Assembly: GCF_029227915.1 (NCBI RefSeq)
Contig: NC_079882.1
Coordinates: 11,842,001-11,906,000, forward strand
Reading direction: 5' to 3'
DNA length: 64,000 nt
Source: Hydractinia symbiolongicarpus
Lineage: Eukaryota; Cnidaria; Hydrozoa; Anthoathecata; Hydractiniidae
This document shows, piece after piece, positions 1 to 64,000 of this stretch. Within the stretch, counting starts at the first letter, position 1; the number at the start of each line of letters is the position of its first letter. Under the pieces are notes generated by a model. It worked only from the letters and a program-made list of their open reading frames with translations. It did not search any database and was not told the DNA's origin. Position numbers and translations under genes: made by a program.

Positions 1-140
1 CATCAATGGGCTACGTTTATCGTGTCTTATCTTATCTTAGGGAGATGCACTGTATCTACAATCACCGCAATGAATTACTGTGGAAAGTTTATCATTTCTT
101 AAACATGATAGTTTAGTGGGCGACGTTTCGGGAGATCCTT

Positions 141-193
141 CTCCCATCATCGGGCAAAGTAAAATGAACCAGTAAAATGCCCGATGATGGGAG
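141..193. repeat. Perfect 16-bp inverted repeat (hairpin)
   Basis: The arm at 141-156 (CTCCCATCATCGGGCA) is the exact reverse complement of 178-193, with a 21-base loop. It is followed by short direct repeats of AGTAAGTCA near 193-215. This is probably the end of a small foldback element; no target duplication was identified. Confidence 0.6.
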
Positions 194-334
194 TAAGTCA
201 GAGTAAGTCAAAGTAAAATGCCGTTTTATGAATACTGAACAGACAAACCGAAATAATATCTTCAATAACCGCAATGAATGTTCGGAAAGGCAAATCGAAT
301 AAAACAGAATAGGAAACTATATCAAATAGATTTA

Positions 335-860
335 AAGAAATTTGGAATTTTCCACATTGCCTTGGCGCCATTGATGGGAAGCACGTGCTGTTGCACCAAG
401 ATTATCAGAGACATTATTTCACAACTATAAAGGCTTTATTCTGTTTTATTCATTACTCTGCTTGTGATATGTGATTCAAAGTACAATTTCACGTACGTAA
501 TCTTAGGCGAGTACGGCAGTTATAATGATAGTGGTGTTTTACAAAATTCTGTCCTCCATGATATATTTAGAAAAAATAAAGTAAAAATTAAAAAATTTAC
601 CATTTTGTTCTTGGCAACGTGGACGTTCACTTTTTATTGGGAATGAAATTTTCCCCCTTAAAAGTTGGTCGAGGTTTATCTATTGCCCAAAGAATTTCAA
701 ATTACCACTTTTCAAGAGCACGTAGAGCTATTAAAATAACTTTTAGAATCTTTACTGGCAGATGAATTGACAGCTTCTTTGATGGGAATCGTAGAAGCCG
801 TCAATTCCAACGACAAAGTCATTGTCGACGACTTGCGGGAAGTCATACGTTATTGCTAAT
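335..860 (+). pseudogene. PIF/Harbinger (HARBI1-like) transposase remnant
   Basis: Translated in pieces, this stretch gives WNFPHCLGAIDGKHV (about 345-390), then YNFTYVILGEYGSYNDSG (about 480-535), then NYHFSRARRAIKITF further on. These match in order the conserved blocks of the DDE domain of PIF/Harbinger transposases: the GAIDGKH block with the first Asp, the GxxGSxxDxG block with the second, and the SRARRxIENxFG block. The blocks lie in different frames, with stop codons near 470, 645 and 765, and the middle of the domain is degraded. It is a dead copy. I see no TIR pair around it, so its ends are unknown. Confidence 0.75.
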
Positions 861-1117
861 TTTTATGTTGTGGTGACGACTTACGCGTCGCACCGTGTAT
901 TTGTAAGCCCCTTGTGTATCGTGTTTTGTAATGTTTTTTTTTTCGCATAAAAAGAAGACGCATTATGAGATCGTATGATGGTACCACTTTACTAAACTTG
1001 CGATTCCCATTAGGCAGAAGAAATTGCTGCTGCTACTTCTGAAGTATCGTGACAGATCAAAACTGTACAAAAAAATACAACAAAAAAATCAATTGAATTA
1101 TAATGGTATTATTTCAT

Positions 1118-4100
1118 CTAGACAGAATCTACAACTGGTGGTTCATAATTGTCTGGACGTTCTGTAGGAACACCGGTCGCTGCTTCGCCTGATGTGGTGG
1201 TTGTGGTACCACCTTCATGCATCTCCATTAGTTTGTGCACTACAATATAATTGTTAAAGTAAATAACAGGAAAGTAATAAAATCGTACAATACATTAATA
1301 CGTCAACAGGTCAAGTCAAGCTGGATTATTATATCATACAAGTATATTGATAGAAGCAAGAAAACGTTGCAAAAAAATGTTATTCCTTTAAATACAGATA
1401 TAGGTGACTATCTTCACCTCAGAAATGGTCGATACAGGGTTCCACAAGTATTTTTGGAGCCAAATTGAAGAGATCCAAAAAGGAAATGTTTAATTTTAAT
1501 TTTTTTCGAAGAGACACTGACAATTGTTTGATGCAAAGTTGTGAAAACGCTATAAAAATAACAATTTGTTGTACTTGGGGCTTAGATATCTACAAACGGT
1601 TTTAATTTAGTTTGCTGAAATATTATTTTTGCCTGGATTAAATTCAGTGATTCGAAATTTTTTAATTATTTTGCCAAAGCTAAAATCTAGGTTGAATTTT
1701 AACCTGCTATTTTTCGTATTTCTTTTTTCCCAAGATTCTTCTAGTATGTAACCAACTAAATTACTTTCAGAGAATCTAAATTGTTTTGTTTATTTACTCC
1801 TGTGCTATACTAAACAGGAGGAATCGATTTTTGGTTAAACTTTAAGTTATTTGGCAGATTTTAGGTGTAGGCTAATTCTTCTAAAGCAATGTGCATTCAT
1901 CAGGGTTAAGACAAAGGCTGACAAAATAAATTCCCTGAGTTTCCCTGGTTTTGGTACCTTTTCCCCCTGAGCAAATACAAGTAGGCAAAATTGTTAGACA
2001 TAAGATCTACATTTATTTGTTGAAAACAGTACATAACTTGCCATAACCAAAATATTAGAGCTGGGGATCATCAATAGGTAAAATTATAACTAATTGAAGA
2101 AACTTAAAGATCACTTAGATTTAAACAGATTTACAGCGTAAAAAGGTGGTAAAGCTGATAAAGAAAATTCCCTGATTTTTCCGTGAATTGGAAAAAAAAA
2201 TTCCCTGGGTTTTTGCGAAATTTTCTAAAAAAGACCTTTCTTCCAGGTTTTCCAGGGTCAGTCTGAACCCTGATTCATTGACTTTTCACACCATGCAACT
2301 TGTTTTTGATTTCTGAAGGAATTGATTAATTTTGTACAGATTTAGTTTGTGATCGAAATTTTAGAATTAGTATAGAGCTGTCCATTTACAACAACTCAAT
2401 TTACAACAACTGTAAAAAAAATCCTTAATGCCAAAAATTCTGAATACAAGCACAAATCTAGAACATTCCTGAAAAGGAGCTTTTTTAAGTAGATTTCTAG
2501 TACTAAGATAAACTTTGAGAGGAATAGAATGATTTGTAAAGATGGCATTTCATCCACAAATTGCGACCAGCTATGTAAATAAATGGCTAGTGGTTTTTTT
2601 TTAGACAACATAGGACTTATCACATGTCATTTTCAGTTATAGTGATTCCGGAAGCTGATTTCCATCAAATATAAATCAGTTGAGGGAGCTATATTTCATC
2701 AAAAAATGACATGAGTAAACTTAATTTTATTAATACTTTTACTTACCATCAAATTTTGGTTTCTTCAAACACTTAACTTTTCGGATGTAGCAGTCATGCA
2801 GAGGATAAATTCCTTGGCATGCTTTTTCAATATCTGTACCCATACTGTCAGGAATGAGCTTACTGACAACTTCTTTTAAATCTTTTGTTGTAACTTCTCG
2901 GGTAATAATATCAACCATTTTTTTTCGAATGGCACGAATTTGGGTGGATTTTGCATATGCTGTCTTCTTTAACGAATTAGGTCTGCGACGCGTAAAACCA
3001 ATAGAAAATACTCGAAGCAGATAACCATCTGTAGTTTTCACATCAACATGAGCTTCAATGCACGTTTGCCACTTTTTGACAAGTGATCTTAATCTATCAG
3101 TAGTCATGGTCATTCCATGGAAGTTTGTAATACAATTGCGACCTTGCACATCTTCCACGATCAATTTGAACTTACGGAATGGAACTTCATCTTGGTTAAG
3201 ATCAGCTTGTGCCATTTCAAAGACACGACCTTTTAATCCATCAGAAGCAATTTCTGTTATAAAAATTTTATTTTATTAACTAACCACCACTAATAAGAGA
3301 CAAAAGGAAACCATAAAGGAAATAAAAAATGATGTCTTACTTGTTCCAATAGTTCTTGTAACAACAGTTTTTCCAATGTTGCGAACTTCAAAATTTGATG
3401 GTGCTTTCACATCATACCAATCTTTTTTTGAAAAGGGATCAACACTGTAAAAAATATATGATTACTGTCAAATAATGAAAATGTCATTTTAATGCATAAT
3501 GCAGTACTGTTGTGACCAGTCCATTCCAAACTTTACTTTAAAGTGGAGGTATCTTGATCTTGAAATTAAAATATAGTTTGCATATAGTTTACATTTACAC
3601 ATAATCAATGAAAAGATGCTAGCCATCGTTAAAAAGTATTTGACTATAATTTAGTTTTCTTTAGCTAAAATCTGAATTTTAGGTGTTGATTTTTCCAATC
3701 TTTTTTTGTATATGAGCTAGAATCCTGCAAAACATAAACAATAAAAGTTGTCTATCCCTGCATTTCCAATATTTGCACCTTCTGGCATGGGCTAAAAAAT
3801 AATTCTGCCTTAACACCTTTATGCAGGGCTGCTGTATATTTTTATCAAGTTAAAGATATTAAGTAGGATATTACAACAAAGTTCAAATAAAATATGGTTG
3901 ACAGTGGAGATTATTCATTAGCTATTTGGTAGTTCAATAAACCAATCTAAATATATTTACAATTTCAAGATTAGTTTTTGTGGTGAATGATGTGGAAATA
4001 AAAGAGGGTGTCGATAAACCGCAAACGCCTGGATATATATGGGCGAATTCGGGCGACTTTTCAATTAAAATTGGAGGTTGTCCCCCAAAACCGCCCGAAC

Positions 4101-5041
4101 TTTCTTGAACTTGGCCGCTTGAAGAGAAAGGAGTTAATAAAGTTTATATAGAAGTTATTTATAAAGTAAACTTTACCAAAAACCATCAAAAACCATTTTA
4201 AGAACTTCACTACCACATAGTAAGTTTATTTTAATTTTTATAGTTTTTTTGAATTATATTAGTGTCTGTTTTGTTTTTTCTGGCATTGTTCGAGCCTATG
4301 CGGGTTTTTTCGGGCAAATACTTGAATTTTTTTCAAAACGCCAAACTCACCTGAAAACGCCCGCACTTTTTACGGCATATGCGGCTTATCGGCACACTCG
4401 TGGAATACCCATCAAAGATATCTATTGTTTTATGGAAGACTTTTTAGGCTGGTTAGGTGAGTAGTATAATAGTAAGTAAGTAATATATTTTTTCGTGTAA
4501 AACGACCAAAGAATTTATACACTCAATTATAGTGCCGTGTTTTTCCTGCGTGGAGGTAACTTGTCCGTTTGGTTTGTTTACATATTTATCTCCATTTCTT
4601 TGCACGCATCAGGCATTACGTAATCACTTAGATGCGTGCACAAGAAAATGTCAGGTCTATGGTTCATGTATGTGTTGATGACCCCTACTAAAGCAGTTGA
4701 ACTTGGGTCTTGAAACATTGATTTAGCCAAGGTGGCATTACGCTTATTTATCTATCCAACATATCTCTAAAATTGATAATTGCTTAGTTAGCAGTACTAG
4801 TTTAGTCCACAGTTTCTCCTAATTGGTATGCGGGTCCCCCATTTTATCGCTAATCCCTGACTCCATGATCTACTTATAATCTGCTTATATCTACAACATC
4901 AAAATTCTTTAGGAATTTAGAACTATCAATTTAAAAATACGAATAACAGCATAAAATAAAGATAGAAATATTATTAACCTACATCTTCTTCTTTGTTCCT
5001 TTTTTACCCTTGGAAAGTCTCTTATTCTTGCCTACCGCCAT
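1118..5041 (-). CDS. RPS3A: Ribosomal protein eS1 (RPS3A), 4 exons
   Basis: Component of the cytosolic 40S subunit. Coding exons on the minus strand are 4983-5041, 3341-3444, 2747-3253 and 1118-1239 (stop TAG at 1118-1120). All introns are GT-AG, phases agree at every junction, and the sum is 263 codons, the normal eS1 size. Visible blocks are the basic N-terminus [12 protein letters not shown], the [15 protein letters not shown] block, the [22 protein letters not shown] block, and an acidic tail ending [10 protein letters not shown]. The start is the ATG at 5041, the only one that gives the conserved N-terminus. Intron 3 holds a C/D-box snoRNA and a hAT-like MITE; intron 1 holds two more MITEs. 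The gene looks intact, so high constitutive expression is expected. Confidence 0.97.
1901..2272. mobile_element. hAT-like MITE in RPS3A intron 3
   Basis: The left end begins CAGGGTTAAGAC and the right end is the imperfect inverse, ending GTCTGAACCCTG. CAGGG termini are typical of hAT elements. ATTCAT flanks both sides (1895-1900 and 2273-2278), which is 6 bp of an expected 8-bp target duplication. The interior repeats TTCCCTG motifs and has no coding capacity. Confidence 0.65.
2623..2713 (-). ncRNA. C/D-box snoRNA in RPS3A intron 3
   Basis: Read on the minus strand, an 11-bp perfect terminal stem (2703-2713 with 2623-2633) encloses box C (TGATGA, 2696-2701), box D' (CTGA, 2676-2679), box C' (TGATGGA, 2661-2667) and box D (CTGA, 2633-2636) in the correct order. 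The length is about 91 nt, and it starts about 33 nt downstream of the intron's splice donor, on the host's coding strand. RPS3A introns host the U73 (SNORD73) snoRNAs in vertebrates. Whether this is a U73 orthologue is inference, because I cannot align its guide segments to rRNA here. Confidence 0.85.
4004..4399. mobile_element. TIR element (MITE) in RPS3A intron 1
   Basis: The left end, GAGGGTGTCGATAAACCGC, matches the reverse complement of the right end (about 4381-4399, GAGTGTGCCGATAAGCCGC), so it has imperfect TIRs of about 20 bp. The interior is rich in CGGGC and CGCCCG motifs on both strands. The superfamily is unassigned: GTGGAAATA lies just left and GTGGAATA just right, but the duplication boundary is ambiguous. 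Confidence 0.55.
4520..4668. mobile_element. mariner-like MITE, copy A
   Basis: Begins CACTCAATTATAGTGCCG and ends near GGTTCATG, with a TA dinucleotide on each side (4518-4519 and 4669-4670). The reverse complement of the right end aligns imperfectly with the left end. A second copy lies at 26109-26914 with the same boundaries and a large insertion. It sits in RPS3A intron 1. Confidence 0.6.
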
Positions 5042-5777
5042 CTTGGCCTTCGTTCGCAGACAAGCAGGACTTGAAAAGATGGCTTCTTCACGGTGGCAGG
5101 CCAATGTTTTGAGCGAGAGATTAACCGGAACCGAGTGCTACATTTTTTAACCCTGGAAACTGGTGTTTACAAAAGTCGGACCCGTAAAAGTGACGCTAGC
5201 AATATGGAGTTAGAGGAGGCGCACGCTTTTCTTTGTATGATTGTTTTAGAATTTACATGTGAAAGCACAAAATCCTATTCGTTGTGTCCCCAATAACAAA
5301 ACATAAACAATCTAGTGAGATTATGCCTACCTAGATGCCATGCGTAAACTGTAAAATTCTTCAGTGAGAAAGAATATCTTTTCCTACTTATCAAAACATT
5401 ACGGTTGTAAGAATGTTTTCAAACAGTGTGTACTTCTACTTGGTTTTTAAATTTCGTTCAGTATATCTGTACTATATATCAACAGAACTAATTTATATAT
5501 TTATTATATTGTTTTATTGTTTATGATATGTGTGCTTACAGGCAACTTTAATGTTTAATGACTAAGAAGATTCAGTAATTATGCATGATGTCATTTTAGC
5601 TAGCTCTGCAAGGGTGTTATATTTAACATTTTTGACGAGCCATATAAAGTTAAGTGTTTTCTGGCCGTTTACTTTGACGCGTTTTAAATATTTTACATAA
5701 ATTTTAATATTTAGTTAGCTAACATAATTATGCTCAATGCTAGCTCATGACGTCATAATTTCACATTATTAGGGCAA
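5042..5777. other. RPS3A upstream region
   Basis: DNA upstream of the RPS3A start codon, presumably including its 5' UTR and promoter. A short plus-strand frame, ATG at 5079 ending TAA after 23 codons, is not convincing as a gene. Nothing else coding is visible up to 5.7 kb. Confidence 0.4.
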
Positions 5778-7084
5778 CTTTTAAAGCTTACCTCCCGAGA
5801 AAAATCAAGTTGACCTAAATTGGCTTATATTCATACGTGATTTACGAATATAAAGTTTTTTTTCCTTAATTTGCACTTGCACTTTAATTTGCATTTCCTT
5901 AATTAACTTATAAAAGTTAATAATGCCTATTCAAAGATTTAAAAATCCACCTTTGACACGAGGTAAACCATCCACCATATTGTTTCATAAATTTCTTCAC
6001 CTTTGAGTGCTCTGACGTCACCTGTTAGAAGATCGTAAATCATCTTCCGCATTGGAATTTTATACTTAAACTTTACTAGTGAAATTCATTGGTAATGAGT
6101 ATGTTTCCCCCGTGAAAATTTCAGGAAACTTTGAAAATGAATACTAACTTCGGTTGAGTAATCATCATTCAATTACAATACTCAGAAGTTGTGAAACAAA
6201 CAAAAAAAATGAGCAACAGGGAAAATGTGGTAGGATTTTAATTTGAGCCTATCAGGCGAAATACTAAACCAAGTACTGACTCGGATTCCAGCTGGGAGAG
6301 CTGTGATGAGGATACTGAGGATATCTGTTTCGTCTGATCATTGTGTACCGTTATCTACATGGTCAACTTGACAGTCACGATTTCGTTGAACCAGCACAAC
6401 TTGAGTCCCAGCATTGGACACATTTTTTAGTTCTTTCCAACTTACTTGAGTACCACAATGTTTTCGCTAAAAGATGTAAAACAATACGAAGGATTTTCAA
6501 ATTGAAAATCTTTCAGAGGGGCAAGAAAAAGATTACTCACACTTTGCTTGCGTTCCTTGCTAATCCTTGCATCGGTTTGCATAGCAACGCTGCATGTTTC
6601 TTTTTTCAAATCTTCTGTCTGTGTCGAAACAGTAATTTTCGAAGCATCTTTTTTGTTTTCCTGCCACATCAGGCAGGCTCTCAGCAACTTGAACCTCCTC
6701 ATACCATGAACATGCAGTTAAGAAAACCAGGTACTGCGCAAGAAGCCATATTATTATTTAAAAAAAGGATTCGTCCTTATTCATCAAACGTGTGGAGCTT
6801 TTCTTTTACAAATCACATCCTATGCGCAAAGTTTCGCCTCTCATCCCGGGGGTCCGAATGTGATTTTCTAACTAGCAACGTCAGATGCATAAATTATACC
6901 GTTAAATGCTCACTTACAAAATGGCGAACAAGTGAGGTGAATGCTTTTAAAACATGAGGTAAACATTGTCTGGTTTCTTGAATACTGTAGCGATTTTAAC
7001 AAAATAAACGTTAAATTGTTTTTTCTGAATATGTTATGAATCGATTTAGGTCAACTTGATTTTTCTTGAGAGGTAAGCTTTAAG
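5778..7084. mobile_element. 1.3-kb TIR element with coding remnants
   Basis: A segment of about 45 bp at 5778-5820 (containing AAAGCTTACCTC and AATCAAGTTGACCTAAAT) is repeated inverted at about 7041-7084. A third, more diverged copy of the end lies at about 7168-7197. Inside, plus-strand 6211-6339 reads as an acidic N-terminal-like peptide interrupted by a TAA (then FEPIRRNTKPSTDSD). The minus strand around 6540-6702 encodes two TQT-type motifs (VSTQTEDL, VAMQTD) ahead of a GTGAGT donor. These look like degraded transposon exons. Superfamily not assigned. Confidence 0.5.
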
Positions 7085-7534
7085 ACCAATATCTGGAGAA
7101 CGGATAAGGATTTTTTCAAAAATTAAAAAGATTTCCAGAGAACGTTCAAAGATTTATCATATATGCTCAACTTGATTTTTTGCTGATGGTAACCTTTAAA
7201 ATAAGTAATTAATGGTCAAGAGATTAAACATGTAATTGTCAAAGTAAGTTTTCTACAAAAAAGTAGCTATGAAAGGACAACGAATAATCAAGGGATACCG
7301 CATTGTTGTTATTTATATTATTTTGTTGGTGTTGTCCAAATAATGGCTAAAGCCTGGCCAAATATTGACTTCAAAGACTGGATATGTTCCATATCCTACC
7401 CTTTACAGCCTATGTAACTAGTATTATAGGGTCTTTGATGTTCATTAAGAGAATTCCATGCTGACTTGTATAAGATACTAACCATTAAGTAAACTGGGTT
7501 CAAATCTACATAGCTATAATGTAGTTGTTCGTTC

Positions 7535-7960
7535 TTGTCAATTGGGGTAAAAGGTGGTAGTACAAGGCCTGTGTGTAAGAAGTGTTATTTTGTACACAGT
7601 AGTGAGACATTGGCAGTGAAGCAAGAAGATCTTGATCGCTTTGAAAGAAATAATATGAGAATGGTTAGGCGGATGTGTAACGCCAGTCTAAGAGACAGAA
7701 AGAGTTCGGATGAGCTAAAAAGCAGGCTACGTATCTGTATCATTAAGATGTTATCCAGATAAGAAGATTGAGTTGATTGGAACACTTTAAAGAATGGAGG
7801 AGGTTAATTTGGTAAGAAAGCGTAAAGACTTGACAGTTCCTGGGGGCAGGAGGTGATCAGGACAGATTTGATGCAGAAGAATTTGAGTTTATAGGTCTAA
7901 CAAAGTCTAGATCAGATTGGGAGAGGTTCATTAAGACACATAATACCTCTATAAACTTCT
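7535..7960 (+). pseudogene. LINE reverse transcriptase, C-terminal remnant
   Basis: The translation contains SETLAVKQEDLDRFERNN followed by MRMVRRMCNASLRDRKSSDE and then LKSRLRI. This is the conserved segment just past the polymerase core of many non-LTR retrotransposon proteins. After a frameshift near 7745 the reading continues as FKRMEEVNLVRKRK, then GGRRSGQDRFDAEEFEFIGL, which corresponds to the usual C-terminal end of that family. At least one frameshift and several stops make it dead. No 5' part of a LINE is present. Confidence 0.7.
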
Positions 7961-8200
7961 ATACTTTTCTGTTGTTTTTCCACAGTGTGATGTACATTAA
8001 ACCCTAAGTAAGCTATAATCTTTAATATGACAATGTGATTTGACCCTATGACATGTAGACTCACTTTTAATCGAATATCAGGACTCAGTCATGTAACGAA
8101 ATTCTTAGGGTAATTTAATCTGTTTTAATCTTCTATGTCGATTGGCTCCTACTTTATTCCACACCTGTTCATACAGACTAATTAAGCATAGCATACATAT

Positions 8201-8254
8201 GAGTTGAAAGTTATACAGAGTTAGAGGAGTCTAACTCTGTATAACTTTCAACTC
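8201..8254. repeat. Perfect 25-bp hairpin, 4-nt loop
   Basis: Arm 8201-8225 is the exact reverse complement of 8230-8254; the loop is GGAG. It may be a foldback relic or a small-RNA precursor-like hairpin. No further evidence for either. Confidence 0.7.
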
Positions 8255-9229
8255 AACAACATACAAAATCTTTAATAAAACTCAGTCTTATATCTGCTTT
8301 GTTTTTTTCACAGCTTAGTTACCTATAGTGAAATGACATATACAGGTTATAAATGCAAACTTGACTATGTCCACATTCTTTGGACCATAAGTACTAAAAC
8401 CCTTGGTATCTTTTGAAAAAAACCCTATACCATCCTCTATTGTCCTGTAAAAAGTTAAAAATTTGACCATATCTCCTCTTTAACTTCTCTATCTTTTCCA
8501 GGTACACTGAGAATACTTTGATAGTTTTACTACTATTTTGATAGTTTCACTACTATGTTGGGTTGAGGCTGGACAGATAACAGTGCTGCCAGTAATCATA
8601 ACATGATAATTACACCAAAATGCTCAACCAAATTAAAGAGGGCAATTACCACAGGGTATGCACATTTTGGTTGCCATTCACGATAGCATGTTCTTGTAGA
8701 TCATATATTGTCAGTGGTTTCAAAAGCATAACCCAAATCTCTTCATGCATGAATTTCATTCTCATTTCCTCTATCATGAGGTTCAATCATCTCTAATTTA
8801 TTTATTTACTTTAATTTATTTATTTACTTACTATCTATTTGCTAATTTTATTATCTATCTCATTTATTTATTATTTTAAAAATATTTGTTATTTTAGGTT
8901 ATTCTCAGGGGCGGATTTAGACTTCGGTCACTTCGGCACTCGCCTAAGGAGAAATTTTGCCATTGAGAAAATCATGTGTATCTAAAAGTAGTAATTGATT
9001 TAAAGCAACGCATAATTTTCAATATAAGCGTTTACTAAGGTTCCTTTGCGCAGGATCCGAGTTAATAATCTTAGTGGAGTTTTTACCGAGGTTTGACTCT
9101 CCTTCGATGTGCTTTGCCAAAGTACTATGGTTTTTATGGTAGTCGAACTACATTTTGCCACATTTCGGTGATTTTGTTCCTCTCGATTCCTTTGTTTTTT
9201 GCCGTAAAAACACTTGACTTCGGCGGCTG

Positions 9230-9420
9230 CCGAAGTGTGGACTTTTGAACCCTCCACAAAAGAAAAACAAAAGAACTATGACGTCAAGAAGAATCTCGCC
9301 GAATTGTGGACTTTTGGACTCTGGTTAAAACAAAAGAATTTGTGACGTAAAAAGAATCTTGCCAAAGTGTTGACTTTTGGACTCTGGCTAAAACAAAAGA
9401 ATTTGAAAATCTCGCCGAAG
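9230..9420. repeat. Tandem repeat, three units of about 70 bp
   Basis: Units share TGGACTTTTGGACTCTGG, ACAAAAGAATTTG, GTGACGT and AATCTCGCCGAA, with indels between copies. No coding significance seen. Confidence 0.6.
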
Positions 9421-11411
9421 TCGTTGAAATTTATGGTAAAAGAAAGATTGATATTGCTTAGGAATAATTTACTTGTCTTATTGTTATTGCCTTGCGGTGG
9501 CTGGTCTGTTCGATAGGTTCGGCTGACTTCGCCGAGCACTGAACTGAGAGAAGGCTGAGGAATCGTTTTGTATTGACTTGCAGCAAGTAAGCAGAAGTTT
9601 TGAATATGTTATTGTGGAATGAAGTTGAGCAATGCTGCTAAGAAGAAACATTACTGGAAAAACATTTATTCTCTGTGTCGCCTGTGATTGCAGAAGAAAT
9701 GCAGTTTGGCAGAAAATCAGGCTTTGACTTAACAAAAATCATAGCATCAATTTAATGAAAACTAGCTACGCTTTCAGGTACATATGTTTACTTTTAATTC
9801 CATTGATCTTAGAATAAGATACACAATTGCTTTCTTTTGCTGTGCTAGCAAGTGTGAACATGAAACTGTTTTCAAATTCAAAAGAGCTTGTGTTATCTTG
9901 GGTTTCTTTTTTATGTAAGTAACAAAACATTCTATAACAACACAATAAATTGAATAGCTGGCCAGCTGGTAAATGTGTAAGGTATAACAATTTGTTGACT
10001 TCATAATAACTTTGTATGTTAACTTTTGTAGATCCAAATCTTCTGGCAGTAGACACTTTCCAAACGATTTTTCAACATGTTACAAGGCCAGAAAAGAGAA
10101 AACTAGTTTTGAGAGGAAGACTTTGACAAGACTTATGATATTTTGGTTTAAGATCTCTAGCGTCATATCGAAATAATCCCTGGAGATGGTGCTAATTATA
10201 TACAATTCAAATAAGAAAAAGGCATGGCTTTATTTAATGTGTATAATGGCAATGTTTTTCACATTTTCACTAAAGAAGTTGTCATGCTGATAGGCATGGA
10301 AAATGTTTGTGATTTTACTACCATGGTGAAAATGGCGTGGCATATATACTTATTACAACCCTATGGACACAAAAATGTGTAATAATGTAGATAACGATAT
10401 CTGTTCTTGAATGATTTTGTATTGTTAAAAATTTTAAGTATTTGTAGTTATTATCACATTAGCTACAACGTATTTTCAAGTTTGATTCAACATTTTAAAA
10501 GTGAGCCAGAAATGGTTACTGATAAATAAAAACAGTTTTTTTTTGCTTTAAGCTAATAGGGCTAAATATCTTTTGATTGAATGCTCTGCTAATTTAGTGT
10601 TTATTCTTTCGTTTTCGTAGGTTGTTGTGTTGTAAGTTTTTTTTTTAATTAAATATTGCTGCTTGAAAATCCAAATTTTAAGTTGTGCTGGCCTTTACCT
10701 GTACGGAATCTTGATATTGTATTTATCTGTTGTTGTTTATGTTGTTGTTGCTATGATATAATAATACAAATAAAGCTTATTTACATATGCATTTTTGTGT
10801 TGTTGTTTTTGCTTATTTTTCTTATAGGCCTTTCTTTTTCATGTTATTAAATATTTTATATATAATAAATGTGAAAAGTTTTTACTGTTTGCATACTGAC
10901 TTAATGTACTTAATAAGTTTCTGAGAATTTATAGCCTCAATATTAGCCAAAAACTATTATATTCATCCATAACTTGCAAAAACGTGTTTGCAAATATTTT
11001 TGTGGATGTGCAAGAAAGAAGAAATTTTGCTGGGTGGCTAATTTTAGCCTTAATTTTTCTGAAAACATTATTTTGCTATCATTTAAATTTTGTGATTGTT
11101 GTTTTCCAAATAACATGTGAGAGATGGACCTGTAAAGGTCCTGTTTGCTGCATTTTGGAGTGCTGAAACAGTTTAATAAGCTAAAGCTCCTGGGGCTTTG
11201 CCCCAGAACCGACTTGGGGGGCTAACAGCGCCCCTTTAGACTCCCAGCTGATTTAACACGCGCAATTTTTGCTACGCGAAAATTTAGCCTCTCATCAGTT
11301 TCCATGTATTTAGGCTGTCAGTCCCAAGTTTAACTATCAAGAATATATATACTGAAATTTTATAACGTTTTCATGCTTTTCTATACTTCAGTCTAACCTG
11401 TCTGTATAAAA

Positions 11412-12206
11412 ATGGCACTGTCACAAAGGTTTGTTTCAAGAGTAATGAATTTTCCAAAACACTTATCCAGTGTTGTCAGAACATATGTAAATCAACATCA
11501 AAATTTTGAAGTGCAAGAATCTGGATTAAATTACGAAGGTCATAGACCTACAACATTTTTTCAAAAAGGTTTGTTAGCTGCTGGTTCTGCTATTGCTGCA
11601 ATAAACAATCCTCTTCGATCTGATATGGTGGCAACATTAGGTGAAACAACTGGTTATTATGCATTGAGACAGTTACAGTTGCAAATGTTGAATGATGAAA
11701 CTGGAATTCGAATTCTCAAAGAGAAACCAATTGTTGACAGTGAAAAAGTGAAAGTTGAAGAACTTTTACAACTTCCACAAAATACTTTTGGGTATACATA
11801 TGCAAAATTTATGGCCAGTAATGGTCTTTCATCAAATACAAGGCCATTGGTACATTACTTAGATGACAGTGAATTAGCGTATATTATGAAACGTTATCGA
11901 CAAATTCATGACTTTATTCATACAATATTGTGTTTTTCTGTGACAGTCCCTGCAGAACTTGTTGTCAAATGGTTTGAATTTGCACATTTTGGATTTCCTA
12001 TGGCAACATTGGCATCTGTGTTTGGACCGCTGCCTTTAAGTTTAGAAGACAAGAAAGAAGTCACTAAATTTATTCCTTGGGCGGTATACAATGGATTAAA
12101 TGCGAAGCAGTTTTTGAATGTGTACTTTGAAGAGAGATTTGAACAAGATTTCAAGTCCTTAAAAGAGGATTTAGGATTACTATCTCCTCCATATGATACA
12201 TTTTAA
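11412..12206 (+). CDS. COQ4: Ubiquinone biosynthesis protein COQ4, single exon
   Basis: 264-residue mitochondrial protein of the coenzyme Q biosynthetic complex. COQ4 organises the complex and acts in C1 decarboxylation and hydroxylation of the quinone head group. The family metal-binding signature HDxxHx(11)E is present in full: H166, D167, H170 and E182. The N-terminus (MALSQRFVSRVMNFPKH) is basic and lacks acidic residues, as expected for a mitochondrial presequence. Length matches animal COQ4. The coding region has no intron. A splice-acceptor-like CAG at 11389-11391 lies 20 nt before the ATG, so a 5' UTR intron or leader trans-splicing is possible. MOCS2 and RRP8 follow on the same strand. 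Confidence 0.95.
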   Translation: MALSQRFVSRVMNFPKHLSSVVRTYVNQHQNFEVQESGLNYEGHRPTTFFQKGLLAAGSAIAAINNPLRSDMVATLGETTGYYALRQLQLQMLNDETGIRILKEKPIVDSEKVKVEELLQLPQNTFGYTYAKFMASNGLSSNTRPLVHYLDDSELAYIMKRYRQIHDFIHTILCFSVTVPAELVVKWFEFAHFGFPMATLASVFGPLPLSLEDKKEVTKFIPWAVYNGLNAKQFLNVYFEERFEQDFKSLKEDLGLLSPPYDTF

Positions 12207-13056
12207 CTCTGATAGAAATGTATAAATTTTGCCCGTATATTATGTAATTGATTCTTTAAAAATGTTCCTAAATTTGGTTTAATTATGCTTACAAATTTTC
12301 TTATATGAAAATGTTTGTCATGTTACGAACTAAGAAGGTGAAATTTAATGTGTTTTTGCGTCATCTAATGTTGAAGTTTTCTGGTATTTATTATATTTTA
12401 TTATTCATGACATTTTTAAAGTCCTTGACAGGAAGCCCCAAGTAGTAGATTTCTTTATCTGTCAATTTACTTTGTGAAACTAGGGGGGACTCATACTTTG
12501 TTTGAAAATCGATTATAATTTTTTAATTCTTCAATTTGGTTTCCGGTTCTTGTGACGATTCATTTTTCACATGCTAATAACCATGTTATAGTTCAGTTTA
12601 TAAATGTTGAAGATATGTTCTCAACAACCCCTTTCGGACAAATTTTTTGTCATTTGTATGAATCATGTCTAACAAATAACTGTTTCTGAATATATATATT
12701 TCTTTCTGTTAAAAAACTAATAGTTTTATACTATTTTAAGAATTATTTAGGTATTATAGCATGAACAAGTACAAAACTTTCTTTTTTCTATACCTTATTT
12801 TTATTTAAGAAAACTGGAAAAGAGAAGAACAATAATATAAATTCTTTTTTTAGCTTTAATATCGCAGCGATTCAATAACGATCTTCAATCAAGAATCTAG
12901 ATTATTTTTTCAAAATTTACAATTTGACAAAATATTTATGGGGTGTGGCTTTTCCTTAGTCTTTTGTTCAGTTTTGTCCCATAACATTATATATAGATAG
13001 TTTTATAATAATGCTGCTAATTTTAAATTCATTGTTTCAAATTTATTTTAGTTTTG
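12207..13056. other. Spacer between COQ4 and MOCS2
   Basis: An AT-rich 850-bp spacer with no open frame of note. It ends in a pyrimidine/T-rich run and AG (13050-13051), five bases before the MOCS2A start codon. Confidence 0.5.
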
Positions 13057-13326
13057 ATGGAAGATTGCAGCGTGGAAGTAAACATTTTATTTTTTGCTAA
13101 GAGTAAAGAACTTACTGGAAAATCTGTTGATGTTGTTAACCTAAAAAAGAGTAATTGTCTTGACAACCTTCTAAAGGAAATTATACACACATACCCTGCC
13201 CTAAACATTTTAAAGGGTAGATTTATAATTGCACATAATCAAGCATACTTGAGAGATACTAAAGAAGTTGTCATTTTGGAAACTGGTGACGAAATTGCTA
13301 TTATACCACCTATAAGCGGTGGTTGA
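13057..13326 (+). CDS. MOCS2A: Molybdopterin synthase small subunit (MOCS2A)
   Basis: 89-residue ubiquitin-like sulfur carrier (MoaD family). Its C-terminal Gly-Gly is thiocarboxylated and donates sulfur to precursor Z to make molybdopterin in the cytosol. The sequence ends PPISGG, the diagnostic terminus, and starts with VNILFFAKSKELTG, the MoaD beta strand. The start is the ATG at 13057; an acceptor-like TTTTAG ends at 13051. The stop codon lies only 7 nt before the ATG of MOCS2B, so the two subunits are likely translated from one bicistronic mRNA, as in vertebrate MOCS2. Confidence 0.95.
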   Translation: MEDCSVEVNILFFAKSKELTGKSVDVVNLKKSNCLDNLLKEIIHTYPALNILKGRFIIAHNQAYLRDTKEVVILETGDEIAIIPPISGG

Positions 13327-13333
13327 CAACAAA

Positions 13334-13798
13334 ATGATCAAACATGAAAGTGAAACAGAGTATATACTGCTCACTGAAAGCAAATTAGACATTAACTTTG
13401 CTTTAGAAAATGTAATATTGCCATGGACAGGTGGAACATCTATATTTGTTGGATCAACCCGTGATTGTTTTGACCAAAAAAAAGTTTTAACGTTGTTTTA
13501 TGAAGCATATGAAGCAATGGCAGTTAACGAGATTTTAAATATATGTAATGATATAAGAAATAGATATAGCATTGGTAAAATGTGTATTTTACACAGGCTG
13601 GGAGAAGTTCCTATAACAGAGGCTAGTGTTATAATATCTATATCATCGAAACATCGTAAAAACGCAATTGAAGCTGTGGAATATGCAATTAATGAATTAA
13701 AAGCAAAAGTACCAATATGGAAAAAAGAAATATATGCAAATGGTGAGAGTGATTGGAAAGAGAATAAAGAAGTATTTTGGAGAACTACCAAACCATAA
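13334..13798 (+). CDS. MOCS2B: Molybdopterin synthase large subunit (MOCS2B)
   Basis: 154-residue MoaE-family catalytic subunit, partner of MOCS2A. Family blocks seen: GGTSIFVGSTRD (the dimer and substrate region), LYYEAYE-like FYEAYEAMA, MCILHRLGEVPITEASVII, and KAKVPIWKKEIYANGESDW with the conserved lysines. The frame is shifted +1 from MOCS2A and stays open slightly upstream of the first stop, but the first ATG is at 13334, 7 nt past the MOCS2A stop. Translation therefore needs reinitiation, leaky scanning or alternative processing. No intron separates the two frames. Confidence 0.95.
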   Translation: MIKHESETEYILLTESKLDINFALENVILPWTGGTSIFVGSTRDCFDQKKVLTLFYEAYEAMAVNEILNICNDIRNRYSIGKMCILHRLGEVPITEASVIISISSKHRKNAIEAVEYAINELKAKVPIWKKEIYANGESDWKENKEVFWRTTKP

Positions 13799-14412
13799 CA
13801 ATTCGTTTTTATCTAGGATTAGTTTTACCTTGTTTAGAAAAAAATAGAAGAGATGTATGTACAGTATAATATATACTTTAATGGAAATTTATGTATAATC
13901 TGGAGATATAAAATTTTGGATTTCTAAAAAACGTTGATGTGTATTTAAATTTAGCAGTAACATTGTTCCTGCTTGTAAGTTAAGTTAAAATTCTCCAGGA
14001 TAGCATAAAACTTTTCAAATTTTTTATCTAAACTAATCACATGCTGTGGTGTAGTGATTAAGATGTTTAATTCAAATAAAATGAACTCTTAACTTGTGTA
14101 AAGTTAATGTGAATACATGTTCCAGTCTTGTCAATGAAGAAAAAGCTAGATATGTAATTAATCACTGGCCCAAAATTGATTTTTTGGTGTCCAGGTGTGT
14201 GATGTTTAAGTTTCGATTAGTATGTTTACAATTTTGCATATGTGTGATATTAGTTTTACACGTGCAATCAAGATCTTAAAACAACACACCTAATTTTGTT
14301 TCAGGTGTGTGTGGAGGCGTGGGGGTGTGATTACGTGCTAGAATGACAAGACTGATGTTCTAATGTATCTGTTTTCAGGTTTTCTAATCTTCATTGATTA
14401 AATATACCAAGA
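13799..14412. other. Spacer between MOCS2 and RRP8
   Basis: AT-rich spacer. A CAG acceptor-like site (14376-14378) after a T-rich tract lies 34 nt before the RRP8 ATG. No other feature recognised. Confidence 0.45.
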
Positions 14413-17381
14413 ATGTTTGGTTCAAATTTTGATTGGGATACAGATAGTACTCAGGATATTTTAAATGAAAAACTGTTTGGGAAGAACTCAAGTGGTGTAA
14501 TTGAACAGAGTCATGATAAAAAGACAGCTAAATTAAAAAGAAAACATAATACTTCTGCAACAATGGAAAATGAAAAAAAGTCAAGGAAGAAAGAAAAACA
14601 TGTCGAAGTTTTAAATGATGTTGATCCTGTCTATCGTGTAAAGAATTGTCCGTCTGAGGAAAATACTGCAAAACACGAAGAACTTGCATCAAAAGAGAAA
14701 AGGAAGAAGAAGAAGAAAAAAAAGAAGATGTCTATGGTTCCATTGGATAACGATCTTCAGGAGACTAAAGTTGAAAAACTTGATACTAAACAAGACATTG
14801 TATCATCTGAATCGAATGTAAAAATACAAAATAACGGTGTAACTCTAAAGACTTTAAATCATAACGAACACCTTAAAAAGAAGTCGAAGAAAACAAAGTC
14901 AAAAAAAGTAGAGCAAGAAGTTAATAATATAATTGTTTCGCAGCATACTTCCCATGCTGATAAGCCAGTTTTAAAACAGGACGAAAGTAACACGGACAGA
15001 TCATTTCATCAATTTCAAAAGTCAAGTCAAAATAAAAAATATAGTAAATTTCAAGCCAAACTTAATCGCCAACTTGAAGGTGGTCACTTTCGATGGATAA
15101 ATGAGAAACTGTACACAAGCAAGAGTGTAGATGCGAATGATATGTTTCAAAGTGATCCTAAGCTCTTTGAAGTTTATCATAAAGGTTTTGTAGCACAAGT
15201 TCAGCATTGGCCACAAAATCCAGTCGAAGTTTTAATTAACCAGATCAGAGAAAGGTCCATATTTTATTGTTGTAGAGTTTTGCTTTTGTGTGTGATCTGA
15301 GTGTTTTTTTGTTCATTATTTCTATATTTTTTTATATCATCTAGGGAGCAGGTTCTTGTGGTTGCAGATTTTGGTTGTGGTGACGCAAAAATTGCACAGA
15401 GTGTGCCGAACAAAGTTCACTCGTTTGATTTGGTTGCTGTCAATAAAAATGTAACTGCTTGTGACATGAGAAAGGTATAAGTTTAATTTTACCTTGCGGA
15501 ATGTCTCGCTGAAGTATGCTTAAAAGATCTGTTGACGCCAATTAATAATATTTCTTAAATTCTTCTGCCTTGCGAAAGTTGCAATTGCATTGCTTATATG
15601 AATGTTAGCTAATAATTTTTATAGTTTTTGTAAAATATTCATTTAACAACCTCTGATTCGGTCATTTTAGGTGCCTTTAAAGAGCAATTGCGTTGATATT
15701 GCAGTGTTTTGTTTATCTTTGATGGGGACGAATATAGTGGATTTCTTGCTAGAAGCGAAAAGAGTTTTAAAAAACCGGTAAGGAGACTTTTCGAGTTCTA
15801 TTTCTGACACATTTCTTTGAGAATATGGCATTCTACAGTATTTCCATTTATAATTTTAATGTTTATCAAACTTTCAAATTTTAGTGGATCTCTACTGATA
15901 GCAGAAGTAAAGAGTCGATTTGAAGATATCAAAACCTTTCTAAGTGATGTAACCTCGCTTGGGTTTACTTTAAAAGAAAAGGTACTGATTTTAAAAAAGT
16001 CTTTTTTTTAAACGAAATATATGTTGCCTACCTATGATTATAAACAAGATATTTTGCTAATATGTGTATGGTTATACTGTTTTAACTGTTGTGTCATGTA
16101 ACTCGCTTGTTTAAAATAATTTCCTTTATGTTGCTAAGATGATCTTAAAACCACCTTAGAATCAACTTCAAGAGAAATTGTCTTTCCATGTTTGTAGATC
16201 TTTTTTAGGATGTATTTAAACCAAACTAGATTTAATCTGCTTTTTTCCAAATATTTCTCGACTTCGTCCAATAAATGCGAAATACGGTCTGTTTTTCGGA
16301 AGGGGGTTCAATATGGCGTTATAAAAGTAAGCGCTCGTGAGGAAATAAGGTTTTTTATTCTGTTGATTGGGCGTAATTTCATTTGGCCATAAAAAGATCG
16401 TTGGTTAAGTCTAGCCGATCTTTCGTTAGATTCTGACGATTATTGATTGGTAATAACCCATAGATGACGTGCTTTCACTTTTTCAATAAGTTACCTGTTG
16501 TTTCCTCTTTCTTTATTTTAACTTGCCCTTTGTTCTAGCTCAGTCTGATTTTACTTTTATTTAAACTCGTTCGTTTAAACATTTTTGAAAAATTTAAATA
16601 TATATACTAATGAATTTCATTGATGATATAGTCCTACAAAGTCCTCGGAAATTGTTACATTTAATTACATGTCATATTGTCCTGGAAGTTAAACTTTCAG
16701 CAACATTTCTTGTCACAACGGTTTGATTTCCCGTTTACAATTTCCGTTTTTTCCCCAAACATACAAAACGGTGAAAGCACAACGTGATGACGTCGTCAAC
16801 ACAAACGACGTTTTCAAGACATAAAACTTCACAGCGATAAAATCGTTATAAATTTGCTATGAGATCATTTTTCACTACTGCTGGCCTAAATAGTAATTTA
16901 ACACAAAAAGAAAAATATTGTGGATTTAGCCAATGACCCGAGAACATTTTAGAAGCAGTAACCTTGAAAATTTCAGGAAATAAATGTAATTAAAACCGAT
17001 TTTAATACATTCAAAAACTGTACAAAAAATCATGGTACTGCTTCTTTCCAAGCAGTACCATGATTTTTTGTACAGTGGATTTTTCTGTTAAAGAAGTCAG
17101 TGATCCTGCAAACATTCTTAAAAGTTTGTATAGTCACCATTAAATCGTAACAAACCCAATAAGTGAAGATATTTCAGCTTCTCTTAAAAGTGCATTATTT
17201 TAAAATCTCATTAAAATTTTATTAAATGGACCATGACGTTATGTTATTAACTTATGGTGGCTTTTATTTTCAGGAAGAATCCAACAAGATGTTTGTGATA
17301 TTGCAGTTCGAAAATTCAGGTGACGTAATCAATAAAAACTTAACGATTTCATTGAAACCATGTATTTACAAACGTCGCTAA
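14413..17381 (+). CDS. RRP8: rRNA-processing protein 8 / nucleomethylin, 5 exons
   Basis: Nucleolar SAM-dependent methyltransferase; the family makes the m1A mark on 25S/28S rRNA. Exons are 14413-15254, 15345-15474, 15671-15777, 15885-15981 and 17274-17381, all GT-AG, with phases consistent, giving 427 codons. The N-terminal half is lysine-rich, with a run of lysines near residues 96-106 acting as a likely nucleolar signal. The catalytic half starts around [20 protein letters not shown]. The SAM-binding motif VVADFGCGD falls at residues 286-294, with FDLVAVN after it. The protein ends PCIYKRR, the family C-terminus. Intron 4 is long (1.3 kb) and contains a perfect hairpin at 17018-17075. Confidence 0.95.
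17018..17075. repeat. Perfect 26-bp hairpin, 6-nt loop, in RRP8 intron 4
   Basis: Arm 17018-17043 (begins CTGTACAAAAAATCATGG) is the exact reverse complement of 17050-17075; loop 17044-17049. The absence of any mismatch suggests recent origin, or selection for pairing. Confidence 0.75.
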
Positions 17382-17878
17382 AATATATTTTATATTTTAT
17401 TTTTTCATCATTTCAACGTTTTTATTTTCTGTTCCGATTCATATTTTTACATAAACGTCATATCTAATCTGTCTACTCGTTTTTACAAAAAAAATAAAAG
17501 AATCAAAATCGAAGTGACAAATATTGTTTTAAAATTTCAAATAATTATTTTAAATTTTAACTTGTTAAATAACATGTTTTTTAAAAAAATGAGCATTTTT
17601 TATAACTACACTAAGGGCTACAAAGGTTTGACAAAGGTCAGTAGAGATTTCACTAGCTCAGCAAAATATCATACTTTGGGAAAAAAAGATTTAGATCCAT
17701 ACAGAAACTCATGAAGTGTGAATACTAAACACAGAAACGCAGGGCTTTATTTAAATCACTTGAGAATCAACCACGTAAAAGTAATATAAGATAATATCGA
17801 TTGTGTTTTTATTGAAAAATCTGTTTGGTGGTGGATGACCTTTTTGTAGTACTGAAGACGAGTTTTGACATTTCATAG

Positions 17879-20800
17879 TTACATTTGTGTTAAGAATGCA
17901 ATAAAAATAAATAAATAAATAAAATATTGATTTGTGTTTCTGCGTGCGGCTGATGTTGAGTGTTTGAGCTCCTTTTTCTTTGCCAGAGAAAACGAACAAT
18001 TAGTTTCCACGAGATTTTTTGTCATAAAGTCGATTCGCTCTTGTAGACTTCCAGGGACCAATTGACAAATTTCTTCTGCTAATTCTCTTTTTATGTTAAA
18101 ATCTACAAAACATTCAATCGTTTACTAGATTTTTACCATTGATTTTAACTCATTTTTTATAGTAAAATTTTCTCCCGTCGTGACAAAATTATTTGGAGTT
18201 GAAAAAAATGTTAATCACTCGATATAAGTTTAAGAGCTTGGTGTATATATGAAGCTAGGTCTAAAGAACAATAAACATATAAAAAAATCGTGAATTCATT
18301 ATTTACCTGGTTGAGAGCAGTTAGTCTTGTCCATATCTAGAAAATAATTTAGCCGTGTTATAATTTTTTTAAAACTGTGATACATATGTAAAAGTTTGCG
18401 AAATTCATTAAATTCTCTTACGTGGGTGCAACCATGGTAATATTTCGTTTCCGCACACACCTAAAAGTTGATAAAAATACAAATAATTAGTAATTGCGGA
18501 AAAAAAAATGTTGAAAATTCAACAAAAGGACTGAGCAGAAGGTGGATGTATGAGTGGTATCAAGAATATCGTACTTGGTGTCACCATGAGGACGCTTTCG
18601 TATACTTTGCCGGCTGGTATAGAATTGAGCGTGAATGAATATTTGTGACCTGGTAATATATTGTTCACAATCCAAAACAGACTTGGCTCCTAAAATATAC
18701 ATGATACATAATCTACAACATTTATTTTCAATGTGATGTTTGAGCCATCTCTTTCTGACGTTACCTTGTTAAGTAATTTTTACGAACAATTATTTTCGCG
18801 AAATAAGACATTTGCGCGAATCAATTGAATTCAAATATCTCGCGCAGATTTTTTTCGCGAATGGATCATTGTTTGATACAAAGTTACAAAAAGATGGTTA
18901 AAGAATTAATTCTGTCGGCGCAAATAGGATATTATCACATCTGAGAACAAAACTGAGTACTGATATCGCCACGGATCTTCATCCCAAATCGAAAGCGATA
19001 AAGCAGTTATTGAAATTAGGCAATGAACTGCAAAGAAATTTGCGCAATTTAAAATAAATTAAAAAACGTGATAAGCTTGTACTTCTATTGGGTAAAAAAC
19101 GATTTGTTTTTGAAAGTCATTTCTAGTGAATTCGAGAAGATTTATTTTCGCGAATTCACTTTTCCCGGAATTTTCACACAGGCGGAAATTCAAAAAAAAT
19201 AGAATTCTTGAGAAGTAAAATTCGATACTTCTTTGTGACACATGGCGGAGATTACATAGAATTTTTTATAGATTTAGACATTCATATGTAACATATATTT
19301 CAAACACATTTGTGACATTTACATGGTAATTCGTCGAATATTTTTCTATCAAATAAATTAGATTTACCTTTTTAGTTTTAAAATCTGAGTATAAAGTGTA
19401 CGCTGTTTCATTGGTGATCACTTCAACTGCAAATCCCCAGCAGCCTAAAAGAGAAAGCGGTGGTAAATACAATAGAATAGAAATAAAACTAATTACCTGC
19501 GCCTTACTGAACAAATACCCAAATGACTACCTTTTTTCCTGATGAATTAGATCTAATCAGTAAACTCACTCGACTAATTAACTAAATCCCAGCCTCATCC
19601 CATTCTTATAAAAGAAAAAGACTGTACGCGATTCACACAAACAATTTAGCATTTTACCAGAGCAATCCCGTTTGTAATTTGTTAATACTTTGTTATTCCC
19701 TTTAAATTATTGACTTACCAGCATTCTCCACATTGTTGATATCAGAATCAGTGTGCAAAAGATAGCTGTATTTGCCACTAGAGTTATTTACAGCATATGT
19801 CACGCTCAAAGCATTGGTGCCTTTACAGTTTGTTATCTGGCAGTCGTATTGTTCTTCAATAACATTTCTTTCCAGATGTTTTTCTAAATCGTAACACATT
19901 TTTGTTTTGAAAATACTACACAGGTGATGTTGCTCGCTCATTCAGGTTGCTTATTGCACTGGAATATCGAGTCAATAAAGATCTAGCAACGATTAATAAG
20001 AATCCCTGATAGAAGGGGGACATTTTTTTCGATACATATACACCTTTAATATTGGCGGGAAACCAATTACTAATCGAATTTTTAATCTTGCAACGAGGTT
20101 TCAAACAGCTTTTAAAACTGCATTGCTAACGAAGATAGTAGCAATGCAGTTCTTATAGTAAAAAATCGAGTGTAGAAATTTGTATAAAAAAATATGTTAT
20201 TTGTCCGTTACTCTGGAGTGTAACACAAATGTAAACATGACAAGTGAACACAACATGATCGCCTGATCATGTTGTGTTCACTTGTCACAATACAAACACT
20301 ATTACAATATTATCCACAAATACTATTCTGGATGACGTTTGTTTATGTTTGAAAGTAAACTACTTACTTGGATTAACGTATGTTTCAATGAAATATGTCT
20401 TGTTGCAAACTGAAGAAAGTTTGCCTGAAAAATATAAAAAATATTAACCCTTTAAACTAAATTTACTTTTTCCCCCAAAAAATTAAATTCAACTGAAAAA
20501 AAATATTAATTTCAATAATTTTGGTTTTATGTGTGAGTGATGAAAATACAGATTGTTTGTTGCATTGTTTGAACAGGAAGGATGTTGGTTTAAAAGCAGA
20601 ACATCGTGAAAAACACATGTTTGAACATAACTTTATACAAAGATATTACAGAACGTTTTTGCGCGAAAATCTCGCAATAAATAAACATGACAATAAAAAG
20701 AACGGAATAGCATGTAATTATTTGATTACCTTGTATTTTACCTTGGCTGTAATATCTTCCTTCCTAAAATGAATTAAATGATGTTGTTATTTGTTGCAAA

Positions 20801-20906
20801 GTGTAAATATAGTTTTAGGTTGGATTAAAACAAATATACGTACTGATATGCAGATCAATGCGAATAGAAGCCATAAACCTAGTTGTGAAGCAGCCATGTT
20901 GCTCAT
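17879..20906 (-). CDS. Secreted, possibly GPI-anchored protein, 9 exons, unknown function
   Basis: Exons on the minus strand: 20844-20906, 20742-20763, 20368-20424, 19719-19883, 19368-19444, 18575-18689, 18422-18460, 18307-18336 and 17879-18102. All are GT-AG and every phase closes, giving 263 codons. Residues 1-21 (QLGLWLLFALICIS) form a signal peptide. The middle has scattered cysteines (SSVCNK, YDCQITNCKG, GCWGFAVEV) and N-glycosylation sequons (NKT, NSS, NET). One segment, LPGHKYSFTLNSIPAG, resembles a fibronectin-III-type strand. The C-terminus ends in a short hydrophobic stretch (YFIYLFIFIAFL), suggesting a GPI signal or membrane tail. I do not recognise the family. The exon 4 acceptor (after 19883) has a weak pyrimidine tract and is the least certain junction. 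Confidence 0.7.
20116..20151. repeat. 12-bp perfect inverted repeat
   Basis: AACTGCATTGCT at 20116-20127 pairs exactly with 20140-20151. It lies in the same intron as the longer hairpin at 20238-20287. Confidence 0.5.
20238..20287. repeat. Perfect 23-bp hairpin, 4-nt loop
   Basis: Arm 20238-20260 (begins TGACAAGTGAACACAAC) is the exact reverse complement of 20265-20287, loop GCCT. It lies in intron 3 of the secreted-protein gene. Confidence 0.75.
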
Positions 20907-22211
20907 AATACTTTCCAAAATTTCTACCACTCGATTGATAGAATGATCGTTCAATAATAAATTCGAAAGCCTGCTCGCTTCTTTTATGCGCGCCAGTTGT
21001 TCCGGTTGTCAAAATTAATATAGGCTTATCATCATCTTTTGTTTTGTTTACATTTTTATGCACGTGAATTATTTATTTATGTATTTCAAGGATTTTCTTC
21101 CTTTTGGTACTTCGTTTACACCGTCGGTATTTTTGTCTACGTAAAGTTTGTTAAAATGATGACGATATTAATGATGAGAATTTTCTTGCTCTTAAAAGAA
21201 TTTCAAGTGTAATGACTTATGACTCGCTTCCTTATTATCGATTGTTTGGTTCTTCTTAGCAATCTTTGGTGAAATTTTGGTTTCACCTATTTTGTTCGCA
21301 GACGGTGGGACAATGATAATCAAAATTGAATAAAAAAGACCTGAGTTTTATTTTCATTACGTAGAACATCTCTCGCGTTTGAAAGCAACAAAACATCCAT
21401 TATTAGAGTAGCCATTGTTGACAGGCCTACTTCAATTTTTAGACAAAACAACTGAAGCTCATTTGTTGTAGTTTGCTCGTCATTCTCAGTTTATTTCCGA
21501 AGGCAAGTTTTCATGTAGCCCAACGTAATCAATGAAGAATACAACCTTCATTAAACAGTAGCCTTAAAAGAATAAAATGCAGTCGAACCTGCTCTACACA
21601 ATGCCAGACAACTCTTTTCAACAGACATTAACTAGTGGAATGTTGTTGACCTCCCACGCGAAAATATTTGTAGCTATTCACTTGTTATTAGCGAAATATT
21701 TTTTGTACTCAAACAATATTATTTTTAATCTTTTTATTTTCATATTTAATTTGAATTTTGTTACACCACAAGTCGTTATAATCTGACCTCCCGCCGGAAA
21801 ACAAGTTGATTTCATATGAAGAGCTTCAAGCTGTTTATGGTTCTTTATTCTAAAAACAATTTTTTTTGATACTTAAGATTTCTGACTTAAAGGTTTTGCG
21901 AACTACGTTAATTAATTCACGACGTTGTGTCTTTGACGCGAATGAGGTACTGTTTTAAGGGTTTATCAAGGTATGTGGTGACGTAAATATGTTTTCCAGT
22001 ATCCAGTTTGATATTTAAAACATTTTACAATCTATGATAGTACATTCCGGTAATAAACTTTCAAGACTTTTTTGTCAAAAAAAAAAAAAAAAAAATAGTC
22101 ATATCGAATTAGCTTTGTTATTTCACCATTTGTTCATATCCATAACAAAATACCCTATTCATAAATTTATTTTCATTGATGTGCTGCAGACTTTACAAAA
22201 TATAGATCTCT
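20907..22211. other. Intergenic region left of the giant element
   Basis: Upstream region of the secreted-protein gene, then AT-rich DNA with an A17 homopolymer near 22078-22095. A short segment near 21786-21812 (GACCTCCCGCCGG, AACAAGTTGAT) resembles the terminal repeat of the element at 5778-7084. No gene recognised. Confidence 0.4.
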
Positions 22212-22218
22212 GTTGTCG
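22212..22218. repeat. Left 7-bp target-site duplication of the 30-kb element
   Basis: GTTGTCG directly abuts the left terminal inverted repeat. The identical 7-mer abuts the right terminus at 52336-52342. Confidence 0.8.
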
Positions 22219-22250
22219 CAAGGAGGTTTAAAAAGAAGGAGAGAGAACTC
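22219..22250 (+). repeat. Left terminal inverted repeat (32 bp)
   Basis: Exact reverse complement of 52304-52335. It begins CA, as do P and Galileo termini. Subterminal ATCCGTGTCTC follows at 22310-22320. Confidence 0.85.
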
Positions 22251-22425
22251 GCGGCGTCCCTTTAAATTTTCTATTCAATTTTTTATTGTTTCGGCGCCCC
22301 TTTGAACTGATCCGTGTCTCTGATTTGGCTCAATATTTACCTACCGACTCTGAAACGAGTGTTTTAACGAGAAAAGATAAATCTTAAAAATCACACTTAC
22401 AGCAATGCGGAAGAGCAGGAAAACA

Positions 22426-24625
22426 GGTAAGTCGTCCACGTATTACTTCCTGAATATAAAGGAGATATAGTATTCAACATGTGTTAGACCTATGTACCTT
22501 CCCAAGCCTTGTGGAGATAATGATGTGCTATTCTCCATAAAGCACAAGTGTAGTAGCCTGTAGTAGAGCGTTGTAGAATGTATTTCTCTGTAGTAAAGCG
22601 TATTTATCTGTAGTAGAGTGTAGTAGCCTGTAGTAGCCTGTAGTAGAGTGTAGTAGCGTGTAGTAGAGCGTAGTAGAATGTATTTCTCTGTAGTAAAGCG
22701 TATTTCTCTGTAGTAGAGTGTAGTAGCCTGTAGTAGCTTGTAGTAAAGTGTAGTAGCGTGTAGTAGAGCGTAGTAGAATGTATTTCTCTGTAGTAAAGCG
22801 TATTTCTCTGTAGTAGAGTGTAGTAGCCTGTAGTAGCTTGTAGTAAAGTGTAGTAGCGTGTAGTAGAGCGTAGTAGAATGTATTTCTCTGTGGTAAAGCG
22901 TATTTCTCTGTAGTAGAGTGTAGTAGCGTGTATTAGCCTGTAGTAGAGTGTAGTAGCGTGTAGTAGAGCGTAGTAGAATGTATTTCTCTGTAGTAGAGCG
23001 TATTTCTCTGTAGTAGAGTGTAGTAGCGTGTAGTAGAGCGTAGTAGCGTGTAGTAGAGCGTAGTAGAATGTATTTCTCTGTAGTAAAGCGTATTTCTCTG
23101 TAGTAGAGTGTAGTAGCCTGTAGTAGCCTGTAGTAGAGTGTAGTAGCGTGTAGTAGAGCGTAGTAGAATGTATTCCTCTGTAGTAAAGCGTATTTCTCTG
23201 TAGTAGAGTGTAGTAGCGTGTAGTAGAGCGTAGTAGCGTGTAGTAGAGCGTAGTAGAATGTATTTCTCTGTAGTAAAGCGTATTTCTCTGTAGTAGAGTG
23301 TAGTAGCCTGTAGTAGCCTGTAGTAGAGTGTAGTAGCGTGTAGTAAAGCGTAGTAGAATGTATTTCTCTGTAGTAAAGCGTATTTCTCTGTAGTAGAGTG
23401 TAGTAGCGTGTAGTAGAGCGTAGTAGCGTGTAGTAGAGCGTAGTAGAATGTATTTCTCTGTAGTAAAGCGTATTTCTCTGTAGTAGAGTATAGTAGCCTG
23501 TAGTAGCTTGTAGTAGAGTGTAGTAGCGTGTAGTAGAGCGTAGTAGAATGTATTTCTCTGTAGTAAAGCGCATTTCTCTGTAGTAGAGTGTAGTAGCGTG
23601 TAGTAGAGCGTAGTAGCGTGTAGTAGAGCGTAGTAGAATGTATTTCTCTGTAGTAAAGCGTATTTCTCTGTAGTAGAGTGTAGTAGCCTGTAGTAGCTTG
23701 TAGTAGAGTGTAGTAGAGCGTAGTAGAATGTATTTCTCTGTAGTAAAGCGTATTTCTCTGTAGTAGAGTGTAGTAGCCTGTAGTAGCTTGTAGTAGAGTG
23801 TAGTAGCGTGTAGTAGAGCGTAGTAGAATGTTTTTCTCTGTAGTAAAGCGTATTTCTCTGTAGTAGAGTGTAGCAGCCTGTAGTAGGCTGTAGTAGAGTG
23901 TAGTAGCGTGTAGTAGAGCGTAGTAGAATGTATTTCTCTGTAGTAAAGCGTATTTCTCTGTAGTAGTGTGTAGTAGCGTGTAGTAGAGCGTAGTAGCGTG
24001 TAGTAGAGCGTAGTAGAATGTATTTCTCTGTAGTAAAGCGTATTTCTCTGTAGTAGAGTGTAGTAGCCTGTAGTAGCTTGTAGTAGAGTGTAGTAGCGTG
24101 TAGTAGAGCGTAGTAGAATGTATTTCTCTGTAGTAAAGCGTATTTCTCTGTAGTAGAGTGTAGTAGCGTGTAGTAGAGCGTAGTAGCGTGTAGTAGAGCG
24201 TAGTAGAATGTATTTCTCTGTAGTAAAGCGTATCTTTCTGTAGTAGAGTGTAGTAGCCTGTAGTAGAGTGTAGTAGCGTGTAGTAGAGCGTAGTAGAGTG
24301 TATTTCTCTGTAGTAAAGAGGCGTTCATAATGGTCTCGCACTATATACGAACGAAAAATTATCGTGACATCTTCGCACAAAGAGATTCTTATCAGTACAT
24401 CACTTGTAGTTGGTAGATAAGCAAGGGATGATGGCCGATTCGCCAGTGGTCATCATAATATCAGAGACAAAGAAACAAATTTAGCAGACACGCCTAAATA
24501 TTCATTTTCAATTTCACATTCTGTGTTTTACTGCGCTTACCCAACGAGACATGATCCGTTTGTTTGAGCCTTAGAGAATACATTACAAGCAATGTATGTC
24601 CTAAATACCATGAGTGTTCACTATT
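22426..24625 (-). repeat. Left arm of the long inverted repeat
   Basis: Outer flank 22426-22549 is near-identical to the inverse of 45104-45225. The array 22550-24318 matches the array at 41771-45103 in reverse. Inner flank 24319 to about 24625 matches the inverse of about 41370-41680, including GGTCTCGCAC and CCCAACGAGACATGATC. The arm is shorter than the right arm, mainly because it has fewer decamers. Confidence 0.85.
22550..24318 (-). repeat. Decamer minisatellite, left array (about 177 units)
   Basis: Built of 10-bp units; the common ones on the minus strand are CTCTACTACA, CTTTACTACA, GAGAAATACG, GAGAAATACA, TTCTACTACG, CGCTACTACA, AGCTACTACA and GGCTACTACA. Because 10 leaves remainder 1 modulo 3, all three minus-strand frames cycle through the same codons and stay open, while the plus strand is full of TAG. 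The long Tyr/Leu/Thr-rich open frames are therefore not evidence of a protein. Confidence 0.95.
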
Positions 24626-24997
24626 ATGCTTTGTATTCATACATCAATCGTCAATTCCTCACAAGTTACTTTGGGGATATTAATTTTGCTCTTGATTGTT
24701 GAATGTCTAGTTGCGGTTTTATGAAAGAATAGTCGAAATTTCTATCTTTGAGCTGGAACGTGAACAACCAGTGTGTAATGTCATCCATACTTCATAATTT
24801 TCAAGTGCAGAAATTGTTACTTTAAAATTGCTCTACCGTGTTTAGTATTTGCGAAAACACTACAAAAGTCTTCATGGAAAAAATAAATGAAGCCTTTTCA
24901 ATGTAGTTTATATGTTCAAACGCAATTCATGATAGCCGTTCACTGGGTGAAGCAAAACTAAATTTGGATATGTTTACATCCTACAAAGAGCTTTTTC

Positions 24998-25155
24998 TCA
25001 GTAAATCAAGTGTAGTTGGCAGATAAACAAGGCATAAACGTTGATTTGCCAATGTTCATCATAATATCACATACAAAGAAGCAAATTTAGGAGACCCGTC
25101 TAAATATTCCTTTTCAATTTCACATCTTGTGTTCTTCTGCGCTCACCCAACGAGT
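24998..25155. repeat. Diverged direct copy of the inner flank (24385-24550)
   Basis: Shares GTAGTTGG-AGATAA, CATCATAATATCA, CTAAATATTC-TTTTCAATTTCACAT and CACCCAACGAG with 24385-24550, in the same orientation and about 610 bp away. It is more diverged than the two inverted arms are from each other, so it is an older duplication. Confidence 0.7.
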
Positions 25156-25226
25156 TCGAAATACCCTCAATGCTCAATGAACAAATACAACTGGTAAACG
25201 AGACGGAAGACAACCCATTTATCCCA

Positions 25227-25314
25227 GATGCCGGAGGAAATGATTGATGCGGCTCCCTTAGAGACGATCGTAGACGAGGACGAAGAAGGCAATAGTGATA
25301 TTGAGATCGATTAG
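25227..25314 (+). other. Possible C-terminal coding remnant
   Basis: From an ATG at about 25228 the frame reads an acidic tail, MPEEMIDAAPLETIVDED then EEGNSDIEID, and stops. It may be the last exon of a degraded transposon gene; no upstream exon was identified. Confidence 0.25.
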
Positions 25315-25719
25315 TGTTTGTTTTTATTATACTTTTAGAAATATATGTTGTGTTTATTAAAATTGTTGTTTTTATTTTTTAGCACACTAAGACTTTTGCA
25401 TAATTTTATAAGTCCCCTCCCATTTAACCCCCCGCCACGCCCCTCCCAAATAAGCCCCGTCCCCCAAAACCCATTTTGACAAATAAGCCCCCAGGGGCCT
25501 AATCGATCATTAACGGTAGACGTAATAGATCTTTCACGGTTGCGCAAAGCATTCTGGGTAATCACTATGACAAAATACAACACCGCTGCTAGCAGGGATG
25601 CGAAGTTTATGTGGTGGCGTGGTTTTTCTGTTTATACAAGTTAATTTTTAATCAATTCTTGTATATTTTACACAAAAAAATTAATTAAAAAAGCTAAAAA
25701 GTTAAATCAAGTGAGCTTG

Positions 25720-25969
25720 ATGGCTTCGGTTAAAGATATTAAATGTTTGCAGAATTTTTTAGAACTTTCTATGGCTGAACTTCAATTTTTCCTTTCCCAG
25801 CGTGGGCTTCCAACATCTGGATCACATGGAACGTTGGCTGTAAGAGCTCTGATTGCTCATGAGCAAAAAGTAGAAGTAAAAGCCACTGCTGAACATACAA
25901 TTTGCTTCTGCGTAACATGCGAAAAGACATTTGATTCAGACGAAGAGCTGACTTGGAATGTTTGGAAGG
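25720..25969 (+). CDS. First exon of a SAP-domain protein (fragment)
   Basis: The ATG at 25720 opens a frame reading MASVKDIKCLQNFLELSMAE; around residue 17 begins a SAP-like helix-turn-helix (LSMAELQFFLSQRGLPTSG, then LAVRALIAHE), a fold that binds AT-rich DNA. A Cys pair follows (CFCVTC). A strong donor, GGGTAAGT, ends the exon at 25969. No downstream exon was found before the MITE cluster at 26.1 kb, so this is probably a truncated gene or a captured exon. SAP domains precede YqaJ-type nucleases in many cnidarian mobile elements; that link is inference only. Confidence 0.45.
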
Positions 25970-26108
25970 GTAAGTCGGTTTAAAATAACTGAAACAAATA
26001 CCCTTTTTGGTTGGTTCGTTTTTAACGTAATTTCGAACGTTTTCTTCTCCCTTTAAAATTTGAACTGTACATTCTAATTTAAGTAGTTGTGGATTAAAAT
26101 TTGCCATA

Positions 26109-26914
26109 CACTCAATTATAGTGCCGTATTTTTCCTGCGCGCGCAGAAATTGAGGTAACTTTTCTCAGTCAGGGATAACCGCAAATTAGGCTATGATAGT
26201 CTAATTAGTCTACGATAGCCTATTTAGGCGATTTATCTCTCCTAATTAGGCTATCAAAATGGTTTTTGCTGCCTATCGCTGTTCTGTTACATAGTCGCAA
26301 TGATTTTATTAGCTAAAAACATTCTATAGAACCCCTTTTTGATGGTCCAAATATATTTTTCTTTATTATTTGCGCTGTCAGTAGATATAGCGTTTAGTTT
26401 GTTTTGATTTAGAACGCATGCGCTGTGATACGGCTTCTTTGTTTTACGGCCACGGTTGCTTCTGAACAAAGGCTAAATTTCCCGCGCGCATATTTTCAAC
26501 ATGGTGGCGCATAGCCTAAATAGACTATTTCTCGTCTAATTAGCCGATCCAAAGACTTTTGACGTATAATTTTTAGTTCCGCGAAGCAAATTACATGAAA
26601 TTTTACTTGACCAAAGACGATTTGACAGGCCACTGGATAGCCAAAAAAACATGGCGCAACTATACGTCGTTTCCGTTATATTTAACAAAGAAGATAGCAA
26701 ATCGCCTAAATAGGAGATACTCGCCTAAATAGTCTATGAAAAATCTCCTAACTAAGCTACTAGCCTAATTTGGCGTGATAGCCTAATTTGCGGTTATCCC
26801 TGACTGTTTCTGATTAGTTTGTTTACATTTTTACCTCCATTTCTGCGTGCGCATCGGGCATTAAATAATCACTTAGATGCGTGCGCAAGTAAATATCAGG
26901 ACTGTGATTCCATG
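26109..26914. mobile_element. mariner-like MITE, copy B, interrupted by another element
   Basis: Same termini as the element at 4520-4668, with TA at 26107-26108 and 26915-26916. After removing 26166-26806 and one copy of TTTCT, the remaining 160 bp align with copy A end to end. Confidence 0.65.
26166..26806. mobile_element. 641-bp TIR element nested in the MITE
   Basis: TIRs begin CAGTCAGGGATAACCGCAAA (26166 onward, continuing ATTAGGCT) and are repeated inverted to 26806. TTTCT lies on both sides (26161-26165 and 26807-26811), and the paralogous copy at 4520-4668 supplies the empty site. The interior repeats CCTAATTAGGCTAT-like palindromes many times. The superfamily is not assigned; the apparent duplication is 5 bp. 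Confidence 0.75.
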
Positions 26915-26994
26915 TATTGGTATTCCATCTAATCATGTGCAAAATTTGATTGTTGTTTTAAAGATGAGAATAGATTTCAGCTATAAAATGGCTA

Positions 26995-27119
26995 CTGACC
27001 GGTTTTGATTCTGCCCTGTAAAATACAAAGCCATTTGTCAGGGGCACAGACCTCACAAGCTCGGTCTGTACTTTTGAGCCAGGCTTTGTATTTTACAGTA
27101 CATTATCAAAACCGGTCAG
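26995..27119. mobile_element. Foldback MITE with TA flanks
   Basis: Ends CTGACCGGTTTTGAT and its inverse, flanked by TA at 26993-26994 and 27120-27121. A second inner pair (CTGTAAAATACAAAGCC and its inverse) makes most of the 125 bp self-complementary. Confidence 0.65.
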
Positions 27120-27139
27120 TATTTATTTATTAATGATTA

Positions 27140-27497
27140 GGCGGACGTCACAAATATTTGGTGTTAGAGTCACCCGACTGACCCTAATTTTTGATCGAAA
27201 TTTTTGATATACTGAGTCGGAAAAACTAAAATGACAAAAAATATTATACGCTTGTTGTCTCTCCACAGCAATTGCAGCGATTGTTGTGCTTCGCTTTAAA
27301 ATGTGAAAAGTGTTCACGCGGAAACTGCCGGAGGTGCCAAAGTTATCATTAAACATCGGCGATTTAATGGCGCGCGTTAATGGCTGGATGGTTGGATAAA
27401 ATTTTTCGAAATTTTGAGTTATCATTCGCCGATCTACCAACCGACTTTATTTTTGGTGCTCAAATGACTCTAACACCAGATATTTGTGACGTCCGCC
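27140..27497. mobile_element. Harbinger-like MITE
   Basis: TIRs of about 32 bp begin GGCGGACGTCACAAATAT with TTA on both sides (27137-27139 and 27498-27500). A 3-bp TWA duplication is the signature of PIF/Harbinger elements. Length 358 bp; the short open frame on the minus strand shows no homology I recognise. Confidence 0.7.
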
Positions 27498-27834
27498 TTA
27501 TGTAATTTGGATGCCAGCTATCGTTCAAAGTGTTTCCACTCTTTGAAGGCTTGAAATGCATAAAGTACTGTCAATTCTGAATTCCAGCTTGTATTAAGGC
27601 TTTCAGTGGTAAAGTAGCTGTATATTTATTTTTACTATAAAGCCAATGTTCAGCTAGCTACTAATAAAAAGCCTGTAATTAGTAAGTTAAAAAGAACACC
27701 CACTGTGCTGAATGATAAAAGATAAATGGGCTGTGGTATTTCTTTTGAATAAACTTCACTTCTTTTATTCTGAACTTCTGGTAACCAATTAAACCGGGGC
27801 TATGGTAACATTCAGATTCACTCACCCATGTTGA

Positions 27835-27905
27835 ATCTCCGTCAAGAGGAATCGAGCCCCGGTCAGAGTACGAGAGCTATAACCACTAATCTACGGCCCC
27901 ACAAG
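27835..27905 (-). repeat. tRNA-derived SINE head
   Basis: On the minus strand, TAGATTAGTGGTTAT fits an A box and GGCTCGATTCC a B box, about 40 bp apart, after a GGGGCCG start. The anticodon region does not fold as a proper tRNA, so a SINE is more likely than a functional tRNA gene. The SINE body probably extends left to about 27700. Confidence 0.5.
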
Positions 27906-27919
27906 TAACCTCGAGATTT

Positions 27920-29716
27920 CCTCCTTTACATAAACCAGGGTTTCAAATAACCTGGAAAATACTTAAACTTGAAGTATAGACCTATATTCTGAAAATTTAA
28001 AAGTAAATCTCAATTATTATGATACACAACATTACTACAATATATCATTGGCTATCGGTTGTCTTTTCAGAAATGGAAAAGGATGCAGCCTGAAAGGAAA
28101 GCTGAAATATTGAGGTATCAGAAAATATCTATAAAAATAATTTGATGGCTCAAAAGGTTTGACTCACTGATGGTATGACAATACTGGGATCTATTAAAGA
28201 TTAAAATTGAAGAGGCGTCCAGGGCCTCAATCTTGACAGTCCCACCAGTGAATCAGAACTAGAGATCAAGACTATCACTGTATAACATATGCACATTTTA
28301 CCAGGAATTCCATGAAAAAAACAACACGCATGAATCTATATTGGAGAATTTGCGCATCCAATTTTTTAATTTTTAGTATTCACTTATTGAATGGTTTAAA
28401 AGTGTTAAATATATTAACACATTGTTTTGTCGGTAGAAGTAACCTATAGCAAATATATACTGCAGGAATACATGACAAAGGGAGGGCTATGTCGTACGAT
28501 GTTGTATTCACTGCAATCATCTACTATTTCGTTTGCCGTGTCAATCCGCCCCTCAACATGGCCGCAGATTATCTTTTCACAGCAGGTTATATTTTCTCGT
28601 AACGATTGTGTTCCTTACTACAAGACATTCTTTTTTAAACTCTAATTCCATTTCAATCTTTTGCTCCATACAATTCTTTTTTTCGTGGGCAAGATGCATG
28701 TGCATTGATGTTTTAAAACAGATGATCATTCCAATTTATTTTAAAAAAATTTATAATTTGTTAGGATTTGTGCATTTAATGTTTACAAAATCAAGATTTT
28801 TAATTTTAAAAATGTTACCACAAGATTTTTAGTTCCGTAAATTCTCAGTGATCTGCTGTTATAAGACCAAAAAATAACTTTTTGAGGAAAATGATGATAA
28901 TAGGTATAATTTACATATAAAAATTGATTCTTTCCAGTATACAATTTCTGGCAACAATAACTTACGCTGTTGATTGTCATAATACTTATTACAGCCATTC
29001 ATTGGAAAACCATGCTATTAATGGTACACATTAACTGTGGAAATTTCCTATTAAAAAGTTTAAATTGGTGTTGTTGTTTTTTTCAATTATCTGCTGAATA
29101 ATAATTTTATAAAAAGATTAAAAAATAATTTTTTGAGGAAAACGTTAGTTTTTAAAATCTGATGTGGTGGAAAAGTAGGCCAGGGTTGATTTTTTATATA
29201 AAGAGAATATTTTTTTAAATATAATTTCCACCAACATGAAATGCAGCTAATTCCATACTGAATACATGTTCTGAAAGAGCTGGCACATTTATATTTATTT
29301 TTGAAAAAAAGAGACAGTGTACGTCATCTATTCAAAGATATCTGAGTTAAGCATATAATTATATTTCTGTAGCCTGAGCTAGATTGAATTTTGTTAATTA
29401 TTTTGAGTAAGCTTATTTTTTAAAGAAAGACAAATAGTGCTGTGTGTTCACTTTAGTAGTAGGAATACTTTTTGCCACTTGAAATACAATTGATCCGAAG
29501 ATATTTTTTGTCTTGTATGAAAGAAATTTGGACAATACTTTAAGGCAAGAACTTCTATTGTTCTTTGCTCACGTGATCATTATTGGGAAATCTTTTCTTC
29601 TTTAATGTTAGATGTGGCCATGCTGGCTTTATGCATATTGGTTGATTTTAATTCGGGTTGCACTGAAAAATTATTATATAAAAAAACTCAATTTTAATAT
29701 CTCAAAGAAAACTTAG
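27920..29716. other. AT-rich DNA inside the giant element, no gene seen
   Basis: No coding family, TIR pair or tandem array recognised. A motif AAAATAATTTTTTGAGGAAA recurs near 28865, 29122 and 32363, hinting at an unclassified dispersed repeat. Confidence 0.35.
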
Positions 29717-29720
29717 TTAA

Positions 29721-31194
29721 AGGAGCACTCCAGTGAAAAAAAAATATTTAAGAAAAAAATGTTATATAAAACATAGAATCGGATAATTCTCTTCATGAAA
29801 AAGACTTTACAAAGCTACAGCCACACGACTTCGAACCTCTTCTGTCTCACAAGGGGGAAATTAATAATGATGCAAAGTGATGAGGTGTCTTTTACTGGCT
29901 CAAGCAACGTTCTTAGCAAAATATTTTTTTTTTTTAAGAAATAAATATACTTAATCGCTTTTTTTAACATTCTTTTCGTCAAAAAACTTTATCATTTGCT
30001 TCATTAAAAAATCTTTCATACTTTACAAGCCAATTTATTTTTTTTACAGTTCAGCAATATTTTTCCTCTGCACACGCTTTTTTTGCGCACAAATGTAAAC
30101 AAATTTTATGTAACGTTGAAATTTTCTCCGTGATGGAGGACCATTGAAATGCGTGATATAAAATCAAATAATGTTCGGGTCTAGAGAAGTTGGTAAAACG
30201 GGGTATTATTATTGTATAAATAAAAATCAATCTTTGATTATGGTAGGTCATAAATGTGTTGCAGAAGCTACTGACTTACAAGTGGTTGTTTTGACAAAGC
30301 TGTTTTAGAAACTGCATTATCAGCATTACATGCAGCCGTTATAAAGTTACAAAGATTGAAGAAAATGGGTACATTTACCCCCTGAAAATACTTGGCATGT
30401 CCTTCCATCAAAAAAGCTTCTTTTTTGAAAAACAAAGAATAGAAACTTGAGCGCTACAAAAGATACATGTGTAACTAGAAAGCTTTTTTGTCGGTGTTTG
30501 TATTGGAAATTCGTATAATGTTCTCTTATTTAATATAAAAATGTACAAAACGTTATTTGGTTGAGTTCTGTGGATATAAGTACAAATATTGAGATGAGAA
30601 GAAATGAGAAACTTTAATCGCGTTCACTAGCTAAAATGGCATTTTTTACAAAGTGGCAGAGTATCTTAATATGGAAGTTTATTTCCTGCAGATATCTTTT
30701 AAAAGAACTATCTGTTAAGTGCACCAACCAAATATAAAAACTTTGATCGCTTGGTAGATCACCTGCACGACGTATTTTGTTTAGCCGTTTTTGAGTTCTT
30801 TCTTTTTCACAGACGGGATTCTGTGAAAACTTACTTCTTTACACTTCTCTGATCGATCGGTACATAGAAACACAGAGCAACTAACCATTTTTTAAAGATT
30901 TAAACGTAAATTACATACAAAAGCGATTTAATGTAAGCTGTATTTATAGGTCTTAACATGCGCTTGCTTAAACTTTCTGCACGATGTGATGTCATTATTT
31001 ATAATCGGGTCTAGTCCGAAATGAAATCGCGCCTGTCTGTTTTTTATGAGAAAAAAATTGAATATGCGAAGGCTTGTACAACAATTTTAAATAAGAAAAA
31101 CAAGTAAAGTAAGTTTTTTTTGATTTCTTATGCTTTTCTGAGTACGTATAAAACAAACAAAAAAAAGAAAAGTGATTTTTACTGGAGTTCCCCT
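29721..31194. mobile_element. TTAA-flanked TIR element (Kolobok/piggyBac-like ends)
   Basis: Left end AGGAGCACTCCAGTG matches the inverse of the right end (AGGGGAACTCCAGTA when read inward). TTAA sits on both sides (29717-29720 and 31195-31198), the target duplication of Kolobok and piggyBac families. The 1,474-bp interior has no long open frame, so it is non-autonomous. Confidence 0.6.
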
Positions 31195-31869
31195 TTAACT
31201 AGGCTAGACATGTCTGAAATCTGTACAATCCTTGTTAAACTGAGACAGTGTAGAGATACTGCTAACTTGGTACCATATTTATTCAAATAAGTAGTCAAAT
31301 TTTTATTCAGTATATTGACTTTCAGGAGGGACATGTTATATGTACAGGTAATATTGCCAGTTGAAATACCCCTAAGTTGAAGTATATCCCTCTCTTCAGT
31401 CAGCTAATTTCCTACCTCAAGGCTTTATTGCGACTTATGCTGAAAAAATGAATAAGCAATTTCTGATACTTTTGCACCCTGTTTTAATTTATAACAATCG
31501 TGGAGTGGTGGAGTTAGTTTTACAGTGTAATGATTTTAAAAACTAGATAAATTTCTGTTGTTTTAATTTAATGATGATGCGCGATGTTTTTTGTTCACAA
31601 CTCTTCTCGGATTTTTCTGTTCTAATTTATACTTTGCTTTTTATGTTAATCAATTTGGTGGTAATTTTTGCTTCTTTACTGTTTTTTTTGTTTTTTTTTG
31701 TATTTCTAATGCAGGTAAAACCAAAAAAAACTTTGATGAAAATGATTCTTGGAAGAGTGGGATAAGGAAGTTTTCTGGTAACAAAATTAGTTTTGTGTAA
31801 ATACTGATACTATGTGTGACCTTTTGTATTTCTGTGTTATGTTATTTAAAAAATATTTCCATTGTTGTA

Positions 31870-31990
31870 AAACCATGAAAGTTATTGGTTCGAATCCAAT
31901 CCATCTTTAAAAGGTGGTAGTTCAAATGAAAGAACAACATGGTGTGTAATTAGTTTCATACTGCAACAAACAATAATGCAAATCAATTCA
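31870..31990 (+). repeat. SINE copy 1 (B-box bearing)
   Basis: Contains ATTGGTTCGAATCCAAT, a perfect tRNA T-arm with B box, and then a body shared with 36510-36640 (AAAAGGTGGTAGTTCAAAT, TTAGTTTCATACTGCAAC). The 5' tRNA half is missing in both copies. Confidence 0.65.
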
Positions 31991-32110
31991 AAAAATTTTA
32001 CAAACAAATGTTTCAAAAAAAGAGGTAACTATAAGAAAAGAAATGAAAGAAGGAAATTTTTTAATTTACTCGGGATATACGTTCAGTTATTCAGGTTTTG
32101 CTGAGCTATA

Positions 32111-32321
32111 ACTACAATCATGTTCATAAATTATTGGAAAAACGGCTTTTGAGGCTTTTTTCAGAGTTTCCCCCCTCTCCCCCAACAGTCAGTGTTGATT
32201 TTGTGTTGATTTGTGCCCCAAAATACTGCCGGCGACTCTGGAAAAGACCTCCAACCAACACTAAAGAGTGGGGGGAGGGGGAAAGTGGTTTTTCCAAAAC
32301 TATTATGAACATGATTGTAGT
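32111..32321. mobile_element. 211-bp foldback MITE
   Basis: ACTACAATCATGTTCATAA at the left is repeated inverted at the right, with TIRs of about 35 bp allowing two small differences. The interior has CCCCTCTCCCCC and its near-inverse GGGGGAGGGGG. Confidence 0.6.
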
Positions 32322-33546
32322 TGCCATGTGAAAATCAAATCCAATAAGTAAAATTTAGTTAAAAAAATAATTTTTTGAGGAAACTAATTTATAACACCGC
32401 AGTTTGTAACATGTAATTGGTAATAATGTAATAATGTAATTGGTTCAAGAAGCTTGAAAGGTGGATATATTTTGGATAAGGTAGAAGATTGGATTAATGA
32501 ATTAAAGATGCTGAGTAAAATTGCTAAAACAGAGTCGCAAGGGACATAAAGTTGTTTTATCAGTGGCTGGCTACAAGCATAAATTAACATACTGTATGCA
32601 AACATACCACACATAATATAATTATTGGAAGAAGTACTCGTAGTTATTAATTCGAATTAATACCAGCACTGACGGGAGGTATTAAAGTAAACAATAACGA
32701 GAGACAACTGCTGTCACTGTGAAATGTGTAAGCAGGAAATCAGACTGAACGATATCAACCAGGAAGCAGTGTATCTAGTTGACTGACTACCTTCAAGGAA
32801 CGAGAGATACACAATTAACAAGCTATGCTTCTGGGCTCAGATTCGAATTTCAAGTTCACAATTGATCATGCTTTGTCATGCAAATAATGTGGCTTCCTTT
32901 CGCTTAGACAATGAAATCCGTAATGTCACGGGGATGTAACTAAAAGAGGTTTGTCATGATGTACGCATTGAACCGTGTCTACAACAGTTACCTGGTGAGC
33001 CATTGAGCCAGTGGACAGCGAATGTTTCTCAGGAATCGAGAGTTATGTATGCACAAGAGGCTTTTGGAACACTGGTCAAATGGCATTTTTAGATGCGAAG
33101 GTGTGCTACCAAAAGCATATGATGTAAATAAAATGGAAAAAAAGAAAAATTACAATAAACTTATTTTGCAAGTAGAGCATGAAACTTTAACGCCACTAGC
33201 GATATCCGTGTGTGGCGGAATGGGTCGCGTGTGTCGAAAGTTCTATACTCGGCTTTCTGAAATGATTTCTGAAAAGCGTAAACAACATTTTTTAAAACTT
33301 TCAGCATGGATATGACGTAACATTTGTTTTGCGCTTATCAAGTCTATATGCATATGTGTTCGAGGAAGTCGATCAGTCTTTTCATCTAACCTTGTCGCAT
33401 CTCTGTCAGTGGATCCTAAAGTAGTTCTGCTACCTTTATATATCATACTTATGTCTACATCAACTGAATAGCATTTTTCTTTTAATAAAGCGGCGATATT
33501 TCGGTATAGAAAAATTATAACAAATTATTTTATTGAAATGTATGTA
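32322..33546. other. Interior DNA, no gene recognised
   Basis: A frame at 33022-33315 (97 codons, starting MFLRNRELCMHKRLLEHWSN) shows no recognised motif and may be chance. Nothing else stands out. Confidence 0.3.
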
Positions 33547-33726
33547 CAGTTGACTCTCTCTAATCCGAATCTCAAGGGGGATAATTCTCTTTCAGATTAC
33601 AGAGAGTCGGATAGTAGAAAGTAGATTATGAGAGTTTCTTAAGGAAAGTTGACGCTGATTTTTAATTTGTTCGGATTATAGTTAAAAATTCGGATAATAG
33701 AGATTCGGATCGGAGAGAGTCAACTG
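33547..33726. mobile_element. pogo/Tigger-like MITE
   Basis: CAGTTGACTCTCTCTAATCC at the left is matched inverted at the right; TA flanks both ends (33545-33546 and 33727-33728). Length 180 bp. CAGTTGACTCTCTNTAATCCGAA-type termini are typical of pogo-group MITEs. Confidence 0.75.
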
Positions 33727-34429
33727 TATATACGTTTTAATTAAATATAATGTTCAAAAAAGGACCATAATTTTTTTGTAACATACTGTGTGCTTCTATG
33801 CTACCTTCGTGTGGTATGGATGGAGCATGATGACGGGTCTATTCAGAGCAATACGCTAACTATCTTGTGAACTGCCTTAGTCTATTAGAATTACTAAAAC
33901 CTTTTAGAAATAACTCAACAAGTTTTACTGTTTTGCAAAAAAAAAAAAATGCTAGAGTTCTATTTCTTTTTAGGAGTCAAAATATACCCAATATTAGCTA
34001 AATCAAATTCTATTCATACTATTATTACCTAATAGCTATTTTCAACCGGTTATTATGAGAAAGTCGTAGCGTTCAATGGCAGGAGAGCCTTAAGAACGGG
34101 CCTAGGACAGCACAATATAACTTAACTTCGTAGCAACCATAACAGTCATAACTCAATTTTATTTAGCTAGTTAGACTATATTAATAACTATGTCCCTCCA
34201 ATAGTTTTTCTAACAGCTACGAACAAAAAAAGTCCATATACATTTTTATCATTTTTGTCATAAGGTTTTAGTTTTAAAAATATTGAAAGTTCAAAATCAC
34301 ATTAAACTGCTTCCTATGAACAGCAAAAAAAACATATGATACACACAAGTATTTTTCTGAAATATCGTTTTTATTTGTGTATGGATAGTTATTCAACTCT
34401 ACTGCTTGTTTCAATATCTCTCTTTTGAT

Positions 34430-35720
34430 AGATGTATGGATAGGTGTCCCACATTCCTTCATTTTTACTGCGTCGAATAAAGTATTCCGTGAATTGAACT
34501 GTTAGAACATCTAAGGTTGGCGTGCTAAATATTGTAATTCGCGCGAAGGGTAAGATCAAAAAATGCGTTTTTTAAATGATGCATGTATATTGATAAAATC
34601 TCTATTTTTATAAGGTATGGATGGATCTCTCATTTGATTGGTTGTTTACTGAGTAGAACTAATTTTGTATACACAGGTCTGCTAGGACATGCTTGTTTTT
34701 CCGCCTGAAAGTATTTTGCAAAATATCCTTTTAATATTGTATGGTGGTATGGATCGGTCTCCCTTGTTCCTGCTTCTTACTGAGTGCAATAAAGTCTTCC
34801 CGTGAATTTACATGCTAGGACATCTGATATTATCGCGCGTGATTGTTATCGGAGTGGAATGAAGTGTTTTTAGACATATCTGGTAGGGTCTTCTTCTTGA
34901 TTGCTTCTTTGTGGTGTAGAATAAAGTTTCGCTTTTGATTCGCTCACTAGCTAAATCTCCTTTTTAGTAGTGTATGGATGGATATCTAACATTATATTCA
35001 GCGTGAAAGGCAACTTCCAAAATTCTCATTTCAAATGATGTATGGATAGGTCTAACACTCTCGTGCCTGTTTTCTGAGTGGAATAAAGTCTTTTCTCGAA
35101 TTGGCCGACCAAGAGATTTAATACTTCACCTTTCGCGATAGCGTTTTTATCAGATATCTTTTAGATTGTATGTCAGGATCTTTTGCTCCCTTGCCTGTTT
35201 ACAAAGTAGAAGAAAGGCTTTTTTATTCGCTTGCTAGAACATTGAACATTTCATTTGGTGCGAGCTTCTTCCTACAAGGTGCGAGAGAGCTTTAACAAAA
35301 TCTTTGATGTATGCACATGCAATGATATACGCACGCGCGTGCTACTCGCCCTTTCGATTTTTGAGTAGAAAAAAGTGATCGTTGGACCGTTTTTTATTCT
35401 GTTCTTTTTTTGCGTAAGATTATTCCCCAAAATACTTTTTTAATGATGAATTGATAGGTTTCGCTACTTGTCTAATTGTTTTTTAATCAGAATAAGATTT
35501 GCCTTGTTTAGCTTCACAAAACATTCAATATCGTATATATTGCGGGAATGGTTTCCTAAATTTTGTTTTCAGTATTGTATGTGTAGGTGTGGATGTGCCA
35601 GGCTAATTGCCTAAATATTTACCCTAATAGGACATCTTTCCCAATTACTTAATTCAATTCGCTTGCTTGTGTACTGACTAGAATAAAGTTCCCCTTGCTT
35701 TTTTGTTTCCGAACAAACTC
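34430..35720 (+). repeat. Highly diverged tandem repeat, period roughly 120-180 bp
   Basis: The same ordered words recur with heavy divergence: GTATGGAT-GGTCT, then a TGC-TGTTT-ACTGAGT-GAATAAAGT block, then a GCT-GCTAGAACAT-like block, then GCGCG. Starts fall near 34434, 34615, 34740, 34973, 35039, 35166 and possibly 35576. It appears to be an ancient satellite. Confidence 0.45.
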
Positions 35721-36509
35721 GTTAAAATTTAGAACAGTTGTACACATTTCATGTGATAAAAAAAGACCTTAAATGTTAATCGAGATATTTAGTAGGCCTT
35801 TGCGTTTTAATTCTTAGTATTTAACCAGAATTTTAAAATTTGTTTAACGATGAATTTCACGTTGCAAAAATTAAATGCGTACGGTACGGTATGGATGGAT
35901 GCGTTGTTTTATGAATGACGAGCATATGCCATAACCCATTGGGTAATTAATTACTCTGCAAGTAATAAAAGAGACACAGTTACATTAATACATGCTGCCA
36001 TGCTGCCGAGCATGGTGATACATACTAACTTTCTGCAGCCCTTCCCTGGCCTCTTCCCAGCTGAACTTGTGTTATGTTATATAAGTACAACGTCGTCCGT
36101 AGCGAGGTTATAATAATACAACCTCGTCCCTGGCTATAATCGCTGTTGCGATGTCAGAAAAATACAACTAGTAGCTTTTTAAACGTCCTGGCTATTTACG
36201 TTACACTTTAATAAGGGACATTAAATTAACGTGAATTTTTAAAAAAATCTGGCTAAAAAGCGAAAATAGCCGAAAACCAGTTGGCTGCAACAAAGTTTTC
36301 AGATAGGTGGCTACACCCTTTACTTTAAAAAAAAATTTGGCGAAAGTCTAAAGTTTGTTAATTCAAGGAGACAACAGTTTCAACAAACCTGTAATACTTA
36401 GCTACGGTTTTTAACTCACAATTAATTTTGTAACAACAAGCTTTATGATGTGTTTTTATTTGAAGTGACATTGAATTTCGTGAATTCCAAGTAAATTAAG
36501 TCTATTGTT

Positions 36510-36640
36510 GCAAGACTATGAAAGTTATTGGTTCGAATCCAATCCATCTTTAAAAGGTGGTAGTTCAAATTAAAGAACAACAGGGTGTGCAGTAATTAGT
36601 TTCATACTGCAACAAACAATAATCCAAATCAATTCAAAAT
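36510..36640 (+). repeat. SINE copy 2 (B-box bearing)
   Basis: About 95 percent identical by eye to 31870-31990, same orientation, with the same perfect T-arm (ATTGGTTCGAATCCAAT). Confidence 0.65.
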
Positions 36641-36659
36641 TTGTAATTCATTCAGTAAT

Positions 36660-39530
36660 ACACTTATTCTATCTTTTTGTGTGCAAAATTGCGGTGTAAT
36701 AGAATAAACTACATTAATCTCCGGTATTTTAATTATTTTTAATTGCCATTGATCATAAGAACCGCCGTACGCTTTGTTACCCAGTCTTTTGTAACCACAT
36801 CATCAAGTTCTATCCAAGCCAGTACCGGTAAGTAACGATATGGAGGAGATTCTTATTTATCTTTTGCTGCTTTTTTAAAATGGAAACAAATCAGAAATTT
36901 AAGCTCTTCGAATTTTTCTACCGTGATTAATCAAAAGTTAAGGCTCTTTACATTGCTTTTTAATGGTTCGACAACGAAGATTTGAACAGCCAGATTTGAA
37001 TAGTAAAGTTGTTGGGTTTTGACAAGGTTTAAAATGTTCTCCTTATGACATTTTTGACTCCTAAGGGCTTTGTTTTTACAACATACTCACTATAAAAAAC
37101 GGACAATATATCGATAATGTAGAATTGATATTATGTCCATATGCACTGCAATGAACGGGCTTCTAAATATTGACATATTGACCATATGTATGAAAAATGG
37201 ATATATTGATGTTTTTTTCAGGAAATCCGAGAATCCATATAATATAGAGACCTGGTGACTATGTCAGGACGGAGTGCATCGCTGCTGCGTCTATCCGCTG
37301 CACTGCAGGGCGCTCCGCGGTTTACGGACTACTGCATCCTTGTTCCCCATCCTCTTCCCTGTTTCAAACAAGGAAATATAACACTAAGATTTATTTATTA
37401 ACGTCATCATCAGGTATCTACAAACTTGAGAAGCCGCCACTTACACTAGGCTGAGTCTGTAGCCAGGATACCCAGCTCAACCTTCCATAACATTTCATAT
37501 CATACTTTATGACTAGCCTAGTTATTTAAGCTTTCTTTGATAGAGAAAGAAAAAATTGATCGTAAAGGCGGTTTGAAGGGAAAACGCTGGGTCTCCTGGC
37601 TAAATTTGTGGCTAGACAGACTCGTTTTTTCACAGAACTGTGCGTTTCTCTGCACGATAGTCGTTTAGGGGACGTAGGTAATGTTTATTTACAGGTAATC
37701 AAGATTCTAATATGAAAGTGGAAAACAATAAACTGCCGTCATCAGCTAGGAGGGGGAGAGGTGGGGGTGGCTTTTGGAGATGGCCAGTCAGTTAGGCGCG
37801 TACAAGAGTTATCTTACCTTCTTTCTTGCCTCCAGCGGTGAGTTAGGGGGCCACCAATCCATACTGTGTATTTTACCGTGGTCACTCACAAACAGAGTTG
37901 TTTGCCATGGTATAGACAACCGCAAAAAACTAAATTGTTTAAAAAGGATAACTACCATAACACAAGAACTCACAGTATAGTACTAAATTTGCACAAAGTA
38001 AAAGGCTAAGAGTATAAAATATCAATTGTTTAATAACATTCTATGAAGTATTCTATAATGGAAAATCATTTGAGACTTACGTAATCAGCATGAGATAGTT
38101 TGTTGGGAAAGGTTGCTGAATATTGTTCCATTATTTAAAAAAATGACCGCTGAGCGAATGTAAATTGGAGGTGGTTGTTTATCTACACTAGGTACACTAG
38201 GTAACTTGTGAGTGAAGTGCAGAGCAAGTATATTTCGAGCTAAAAATGGTTCCTTCCTGATCAATATAGTAAATTTCAAAAGGAATAATTGAAACAAGAA
38301 CGTATTGAAATTTCAATAAACACATTGAAAATGTGTATGTACTCTTCAAAAAACAATCACACAATGGTTCCATGGCGAAAATCTATTTCATGAAATTTAA
38401 ATTCACTTTTCGAAAGTGTTCTTCAATTCAATTCAATCAAAGTTTCTATGATTAAAGTAGGTAAGATATATTCAACATCTGAATATATCTTCTTGTTTCA
38501 TGCAAAAGATCTAGAGTGGATCTCAACAAAGAATTATCCTGCTAGCAAAATGGAAAAGTTGCTCCGTGAAAAACTTGAAAATAACAACAGCAAGCGAAAA
38601 GGACAACGACACCTTATTTCATGGGCAGAAGCAATGGATATAAGGACAAACAAGAAACAAAGAAGGCAGATAATAAAAGGAGGATTGAATTACATAGTAT
38701 GTAAATCTGTGGAGACGTTGATAAAGACTTCATGAAATGTTATAACACCATTGCGGGGACATTGGTGTACCTCGTGTTGAGGAGAAGTCTGGCGAAGACA
38801 GTGATTTTGATTTCCCGTGGATGGAAAATACAGAGATTGATGGTAAGTAGAATTGTTGTTACATTTCTTGACACTTCATATATCATGATTTTACACTCAT
38901 TGTGAAAACATTCGGGTTGAGGTACTGTAGGGTTTAAAAAATAGTGGCGACAACGAAAATGAGTTGTTGAAAAGATGCGAAGAAGAAGTCGGCATACTCA
39001 AAAAAGAAATGTCTAGCTACTGGCTTTTTTACAGTATAATTGGAAAATGAGATAGATGTCAATAGCTTCAACTTTTATGCGAATGAGGTATGCTGAATGC
39101 TTCTTTTGCCTAATTGTGCTAGTTTATATTTATATTTATTTTTTTTTGGTTTTGTCAAATGTTCAGGATTCTTCTTTATTGTGTGCTTCTGATTGGGATA
39201 TCTTAACAACAGCGCTTGCAGTTTTAAAACTTAGGATTAGATATGGTTTCTCAAATGCTTTTCTATGACATTTTTTTATATTTCAGTGCTTACCAATGGC
39301 GAAAAGGTTAATCCTGAAGAGAGGCATGTTTCCCTGTCCGGCTCAGACAGTGACCCGGAATAATGTAGCTGTTATCGTCTGTATTTATTATTTGAACTAC
39401 CATGGCTCTTTTCCGGGATTACATATTTTTTCAAGATTTCGTATCGTATCCGAAATCTTGTTTAAACGGGCTTTTTCCTCCTTCGTTTTCCTTCTTATCC
39501 TTCTCACTCATTTCACACAGTATGTTCTAT
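36660..39530. other. Interior DNA with short unassigned open frames
   Basis: One frame at 38448-38735 (95 codons, lysine-rich: KMEKLLREKLENNNSKRKGQ) could be an exon but matches nothing I recognise. 37240-37340 is locally GC-rich. No TIR pairs were found. Confidence 0.3.
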
Positions 39531-39539
39531 TGTTTGTAA

Positions 39540-39723
39540 TCTCTTTAATAATAGCCGTCGTCTGTCTGTCTGTGTGTCCGCGAAAGCCGTGTCCCGTAAC
39601 GGAAACACGAATTTTTAAAATGCGCATCAATACCAAATGCGATATATTTCTGTCCACTTTGTTGCAACGGGTTAATTTGAAGGACGGACGACCCCGTGGA
39701 TTTTTCCACGGGCTAACGACTAG
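39540..39723 (+). mobile_element. Helitron (non-autonomous), tandem copy 1
   Basis: Begins TCTCTTTAATAATAGCCGTC and ends CTAG, with a 3' hairpin (CCCGTGG-ATTTTT-CCACGGG, about 39692-39712) a few bases before the terminus. TC at the 5' end, a subterminal hairpin and CTRR at the 3' end define Helitrons. Confidence 0.75.
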
Positions 39724-39880
39724 TCTCTATAATAATAGCCGTCGTCTGTCTGTCTCTGCGCGGACCCCCCGCTGAGTTAGAAAATGATGTTGCGGAAACA
39801 CGAATATCAAATGCGATATATTTTTATCCACTTTGCTGCGACAGGTAAATATAAAGGACGGGCGACAAATTAACGACTAG
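39724..39880 (+). mobile_element. Helitron (non-autonomous), tandem copy 2
   Basis: Starts TCTCTATAATAATAGCCGTC immediately after the CTAG of copy 1 and ends ACGACTAG at 39880. Shorter and missing the strong hairpin. Head-to-tail arrangement. Confidence 0.65.
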
Positions 39881-40754
39881 TCAATTTATATTATCAACTT
39901 GTGTCAAGTCATTAAAGTATGTTTCTGAACTATAAAGGAAATGATATAAATTGAATTTGTTCCGAAATCTTTTAGCCTGCAAGGACTTTTTATTCTACTT
40001 TAATCAAGAAGAGAAAAACTAATAGCTCTATACTATATTTCAACTATTTGTAGAATATATATTTTTCCCTTTTTAACAAGTAGTTAATTGCTTCTTAGAA
40101 TAATACAAGACGTATAATATACGTAAAACTAGCACACCTCATACGTGACACTGTATTATACATACTCATTTGTGGAAATAAATTGAAATCAATCACAATG
40201 GGCTATCAAACGGAAAGTGAATGTCTCAATATCATTCCCTATGTAATATATTAAAAAGGATGACCACAAGCTTGATCATATTATTTTTGAAGTAATCATA
40301 TAAAAAACTTCCTATATTAACAAAAAGCAATTCATAAAGAAGTATCTTTTTGTGAAACATTCTGTGATGCCACGATGACTTTCGTAGTGCATGAGCATAT
40401 TTTTAGAAAGTAGCTTTTAGTCTGTGAAATACACAAACACCACTAGATTTCATCAAGACTTTACAACTACAAACTACAATCGTTCAATATATATTAACAA
40501 TTGTTTCACAAAAAACGGATTCTTCTATATTCGAAAGCATAACAGATTAATCCTTAGCAAAGACGGCGTGATACATATTTGCCGAAAACTTTGTTCCGGT
40601 ATACGTTAACAAGTTTTAATGTTGTGAAATAAAAAAAGGTTTCTTTCAACCAAGAGATAATCGGCATATACAAAAGTATTCAGGTCTTAATTCATCGAAA
40701 CAAGACAAGTAGAGTTCGTATATGTGACAATACCTTAGACACATTTCATTTTCC

Positions 40755-40975
40755 GGCCAAAATTAAGCGAAACGAGAGAAACATGGAGCGCTTAATTGAT
40801 AATGGCATAGACAAGTGCCGACTTCGGTGATTTTTGGTCTAAAATTTCGTTTTATATTGTCAAAATTGAACGAAACAAGAGAAACATGGAGCGTTTAACT
40901 GATATTATCATAGACAAGCGCCAAATTCGGTAACTTTTGTTCTGAAATTTTATATTCCGGCCAAAATTGAATGTC
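40755..40975 (+). repeat. Two-unit tandem repeat of about 120 bp
   Basis: Both units share GAGAAACATGGAGCG-TTAA, ATAGACAAG and TCGGT-A-TTTT, then a CGGCCAAAATT-like boundary. Confidence 0.55.
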
Positions 40976-41034
40976 AAAAAGTATTATCTAAAAGGTTATG
41001 AAAGGCCCAATTCACCAAAACAACTGAACCTGTT

Positions 41035-41335
41035 ATGTATAGATTGCTTCTAGAAACATGACCATTTTCCTGAATTTTTATCAATGGCCTAGCTCACCAA
41101 AACAAGTAATTCTATTATGTACGGATTGCTTCTAGAAACAGGATCTTTTTCCTGAATGTTTATCAATGGCTCAATTTACCGAAATAACCGCATCTGTGAT
41201 ATATGGATTGCTTCTAGAAATAGGAGCTTTTTCCTGAATGCTTAACAATGGCCCAATCCACCGAAACAACTGAATCTGAGATGTAAGGATTGCTTCTAAA
41301 ACAGGAGCTTTTTTCTAAATTTTTATCAAGGAAAC
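41035..41335 (+). repeat. Tandem repeat, four units of about 79 bp
   Basis: Each unit begins GGATTGCTTCTAGAAACAGG-like sequence, then TTTTTCCTGAAT, TTATCAATGGC and CACC-AAACAA. It lies just outside the inner flank of the right satellite arm and is absent from the corresponding place on the left. Confidence 0.7.
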
Positions 41336-41770
41336 GGAAACAATAATACTGATCACTCGCCTTTACTAATGGTATTTGGAACATACATTGCTTGTGATGT
41401 ATTCTGTTAGACTCAAACAAACTGATCATGTCTCGTTGGGTAAGCGCAGTAAAACACAAGATGTGAAATTGAAAATGAATATTTAGGCGTGTCTGCTAAA
41501 TTTGTTTCTTTGTCTCTGATATTATGATGACCACTGGCAAATCGGCCATCATGGCTTGTTTATCTACCAACTACAATTGATGTACTGATAAGAATCTTTT
41601 GTGGGAAGATGTCCAGATAATTTTTCGTTTGTATATAGTGCGAGACCATCATGGCGATGGTAGTCACTTGAACGCCGTTTTCCCCAGTTCAATTTAACTG
41701 AAAAGTTAGAATATTTTTTGAAACTATTTGTATGAAGCTTAACTGCTGTAAACCCCTGCGCTTCTTAACA

Positions 41771-44700
41771 GGCTACTACACTCTACTACAAGCTACTACA
41801 CTCTACTACAACCTACTACACTCTACTACAAGCTACTACGCTCTACTACAGGCTACTACACTCTACTACAGAGAAATACGCTATACTAAAGAGAAATACG
41901 CTCTATTACAGAGAAATACGCTCTACTACACTCTACTACAAGCTACTACACTCTACTACAAGCTACTACACGCTACTACACTCTACTACAAGCTACTACA
42001 GGCTACTACACTCTACTACAGAGAAATACGCTTTACTACAGAGAAATACATTCTACTACATTCTACTACAGAGAAATACGCTCTACTACGCTCTACTACA
42101 CGCTACTACACTCTACTACAGAGAAATACGCATTACTACAGAGAAATACATTCTACTACGCGCTACTACACGCTACTACACTCTACTACAAGCTACTACA
42201 GGCTACTACACTCTACTACAGAGAAATACGCTTTACTACAGAGAAATACATTCTACTACGCTCTACTACACGCTACTACACTCTACTACAAGCTACTACA
42301 GGCTACTACACTCTACTACAGAGAAATACGCTTTACTACAGAGAAATACATTCTACTACGCTCTACTACACGCTACTACGCTCTACTACACACTACTACA
42401 CTCTACTACAGAGAAATACGCTTTACTACATAGAAATACATTCTACTACGCTCTACTACACGCTACTACACTCTACTACAAGCTACTACAGGCTACTACA
42501 CTCTACTACAGAGAAATACGCTTTACTACAGAGAAATACATTCTACTACGCTCTACTACACGCTACTACACTCTACTACAAGCTACTACAGGCTTACTAC
42601 ACTCTACTACAGAGAAATACGCTTTACTACAGAGAAATACATTCTACTACGCTCTACTACACGCTACTACACTCTACTACAAGCTACTACAGGCTACTAC
42701 ACTCTACTACAGAGAAATACGCTTTACTACAGAGAAATACATTCTACTACGCTCTACTACACGCTACTACACTCTACTACAAGCTACTACAGGCTACTAC
42801 ACTCTACTACAGAGAAATACGCTTTACTACAGAGAAATACATTCTACTACACGCTACTACACTCTACTACAAGCTACTACAGGCTACTACACTCTACTAC
42901 AGAGAAATACGCTTTACTACAGAGAAATACATTCTACTACGCTCTACTACACGCTACTACGCTCTACTACACGCTACTACACTCTACTACAGAGAAATAC
43001 GCTTTACTACAGAGAAATACATTCTACTACGCTCTACTACGCGCTACTACACTCTACTACAGGCTACTACAGGCTACTACACTCTACTAGAGAGAAATAC
43101 GCTTTACTACAGAGAAATACATTCTACTACGCTCTACTACACGCTACTACGCTCTACTACACGCTACTACGCTCTACTACACGCTACTACACTCTACTAC
43201 AGAGAAATACGCTTTACTACAGAGAAATACATTCTACTACGCTCTACTACACGCTACTACACTCTACTGCAGGCTACTACACGCTACTACACTCTACTAC
43301 AAGCTACTACATGCTACTACACTCTACTACAGAGAAATACGCTTTACTACAGAGAAATACATTCTACTACGCTCTACTACACGCTACTACACTCTACTAC
43401 AAGCTACTACAGGCTACTACACTCTACTACAGAGAAATACGCTTTACTACAGAGAAATACATTCTACTACGCTCTACTACACGCTACTACGCTCTACTAC
43501 ACACTACTACACTCTACTACAGAGAAATACGCTTTACTACATAGAAATACATTCTACTACGCTCTACTACACGCTACTACACTCTACTACAAGCTACTAC
43601 AGGCTACTACACTCTACTACAGAGAAATACGCTTTACTACAGAGAAATACATTCTACTACGCTCTACTACACGCTACTACACTCTACTACAAGCTACTAC
43701 AGGCTTACTACACTCTACTACAGAGAAATACGCTTTACTACAGAGAAATACATTCTACTACGCTCTACTACACGCTACTACACTCTACTACAAGCTACTA
43801 CAGGCTACTACACTCTACTACAGAGAAATACGCTTTACTACAGAGAAATACATTCTACTACGCTCTACTACACGCTACTACACTCTACTACAAGCTACTA
43901 CAGGCTACTACACTCTACTACAGAGAAATACGCTTTACTACAGAGAAATACATTCTACTACACGCTACTACACTCTACTACAAGCTACTACAGGCTACTA
44001 CACTCTACTACAGAGAAATACGCTTTACTACAGAGAAATACATTCTACTACGCTCTACTACACGCTACTACGCTCTACTACACGCTACTACACTCTACTA
44101 CAGAGAAATACGCTTTACTACAGAGAAATACATTCTACTACGCTCTACTACGCGCTACTACACTCTACTACAGGCTACTACAGGCTACTACACTCTACTA
44201 GAGAGAAATACGCTTTACTACAGAGAAATACATTCTACTACGCTCTACTACACGCTACTACGCTCTACTACACGCTACTACGCTCTACTACACGCTACTA
44301 CACTCTACTACAGAGAAATACGCTTTACTACAGAGAAATACATTCTACTACGCTCTACTACACGCTACTACACTCTACTGCAGGCTACTACACGCTACTA
44401 CACTCTACTACAAGCTACTACATGCTACTACACTCTACTACAGAGAAATACGCTTTACTACAGAGAAATACATTCTACTACGCTCTACTACACGCTACTA
44501 CACTCTACTACAAGCTACTACATGCTACTACACTCTACTACAGAGAAATACGCTTTACTACAGAGAAATACATTCTACTACGCTCTACTACACGCTACTA
44601 CACTCTACTACAAGCTACTACAGGCTACTACACTCTACTACAGAGAAATACGCTTTACTACAGAGAAATACATTCTACTACGCTCTACTACACGCTACTA

Positions 44701-45103
44701 CGCTCTACTACACGCTACTACACTCTACTACAGAGAAATACGCTTTACTACAGAGAAATACATTCTACTACGCTCTACTACACGCTACTACACTCCACTA
44801 CAGGCTACTACAGGCTACTACACTCTACTACAGATAAATACGCTTTACTACAGAGAAATACATTCTACAACGCTCTACTACACGCTACTACACTCTACTA
44901 CAGAGAAATACGCTTTACTACAGAGAAATACGCTCTACTACAGAGAAATACGCTCTACTACAGAGAAATACGCTCTACTACACTCTACTACAAGCTACTA
45001 CACTCTACTACAAGCTACTACAGGCTACTACACTCTACTACAGAGAAATACGCTTTACTACAGAGAAATACATTCTACTACGCTCTACTACAGGCTACTA
45101 CAC
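41771..45103 (+). repeat. Decamer minisatellite, right array (about 333 units)
   Basis: Dominated by a 100-bp higher-order unit of ten decamers; for example, 42191-42290 reads AGCTACTACA, GGCTACTACA, CTCTACTACA, GAGAAATACG, CTTTACTACA, GAGAAATACA, TTCTACTACG, CTCTACTACA, CGCTACTACA, CTCTACTACA. One extra T at 42594, repeated at 43705, breaks the 10-bp phase. A 1,111-bp block is duplicated inside the array. Confidence 0.95.
42200..44421 (+). repeat. 1,111-bp duplicated block within the right array
   Basis: Rare variants recur at exactly 1,111 bp: ACACTACTACA at 42390 and 43501, the phase-breaking GGCTTACTAC at 42591 and 43702, CTACTAG ending at 43090 and 44201, and CTACTG ending at 43269 and 44380. 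The block edges (about 42200, 43311 and 44421) are approximate. Confidence 0.85.
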
Positions 45104-45225
45104 TTGTGCTTTATGGAGAATAGCACATCATTATCTCCACAAGACTTGGGAGCGTACATAGGTCTAACACATGTTGAATACTATATCTCCTTTATATTCA
45201 GGAAGTAATACGTGGACGACTTACC

Positions 45226-45855
45226 GGAAAACATGTAGTTTAGTTAAACTACAAGATTCAATGAGGGTGAAGTTTGTTTTTCCACTTCCATAAGGACGCG
45301 GAAGGAGTAAAGTGCCTTCAAAGTGCGAAAAGCTGCCTTGGGAGATCGTAAAGTTTTACAACTTATAAACTATTTCGTATGTCCCCTCCTGGGAAAATGT
45401 TAGTTAAAGGGTTGATTAACGTTTTTGTGCAGGTCTCGTCAGGAGGGGTTATTTATAAAATTGTTTTTTTTACTCTCGAAGTAGACGAATTCTCGGTAGG
45501 GTGTCGCAGCACGTCGCAGCACTCGGTGATGTTTTCCATTGTCATGGAACAAAAGAAAATAATTATTAGTTCTAATTATGTATATTTAGGTAAAAGTTTT
45601 AAGCAACTTTTTTTCTTTTTTCCCCAGTGGGAGTAGATTTTCTGTTTATGTATATATATTCTTTCTTTCTCTCACACCAGCTGTATGTTTTGAATATATA
45701 TTGAATTGAGTTTATAATTGTTTTTTTATTAGGTGTTACATAACCAGCTGGCAAGTGGTTCACATTTTTTTTTAATTCCCTTGACACCTTTGTGGGTTTT
45801 TTATGAAGTTTTTTTGAAAAATAAAGTATTCATATTTGAATTTTGCTGTGTCAAC
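45226..45855 (+). promoter_or_regulatory. 5' region of the transposase gene
   Basis: The 630 bp between the satellite flank and the transposase ATG presumably hold the promoter and 5' UTR. A TTTTTTTATTAG acceptor-like site (45722-45732) lies before the start. No specific element can be assigned. Confidence 0.35.
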
Positions 45856-48800
45856 ATGTCTGCTTCACATTCAGAGTATATTCAAAAGCTATGTAGATTG
45901 TGTGGGAAGAAAATTGTGAAAAGTAAACATTACGTTAATTTTAAATCTTGTGATATTTACAGTGAAGTGTTTCAATCTATATATGGAATAAATTGTGAAC
46001 AAGAAGATCCTTGTGTATTTCCTAAATTTACTTGTAATGGATGTAGAAGAAAATTAGATGAGATGAAAACGTCAAAAAAAATAATTGGTACTGCTGCATC
46101 ATTTTACCCTCATGTGGATGAAAATTGTGTGTGCATGAATTATGCTGTAAACAGAAAAGACAGCTTAAAAATACTGGAATTAGATGTGAGTATGAAGAAA
46201 GTTGGTTTTAGTATATGTGATAAATCGGATAACTATAAACGTGTCTATACCCTTTGTCAAAATGAAAAAGAATTAAACCATTTGCTTACAATACGTATAG
46301 ACAACAGCAATGGTTGGGATTTCTCCATATATGGGAAACCTATGGAGAAAGAAACAATACAACTAACAAAAACTCTGCCATGTGTTTTGAAAAATGATGA
46401 TATTTCAACTTTCTCGTCATTCTGGAAGTCAGTCAGTGTTTGCACGGGGTTACAAGGTTATGAAGATGTAATCAAGTCGAGATGTAATTTCGAACAGCCA
46501 TTCATGAATCAGAGTGGAACATTTCCAGTAGCTTTTGTTGAAGACGATAAAATGGTCAGATTTGATGAAGACAATTTTAAAACAATACGCCATACCAACT
46601 GTCATTTTTTAGCTGAAAAACCTTCATCTGTATGTAGTATGTGCAATTCTTTTAAACCAACAGTTAAAAAAGTTAGAAGTAGACGGAAAAGTGATGATTC
46701 TGTGCTTGATTCCTCACATACAAACATTCGATATCTTTCCAGAGAAGAACTAGAGGAAAGATATCGCAATACTCAGGGAGAAAAACAGAGAGCAATAAAG
46801 AAAGTTGCCCAATTATCATCTTGGGTAAGAAAAATTACTGAGAAAGAATGCATCCATGTTGATGATGAGCAACACGAATTTATAAAAAATATTGTTTGCA
46901 ATGAGGAAACATGTCCTGAAATACCCGAAGGCAGTCCCCAGTGGTTGTTATGGGAGCAACAAAAAGAAATGGCTTCCAAAAGTTCACCTAATGGCATGAG
47001 ATGGCACCCACTAATTATTAGGTGGTGCCTCAGTTTATACCACCATTCACCAGCAGCATATAAACATTTGCGAAATCCGAATTTGAATTTTTTAAAACTC
47101 CCACATATTGACACACTTAAAAAATACATAAACTTCACTGATCCAATGTGTGGATTCAATCCAGATGTCATTGAAAGATTAATAGTGGATAGTAAAATTG
47201 CAACTCTGGATGATCACCAAAAAAACGTTTCGCTTATTTATGATGAGATGAAAATAAAAGCTGACTTGGTGTTCAGACAGTCAACTGGACAATTGGTTGG
47301 TTTCACTGATATGGGGGATATTAACGATGAGTTAGTTGAATTTCAAAAACGTGCTGAGGGATCATCAGAGAATGATCGTCACTTTGCTTCCTATGTGATA
47401 GTGTTTATGGTTCGAGGAATTGTTTCATCTCTGGTGTATCCTTTTGGATATTTCGCATCATTGGGATTTACCTCTGATCAGCTCTATCCATGTGTATGGG
47501 AGGCGACATATGTATTGGAGGCAATTGGTTTTTATGTTCGAGCATTTATTTCAGATGGTGCTTCTCCCAATAGGAAGTTTTACAAAATTATGGTGACACC
47601 TGATATTGGTAACACATATTGGACCAACAACTTATTATCATTGGACAGAAAGATCTTTTTTATATCCGATGTCCCTCATCTCATTAAAACAACGAGAAAC
47701 TGTTTCGAGAACTCTCATGGAAACAATAATACACGCAATCTTTTTGTAAGTGTTTTTTGTTTGTTTGTTTCAATTTTAAAGTATATCTGTATACATATAT
47801 CAATTTTCTATTTATTAGCTCGATCACATGGATATCAGCTGGAACCATCTTGTCAATGTTTATGAATGGGATCTGAATTTACATGGAGCAGCACCTGGAT
47901 TAAGGAAACTTTATAAACTAAAAGAGGATCACATAAAGTTAACTCCAAGGTTGAGGATGCAAGTTAAGTTGGCTACCCAAGTGAGATATTTTTCTTTTCT
48001 TTTTTTATTATTTATTTGTCTGCTTGTTTGTATTAGTGTTTTCTGAGTGATAGTGGATTCACAGTTTGATTATTTTGTGGGAGTTGCAAATAATGATATA
48101 CTTCTGATAATGTGTTTATCATTGCTCATGTAAATTATGATTTTGCATTTAGGTTTTGAGTAAAACAACTGCTGATGCACTTGAGGTTCAGGGGCTGCAT
48201 TATACGAAAAGTACAATAAAGTTTGTGCGTATGTTTGACCAAGTTTTTGATTGCTTGAATGTATCTTCAATTAATCAAGATCGTGGCGGAAAAATAGCTC
48301 TTGCAGCATATAGAGATGTTAACGATTGGCGTTTTGAGGTTAGTAGTATCATTCGAAATACATTCAATTATTTTGTAACGGAATTCAGAAACACAACATT
48401 TTTCCCTCAAAAAGCTCAAGTTCATTTTGCATATTTGTAAACCAGTCCTAAAGAACTTGATCTCCATGTAAAAGGGTGTGCAAATATTTCCATTTTCATT
48501 TTTCATTTTTTTCACATCAACATGTAAAATTCAGTTTTTAGAGAAAGAATTCCTCGAACATTACCTGGGAAGGTGGGAAGAACAAGCCAATGACACACCT
48601 AATTTATCCCAAGATGAAAAAAATAAATTGTTATTGAGCAAACAGACGATAAATGGTTGGAAAATAACAGGTAAAAAATCTACATTTTTCTGCAATTGTG
48701 GTTCCAGGCAATGTTTCATGGACAAACGGTGTTGTTCTATAAATGTATATTTTTTTTATCTTTGTCCATAGTGAAATCATTCGTGGAACTGACCAAATTA

Positions 48801-49067
48801 CTTCTCCAGAGTCCAAATGTCAAGATGATTTTGAGCGAGAAATTCTCACAAGATCCATTGGAGGAACATTTCGCTCGTCAAAGACGAAGTGGTGGTACAT
48901 GTGACAACCCAACACTTTATCAATTTGGCCAACAAGAACTTTCTTTGCTTGTTATGAAATCTGAGTTGATCAGAGATCTACGTGGAAACACTCGACGTGG
49001 TAATCAAAATCAGATTCACCTAGACGTAAATGATATGAGGAAACTTCCACAGAAAAGAAAGAGATAG
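45856..49067 (+). CDS. P-superfamily transposase with N-terminal Cys-pair finger, 5 exons, intact
   Basis: DDE-type transposase that would act on the TIRs of the surrounding element. Exons 45856-47745, 47819-47980, 48153-48338, 48535-48670 and 48772-49067; all GT-AG, phases close, 889 codons without interruption. N-terminus: CRLCGKK at residues 14-20 and a second pair, CNGC, near residue 61, a ZAD-like zinc-binding arrangement; no THAP signature is seen. The RNase H-like core has YDEMKIKADLVF (D463), GQLVGFTDMG, FISDGASPNRKF (D567) and VPHLIKTTRN; the C-terminal block FSQDPLEEHFARQR carries the likely third acid, E822, with DNPTLYQFG after it. These are hallmark P/THAP9 blocks. ATG 45856 is chosen because it directly precedes the finger; the frame upstream has no other ATG. 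Confidence 0.9.
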
Positions 49068-50280
49068 TTATTTATATATTGATACTTTTGGAAACATGAT
49101 TGTTTGACTATTTTATTTATATTTTTTCTGAGTATGTCAGACATTTTTTCCATTACGCTTTTTCAACATAGAAGTTCTTTTGTTATTAGTGCCTTGTCTT
49201 TTGAGTCACATCTTTTGCAAATATTTTTAGTGGAGTACGATTTTGACTTTGATTTGAAACATTTTTTTGAAAACATCAAATCTTAGAAAATAATTGAGAT
49301 TAAAAACATTTAGGATTGCTACTTTATTATTGCTATGTAATTTTTATTTATGTCATCGGGAAATTACAACTATTACGGAATTTCTTTTATCTTCATTTCG
49401 AATGGATCCGCCATACGTGAATAAATATTACAGTTTTGTTTTGCTTTTTTACATACTCACTTCGCGATATGTAGAACAACCCTGGGGACAAGTTTCATTA
49501 TATTCCCAACAAGAATTCATGCGAAGGAGTGTCGAAATTAATATTCGCTATTCGGGACTATGTTGATTTAAAAAAAGAACGTGACAAAGGCCTCTTGGTG
49601 TAAGGGTGTATACAAACCACAATAAAACATACCCGATACCCGTGTGAGATGTAAAACTTGTTTGCAAAGAGAGTTCGATACCCGTGTGAGATATAAAACT
49701 TGTTTGCAAAAAATTTAATCAAATGGAATAATCAAAAAGTGAGTTGATTTCATCAGGCCACAGTCAGGCATAGAGCATCCGATGCGGCAATCCTAGGTCC
49801 GAGGTTGCGGTCAGCTTTAAGTAGCGATTCTCGCGTAAGAATATTTGCGTCGGTAATTATGCACGCGCAACTTATTTTTCAGGGTCCCTCCAGCTGATAA
49901 AAAGCATGTTGTTTCATACCATCTTGATTAGCCTATCCATCGACCATTTCTCCGCGTTTTTATGATCTATTAAATTTCTAGCAAAGCGCGCAGAGTTTTG
50001 ATCTCGCAGCATTATTCAGTTTAACGCTTGCCAATGTGCATAACTGAACAAAGAAGTAGCACAAAAAAAAGAAATGAGAGTGAAGTTCACAAATCTTGGC
50101 AAAAATTTAGATTTAAAATAAACAGCTTCAGCGAGATTGAATCCTTACTCAATCCGAAAAAAACCCTTAAAATAGTACAAACATAATAAGGGTATGATTA
50201 TTTTACTAAGAAACACAGTTATATACATGGAAAAGATATATAGAAATTAAAACAAGTTATAGGTAAAAATGTTATGACAA
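49068..50280. other. Spacer between convergent element genes
   Basis: 3' flanks of the transposase and the second gene. A direct repeat containing GATACCCGTGTGAGAT and TAAAACTTGTTTGCAAA occurs near 49635-49670 and 49678-49710. A frame at 49294-49566 (90 codons) has no recognised motif. Confidence 0.4.
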
Positions 50281-52071
50281 TTAGTTAAGTTTTTTTCTCA
50301 TTGCTGGTTCACCTTTTTTAGATAAGACTACAGTCAACTTCTCTTTTTTCTCCGATGCTAGAGAAGCAAGTTTGCGTCGAACTACTTGTATATATGCAGT
50401 GACATATGCTTTTGCTCTGATGTCACACCATTTTTTAATGATCTGAGCTTTGAGAATTTTCGATAACTTCTCATTTCCAAGATACCGTGAAAGTATGACC
50501 CAGGCTTGATCAATTAAAGAGTCCTTCATAAGTTCATTTTCGAAAAGTTCCCGTATATCTTCTCCTTTATATTTTTTCAACATGTTCAAATTTAAAACTT
50601 TTCTAATAACGTTTTCAATTCTTCTGCAAAAAATAAACATGTCATCATTGACTTTTATCAGGTATCCTCTGCTGACTTGGTCCACCCAAGATCTTGTATA
50701 ATCCAGAAAACTATATACCTGCAGTTTATCATCACCTGAAACTTTCAATGAGTTCAGAAACTGCAATGCAGCCACAGCAACAACTTTGTTTTTCGAATCT
50801 GCTAATCTTTGGTATTTTTTACGTAGCGAGAAAATTATGTATCCTGAAACATAATACAGAACAGTTTGTTCCTCAGTTGTGAGTTTCAAGTCAAGACTTT
50901 TTTCGACATGTCGATTTTTGTTTTCATGAGCTACTAGTATTTTTATTAACTCCATAACAAATTTCTGCAACAACATAGAGAATTCTTGACTGTCAATGCA
51001 GTATCCTTTAGGTAATACATGTTTCCAATGTTGTCTGAATTTATCGTCTTGTGCAAGTTCATGCACTTTTCTCCAAAGAGATTCTTTTCCTGAACCAGTC
51101 AGTAGGTTAGATTTTTGCAATTCTTTAAATATGCGACACACTACATTTTCAGAAATAATGTCCAAAACATCACTCCCAGCATTCAAAATTGAGTTGGCTA
51201 ATTCTTTGACACGATTTCCAGGTGTTTTGAATCCTTTCACAACAATGTTATTGATTGGGTCTTTTGAAATTTTAACCATAGCATCACGAACAAAATTCAT
51301 TTTTTCTTGCTGCAGCTCATGATCGGTGATGGATAAAGATTCTAAAAGGGTGCAAAAAAAAAGGTTTATACCACCAGTTCACAATATTTTGCTCTATATA
51401 TAGCAAAAAAAAATTCCTTATGTTCTCAGAGTTCATGAATGAATACTTACGATTCGATTTTGATTTAACTTGTTTTGTGGAAATTGTTGTAGTTGATTTA
51501 TTTTTTGAGTCATCAAGAGTTTTTCTTGCCACTGTTGTTGTTTCTGGATCTATTATTGGAATACAGAGTTGACATCAGAACACAGTTGTGATAACAAAAC
51601 AAGACAACAACAACAAAAAGCATATCAAATGATGATAATACAATAGCTTTTCTATGAAATCTACATGCAGAGTCAAAAAACAAAACATTATAGCTAGCTA
51701 GCTAATGGTGTTTTAAAGAAAACATGACTTTATTAAACTGAAGCATTACCTGTTGGCTTTTTACATATCAGAGTATGTTTCTTGTAGTAAGCTTCTTTAA
51801 AATACTGTTTTTTGCACTTGCTGCACACAAACTTCACATTTTTGGTACTGTTGTTATCAACCACCATGTCCACATCTTCTTCATCAACGAATACTATTTG
51901 AGGAATACCCAAATATCCAGCATCTACTTCATTTTCTTCTTCCAACAGATCTTCCACAAACGATACTTCCACCTCACAACTTTCGTAAACAGTAAAATCT
52001 GACAACATTTCTTCCGTCACAAAAAAGTCATCATCCAATTCTATTATATTTTTAACGTCTTCGCCTGCCAT
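50281..52071 (-). CDS. Accessory protein of the giant P-type element, 3 exons, unknown function
   Basis: Exons on the minus strand: 51750-52071, 51451-51549 and 50281-51341; all GT-AG, phases close, 493 codons, no interruption. The N-terminal 85 residues are strongly acidic (IIELDDDFFVTEEM; EEDVDMVVD). A finger follows, FVCSKCKKQYFKEAYYKKH with CKK after it: CxxC then H and Cys, a C2HC-like zinc finger at about residues 86-104. A Thr/Lys-rich linker (exon 2) leads to a 350-residue helical C-terminal region. I recognise no catalytic motif. It is convergent with the transposase and its start lies 264 bp from the right terminus. Being intact beside an intact transposase suggests a shared role such as terminus binding or regulation; that is inference. 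Confidence 0.8.
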
Positions 52072-52303
52072 TTCGCTTCTTGCTTGTTTATGATATGTAA
52101 AAACGACAAATTTATCAACTAACAAGCATTTACCGCTGAGAGAAAAATAGCCGCGGGCTCATAATTTATGCAAATAGTAACAAAAGACAACGGCTAATTT
52201 ATTAATTTAAGCGCGAGATTTCAAATTTTGATTGACAGAATTCGATGTAAGAACAATAGAGAAAAGTAAACATGAGACACGGATGATTTCAATAGAAATA
52301 AAA

Positions 52304-52335
52304 GAGTTCTCTCTCCTTCTTTTTAAACCTCCTTG
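52304..52335 (-). repeat. Right terminal inverted repeat (32 bp)
   Basis: Exact inverse of 22219-22250. The subterminal 11-mer lies at 52274-52284. Confidence 0.85.
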
Positions 52336-52342
52336 GTTGTCG
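52336..52342. repeat. Right 7-bp target-site duplication of the 30-kb element
   Basis: GTTGTCG, identical to 22212-22218. A chance match at a fixed position has probability of about 1 in 16,000. Confidence 0.8.
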
Positions 52343-54530
52343 GTAGTGTTGCTGTTAAAATGGCCACTATATGCAGCAGTACAATAGTCCTATAGTAGTA
52401 TCAACTGGTTTTTTGTAGAAGTAAAAAAAATATGTAGAATTAATTTTCCTTTTGCCGAGAACAGTACTGGCATAATGTTAAGATAACTTAAAAACCCTGA
52501 ATAAGTTGAATTCAAGTTGGACAGACATGTTGTCATTCCCAGTTACACTTCTCCTGATGTTTTTGATGTCTCATCATGATGTGGAATTGCTCAGAGATAA
52601 GAATTTTGTTTTTTCATTTCGTTTTGTTTAACTTGAAGAGGTGGCACCATAAGTTTTCCTTCTACCAAAATTGGGACTCTTGTATTGATTTTATTATACT
52701 TATAACAAATCTTTAAAACAAATTCTCGTGGTCACAAAATGTAACCTTTCTTTCGTAACAAACAACAAACATTTTATCCAAAAACCTCTTATTCAGATAT
52801 CACCCGTTAAATGAGCTTGGATTTTTTATATTTTTTCCCGATTACTAACAGTAAAAAAATACTGAAGTGAAATTCATTGTGTGACTAGAGCGTTGACATA
52901 TTGTCTTATCAAAATAAAACCTGGACATACAGCAAAGTTGTGAGGAATACCTAAATGGTTAATAACTGTGTAAATTGTTTTATCAGATTTTTATTTGTCC
53001 TTTATATTATAAACAGACGTAATAAAGGTGACGTTTAAGCTAACATGCAATATAGTTGCATGCGAAAAAATGCGTCAAACTTCTCACTTGAAGTGTCTCT
53101 TCATTGAACAGTGAAATGAGATGACCATAAAATGTACATGCTACTTATTCTAATGTTTACAAAGACAAAAATAACGTTTTAAAATATTTCGTGGTTTTGT
53201 CGAAAATTAGATTGTAATAGGAGAAATATGTAGGAAGTGGAAGAAGAAAGATTCGCCCGACCTTTAATTTTTGCGCGAACATATTTGGGGAATGTCTTCG
53301 GCATCTTAATAGATTTAGAGTGTTTATTTAGGCAACAAACCCAAAAAATGTTTCTTTCCCAGCTAATAATATCGGTATATTTCCGCGCTACCAGAACATA
53401 CAAAGTTGGTCACATACTTCACTTACTGGATAAAAATCATTGTCGCGATTACACTGTTGACAACAAGTGCCAAACTTCTTACCGAGTGTACTTCTCACAC
53501 GTTGCTATTATTTTATCGAGTTAAATATCAAATCAAATTAATTTGCGAGTTGAAACATTGCGGTTCAAGCTGCCAAAAAGTGGGAGTGGTTTCACTTAAA
53601 GAATGACGTCAGAGATATTGAAGTCGCCATAGTTGCGTGTACAGTGTTTGAATGAAATGAAGCGTAAATAACGTCACTGGATGCCATCTTTTAATGTGAA
53701 TGCCAGGAAGAAGACCAAAAGATACTTTCGGTGTCCGATCTGCTTAGGCAATTATGGTAAAGGCAAAATTTGTTTTAAAGTATGCTTTTTAATGCGTGCA
53801 CTCTACAAGGGTGAATTTTTTTATTGGTAAATATATTTTAGGCAGCACGTTTAGCAAGCAAGCAAGCTGGATGTTTTGTGTTGTTTTAAACATCTTAACT
53901 TTGAAATGTAAAAAATGTCTCCAAATTGTAAAGGATATAATACAAAAAAAAGAAGAAAAATGCCAAAAAAGTTTTTGTTATCTCATAATAGTTTTTATCC
54001 CGAAAAAGTTTTTGTCTTGAAAAACATCTAGAGCTTTTTTTCTTCTCACAGAAATGAAAGAACATGCCGAGTCAAAATTTCAAAATGTGTATTTAAAATA
54101 TACGTGACGTAAAGAAGAACACGACTGTCGCAAATTATTATTATAAAAAAAATATTCACATCTTAATCGACAAACTTTTGTGGCAAAAAGGCACTTGTTC
54201 ATTGCGATAGCTAAGAAATTCAAAAAAAGCATTCTTGTCAAAAAAATCAAGCTTTAGAGGAAATCGCTCATGTAATTAGAAACCAGTAAGCAGTCAGGTT
54301 ATAACCAACTATACTAGAATCAATACACAACCCGGACTTTGATTATGAAATTGTTTTGCTTCTTTTCCTATAACGTACGATAATTGTTTTAATCACTTAC
54401 GAAAGAGCTTCATAGCCCAGCCTAACTGACTTTTTTTCTTCTATTTCTTCTTCTACAGCTCTCCCTTTGACTTGTAATTTGTTTATTTATTTCTTTTACT
54501 TTCCGCGGGCCCTGTACCGTAATCGCAGAA
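52343..54530. other. Intergenic, one possible coding exon
   Basis: Mostly AT-rich. At 53681 an ATG opens MPSFNVNARKKTKRYFRCPI, continuing CLGNY, and then meets a GTAAAG donor near 53757. The CPIC pair could start a zinc finger, but no following exon was found. Otherwise nothing recognised. Confidence 0.3.
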
Positions 54531-54539
54531 ATGCCTATA

Positions 54540-54700
54540 CAGGGTTCCCACTCCTTTTTCAAAACAAAATTTGAGAGGATTTGAAGACTTTTGAGGAGTT
54601 TTTTGTGATTTTTGAGAAGATTTTGTTAACAAGATTGAGGAGATTTGGGGAGAAAAACTTGCACTTGTAAAAATTAAGGAACACACAGACTGGCATCTCA
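54540..54700. mobile_element. Fragment with hAT-like terminus
   Basis: CAGGGTTCCCACTCC at about 54541 resembles a hAT 5' end, followed by GAGGATTTGAAGACTTTTGAGGAG-type repeats. The opposite terminus is not seen. Confidence 0.4.
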
Positions 54701-54764
54701 ATATTTTCTTACAAAAGTGAACTTATTTTTTTCTTTTTATATTTGTCGATAAAGCCCATGAAAA

Positions 54765-55420
54765 AATCCACTGAGGCCGGATAAAAATGAAAAATAAGCG
54801 TCATTTAAATTTTGATGACGTCAGCAAACCACCTACAAAAAAATTAGAACCTTGTTTTCACGTTGCCTCTATTGTGTAGAGCTTATAGTGCTGATCAAAA
54901 AAATGTATAGTATCATGTACTTTTGACAAACGGTTGCAAAGATATTATGGTTTGAAGGTTTTTTGATGACGTCTTCAAATTAGCTGACATTTTGAACAAA
55001 TTACGGTTATTAATTTAGGGAATAGCCGGAGACCCGGCGTCGAAAGGCAAGGTAAAGCCACAAGTAACTGTGTTACCCGGCAGAGCGATTAATAAGAACC
55101 GTAACAATAATAATACACAGACTATGTGTGTGTGTGTAACAGGCAAAGTGGATGTGCTCATTTTCCTTTGATGTTCCCGAAGAATGCATGTCTAAATGTT
55201 AAATATTCTGACGTTACGGGCGAAGTCAATAACACTACTTTAACGTCAATATCCTATATTAAATCAATGAAGCCATTACAATGGGCTTAAAACTTTAAGG
55301 CCAAATAACTTGGAAACGAGGTGGTGACGTCAATGATTTTTCATTGCGTGGATAACTAGGGACCACCTAGGACCAATTTGGGTAATTTTTCTTTCCTTAA
55401 AGATTGTATCAACTTTCCTT
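54765..55420. mobile_element. Two abutting Helitron-family fragments in opposite orientation
   Basis: About 54765-54980 is the inverse of parts of 61400-61690 (GACAAACGGTT, CCTCTATTGTGTAGAGCT). 55105-55390 is similar in direct orientation to 61125-61365 (TCATTTTCCTTTGATG, AGGGACCACCTAGGACCAA). No complete termini were found. Confidence 0.55.
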
Positions 55421-57873
55421 GTCAAATTTCGTTTTGCATTTTCATTTGATAAAACGATGATGATGATGGCGAAAGGGATCATTCGTCGAAAACTAAACTT
55501 GAAATACAAACACAACATAAAAGAGGAATGATTGCAGGCCACAGCAACCAAAATTGTGGTGATTCAAATTAAATAATATAGAAAATAGCATAGGAATAGG
55601 AACCCAAGCTACTGTTTACCCAAGACCAAATACTTTCGAAAAAAAAAATGACAAAAACTGTGCTCTAATAACTTCTAAGCTATTCTGTCTAATTTTAAAC
55701 AGGGTGGCCACATATTTAATACGTCGTAATGTTAGAAGATTGTAGTTAAATTTAGGTTTTTGGGGTCAAATGGTAATAAAAAACACTACAGAACGTATAT
55801 TTTAAGATATTTTTTTTAAATTTTAGACGAAAATTATAAGTTACTAATAAACAAGCGTTTCCTTATTTCAATGTCAGAGAGACTGTTCAATTCGAATTGC
55901 AGATATAATGAAATATAATTCATCAGTCCTGTTGCAAAAAAATTATACATATCCTCAATTTTTTGTCACATTACGGAGTTTCATACCGCGCTAACGAAGC
56001 GCTTGAAGGGACAAATTTTTATACCCCCCGCAGAGCGTAAGGCATTTTCTAGGAAAAACATGCAGCACGCAGAGAATTACTCACTTTTTCCTTTGTATTT
56101 TCACTTTTTAAACTGGTGTGATATATTAATTTTACGATTATTTAAAAGAAGGGTACTCAGTACTGACATAAGAGTGTATATTATGAAAATTCAAGACCTA
56201 AACTTGGTTATTAATTGCTTTAAGCTGTGGGTACACTCATCACGAAAAGTTAGCAGTCAAAAGAGAAAGAAACCTTATTTTTAGTAGCTAGTTACATCAC
56301 AGGTTTTTACTATTGTCATGCAAGACTTATATATAGCTAGCTAGCTACTAGCACAGCAAAAATACTGTAGCTCATTAAACAAATACCTATAATATTAAAA
56401 AGCAATTCCAAAAGCTCTTATTTTGTGTTTGCTAGAAACTTTATTTAACTAACCAGGGTTGGACTACCTACATTTTTCAGACATTAAATTAAAAATTGTG
56501 AAACCTGGCTGTCTCAATTTTTCTAAGCTAGGGATTCACACTGGGTCACTCATATATATCGCTTTTTGATTTTTTAGCCTTATTCGTACAGTAATCAGAT
56601 AGCTATATAGGTGGGCACGTGTCTAGATGTTAAAAATAGGATCATAAAAACTCATTTTTAATATCACTCAACTTCAAGAAACATAAAACAGTGCAGTTTG
56701 AACACCAACTTAACCTCAAAAATTGCTACGCCTCAGTTTTGCATGAGAAAAATTCAAAGTTTCAACCGCTGTGAAAAATAAAATAATATATGTATTGTGG
56801 TTAAAATAACTCTGTCATAAAACAAAATGACAAAAATTTAATATTTGGATAAAAAATAATAGATGATACCATAAACAATTTAGGAGATTTTAGAAGCGTC
56901 TCCGTTTTTTTAGATTATTCAGGAAACTTTGGGTGCTGTGACCATCTTGTTGAAGTCAAACAATTCAATAAAAGCTATTTCTAGTACAGAAATTTCCTGT
57001 CCATAGTTGTTAAGCAACAGTGCAAAGCAGACGTACTTTTTTTAAACGCCCCCTTCAGAAGCCAATTTTTCAAAAGCGCCCAGGTGCAGTAAGTTATATG
57101 CAGTAAGTATATAGTCATGGGATCTTGATTTTTAGATTTTTGGGAAACACGTCCATGTTTTTTTAGAGAAAACACAGGAAACTCGGCTTGATTGGATTAC
57201 TTGAAGTAGAAATTCTCGTATGCTCGTATACACATGTGGAAATATCGTAATAAAACAATTCATTTTGATAGTTTTGAACTAAAGCAATATACATTACATC
57301 TCCACAGCGCAAGGAGTAGCTAAAACCTGTAAATTTATTAAAACTGGATCGTTATCTGGAAGTATAATGGACTATAAATCAACACTGAAGAAAAAGTTTT
57401 TGACTTGTCAAGTTACTAATCCGCTAATTTGAATTTTGGCAGCAGTCTGTCAGTCTGTCGGAGCAGTTTCATCTTGTCAAAATATTAACACTTAAAAGGT
57501 GATGAACAAACAAGAAATATTATGGTAATGTGGAAAAACGTAAATCGAAGATAAAAACAAACAAACAAAAGTTTAGAGACAAATAAATTTGTTTGTATAT
57601 TTCAATAAACTCAATTGTAGTAATCAAACAAAACGATAATTCGTATAAAATTTTAATTGACTTCTCGCTTGAAAAATACAAGTTAAATTAATAATTACAA
57701 CGGAAATATTATGTGCGTGTATATATAAAATTTCAATAGATTCGTTTTAATTTTTTAATATTGCAATTGATAGTCCAATATTTAATTGTTTTTTTCTTTC
57801 ATTTTAACTCAGCATCCAACATTTTTAGTATTCATAAAAGGTGATTCCCCGGGGCAGCTTACCAATCGCAATA
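55421..57873. other. Intergenic, no gene recognised
   Basis: AT-rich DNA downstream of the ceramidase gene. Short open frames (for example 56003-56284) carry no family motif. Confidence 0.4.
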
Positions 57874-60800
57874 TTACCAAGGCCAACATGGGTCGGGACA
57901 TCTTTGAAGGTAAGTATCCAAGGTTCCATCATTAACTTGCATCAGAGCGGTATATGTTGTCAGCTACAACAGAAGCAGTTTAAATAAAGGATTATGGTTT
58001 TTGGAGTACCTTATTGGTGAATTGGAAATACAGCATCCTTTATTATAAAAAATTAAAAGTTTGTAATATTATCGTCTAAACAGGCTGTACGTATTTTTGA
58101 GAGAATAGTGCTTTTCACCTCGGCCTTAGCATCCTTTACCCAATTAAATCTGACTTTATTATTGAATATTTCTCAAGACAGCAAATCTAGAACGCCATTT
58201 AATAAACTGTACATTTTCAATCCCTCCTTCTATTAACACTTACCTTATTCAAACTTGGTCTTGTGGACAAAACATTGAAGAGCCCTTTAAATCCCATACC
58301 CTGAAACAACAAACCACAATTTAAGTTGGTTATGTTAAGTAGAGCCAAAATAAGTTAAAATTATATTGTGCTGTAAGCACCTTTTGAGTCATTTCTTTCA
58401 TGCATTTGTTGCCCTAAAAACAAAAAATAAGTTTATAATTTTTTTTTTCAAAAGATTGTATTGTAAGAAATTTGCTTGCAAAACTAGTTCTACCGGTGTT
58501 CGTCTGTCATCAATGAAAAAAGGAGCCTTCCAGTGATCGTAATTTGTTTCCAATAGAAACCACATTCCCTTTGATGTATCCATTCTAAACAACACCAAAC
58601 ACAAAAGGGAAAATGATGATGAAGTGAAAATTATGTGATAAACACAAAAAAAACTGAATTTTTATGCAATATATATCCCATGAGATGTAAAGAGGAAGCC
58701 GTTCTTGGAAAAAACACTTTTGACATTGCTGCATCAAACTCTAAATACAACTGCAACTAAATTTAACATACTCCCATAGATCGACAGTTTTTTCTCTTGA
58801 TCTTGTAATAACACATGCTTCTCCTGATTGGTTGCCACCCAAAATAAAATAAGCAGGCGCCAGCATTGTGGTGTTTGATAACATCAGTTTAGCTTCACTG
58901 TAACTAAATATTACAAGAAAGTAATTTAATGGTCTGACACAAAAATATTTAAAACAAATTGGTGTTGAAGGGATTTGGGTTCAAATCTATGTTTGTCTAT
59001 TAAACTTTACCTAAGATATCTATCGAACTTTTAGGGTATTGCTTAAGGCCAGTTAATGGAGCGATAATACTTAGTATTTTCTGTAATGTTTATTTAGGAT
59101 TTGTAAGATAACAATGTTACTGCCAATCTTCCAGCCAATTTTATATTTACCATATTGTGAAGATAAATTCCAAAAAACTTTGATACATTTTAATATTTGT
59201 GTACACAGTTTGTTTTTAAGTCAACAAATAAAATGCACGCTTAGTCTCTTCACTTGTGCACAGCATATAAAGTACTAACCTAACTGCAGTATCCATGACA
59301 TCACGAGTAAGAAAGCCCATCCATTTACCCTTTGAGATTCCAAGCACCCATTCTATTATACCTAAGTGCACATATAAACAATTTTAAGACTAAAATTCCC
59401 TAGAAAACCACTCCAGAGTTTTTTCTAGTATAAAGAACTTAAAGGGCTGGATTCACACTTTTTGTGCGTTTCTAGTATTTAAATTAAGAAGGCAATGTAC
59501 ATCTTTCCCTAATTTATTAATTTACTTGACATATTCGATGACTTAATCCAAAAGACAAATATCGAGGATAAATCCATTCTAAAATAAAATAATAATTCCA
59601 TACCTATGTAGCCTCCATCCAATGAAAATCGTTCATTCATGGTAAGTGTGAACATGTGCTGCATGAAAAAGATATAGAGTTTAACCTTTCAAAATGACAA
59701 TTTTAGGTCATAGCTTGCATATACTATTGATCCCCCCATCATCAAGTAAAAAGTTAGGGCTAAATGTAAAAAAACATTTATATGTGCAAGAATTTAGGAA
59801 AAAAATGGCTCAACAAAATGTATGGAAAAAAGTAAACATTTCTTACAGGTTTGATTGCAGTCAGAATTCCTATATAACCAACAAAATGTACTGCCTGGTA
59901 CATCGTTTTTCCACTCCTCTGAAAAAATAAGGAGAAGAAAGCTTCAGAGCATAATAACTAGGACATATTTATTAACAAATTTATTAATTTATTCATGAAA
60001 TAATTAACTTTTCGACGCACTTGGTAATCAACAATAACCATCAACTTTCTCAACTTTTCTGAGACTAGCCAAGTGTTATTTTTATCATCCCATCTAAAAG
60101 AAAAATGTAAGTTTATATAAAAAAATGTATAATTGTATGTTAAAAGAAGATACAAAGAAATATTAAAGAAATAAAAAATACCCTAGCAGTAATCCAAAAT
60201 CCAAATTCCTTGCATGATATAATCTTCCTTCAAAATAAAAATTATTAAATGTCATTAAAATTATTAAAAAGTATTATTTACTGCAAACAAAACAAAATAA
60301 TTTTGATACCTGCATCGTCCTGGCCAACAATAGATGTACAAGCAGTGAATATTTCATAAAAAATATTGTATAGCACTGCTTCCCCTGTTAAAAAAAACAA
60401 ATAAATTACTTGCTTGTATAAAGTCTTAAGGAGCTGAAATGACAAGAACTTGATGTATGAATGTTGGAACTCAGGCACCTTGTGGATTGAGCTAAACTAC
60501 AAGATCAACAATAATTTAACACTCCTTTTCAAGAAAACACTTAAAAATATTAAACTGACCCAAAGGAAGTCCTGAGGCCTTTGCTATTCCTTTAATCTCC
60601 CCAGAGTATGGACTTGGCAACCTGTCAATAATCATCGCCTAAGGAAAAAAATTTAAATACACAATTATTAGTTCAAAAAATGAACGTTAAAAAGCCATGT
60701 GACATGCCTGACCAAGAAGTTCTTTGCAACAATTTTTTTTAACATACAGCAAACAAATCTGACGCCATTTAAATTATTTACACTTACTAAAGCAGCATCT

Positions 60801-62997
60801 ACAACGGTAATGACTTTCGACGGGATAAGCTCCTTAATAACTGCAATAAGTTCAGTCAACTAAATTCAAGGACAAAAAATATTTAGCCTGGTTTTTCTGA
60901 AAAAATGAGAAATAAATTAACTTTAAGTCTATGTGCAAAATAAATTATATACTTGTTCTTTTTTTGGTGTTATTATGTGTTCCCATCGTTCTTCTGGCGG
61001 CAAATCCATGTTTAAAACAACAGTCTCTAGCTTACTACTACAAAAATAAAAGAAATATTGGATCTTTCTGGAGCTACAAAGTTCTTACATGGCATAATTA
61101 AGAAATAAAATAACATCTTATATAATAATACGGAGTGTATGTGACGGTCATGCCGGATATGGTCATTTTCCTTTGGTGTGGCCAAATTTTTCTTTGAAGT
61201 CGCCGAAAAAAGTATGTGTCAAATGTTAAATTTTATGACGTTATGGAGCAACGGGAATAACACTACTTTAACGTTAATATCCTATATTAAATTAATGAAG
61301 CCATTACAGTGCACTTAAAACTTTGAGGCCTAGGGACCACCTAGGACCAATTTGGGTAATTTTACCAAACCTGGGTCCTCAAATGGACGGGTTGATGATG
61401 GCATCAAAAATCATTTAAACCACCATTATCTCCGTAACCGTTTGTCAAAAGTACATGATCCTATACATTTTCTTGATCAGCGGTTCAAGACCTATACATT
61501 AAAGGCAACAGGTATACAAATTTCTAAAAAATAATTTTGTGTGCTTTTGTGGGTCTTTGCTGACATCAGCAAAATTTCTAAATCCCTATATATCATTAAC
61601 CATGCATCAAAATCACACAATCACATAATTCTCTTCATGAATGTGTCGAGCTCTACACAATAGAGGCAACGGATAAACTGAATTTTGTCAATTTGTTTTT
61701 GCATATCCACTGCTGACATTGGCAAAAGGTCTAAAATAACCCATTTTTACATTGTCCTCCTGCCTAATTGGTTTTCTCCACAGGCCTTATCGACTAGTCT
61801 ATATAATAATACGAAAGTTTTGTCTGTCTGTGACCGCCAAAGTGGATATCTTCATTTTCCTTTGATGCCACCAAAAAATGTCTGATTTGTAAATCTTTCT
61901 GATGTTATCGCGGGACTTCAATACATTTAGACTGACGTCAATGTGTTTAATAAGATTGGTGAAGCCATTGCACTGCACTTTAACTTTGAGGCCAAATAAC
62001 TAAAAAACAGGGTGGTGAAGTCAGTCATTTTTCACTGTGTGGGTAACTAGGGACAACCTGGGGGACCAAATTGGGTAAGTTTTGGGTTGATGACGTCATC
62101 AAAAACCCTTCAAACCTCAATATATATTCAACTGTCCGTCAAAAGTACATGATCCTATACATTTTCTTTATCTGCGTTTTACCAATTATACAATAGAGAC
62201 AATGGGTACACAAACTTCTAAAAAAAGATTTCTGACAAAAGGGAAGAAAAAGAGGTCTGACAATAGCAAAATGTTTAAACCCCTAAATTTTCTTAACCAT
62301 TCGTGAAAAGCACATAATCATATACATTTTCTTGAATTTTTTTCGTATATGGACGGGTCATTACTGTCACCATCAAGATTCAAGGATGGTTCTTTCCATT
62401 GTTATCCTGCCTAAGTGGATTTTCTATGGGCTTTATCAACTAGTCTCCTATAATTTTCTTTAACAAAATCTATATGTAGCTACTGAACTGTAGCTACATA
62501 GCCAGACTGTATCCGTATGTCTGCATCATGAAACAATTCACACCACAATAAACATCAGTGAATTTTGACAAGTTTAAAGTGTGTACCTTTTACAGACAGG
62601 TTAGTTTGTTTGCATTTTCAGTGTGTTGTTTTTAAAGGTAGGCTGACATACGTTGTTGGGTCCAACAAATATATCACCATGTAAATAACACCTATCCCCT
62701 TTTCCACTGGACTGCTGTTAACATAATAAGAAGGTATGGCAAACTATAGCTAGCTAGTTTAATTCTTTATTGCTGTTATAAATCTTACCTAGCATCAGGA
62801 GGATATGCATCTTTTCTGCAAGGCTCGTCAATCTATATTCAAAAAATAGCTTTTTTAGTCGCTAATTGGAAAAAGTAAATAGCATAAGCATAAACAAAAC
62901 AAAACATTAAGAGATACGTATATAATCATCTTACTTTTGCACTGACAGTTAATGCAAAGATTAACACAAGACATACACCAGCAGCTAAATACTTCAT
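57874..62997 (-). CDS. ASAH1: Acid ceramidase (ASAH1-type N-acylsphingosine amidohydrolase), 16 exons
   Basis: Lysosomal hydrolase releasing sphingosine and fatty acid from ceramide. Minus-strand exons: 62935-62997, 62789-62832, 60953-61037, 60788-60859, 60560-60638, 60310-60384, 60182-60227, 60009-60093, 59847-59918, 59604-59658, 59280-59361, 58772-58903, 58494-58584, 58381-58413, 58244-58300, 57874-57963. All junctions keep phase; 386 codons, the usual size. Exon 1 is a signal peptide ([18 protein letters not shown]). The nucleophile lies in [10 protein letters not shown] (about C130), which becomes the N-terminus of the beta chain after autocleavage. [58 protein letters not shown] and CPDPCWPW follow. 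The related NAAA is the alternative; exon content favours acid ceramidase. Confidence 0.95.
61116..61797 (+). mobile_element. Helitron copy 1 in ASAH1 intron 2
   Basis: Starts TCTTATATAATAATACGG and ends CGACTAG at 61797, preceded by a GC-rich imperfect hairpin (GCCTAATTGG-TTTTCT-CCACAGGC). The 682-bp interior is non-coding and carries TCATTTTCCTTTGGTGTGG-type sequence shared with 55 kb. Confidence 0.65.
61798..62443 (+). mobile_element. Helitron copy 2 in ASAH1 intron 2, head-to-tail
   Basis: Begins TCTATATAATAATACG immediately after the CTAG of copy 1 and ends TCAACTAG at 62443, again with a subterminal hairpin. A third partial 5' end (TCTCCTATAAT) follows directly. Confidence 0.65.
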
Positions 62998-64000
62998 CCT
63001 GCCTGCCTGCTATAAAATGACAGAGGGGCAGTGTAGTGGTGTTGCTTCACAACAATGGCTACCATTTTATCATGTTTTGATCATGTGAGTCAAGATTGTT
63101 TACATTCCCAAAATAACAAGGGGCGTTCAAGGGCGGATCTTTTTGGGTTATGTACTTTGTTTATAGGAAACAAACAAACTTTATGATTCTTAAAATTCTG
63201 CATTTTAAGCTCACATTTGAGTAGTACCTGTAAAAATGATAGGATTACGGAATTTGTTGAGAGCAGGTGACACATATTTACAAACCAAATTTAATTTTTA
63301 AAATCAAATTGGTCAAAATATGTTGAGACAAGACATTATTAGATTCACACATTTTGAACTTGTCAATGTTCAGGAGTGGACTTAGGATCTTAAGTTATTT
63401 GGTTGGGTTCAATTTTTTAAAATGTGCTAATTGTTTCTCTGACGTCAGCATGGCCATTTTTCATGATTTTGAAGTCTTCGTAACGGTCCCCGACGTGGTT
63501 ACGGTAAGCTATTGTGCTAGAAATGTTTCTAGCAACTTTTCAACGCTGTATGTATGCCTGGCCTATATGCGTGTACAAAAGCGACTTGGCAGGCTGCCGG
63601 CTGCAGAGCATTGACTGTTACACATTTTGTCCATATTTGAAAAATAAAATCGGTCTTCGTGTCAAAATCAGCCTTCGTGTCAAAATTCCCCGCCCCTCCA
63701 TCGACGTGCGTTCACATTCGCGTCGTCAATCCTTGAAGGGTGAAAAAATAGCAAAATAAAAATTAAAACAATGTTAAGATATCTTGCCGGGATGTTTATA
63801 TCATTATCATTGTTCTCAATATTTCATTTATGCAGGGCCCTCAAAAGAACATATTGTTTGTGCTTAGCTAAATGTTCCTTCGTTGAAGATATTCCGCACA
63901 AAAGCCTTATTCATAACAAATTTAAACTGAATTCGAGTGTACAAAACAGTTTCTATGACATTTCCCACGATCATTGCTACCGGTGTGTAGATGACGTTAA
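62998..64000. other. Region upstream of acid ceramidase
   Basis: Contains the presumed promoter. On the minus strand an acceptor-like TTTTATAG (63010-63017) precedes the start codon by 12 nt. Short frames at 63354-63759 show no recognised family. Confidence 0.4.

Follow-up and report, generated by a model that had tools for sequence, protein, structure and literature searches.

The window (64,000 nucleotides of Hydractinia symbiolongicarpus DNA) contains a P-superfamily transposon that lies in two pieces. The left piece (207 bp, positions 22219 to 22425, plus strand), which aligns end to end with other copies, starts with a terminal inverted repeat (TIR) at 22219 to 22250 and has a subterminal repeat at 22310 to 22320. 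The right piece (7,102 bp, 45234 to 52335, plus strand) carries both genes of the element, a subterminal repeat at 52274 to 52284, and the other TIR at 52304 to 52335. The original prediction had described perfect 32-bp TIRs, 11-bp subterminal inverted repeats, and an exact 7-bp duplication bracketing 30,117 bp, and all of these stood: the two TIRs are identical, ATCCGTGTCTC is present at both subterminal positions, the target site duplication GTTGTCG lies directly outside the TIRs at 22212 to 22218 and 52336 to 52342, and the outermost P ends are 30,117 bp apart.

The transposase gene (45856 to 49067, plus strand), predicted to be intact, does have an open frame of 889 aa over five exons (45856 to 47745, 47819 to 47980, 48153 to 48338, 48535 to 48670, and 48772 to 49067) with GT..AG introns, and the product is identical over its full length to the predicted H. 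symbiolongicarpus protein LOC130613056. Pfam matches to PF21787 (8e-24), PF21788 (3.2e-16), and PF21789 (8.8e-06), all above cut-off, describe a split RNase H fold made up of a TNP-like N-terminal RNase H domain, a GTP-binding insertion, and a C-terminal RNase H domain. The sole sequence match in the PDB is the Drosophila P transposase (6p5a/6pe2; E 1.1e-13 for 6p5a), with which the protein aligns at DEMK/DEMK, SDgasp/SDlgtg, QDpleehF/QDivehfF, and SDvPHLIK/SDtPHLIK, covering acidic residues that we take to be catalytic and the D(2)H motif. The excerpted text of PMC4168063 names a DDE triad and a D(2)H motif for the P superfamily. Domains and PDB sequence match thus agree with the superfamily first assigned, as do the features of the ends: inverted termini, subterminal inverted repeats, and a duplication within the 7- or 8-bp range of the superfamily. 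A Pfam scan at E 0.1 found no THAP domain in the transposase, and its relatives have weak zf-AD or RAG1 N-terminal matches, mostly below cut-off; we take the missing THAP domain as variation within the superfamily, membership of which rests on the catalytic core. The second gene (50281 to 52071, minus strand; exons 52071 to 51750, 51549 to 51451, and 51341 to 50281) encodes 493 aa without a Pfam match above cut-off, and its predicted structure (mean pLDDT 53) was too poor for a fold search. The element thus shares its transposase core with Drosophila P and THAP9-related elements, and its 32-bp TIRs and 11-bp subterminal repeats nearly match the lengths of 31 and 11 bp given for Drosophila P in the extract of PMC7776569; it differs in its 7-bp rather than 8-bp duplication (same extract) and its length (7.3 versus 2.9 kb), as it does from the superfamily in lacking a THAP match and having an extra second gene.

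Nested inside the P ends is a second set of ends, which the original prediction missed. An inner element of 22,800 bp is bounded by long inverted repeats that extend inward from 22426 and 45225, and an exact target site duplication of 8 bp, GGAAAACA, lies on either side of it at 22418 to 22425 and 45226 to 45233; when two places in the window were picked at random, 211 of 2,000,000 trials gave agreement over 8 bp. The left arm (22426 to 24615, plus strand) consists of an outer unit (22426 to 22546), a 10-bp satellite array of ~1.8 kb (22547 to 24318), and an inner unit (24326 to 24615). In the inverted right arm (41365 to 45225, minus strand), the outer unit lies at 45105 to 45225, the array, here ~3.3 kb, at 41768 to 45104, and the inner unit at 41365 to 41653. 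The arms are 89.9% identical over 1,954 columns and the inner units 92.8% over 290. Long inverted terminal repeats holding tandem repeats mark the element as a foldback, and the ends of its family are GGTAAGTCGTCCACG. The arms enclose a centre of ~16.7 kb (24616 to 41364), common to other copies, in which a search for MITE-like pairs gave one convincing case, a 641-bp insertion with inverted ends (26166 to 26806) that is missing from the copy read in L031.

No gene was recognised in this centre. We scanned the 107 open reading frames (ORFs) of at least 48 aa between 24330 and 41760 with Pfam at E 0.01, in one search as an alignment of unrelated ORFs, and found a single exception, a weak Orf78 match (E 0.009), and no transposase. 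In a second giant copy there was no ORF of at least 110 aa besides the three listed. A possible coding exon at ~25708 to 25974 gave a weak SAP-like match (E 0.021; 14.9 bits against a cut-off of 23.9) and shows 0 differences in 267 bp between two copies, where ~2.4 would be expected at the mean rate, a departure that is not significant. The SAP-like and Orf78 matches leave room for undetected small-exon genes. The unchanged exon is also what would speak for a decayed autonomous giant (viral, Maverick-like, or large Mutator-like) whose genes have rotted away, but the yield of the ORF scans in both copies argues against such an origin, which we regard as quite unlikely.

A genome search for the 32-bp P terminus, as had been proposed, returned 49 matches with up to 3 mismatches and 0 for a reversed control pattern. 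It yielded 21 pairs, the window included, and the other 20 span 962 to 7,650 bp, 9 of them being exactly 7,305 bp. Duplications of at least 7 bp flank all 20 (19 of exactly 7 bp, and one of 11 bp in an ATCT repeat), which together with the empty control excludes chance. The 22.8-kb insert is in none of these 20 copies with both TIRs. An intact 26-bp insertion site with a single GGAAAACA is kept in 19, the remaining copy being a 962-bp deletion derivative that aligns continuously through position 207, and in seven of the 20 the site was found to read exactly as predicted, with one GGAAAACA. Compared with seven full-length relatives, the split copy has only two private substitutions, and the 22.8-kb unit therefore moved recently. 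With its intact transposase, clean 7-bp duplications, and many 7.3-kb copies at 99.8 to 99.9% identity, the family qualifies as a candidate for an active P-type element beyond insects and vertebrates.

These results bear on the view that the locus holds one 30-kb P transposon, all 30,117 bp of which arrived as a unit under P transposase. With P ends, 7-bp duplication, and transposase all intact, mobilisation of such a unit is possible in principle, and the excerpt of a review (PMC6431247) lists a paper whose title refers to transposition of an extended Drosophila P element of 100 kb. However, the other full-length P copies measure 7.3 kb, the 30,117-bp spacing occurs once among 21 pairs, and the additional 22.8 kb is a separate foldback with ends, a duplication, and a family of its own. 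We rejected the 30-kb unit as very improbable. The spacing being unique, there is no evidence of the full 30 kb having moved together; both P ends being intact, it might be mobile. The other reading offered at the outset, in which host DNA captured between two P-type ends is mobilised as a composite, was rejected because the insert has its own ends and 8-bp duplication and belongs to a multicopy family.

Searching the genome for the inner TIR gave 127 matches, whereas its reversed control gave none. Fourteen pairs, that of the window and 13 more, span 20.7 to 30.3 kb, and a 1,531-bp piece of the centre is present in every one of them (10 full, 4 partial); this scoring took 40 of 323 candidates, so that the giant copy number is a lower bound. 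Both ends were read for 11 inner-family pairs; 9 of these, including 8 of 9 giant pairs, have flanking duplications of 8 bp, and an exact duplication is lacking at L030/L031 and L032/L033. The family thus has the constant-length target duplication at dispersed loci expected of a foldback, and GTAGTA arrays occur at 28/30 junction loci. Of the other giant copies, one was read over a stretch of 18.2 kb and could be aligned along the entire centre (17,329 columns, 159 mismatches); the remainder were assessed by the 1.5-kb piece, paired ends, and junction reads. On C5 the roles are exchanged: a giant copy (C5:22416595-22446883) is interrupted by a P copy of 7,305 bp at the point equivalent to 25595..25596 of the window. 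The same centre in 14 of 14 giant pairs and the end-to-end alignment of two copies show that the giant now amplifies as one unit.

Could the inner unit nevertheless be a composite, in which two separate foldbacks came by chance to flank host DNA and mobilise it jointly, in the manner of the Ising element? The arm arrays are unequal, and the centre combines MITE-like insertions such as that at 26166 to 26806 with the lack of a recognised element gene. A smaller copy on C9 (8.6 kb, in an 8.7-kb stretch sharing arm sequence) has three ORFs among the matches listed, one of them apparently LINE-like by eye and missing from the giant centre. Set against this, the same centre recurs in all giant pairs and aligns over its full length between two, and we consider a composite unlikely, although it may fit the origin of the giant rather than its present mode. 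Satellite arrays are difficult to assemble, and the structure was judged from the assembly alone, but collapsed arrays or misjoined loci are scarcely credible given exact duplications at both boundaries, unique flanks, and like structures with different 8-bp duplications at other loci.

Taken together, these observations make it very probable that two independent cut-and-paste transposons are nested here, a 7.3-kb P element split by a 22.8-kb foldback. An autonomous P element, with transposase and second gene, would have inserted at the locus first, duplicating 7 bp; the foldback, its arms of short outer unit, satellite array, and inner unit enclosing ~17 kb without a recognised gene, would later have inserted 207 bp inside the left P end, within the leader that precedes the transposase, duplicating 8 bp. 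Its movement was probably by cut and paste, with transposase supplied in trans. No transposase was found for the giant. We sought an autonomous partner in two smaller copies, that on C9 and one of 6.8 kb on C14, whose first 3.4 kb or more are arm and array and which had no ORF under the filter used, among the matches listed. Our best guess is a Mutator-like transposase acting in trans. The inner element has the long TIRs and a duplication within the 8 to 10 bp of Mutator elements, traits not unique to them.

Known foldback transposons are small or heterogeneous, and the larger inner element, with its many nearly identical copies, is the unusual part of the nest. The TU elements of sea urchins have an 8-bp duplication and 15-bp repeats. 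They are cited as foldbacks in the extract of PMC4079207, which also describes Tetris of Drosophila virilis, a nonautonomous foldback with tandem repeats of ~220 bp in TIRs of up to 1,735 bp, a variable noncoding middle, 8- to 9-bp duplications, and only three structurally complete copies; in the family of the inner element, by contrast, many copies share an amplified centre of ~17 kb. According to the portions of the sources drawn on, Muta1 of Aedes, a foldback-type Mutator-like element, has 8-bp duplications, long TIRs, and subterminal tandem repeats of 9 to 15 bp, and nonautonomous members of its type carry unrelated internal DNA (PMC5225508), while Tm1 of Meloidogyne has composite TIRs, ~14-bp repeats, and 8- to 10-bp duplications in copies of 0.17 to 2.5 kb (PMC3169594). 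The inner element resembles both in its 8-bp duplications and long TIRs with short tandem repeats, but no transposase was seen for its family, whose copies span 20.7 to 28.0 kb with arrays of up to 3.3 kb. In the Ising transposing element of Drosophila, a large DNA segment of hundreds of kilobases moved between foldbacks (PMC6431247, excerpt), whereas the inner element is a fixed ~22-kb unit at many loci. Galileo, a P-superfamily foldback of Drosophila in which most copies have duplications of 7 bp and the long TIRs are repetitive internally (PMC4168063, excerpt), is a precedent for both halves of the nest; in Hydractinia its traits are divided between two elements, the P element having short TIRs and the foldback 8-bp duplications without a P transposase.

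A family that keeps copying a fixed ~22-kb unit with no recognised gene raises the question of how transposase brings ends 20 to 28 kb apart into synapsis, and the satellite arrays in the arms are possibly the answer; they may offer transposase a series of binding sites, an idea already put forward for Galileo. We give even chances to the fuller proposition that this is a giant gene-free nonautonomous transposon, ~22 kb with ~17 kb noncoding, amplified and still moving whole, enabled by kilobase arrays that serve as landing platforms for a trans-acting transposase. If so, the size of the giant would be limited by its ends and not by its cargo. In any case, a cnidarian genome that serves stem-cell and allorecognition research has in this family a ready supply of satellite DNA and long inverted repeats. 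For genome scans, perfect outer ends do not establish a single unit, and inner ends and inner duplications should be checked. At the junction itself, the inner end GGTAAGT beside the duplication creates a splice-donor-like CAG/GTAAGT, and the other end has a polypyrimidine tract followed by AG; splicing might therefore remove the 22.8-kb insert in the way of an introner (cf. PMC9860276, excerpt).

The 32-bp inverted repeats of the P-type element are identical (22219-22250 and 52304-52335 in the window), GTTGTCG abuts the outer side of both, and an 11-bp inverted repeat lies at 22310-22320 and 52274-52284; the ends given in the original prediction were thus all located, at both sides. The intact P-type transposase that it had claimed was also borne out: the gene (45856-49067, five exons) is open and encodes an 889-aa protein 100% identical to Hydractinia symbiolongicarpus LOC130613056, with above-cut-off Pfam matches to the three TNP-like domains known from P-type transposases. 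Drosophila P transposase (6p5a; E 1.1e-13) was its sole solved-structure match at E 1 or better, and the protein had no Pfam match to THAP. The 7.3-kb P element is likely to be autonomous and to have been active recently. Its second gene (50281-52071, minus strand) encodes a 493-aa product with an N-terminus that looks C2H2-like by eye and four further relatives, 41-51% identical, among 7,995 candidates scored; the predicted structure was too poor for use.

Self-comparison of the window placed the outer limits of the inner element's long inverted repeats at 22426 and 45225, directly flanked by an exact 8-bp duplication, GGAAAACA. Removal of the 22,800-bp insert and one GGAAAACA leaves a P copy of 7,309 bp. 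In the 480.9-Mb genome, where the window is C8:11842001-11906000, the outer TIR had 49 matches: 7 were unpaired ends, and the rest made up 21 pairs, one of them in the window. We fetched 21 P loci outside the window, and both TIRs were present in all except L024. The 20 paired copies ranged from 962 to 7,650 bp (nine were exactly 7,305 bp), and every one was flanked by a 7-bp duplication, one of which reads 11 bp because the copy sits in an ATCT repeat. The insertion site of the inner element was intact, with a single GGAAAACA, in 19 of these 20; L020, a deletion derivative, aligned without a break across the site and was cut seven bases beyond it, within the site probe. Compared base by base with seven other copies, the window's P copy was set apart from all of them by two substitutions (49177 and 49307) and a TATA repeat. 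So small a difference argues for a recent P copy and a still more recent insertion of the inner element.

The 39-bp end of the inner family had 127 genome matches with up to 3 mismatches, versus none for the reversed control. Among the matches listed were at least 14 giant pairs, spanning 20.7-30.3 kb and including the window's; the longest, C5:22416595-22446883, comes to ~23.0 kb after subtraction of a P copy inside it. Both junctions were obtained for 11 pairs (nine giant, two small), and the exact 8-bp duplication was found at nine of these, eight of them giant, and was absent at L030/L031 and L032/L033. Satellite arrays were present at 28 of 30 junction loci and not seen at the other two, L043 and L051. 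Copies of 5.1 kb on C1 and 4.4 kb on C2 look like derivatives by internal deletion. An 8.6-kb foldback copy, L062 (C9:25527200-25535900), has an end unit and array as in the window's inner element; its ORF at 4392-5060 (minus strand) is LINE-like by eye. At one junction of the inner element, a splice-donor-like CAG/GTAAGT arises where its end meets the flank (22425-22432), and a polypyrimidine-AG lies at the other end (45190-45225); judged from these motifs, the insert might be removed in the fashion of an intron.

The P copy inside the longest giant copy, L012 (C5:22435399-22442703), has outer flanks matching window 25360-25596 and 25595-25652, both at 100%, and the 191 and 10 bases adjoining it do not match. 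Since this P copy lies within a giant copy and the inner element lies within the window's P copy, the P family and the giant foldback family have each inserted into the other.

The entire centre between the arms (24616-41364) aligned, inverted, to the C8:11107892-11130038 copy (18.2 kb read) over 17,329 columns in five blocks; apart from gaps, there were 159 mismatches (0.92%). Among the 40 of 323 candidates that were scored, a 1,531-bp piece of the centre was found in at least 26 places, the window included, at 98-100% identity over ~1,500 bp or more, and in at least 5 further places at 93-94%; within the same set, C10:7754061-7782074 was the window's closest relative, at 100% over the piece. 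It was present in all 14 giant pairs, complete in 10 and partial in 4, and six junction loci that extend into the centre (L031, L034, L035, L036, L037 and L044) matched the window centre at 91-99.7%. By these alignments, the centre is common to the giant copies. Full-length 99% matches to the piece also occur outside the TIR pairs listed (C5:26318205, C3:12828671, C12:10163139 and others), perhaps as copies with other or diverged ends. A MITE-like insertion at 26166-26806 is missing from L031. Outside the inner element, a repeat at 4517-4671 is related to centre 26106-26139 and 26814-26917, and looks like an uninterrupted form of the sequence split by the MITE. A possible exon in the centre (25708-25974, plus strand) gave a weak SAP-like match (E 0.021) and is followed by GTAAGT; its 267 bp show 0 differences between two giant copies.

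The inner element is a foldback-type nonautonomous DNA transposon, as defined by its 8-bp duplication, by the short tandem repeats in its inverted arms, by a centre in which no gene was recognized and by small deletion derivatives. It has inserted precisely with a constant 8-bp duplication, has been amplified as a unit and has moved recently. We found no transposase for it and have therefore left Mutator membership unassigned. In the portions of the sources drawn on here, the nearest descriptions are those of Muta1 and other Aedes Mutator-like families, Tm1, Tetris and Galileo (PMC5225508, PMC3169594, PMC4079207, PMC4168063). The Aedes families, Muta1 included, have 8-9 bp duplications, and 10 of 12 with long TIRs have subterminal repeats of 9-15 bp (PMC5225508). 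The inner element would have moved by cut and paste with transposase supplied in trans, and its satellite arrays may be repeated binding sites for that transposase, by analogy with the THAP binding sites discussed for Galileo (PMC4079207). Repeats, most of them unclassified, make up about half of the H. symbiolongicarpus genome, and no such giant foldback element is named in the part of that account drawn on here (PMC11067881). We found no published account of the inner family in the literature, which is weak evidence of its absence from print.

Elsewhere in the window, overlapping plus-strand ORFs at 13027-13323 and 13316-13795 encode ThiS-like and MoaE-like proteins (Pfam). We take this overlap to be the two-frame MOCS2 arrangement of other animals, retained in a hydrozoan.
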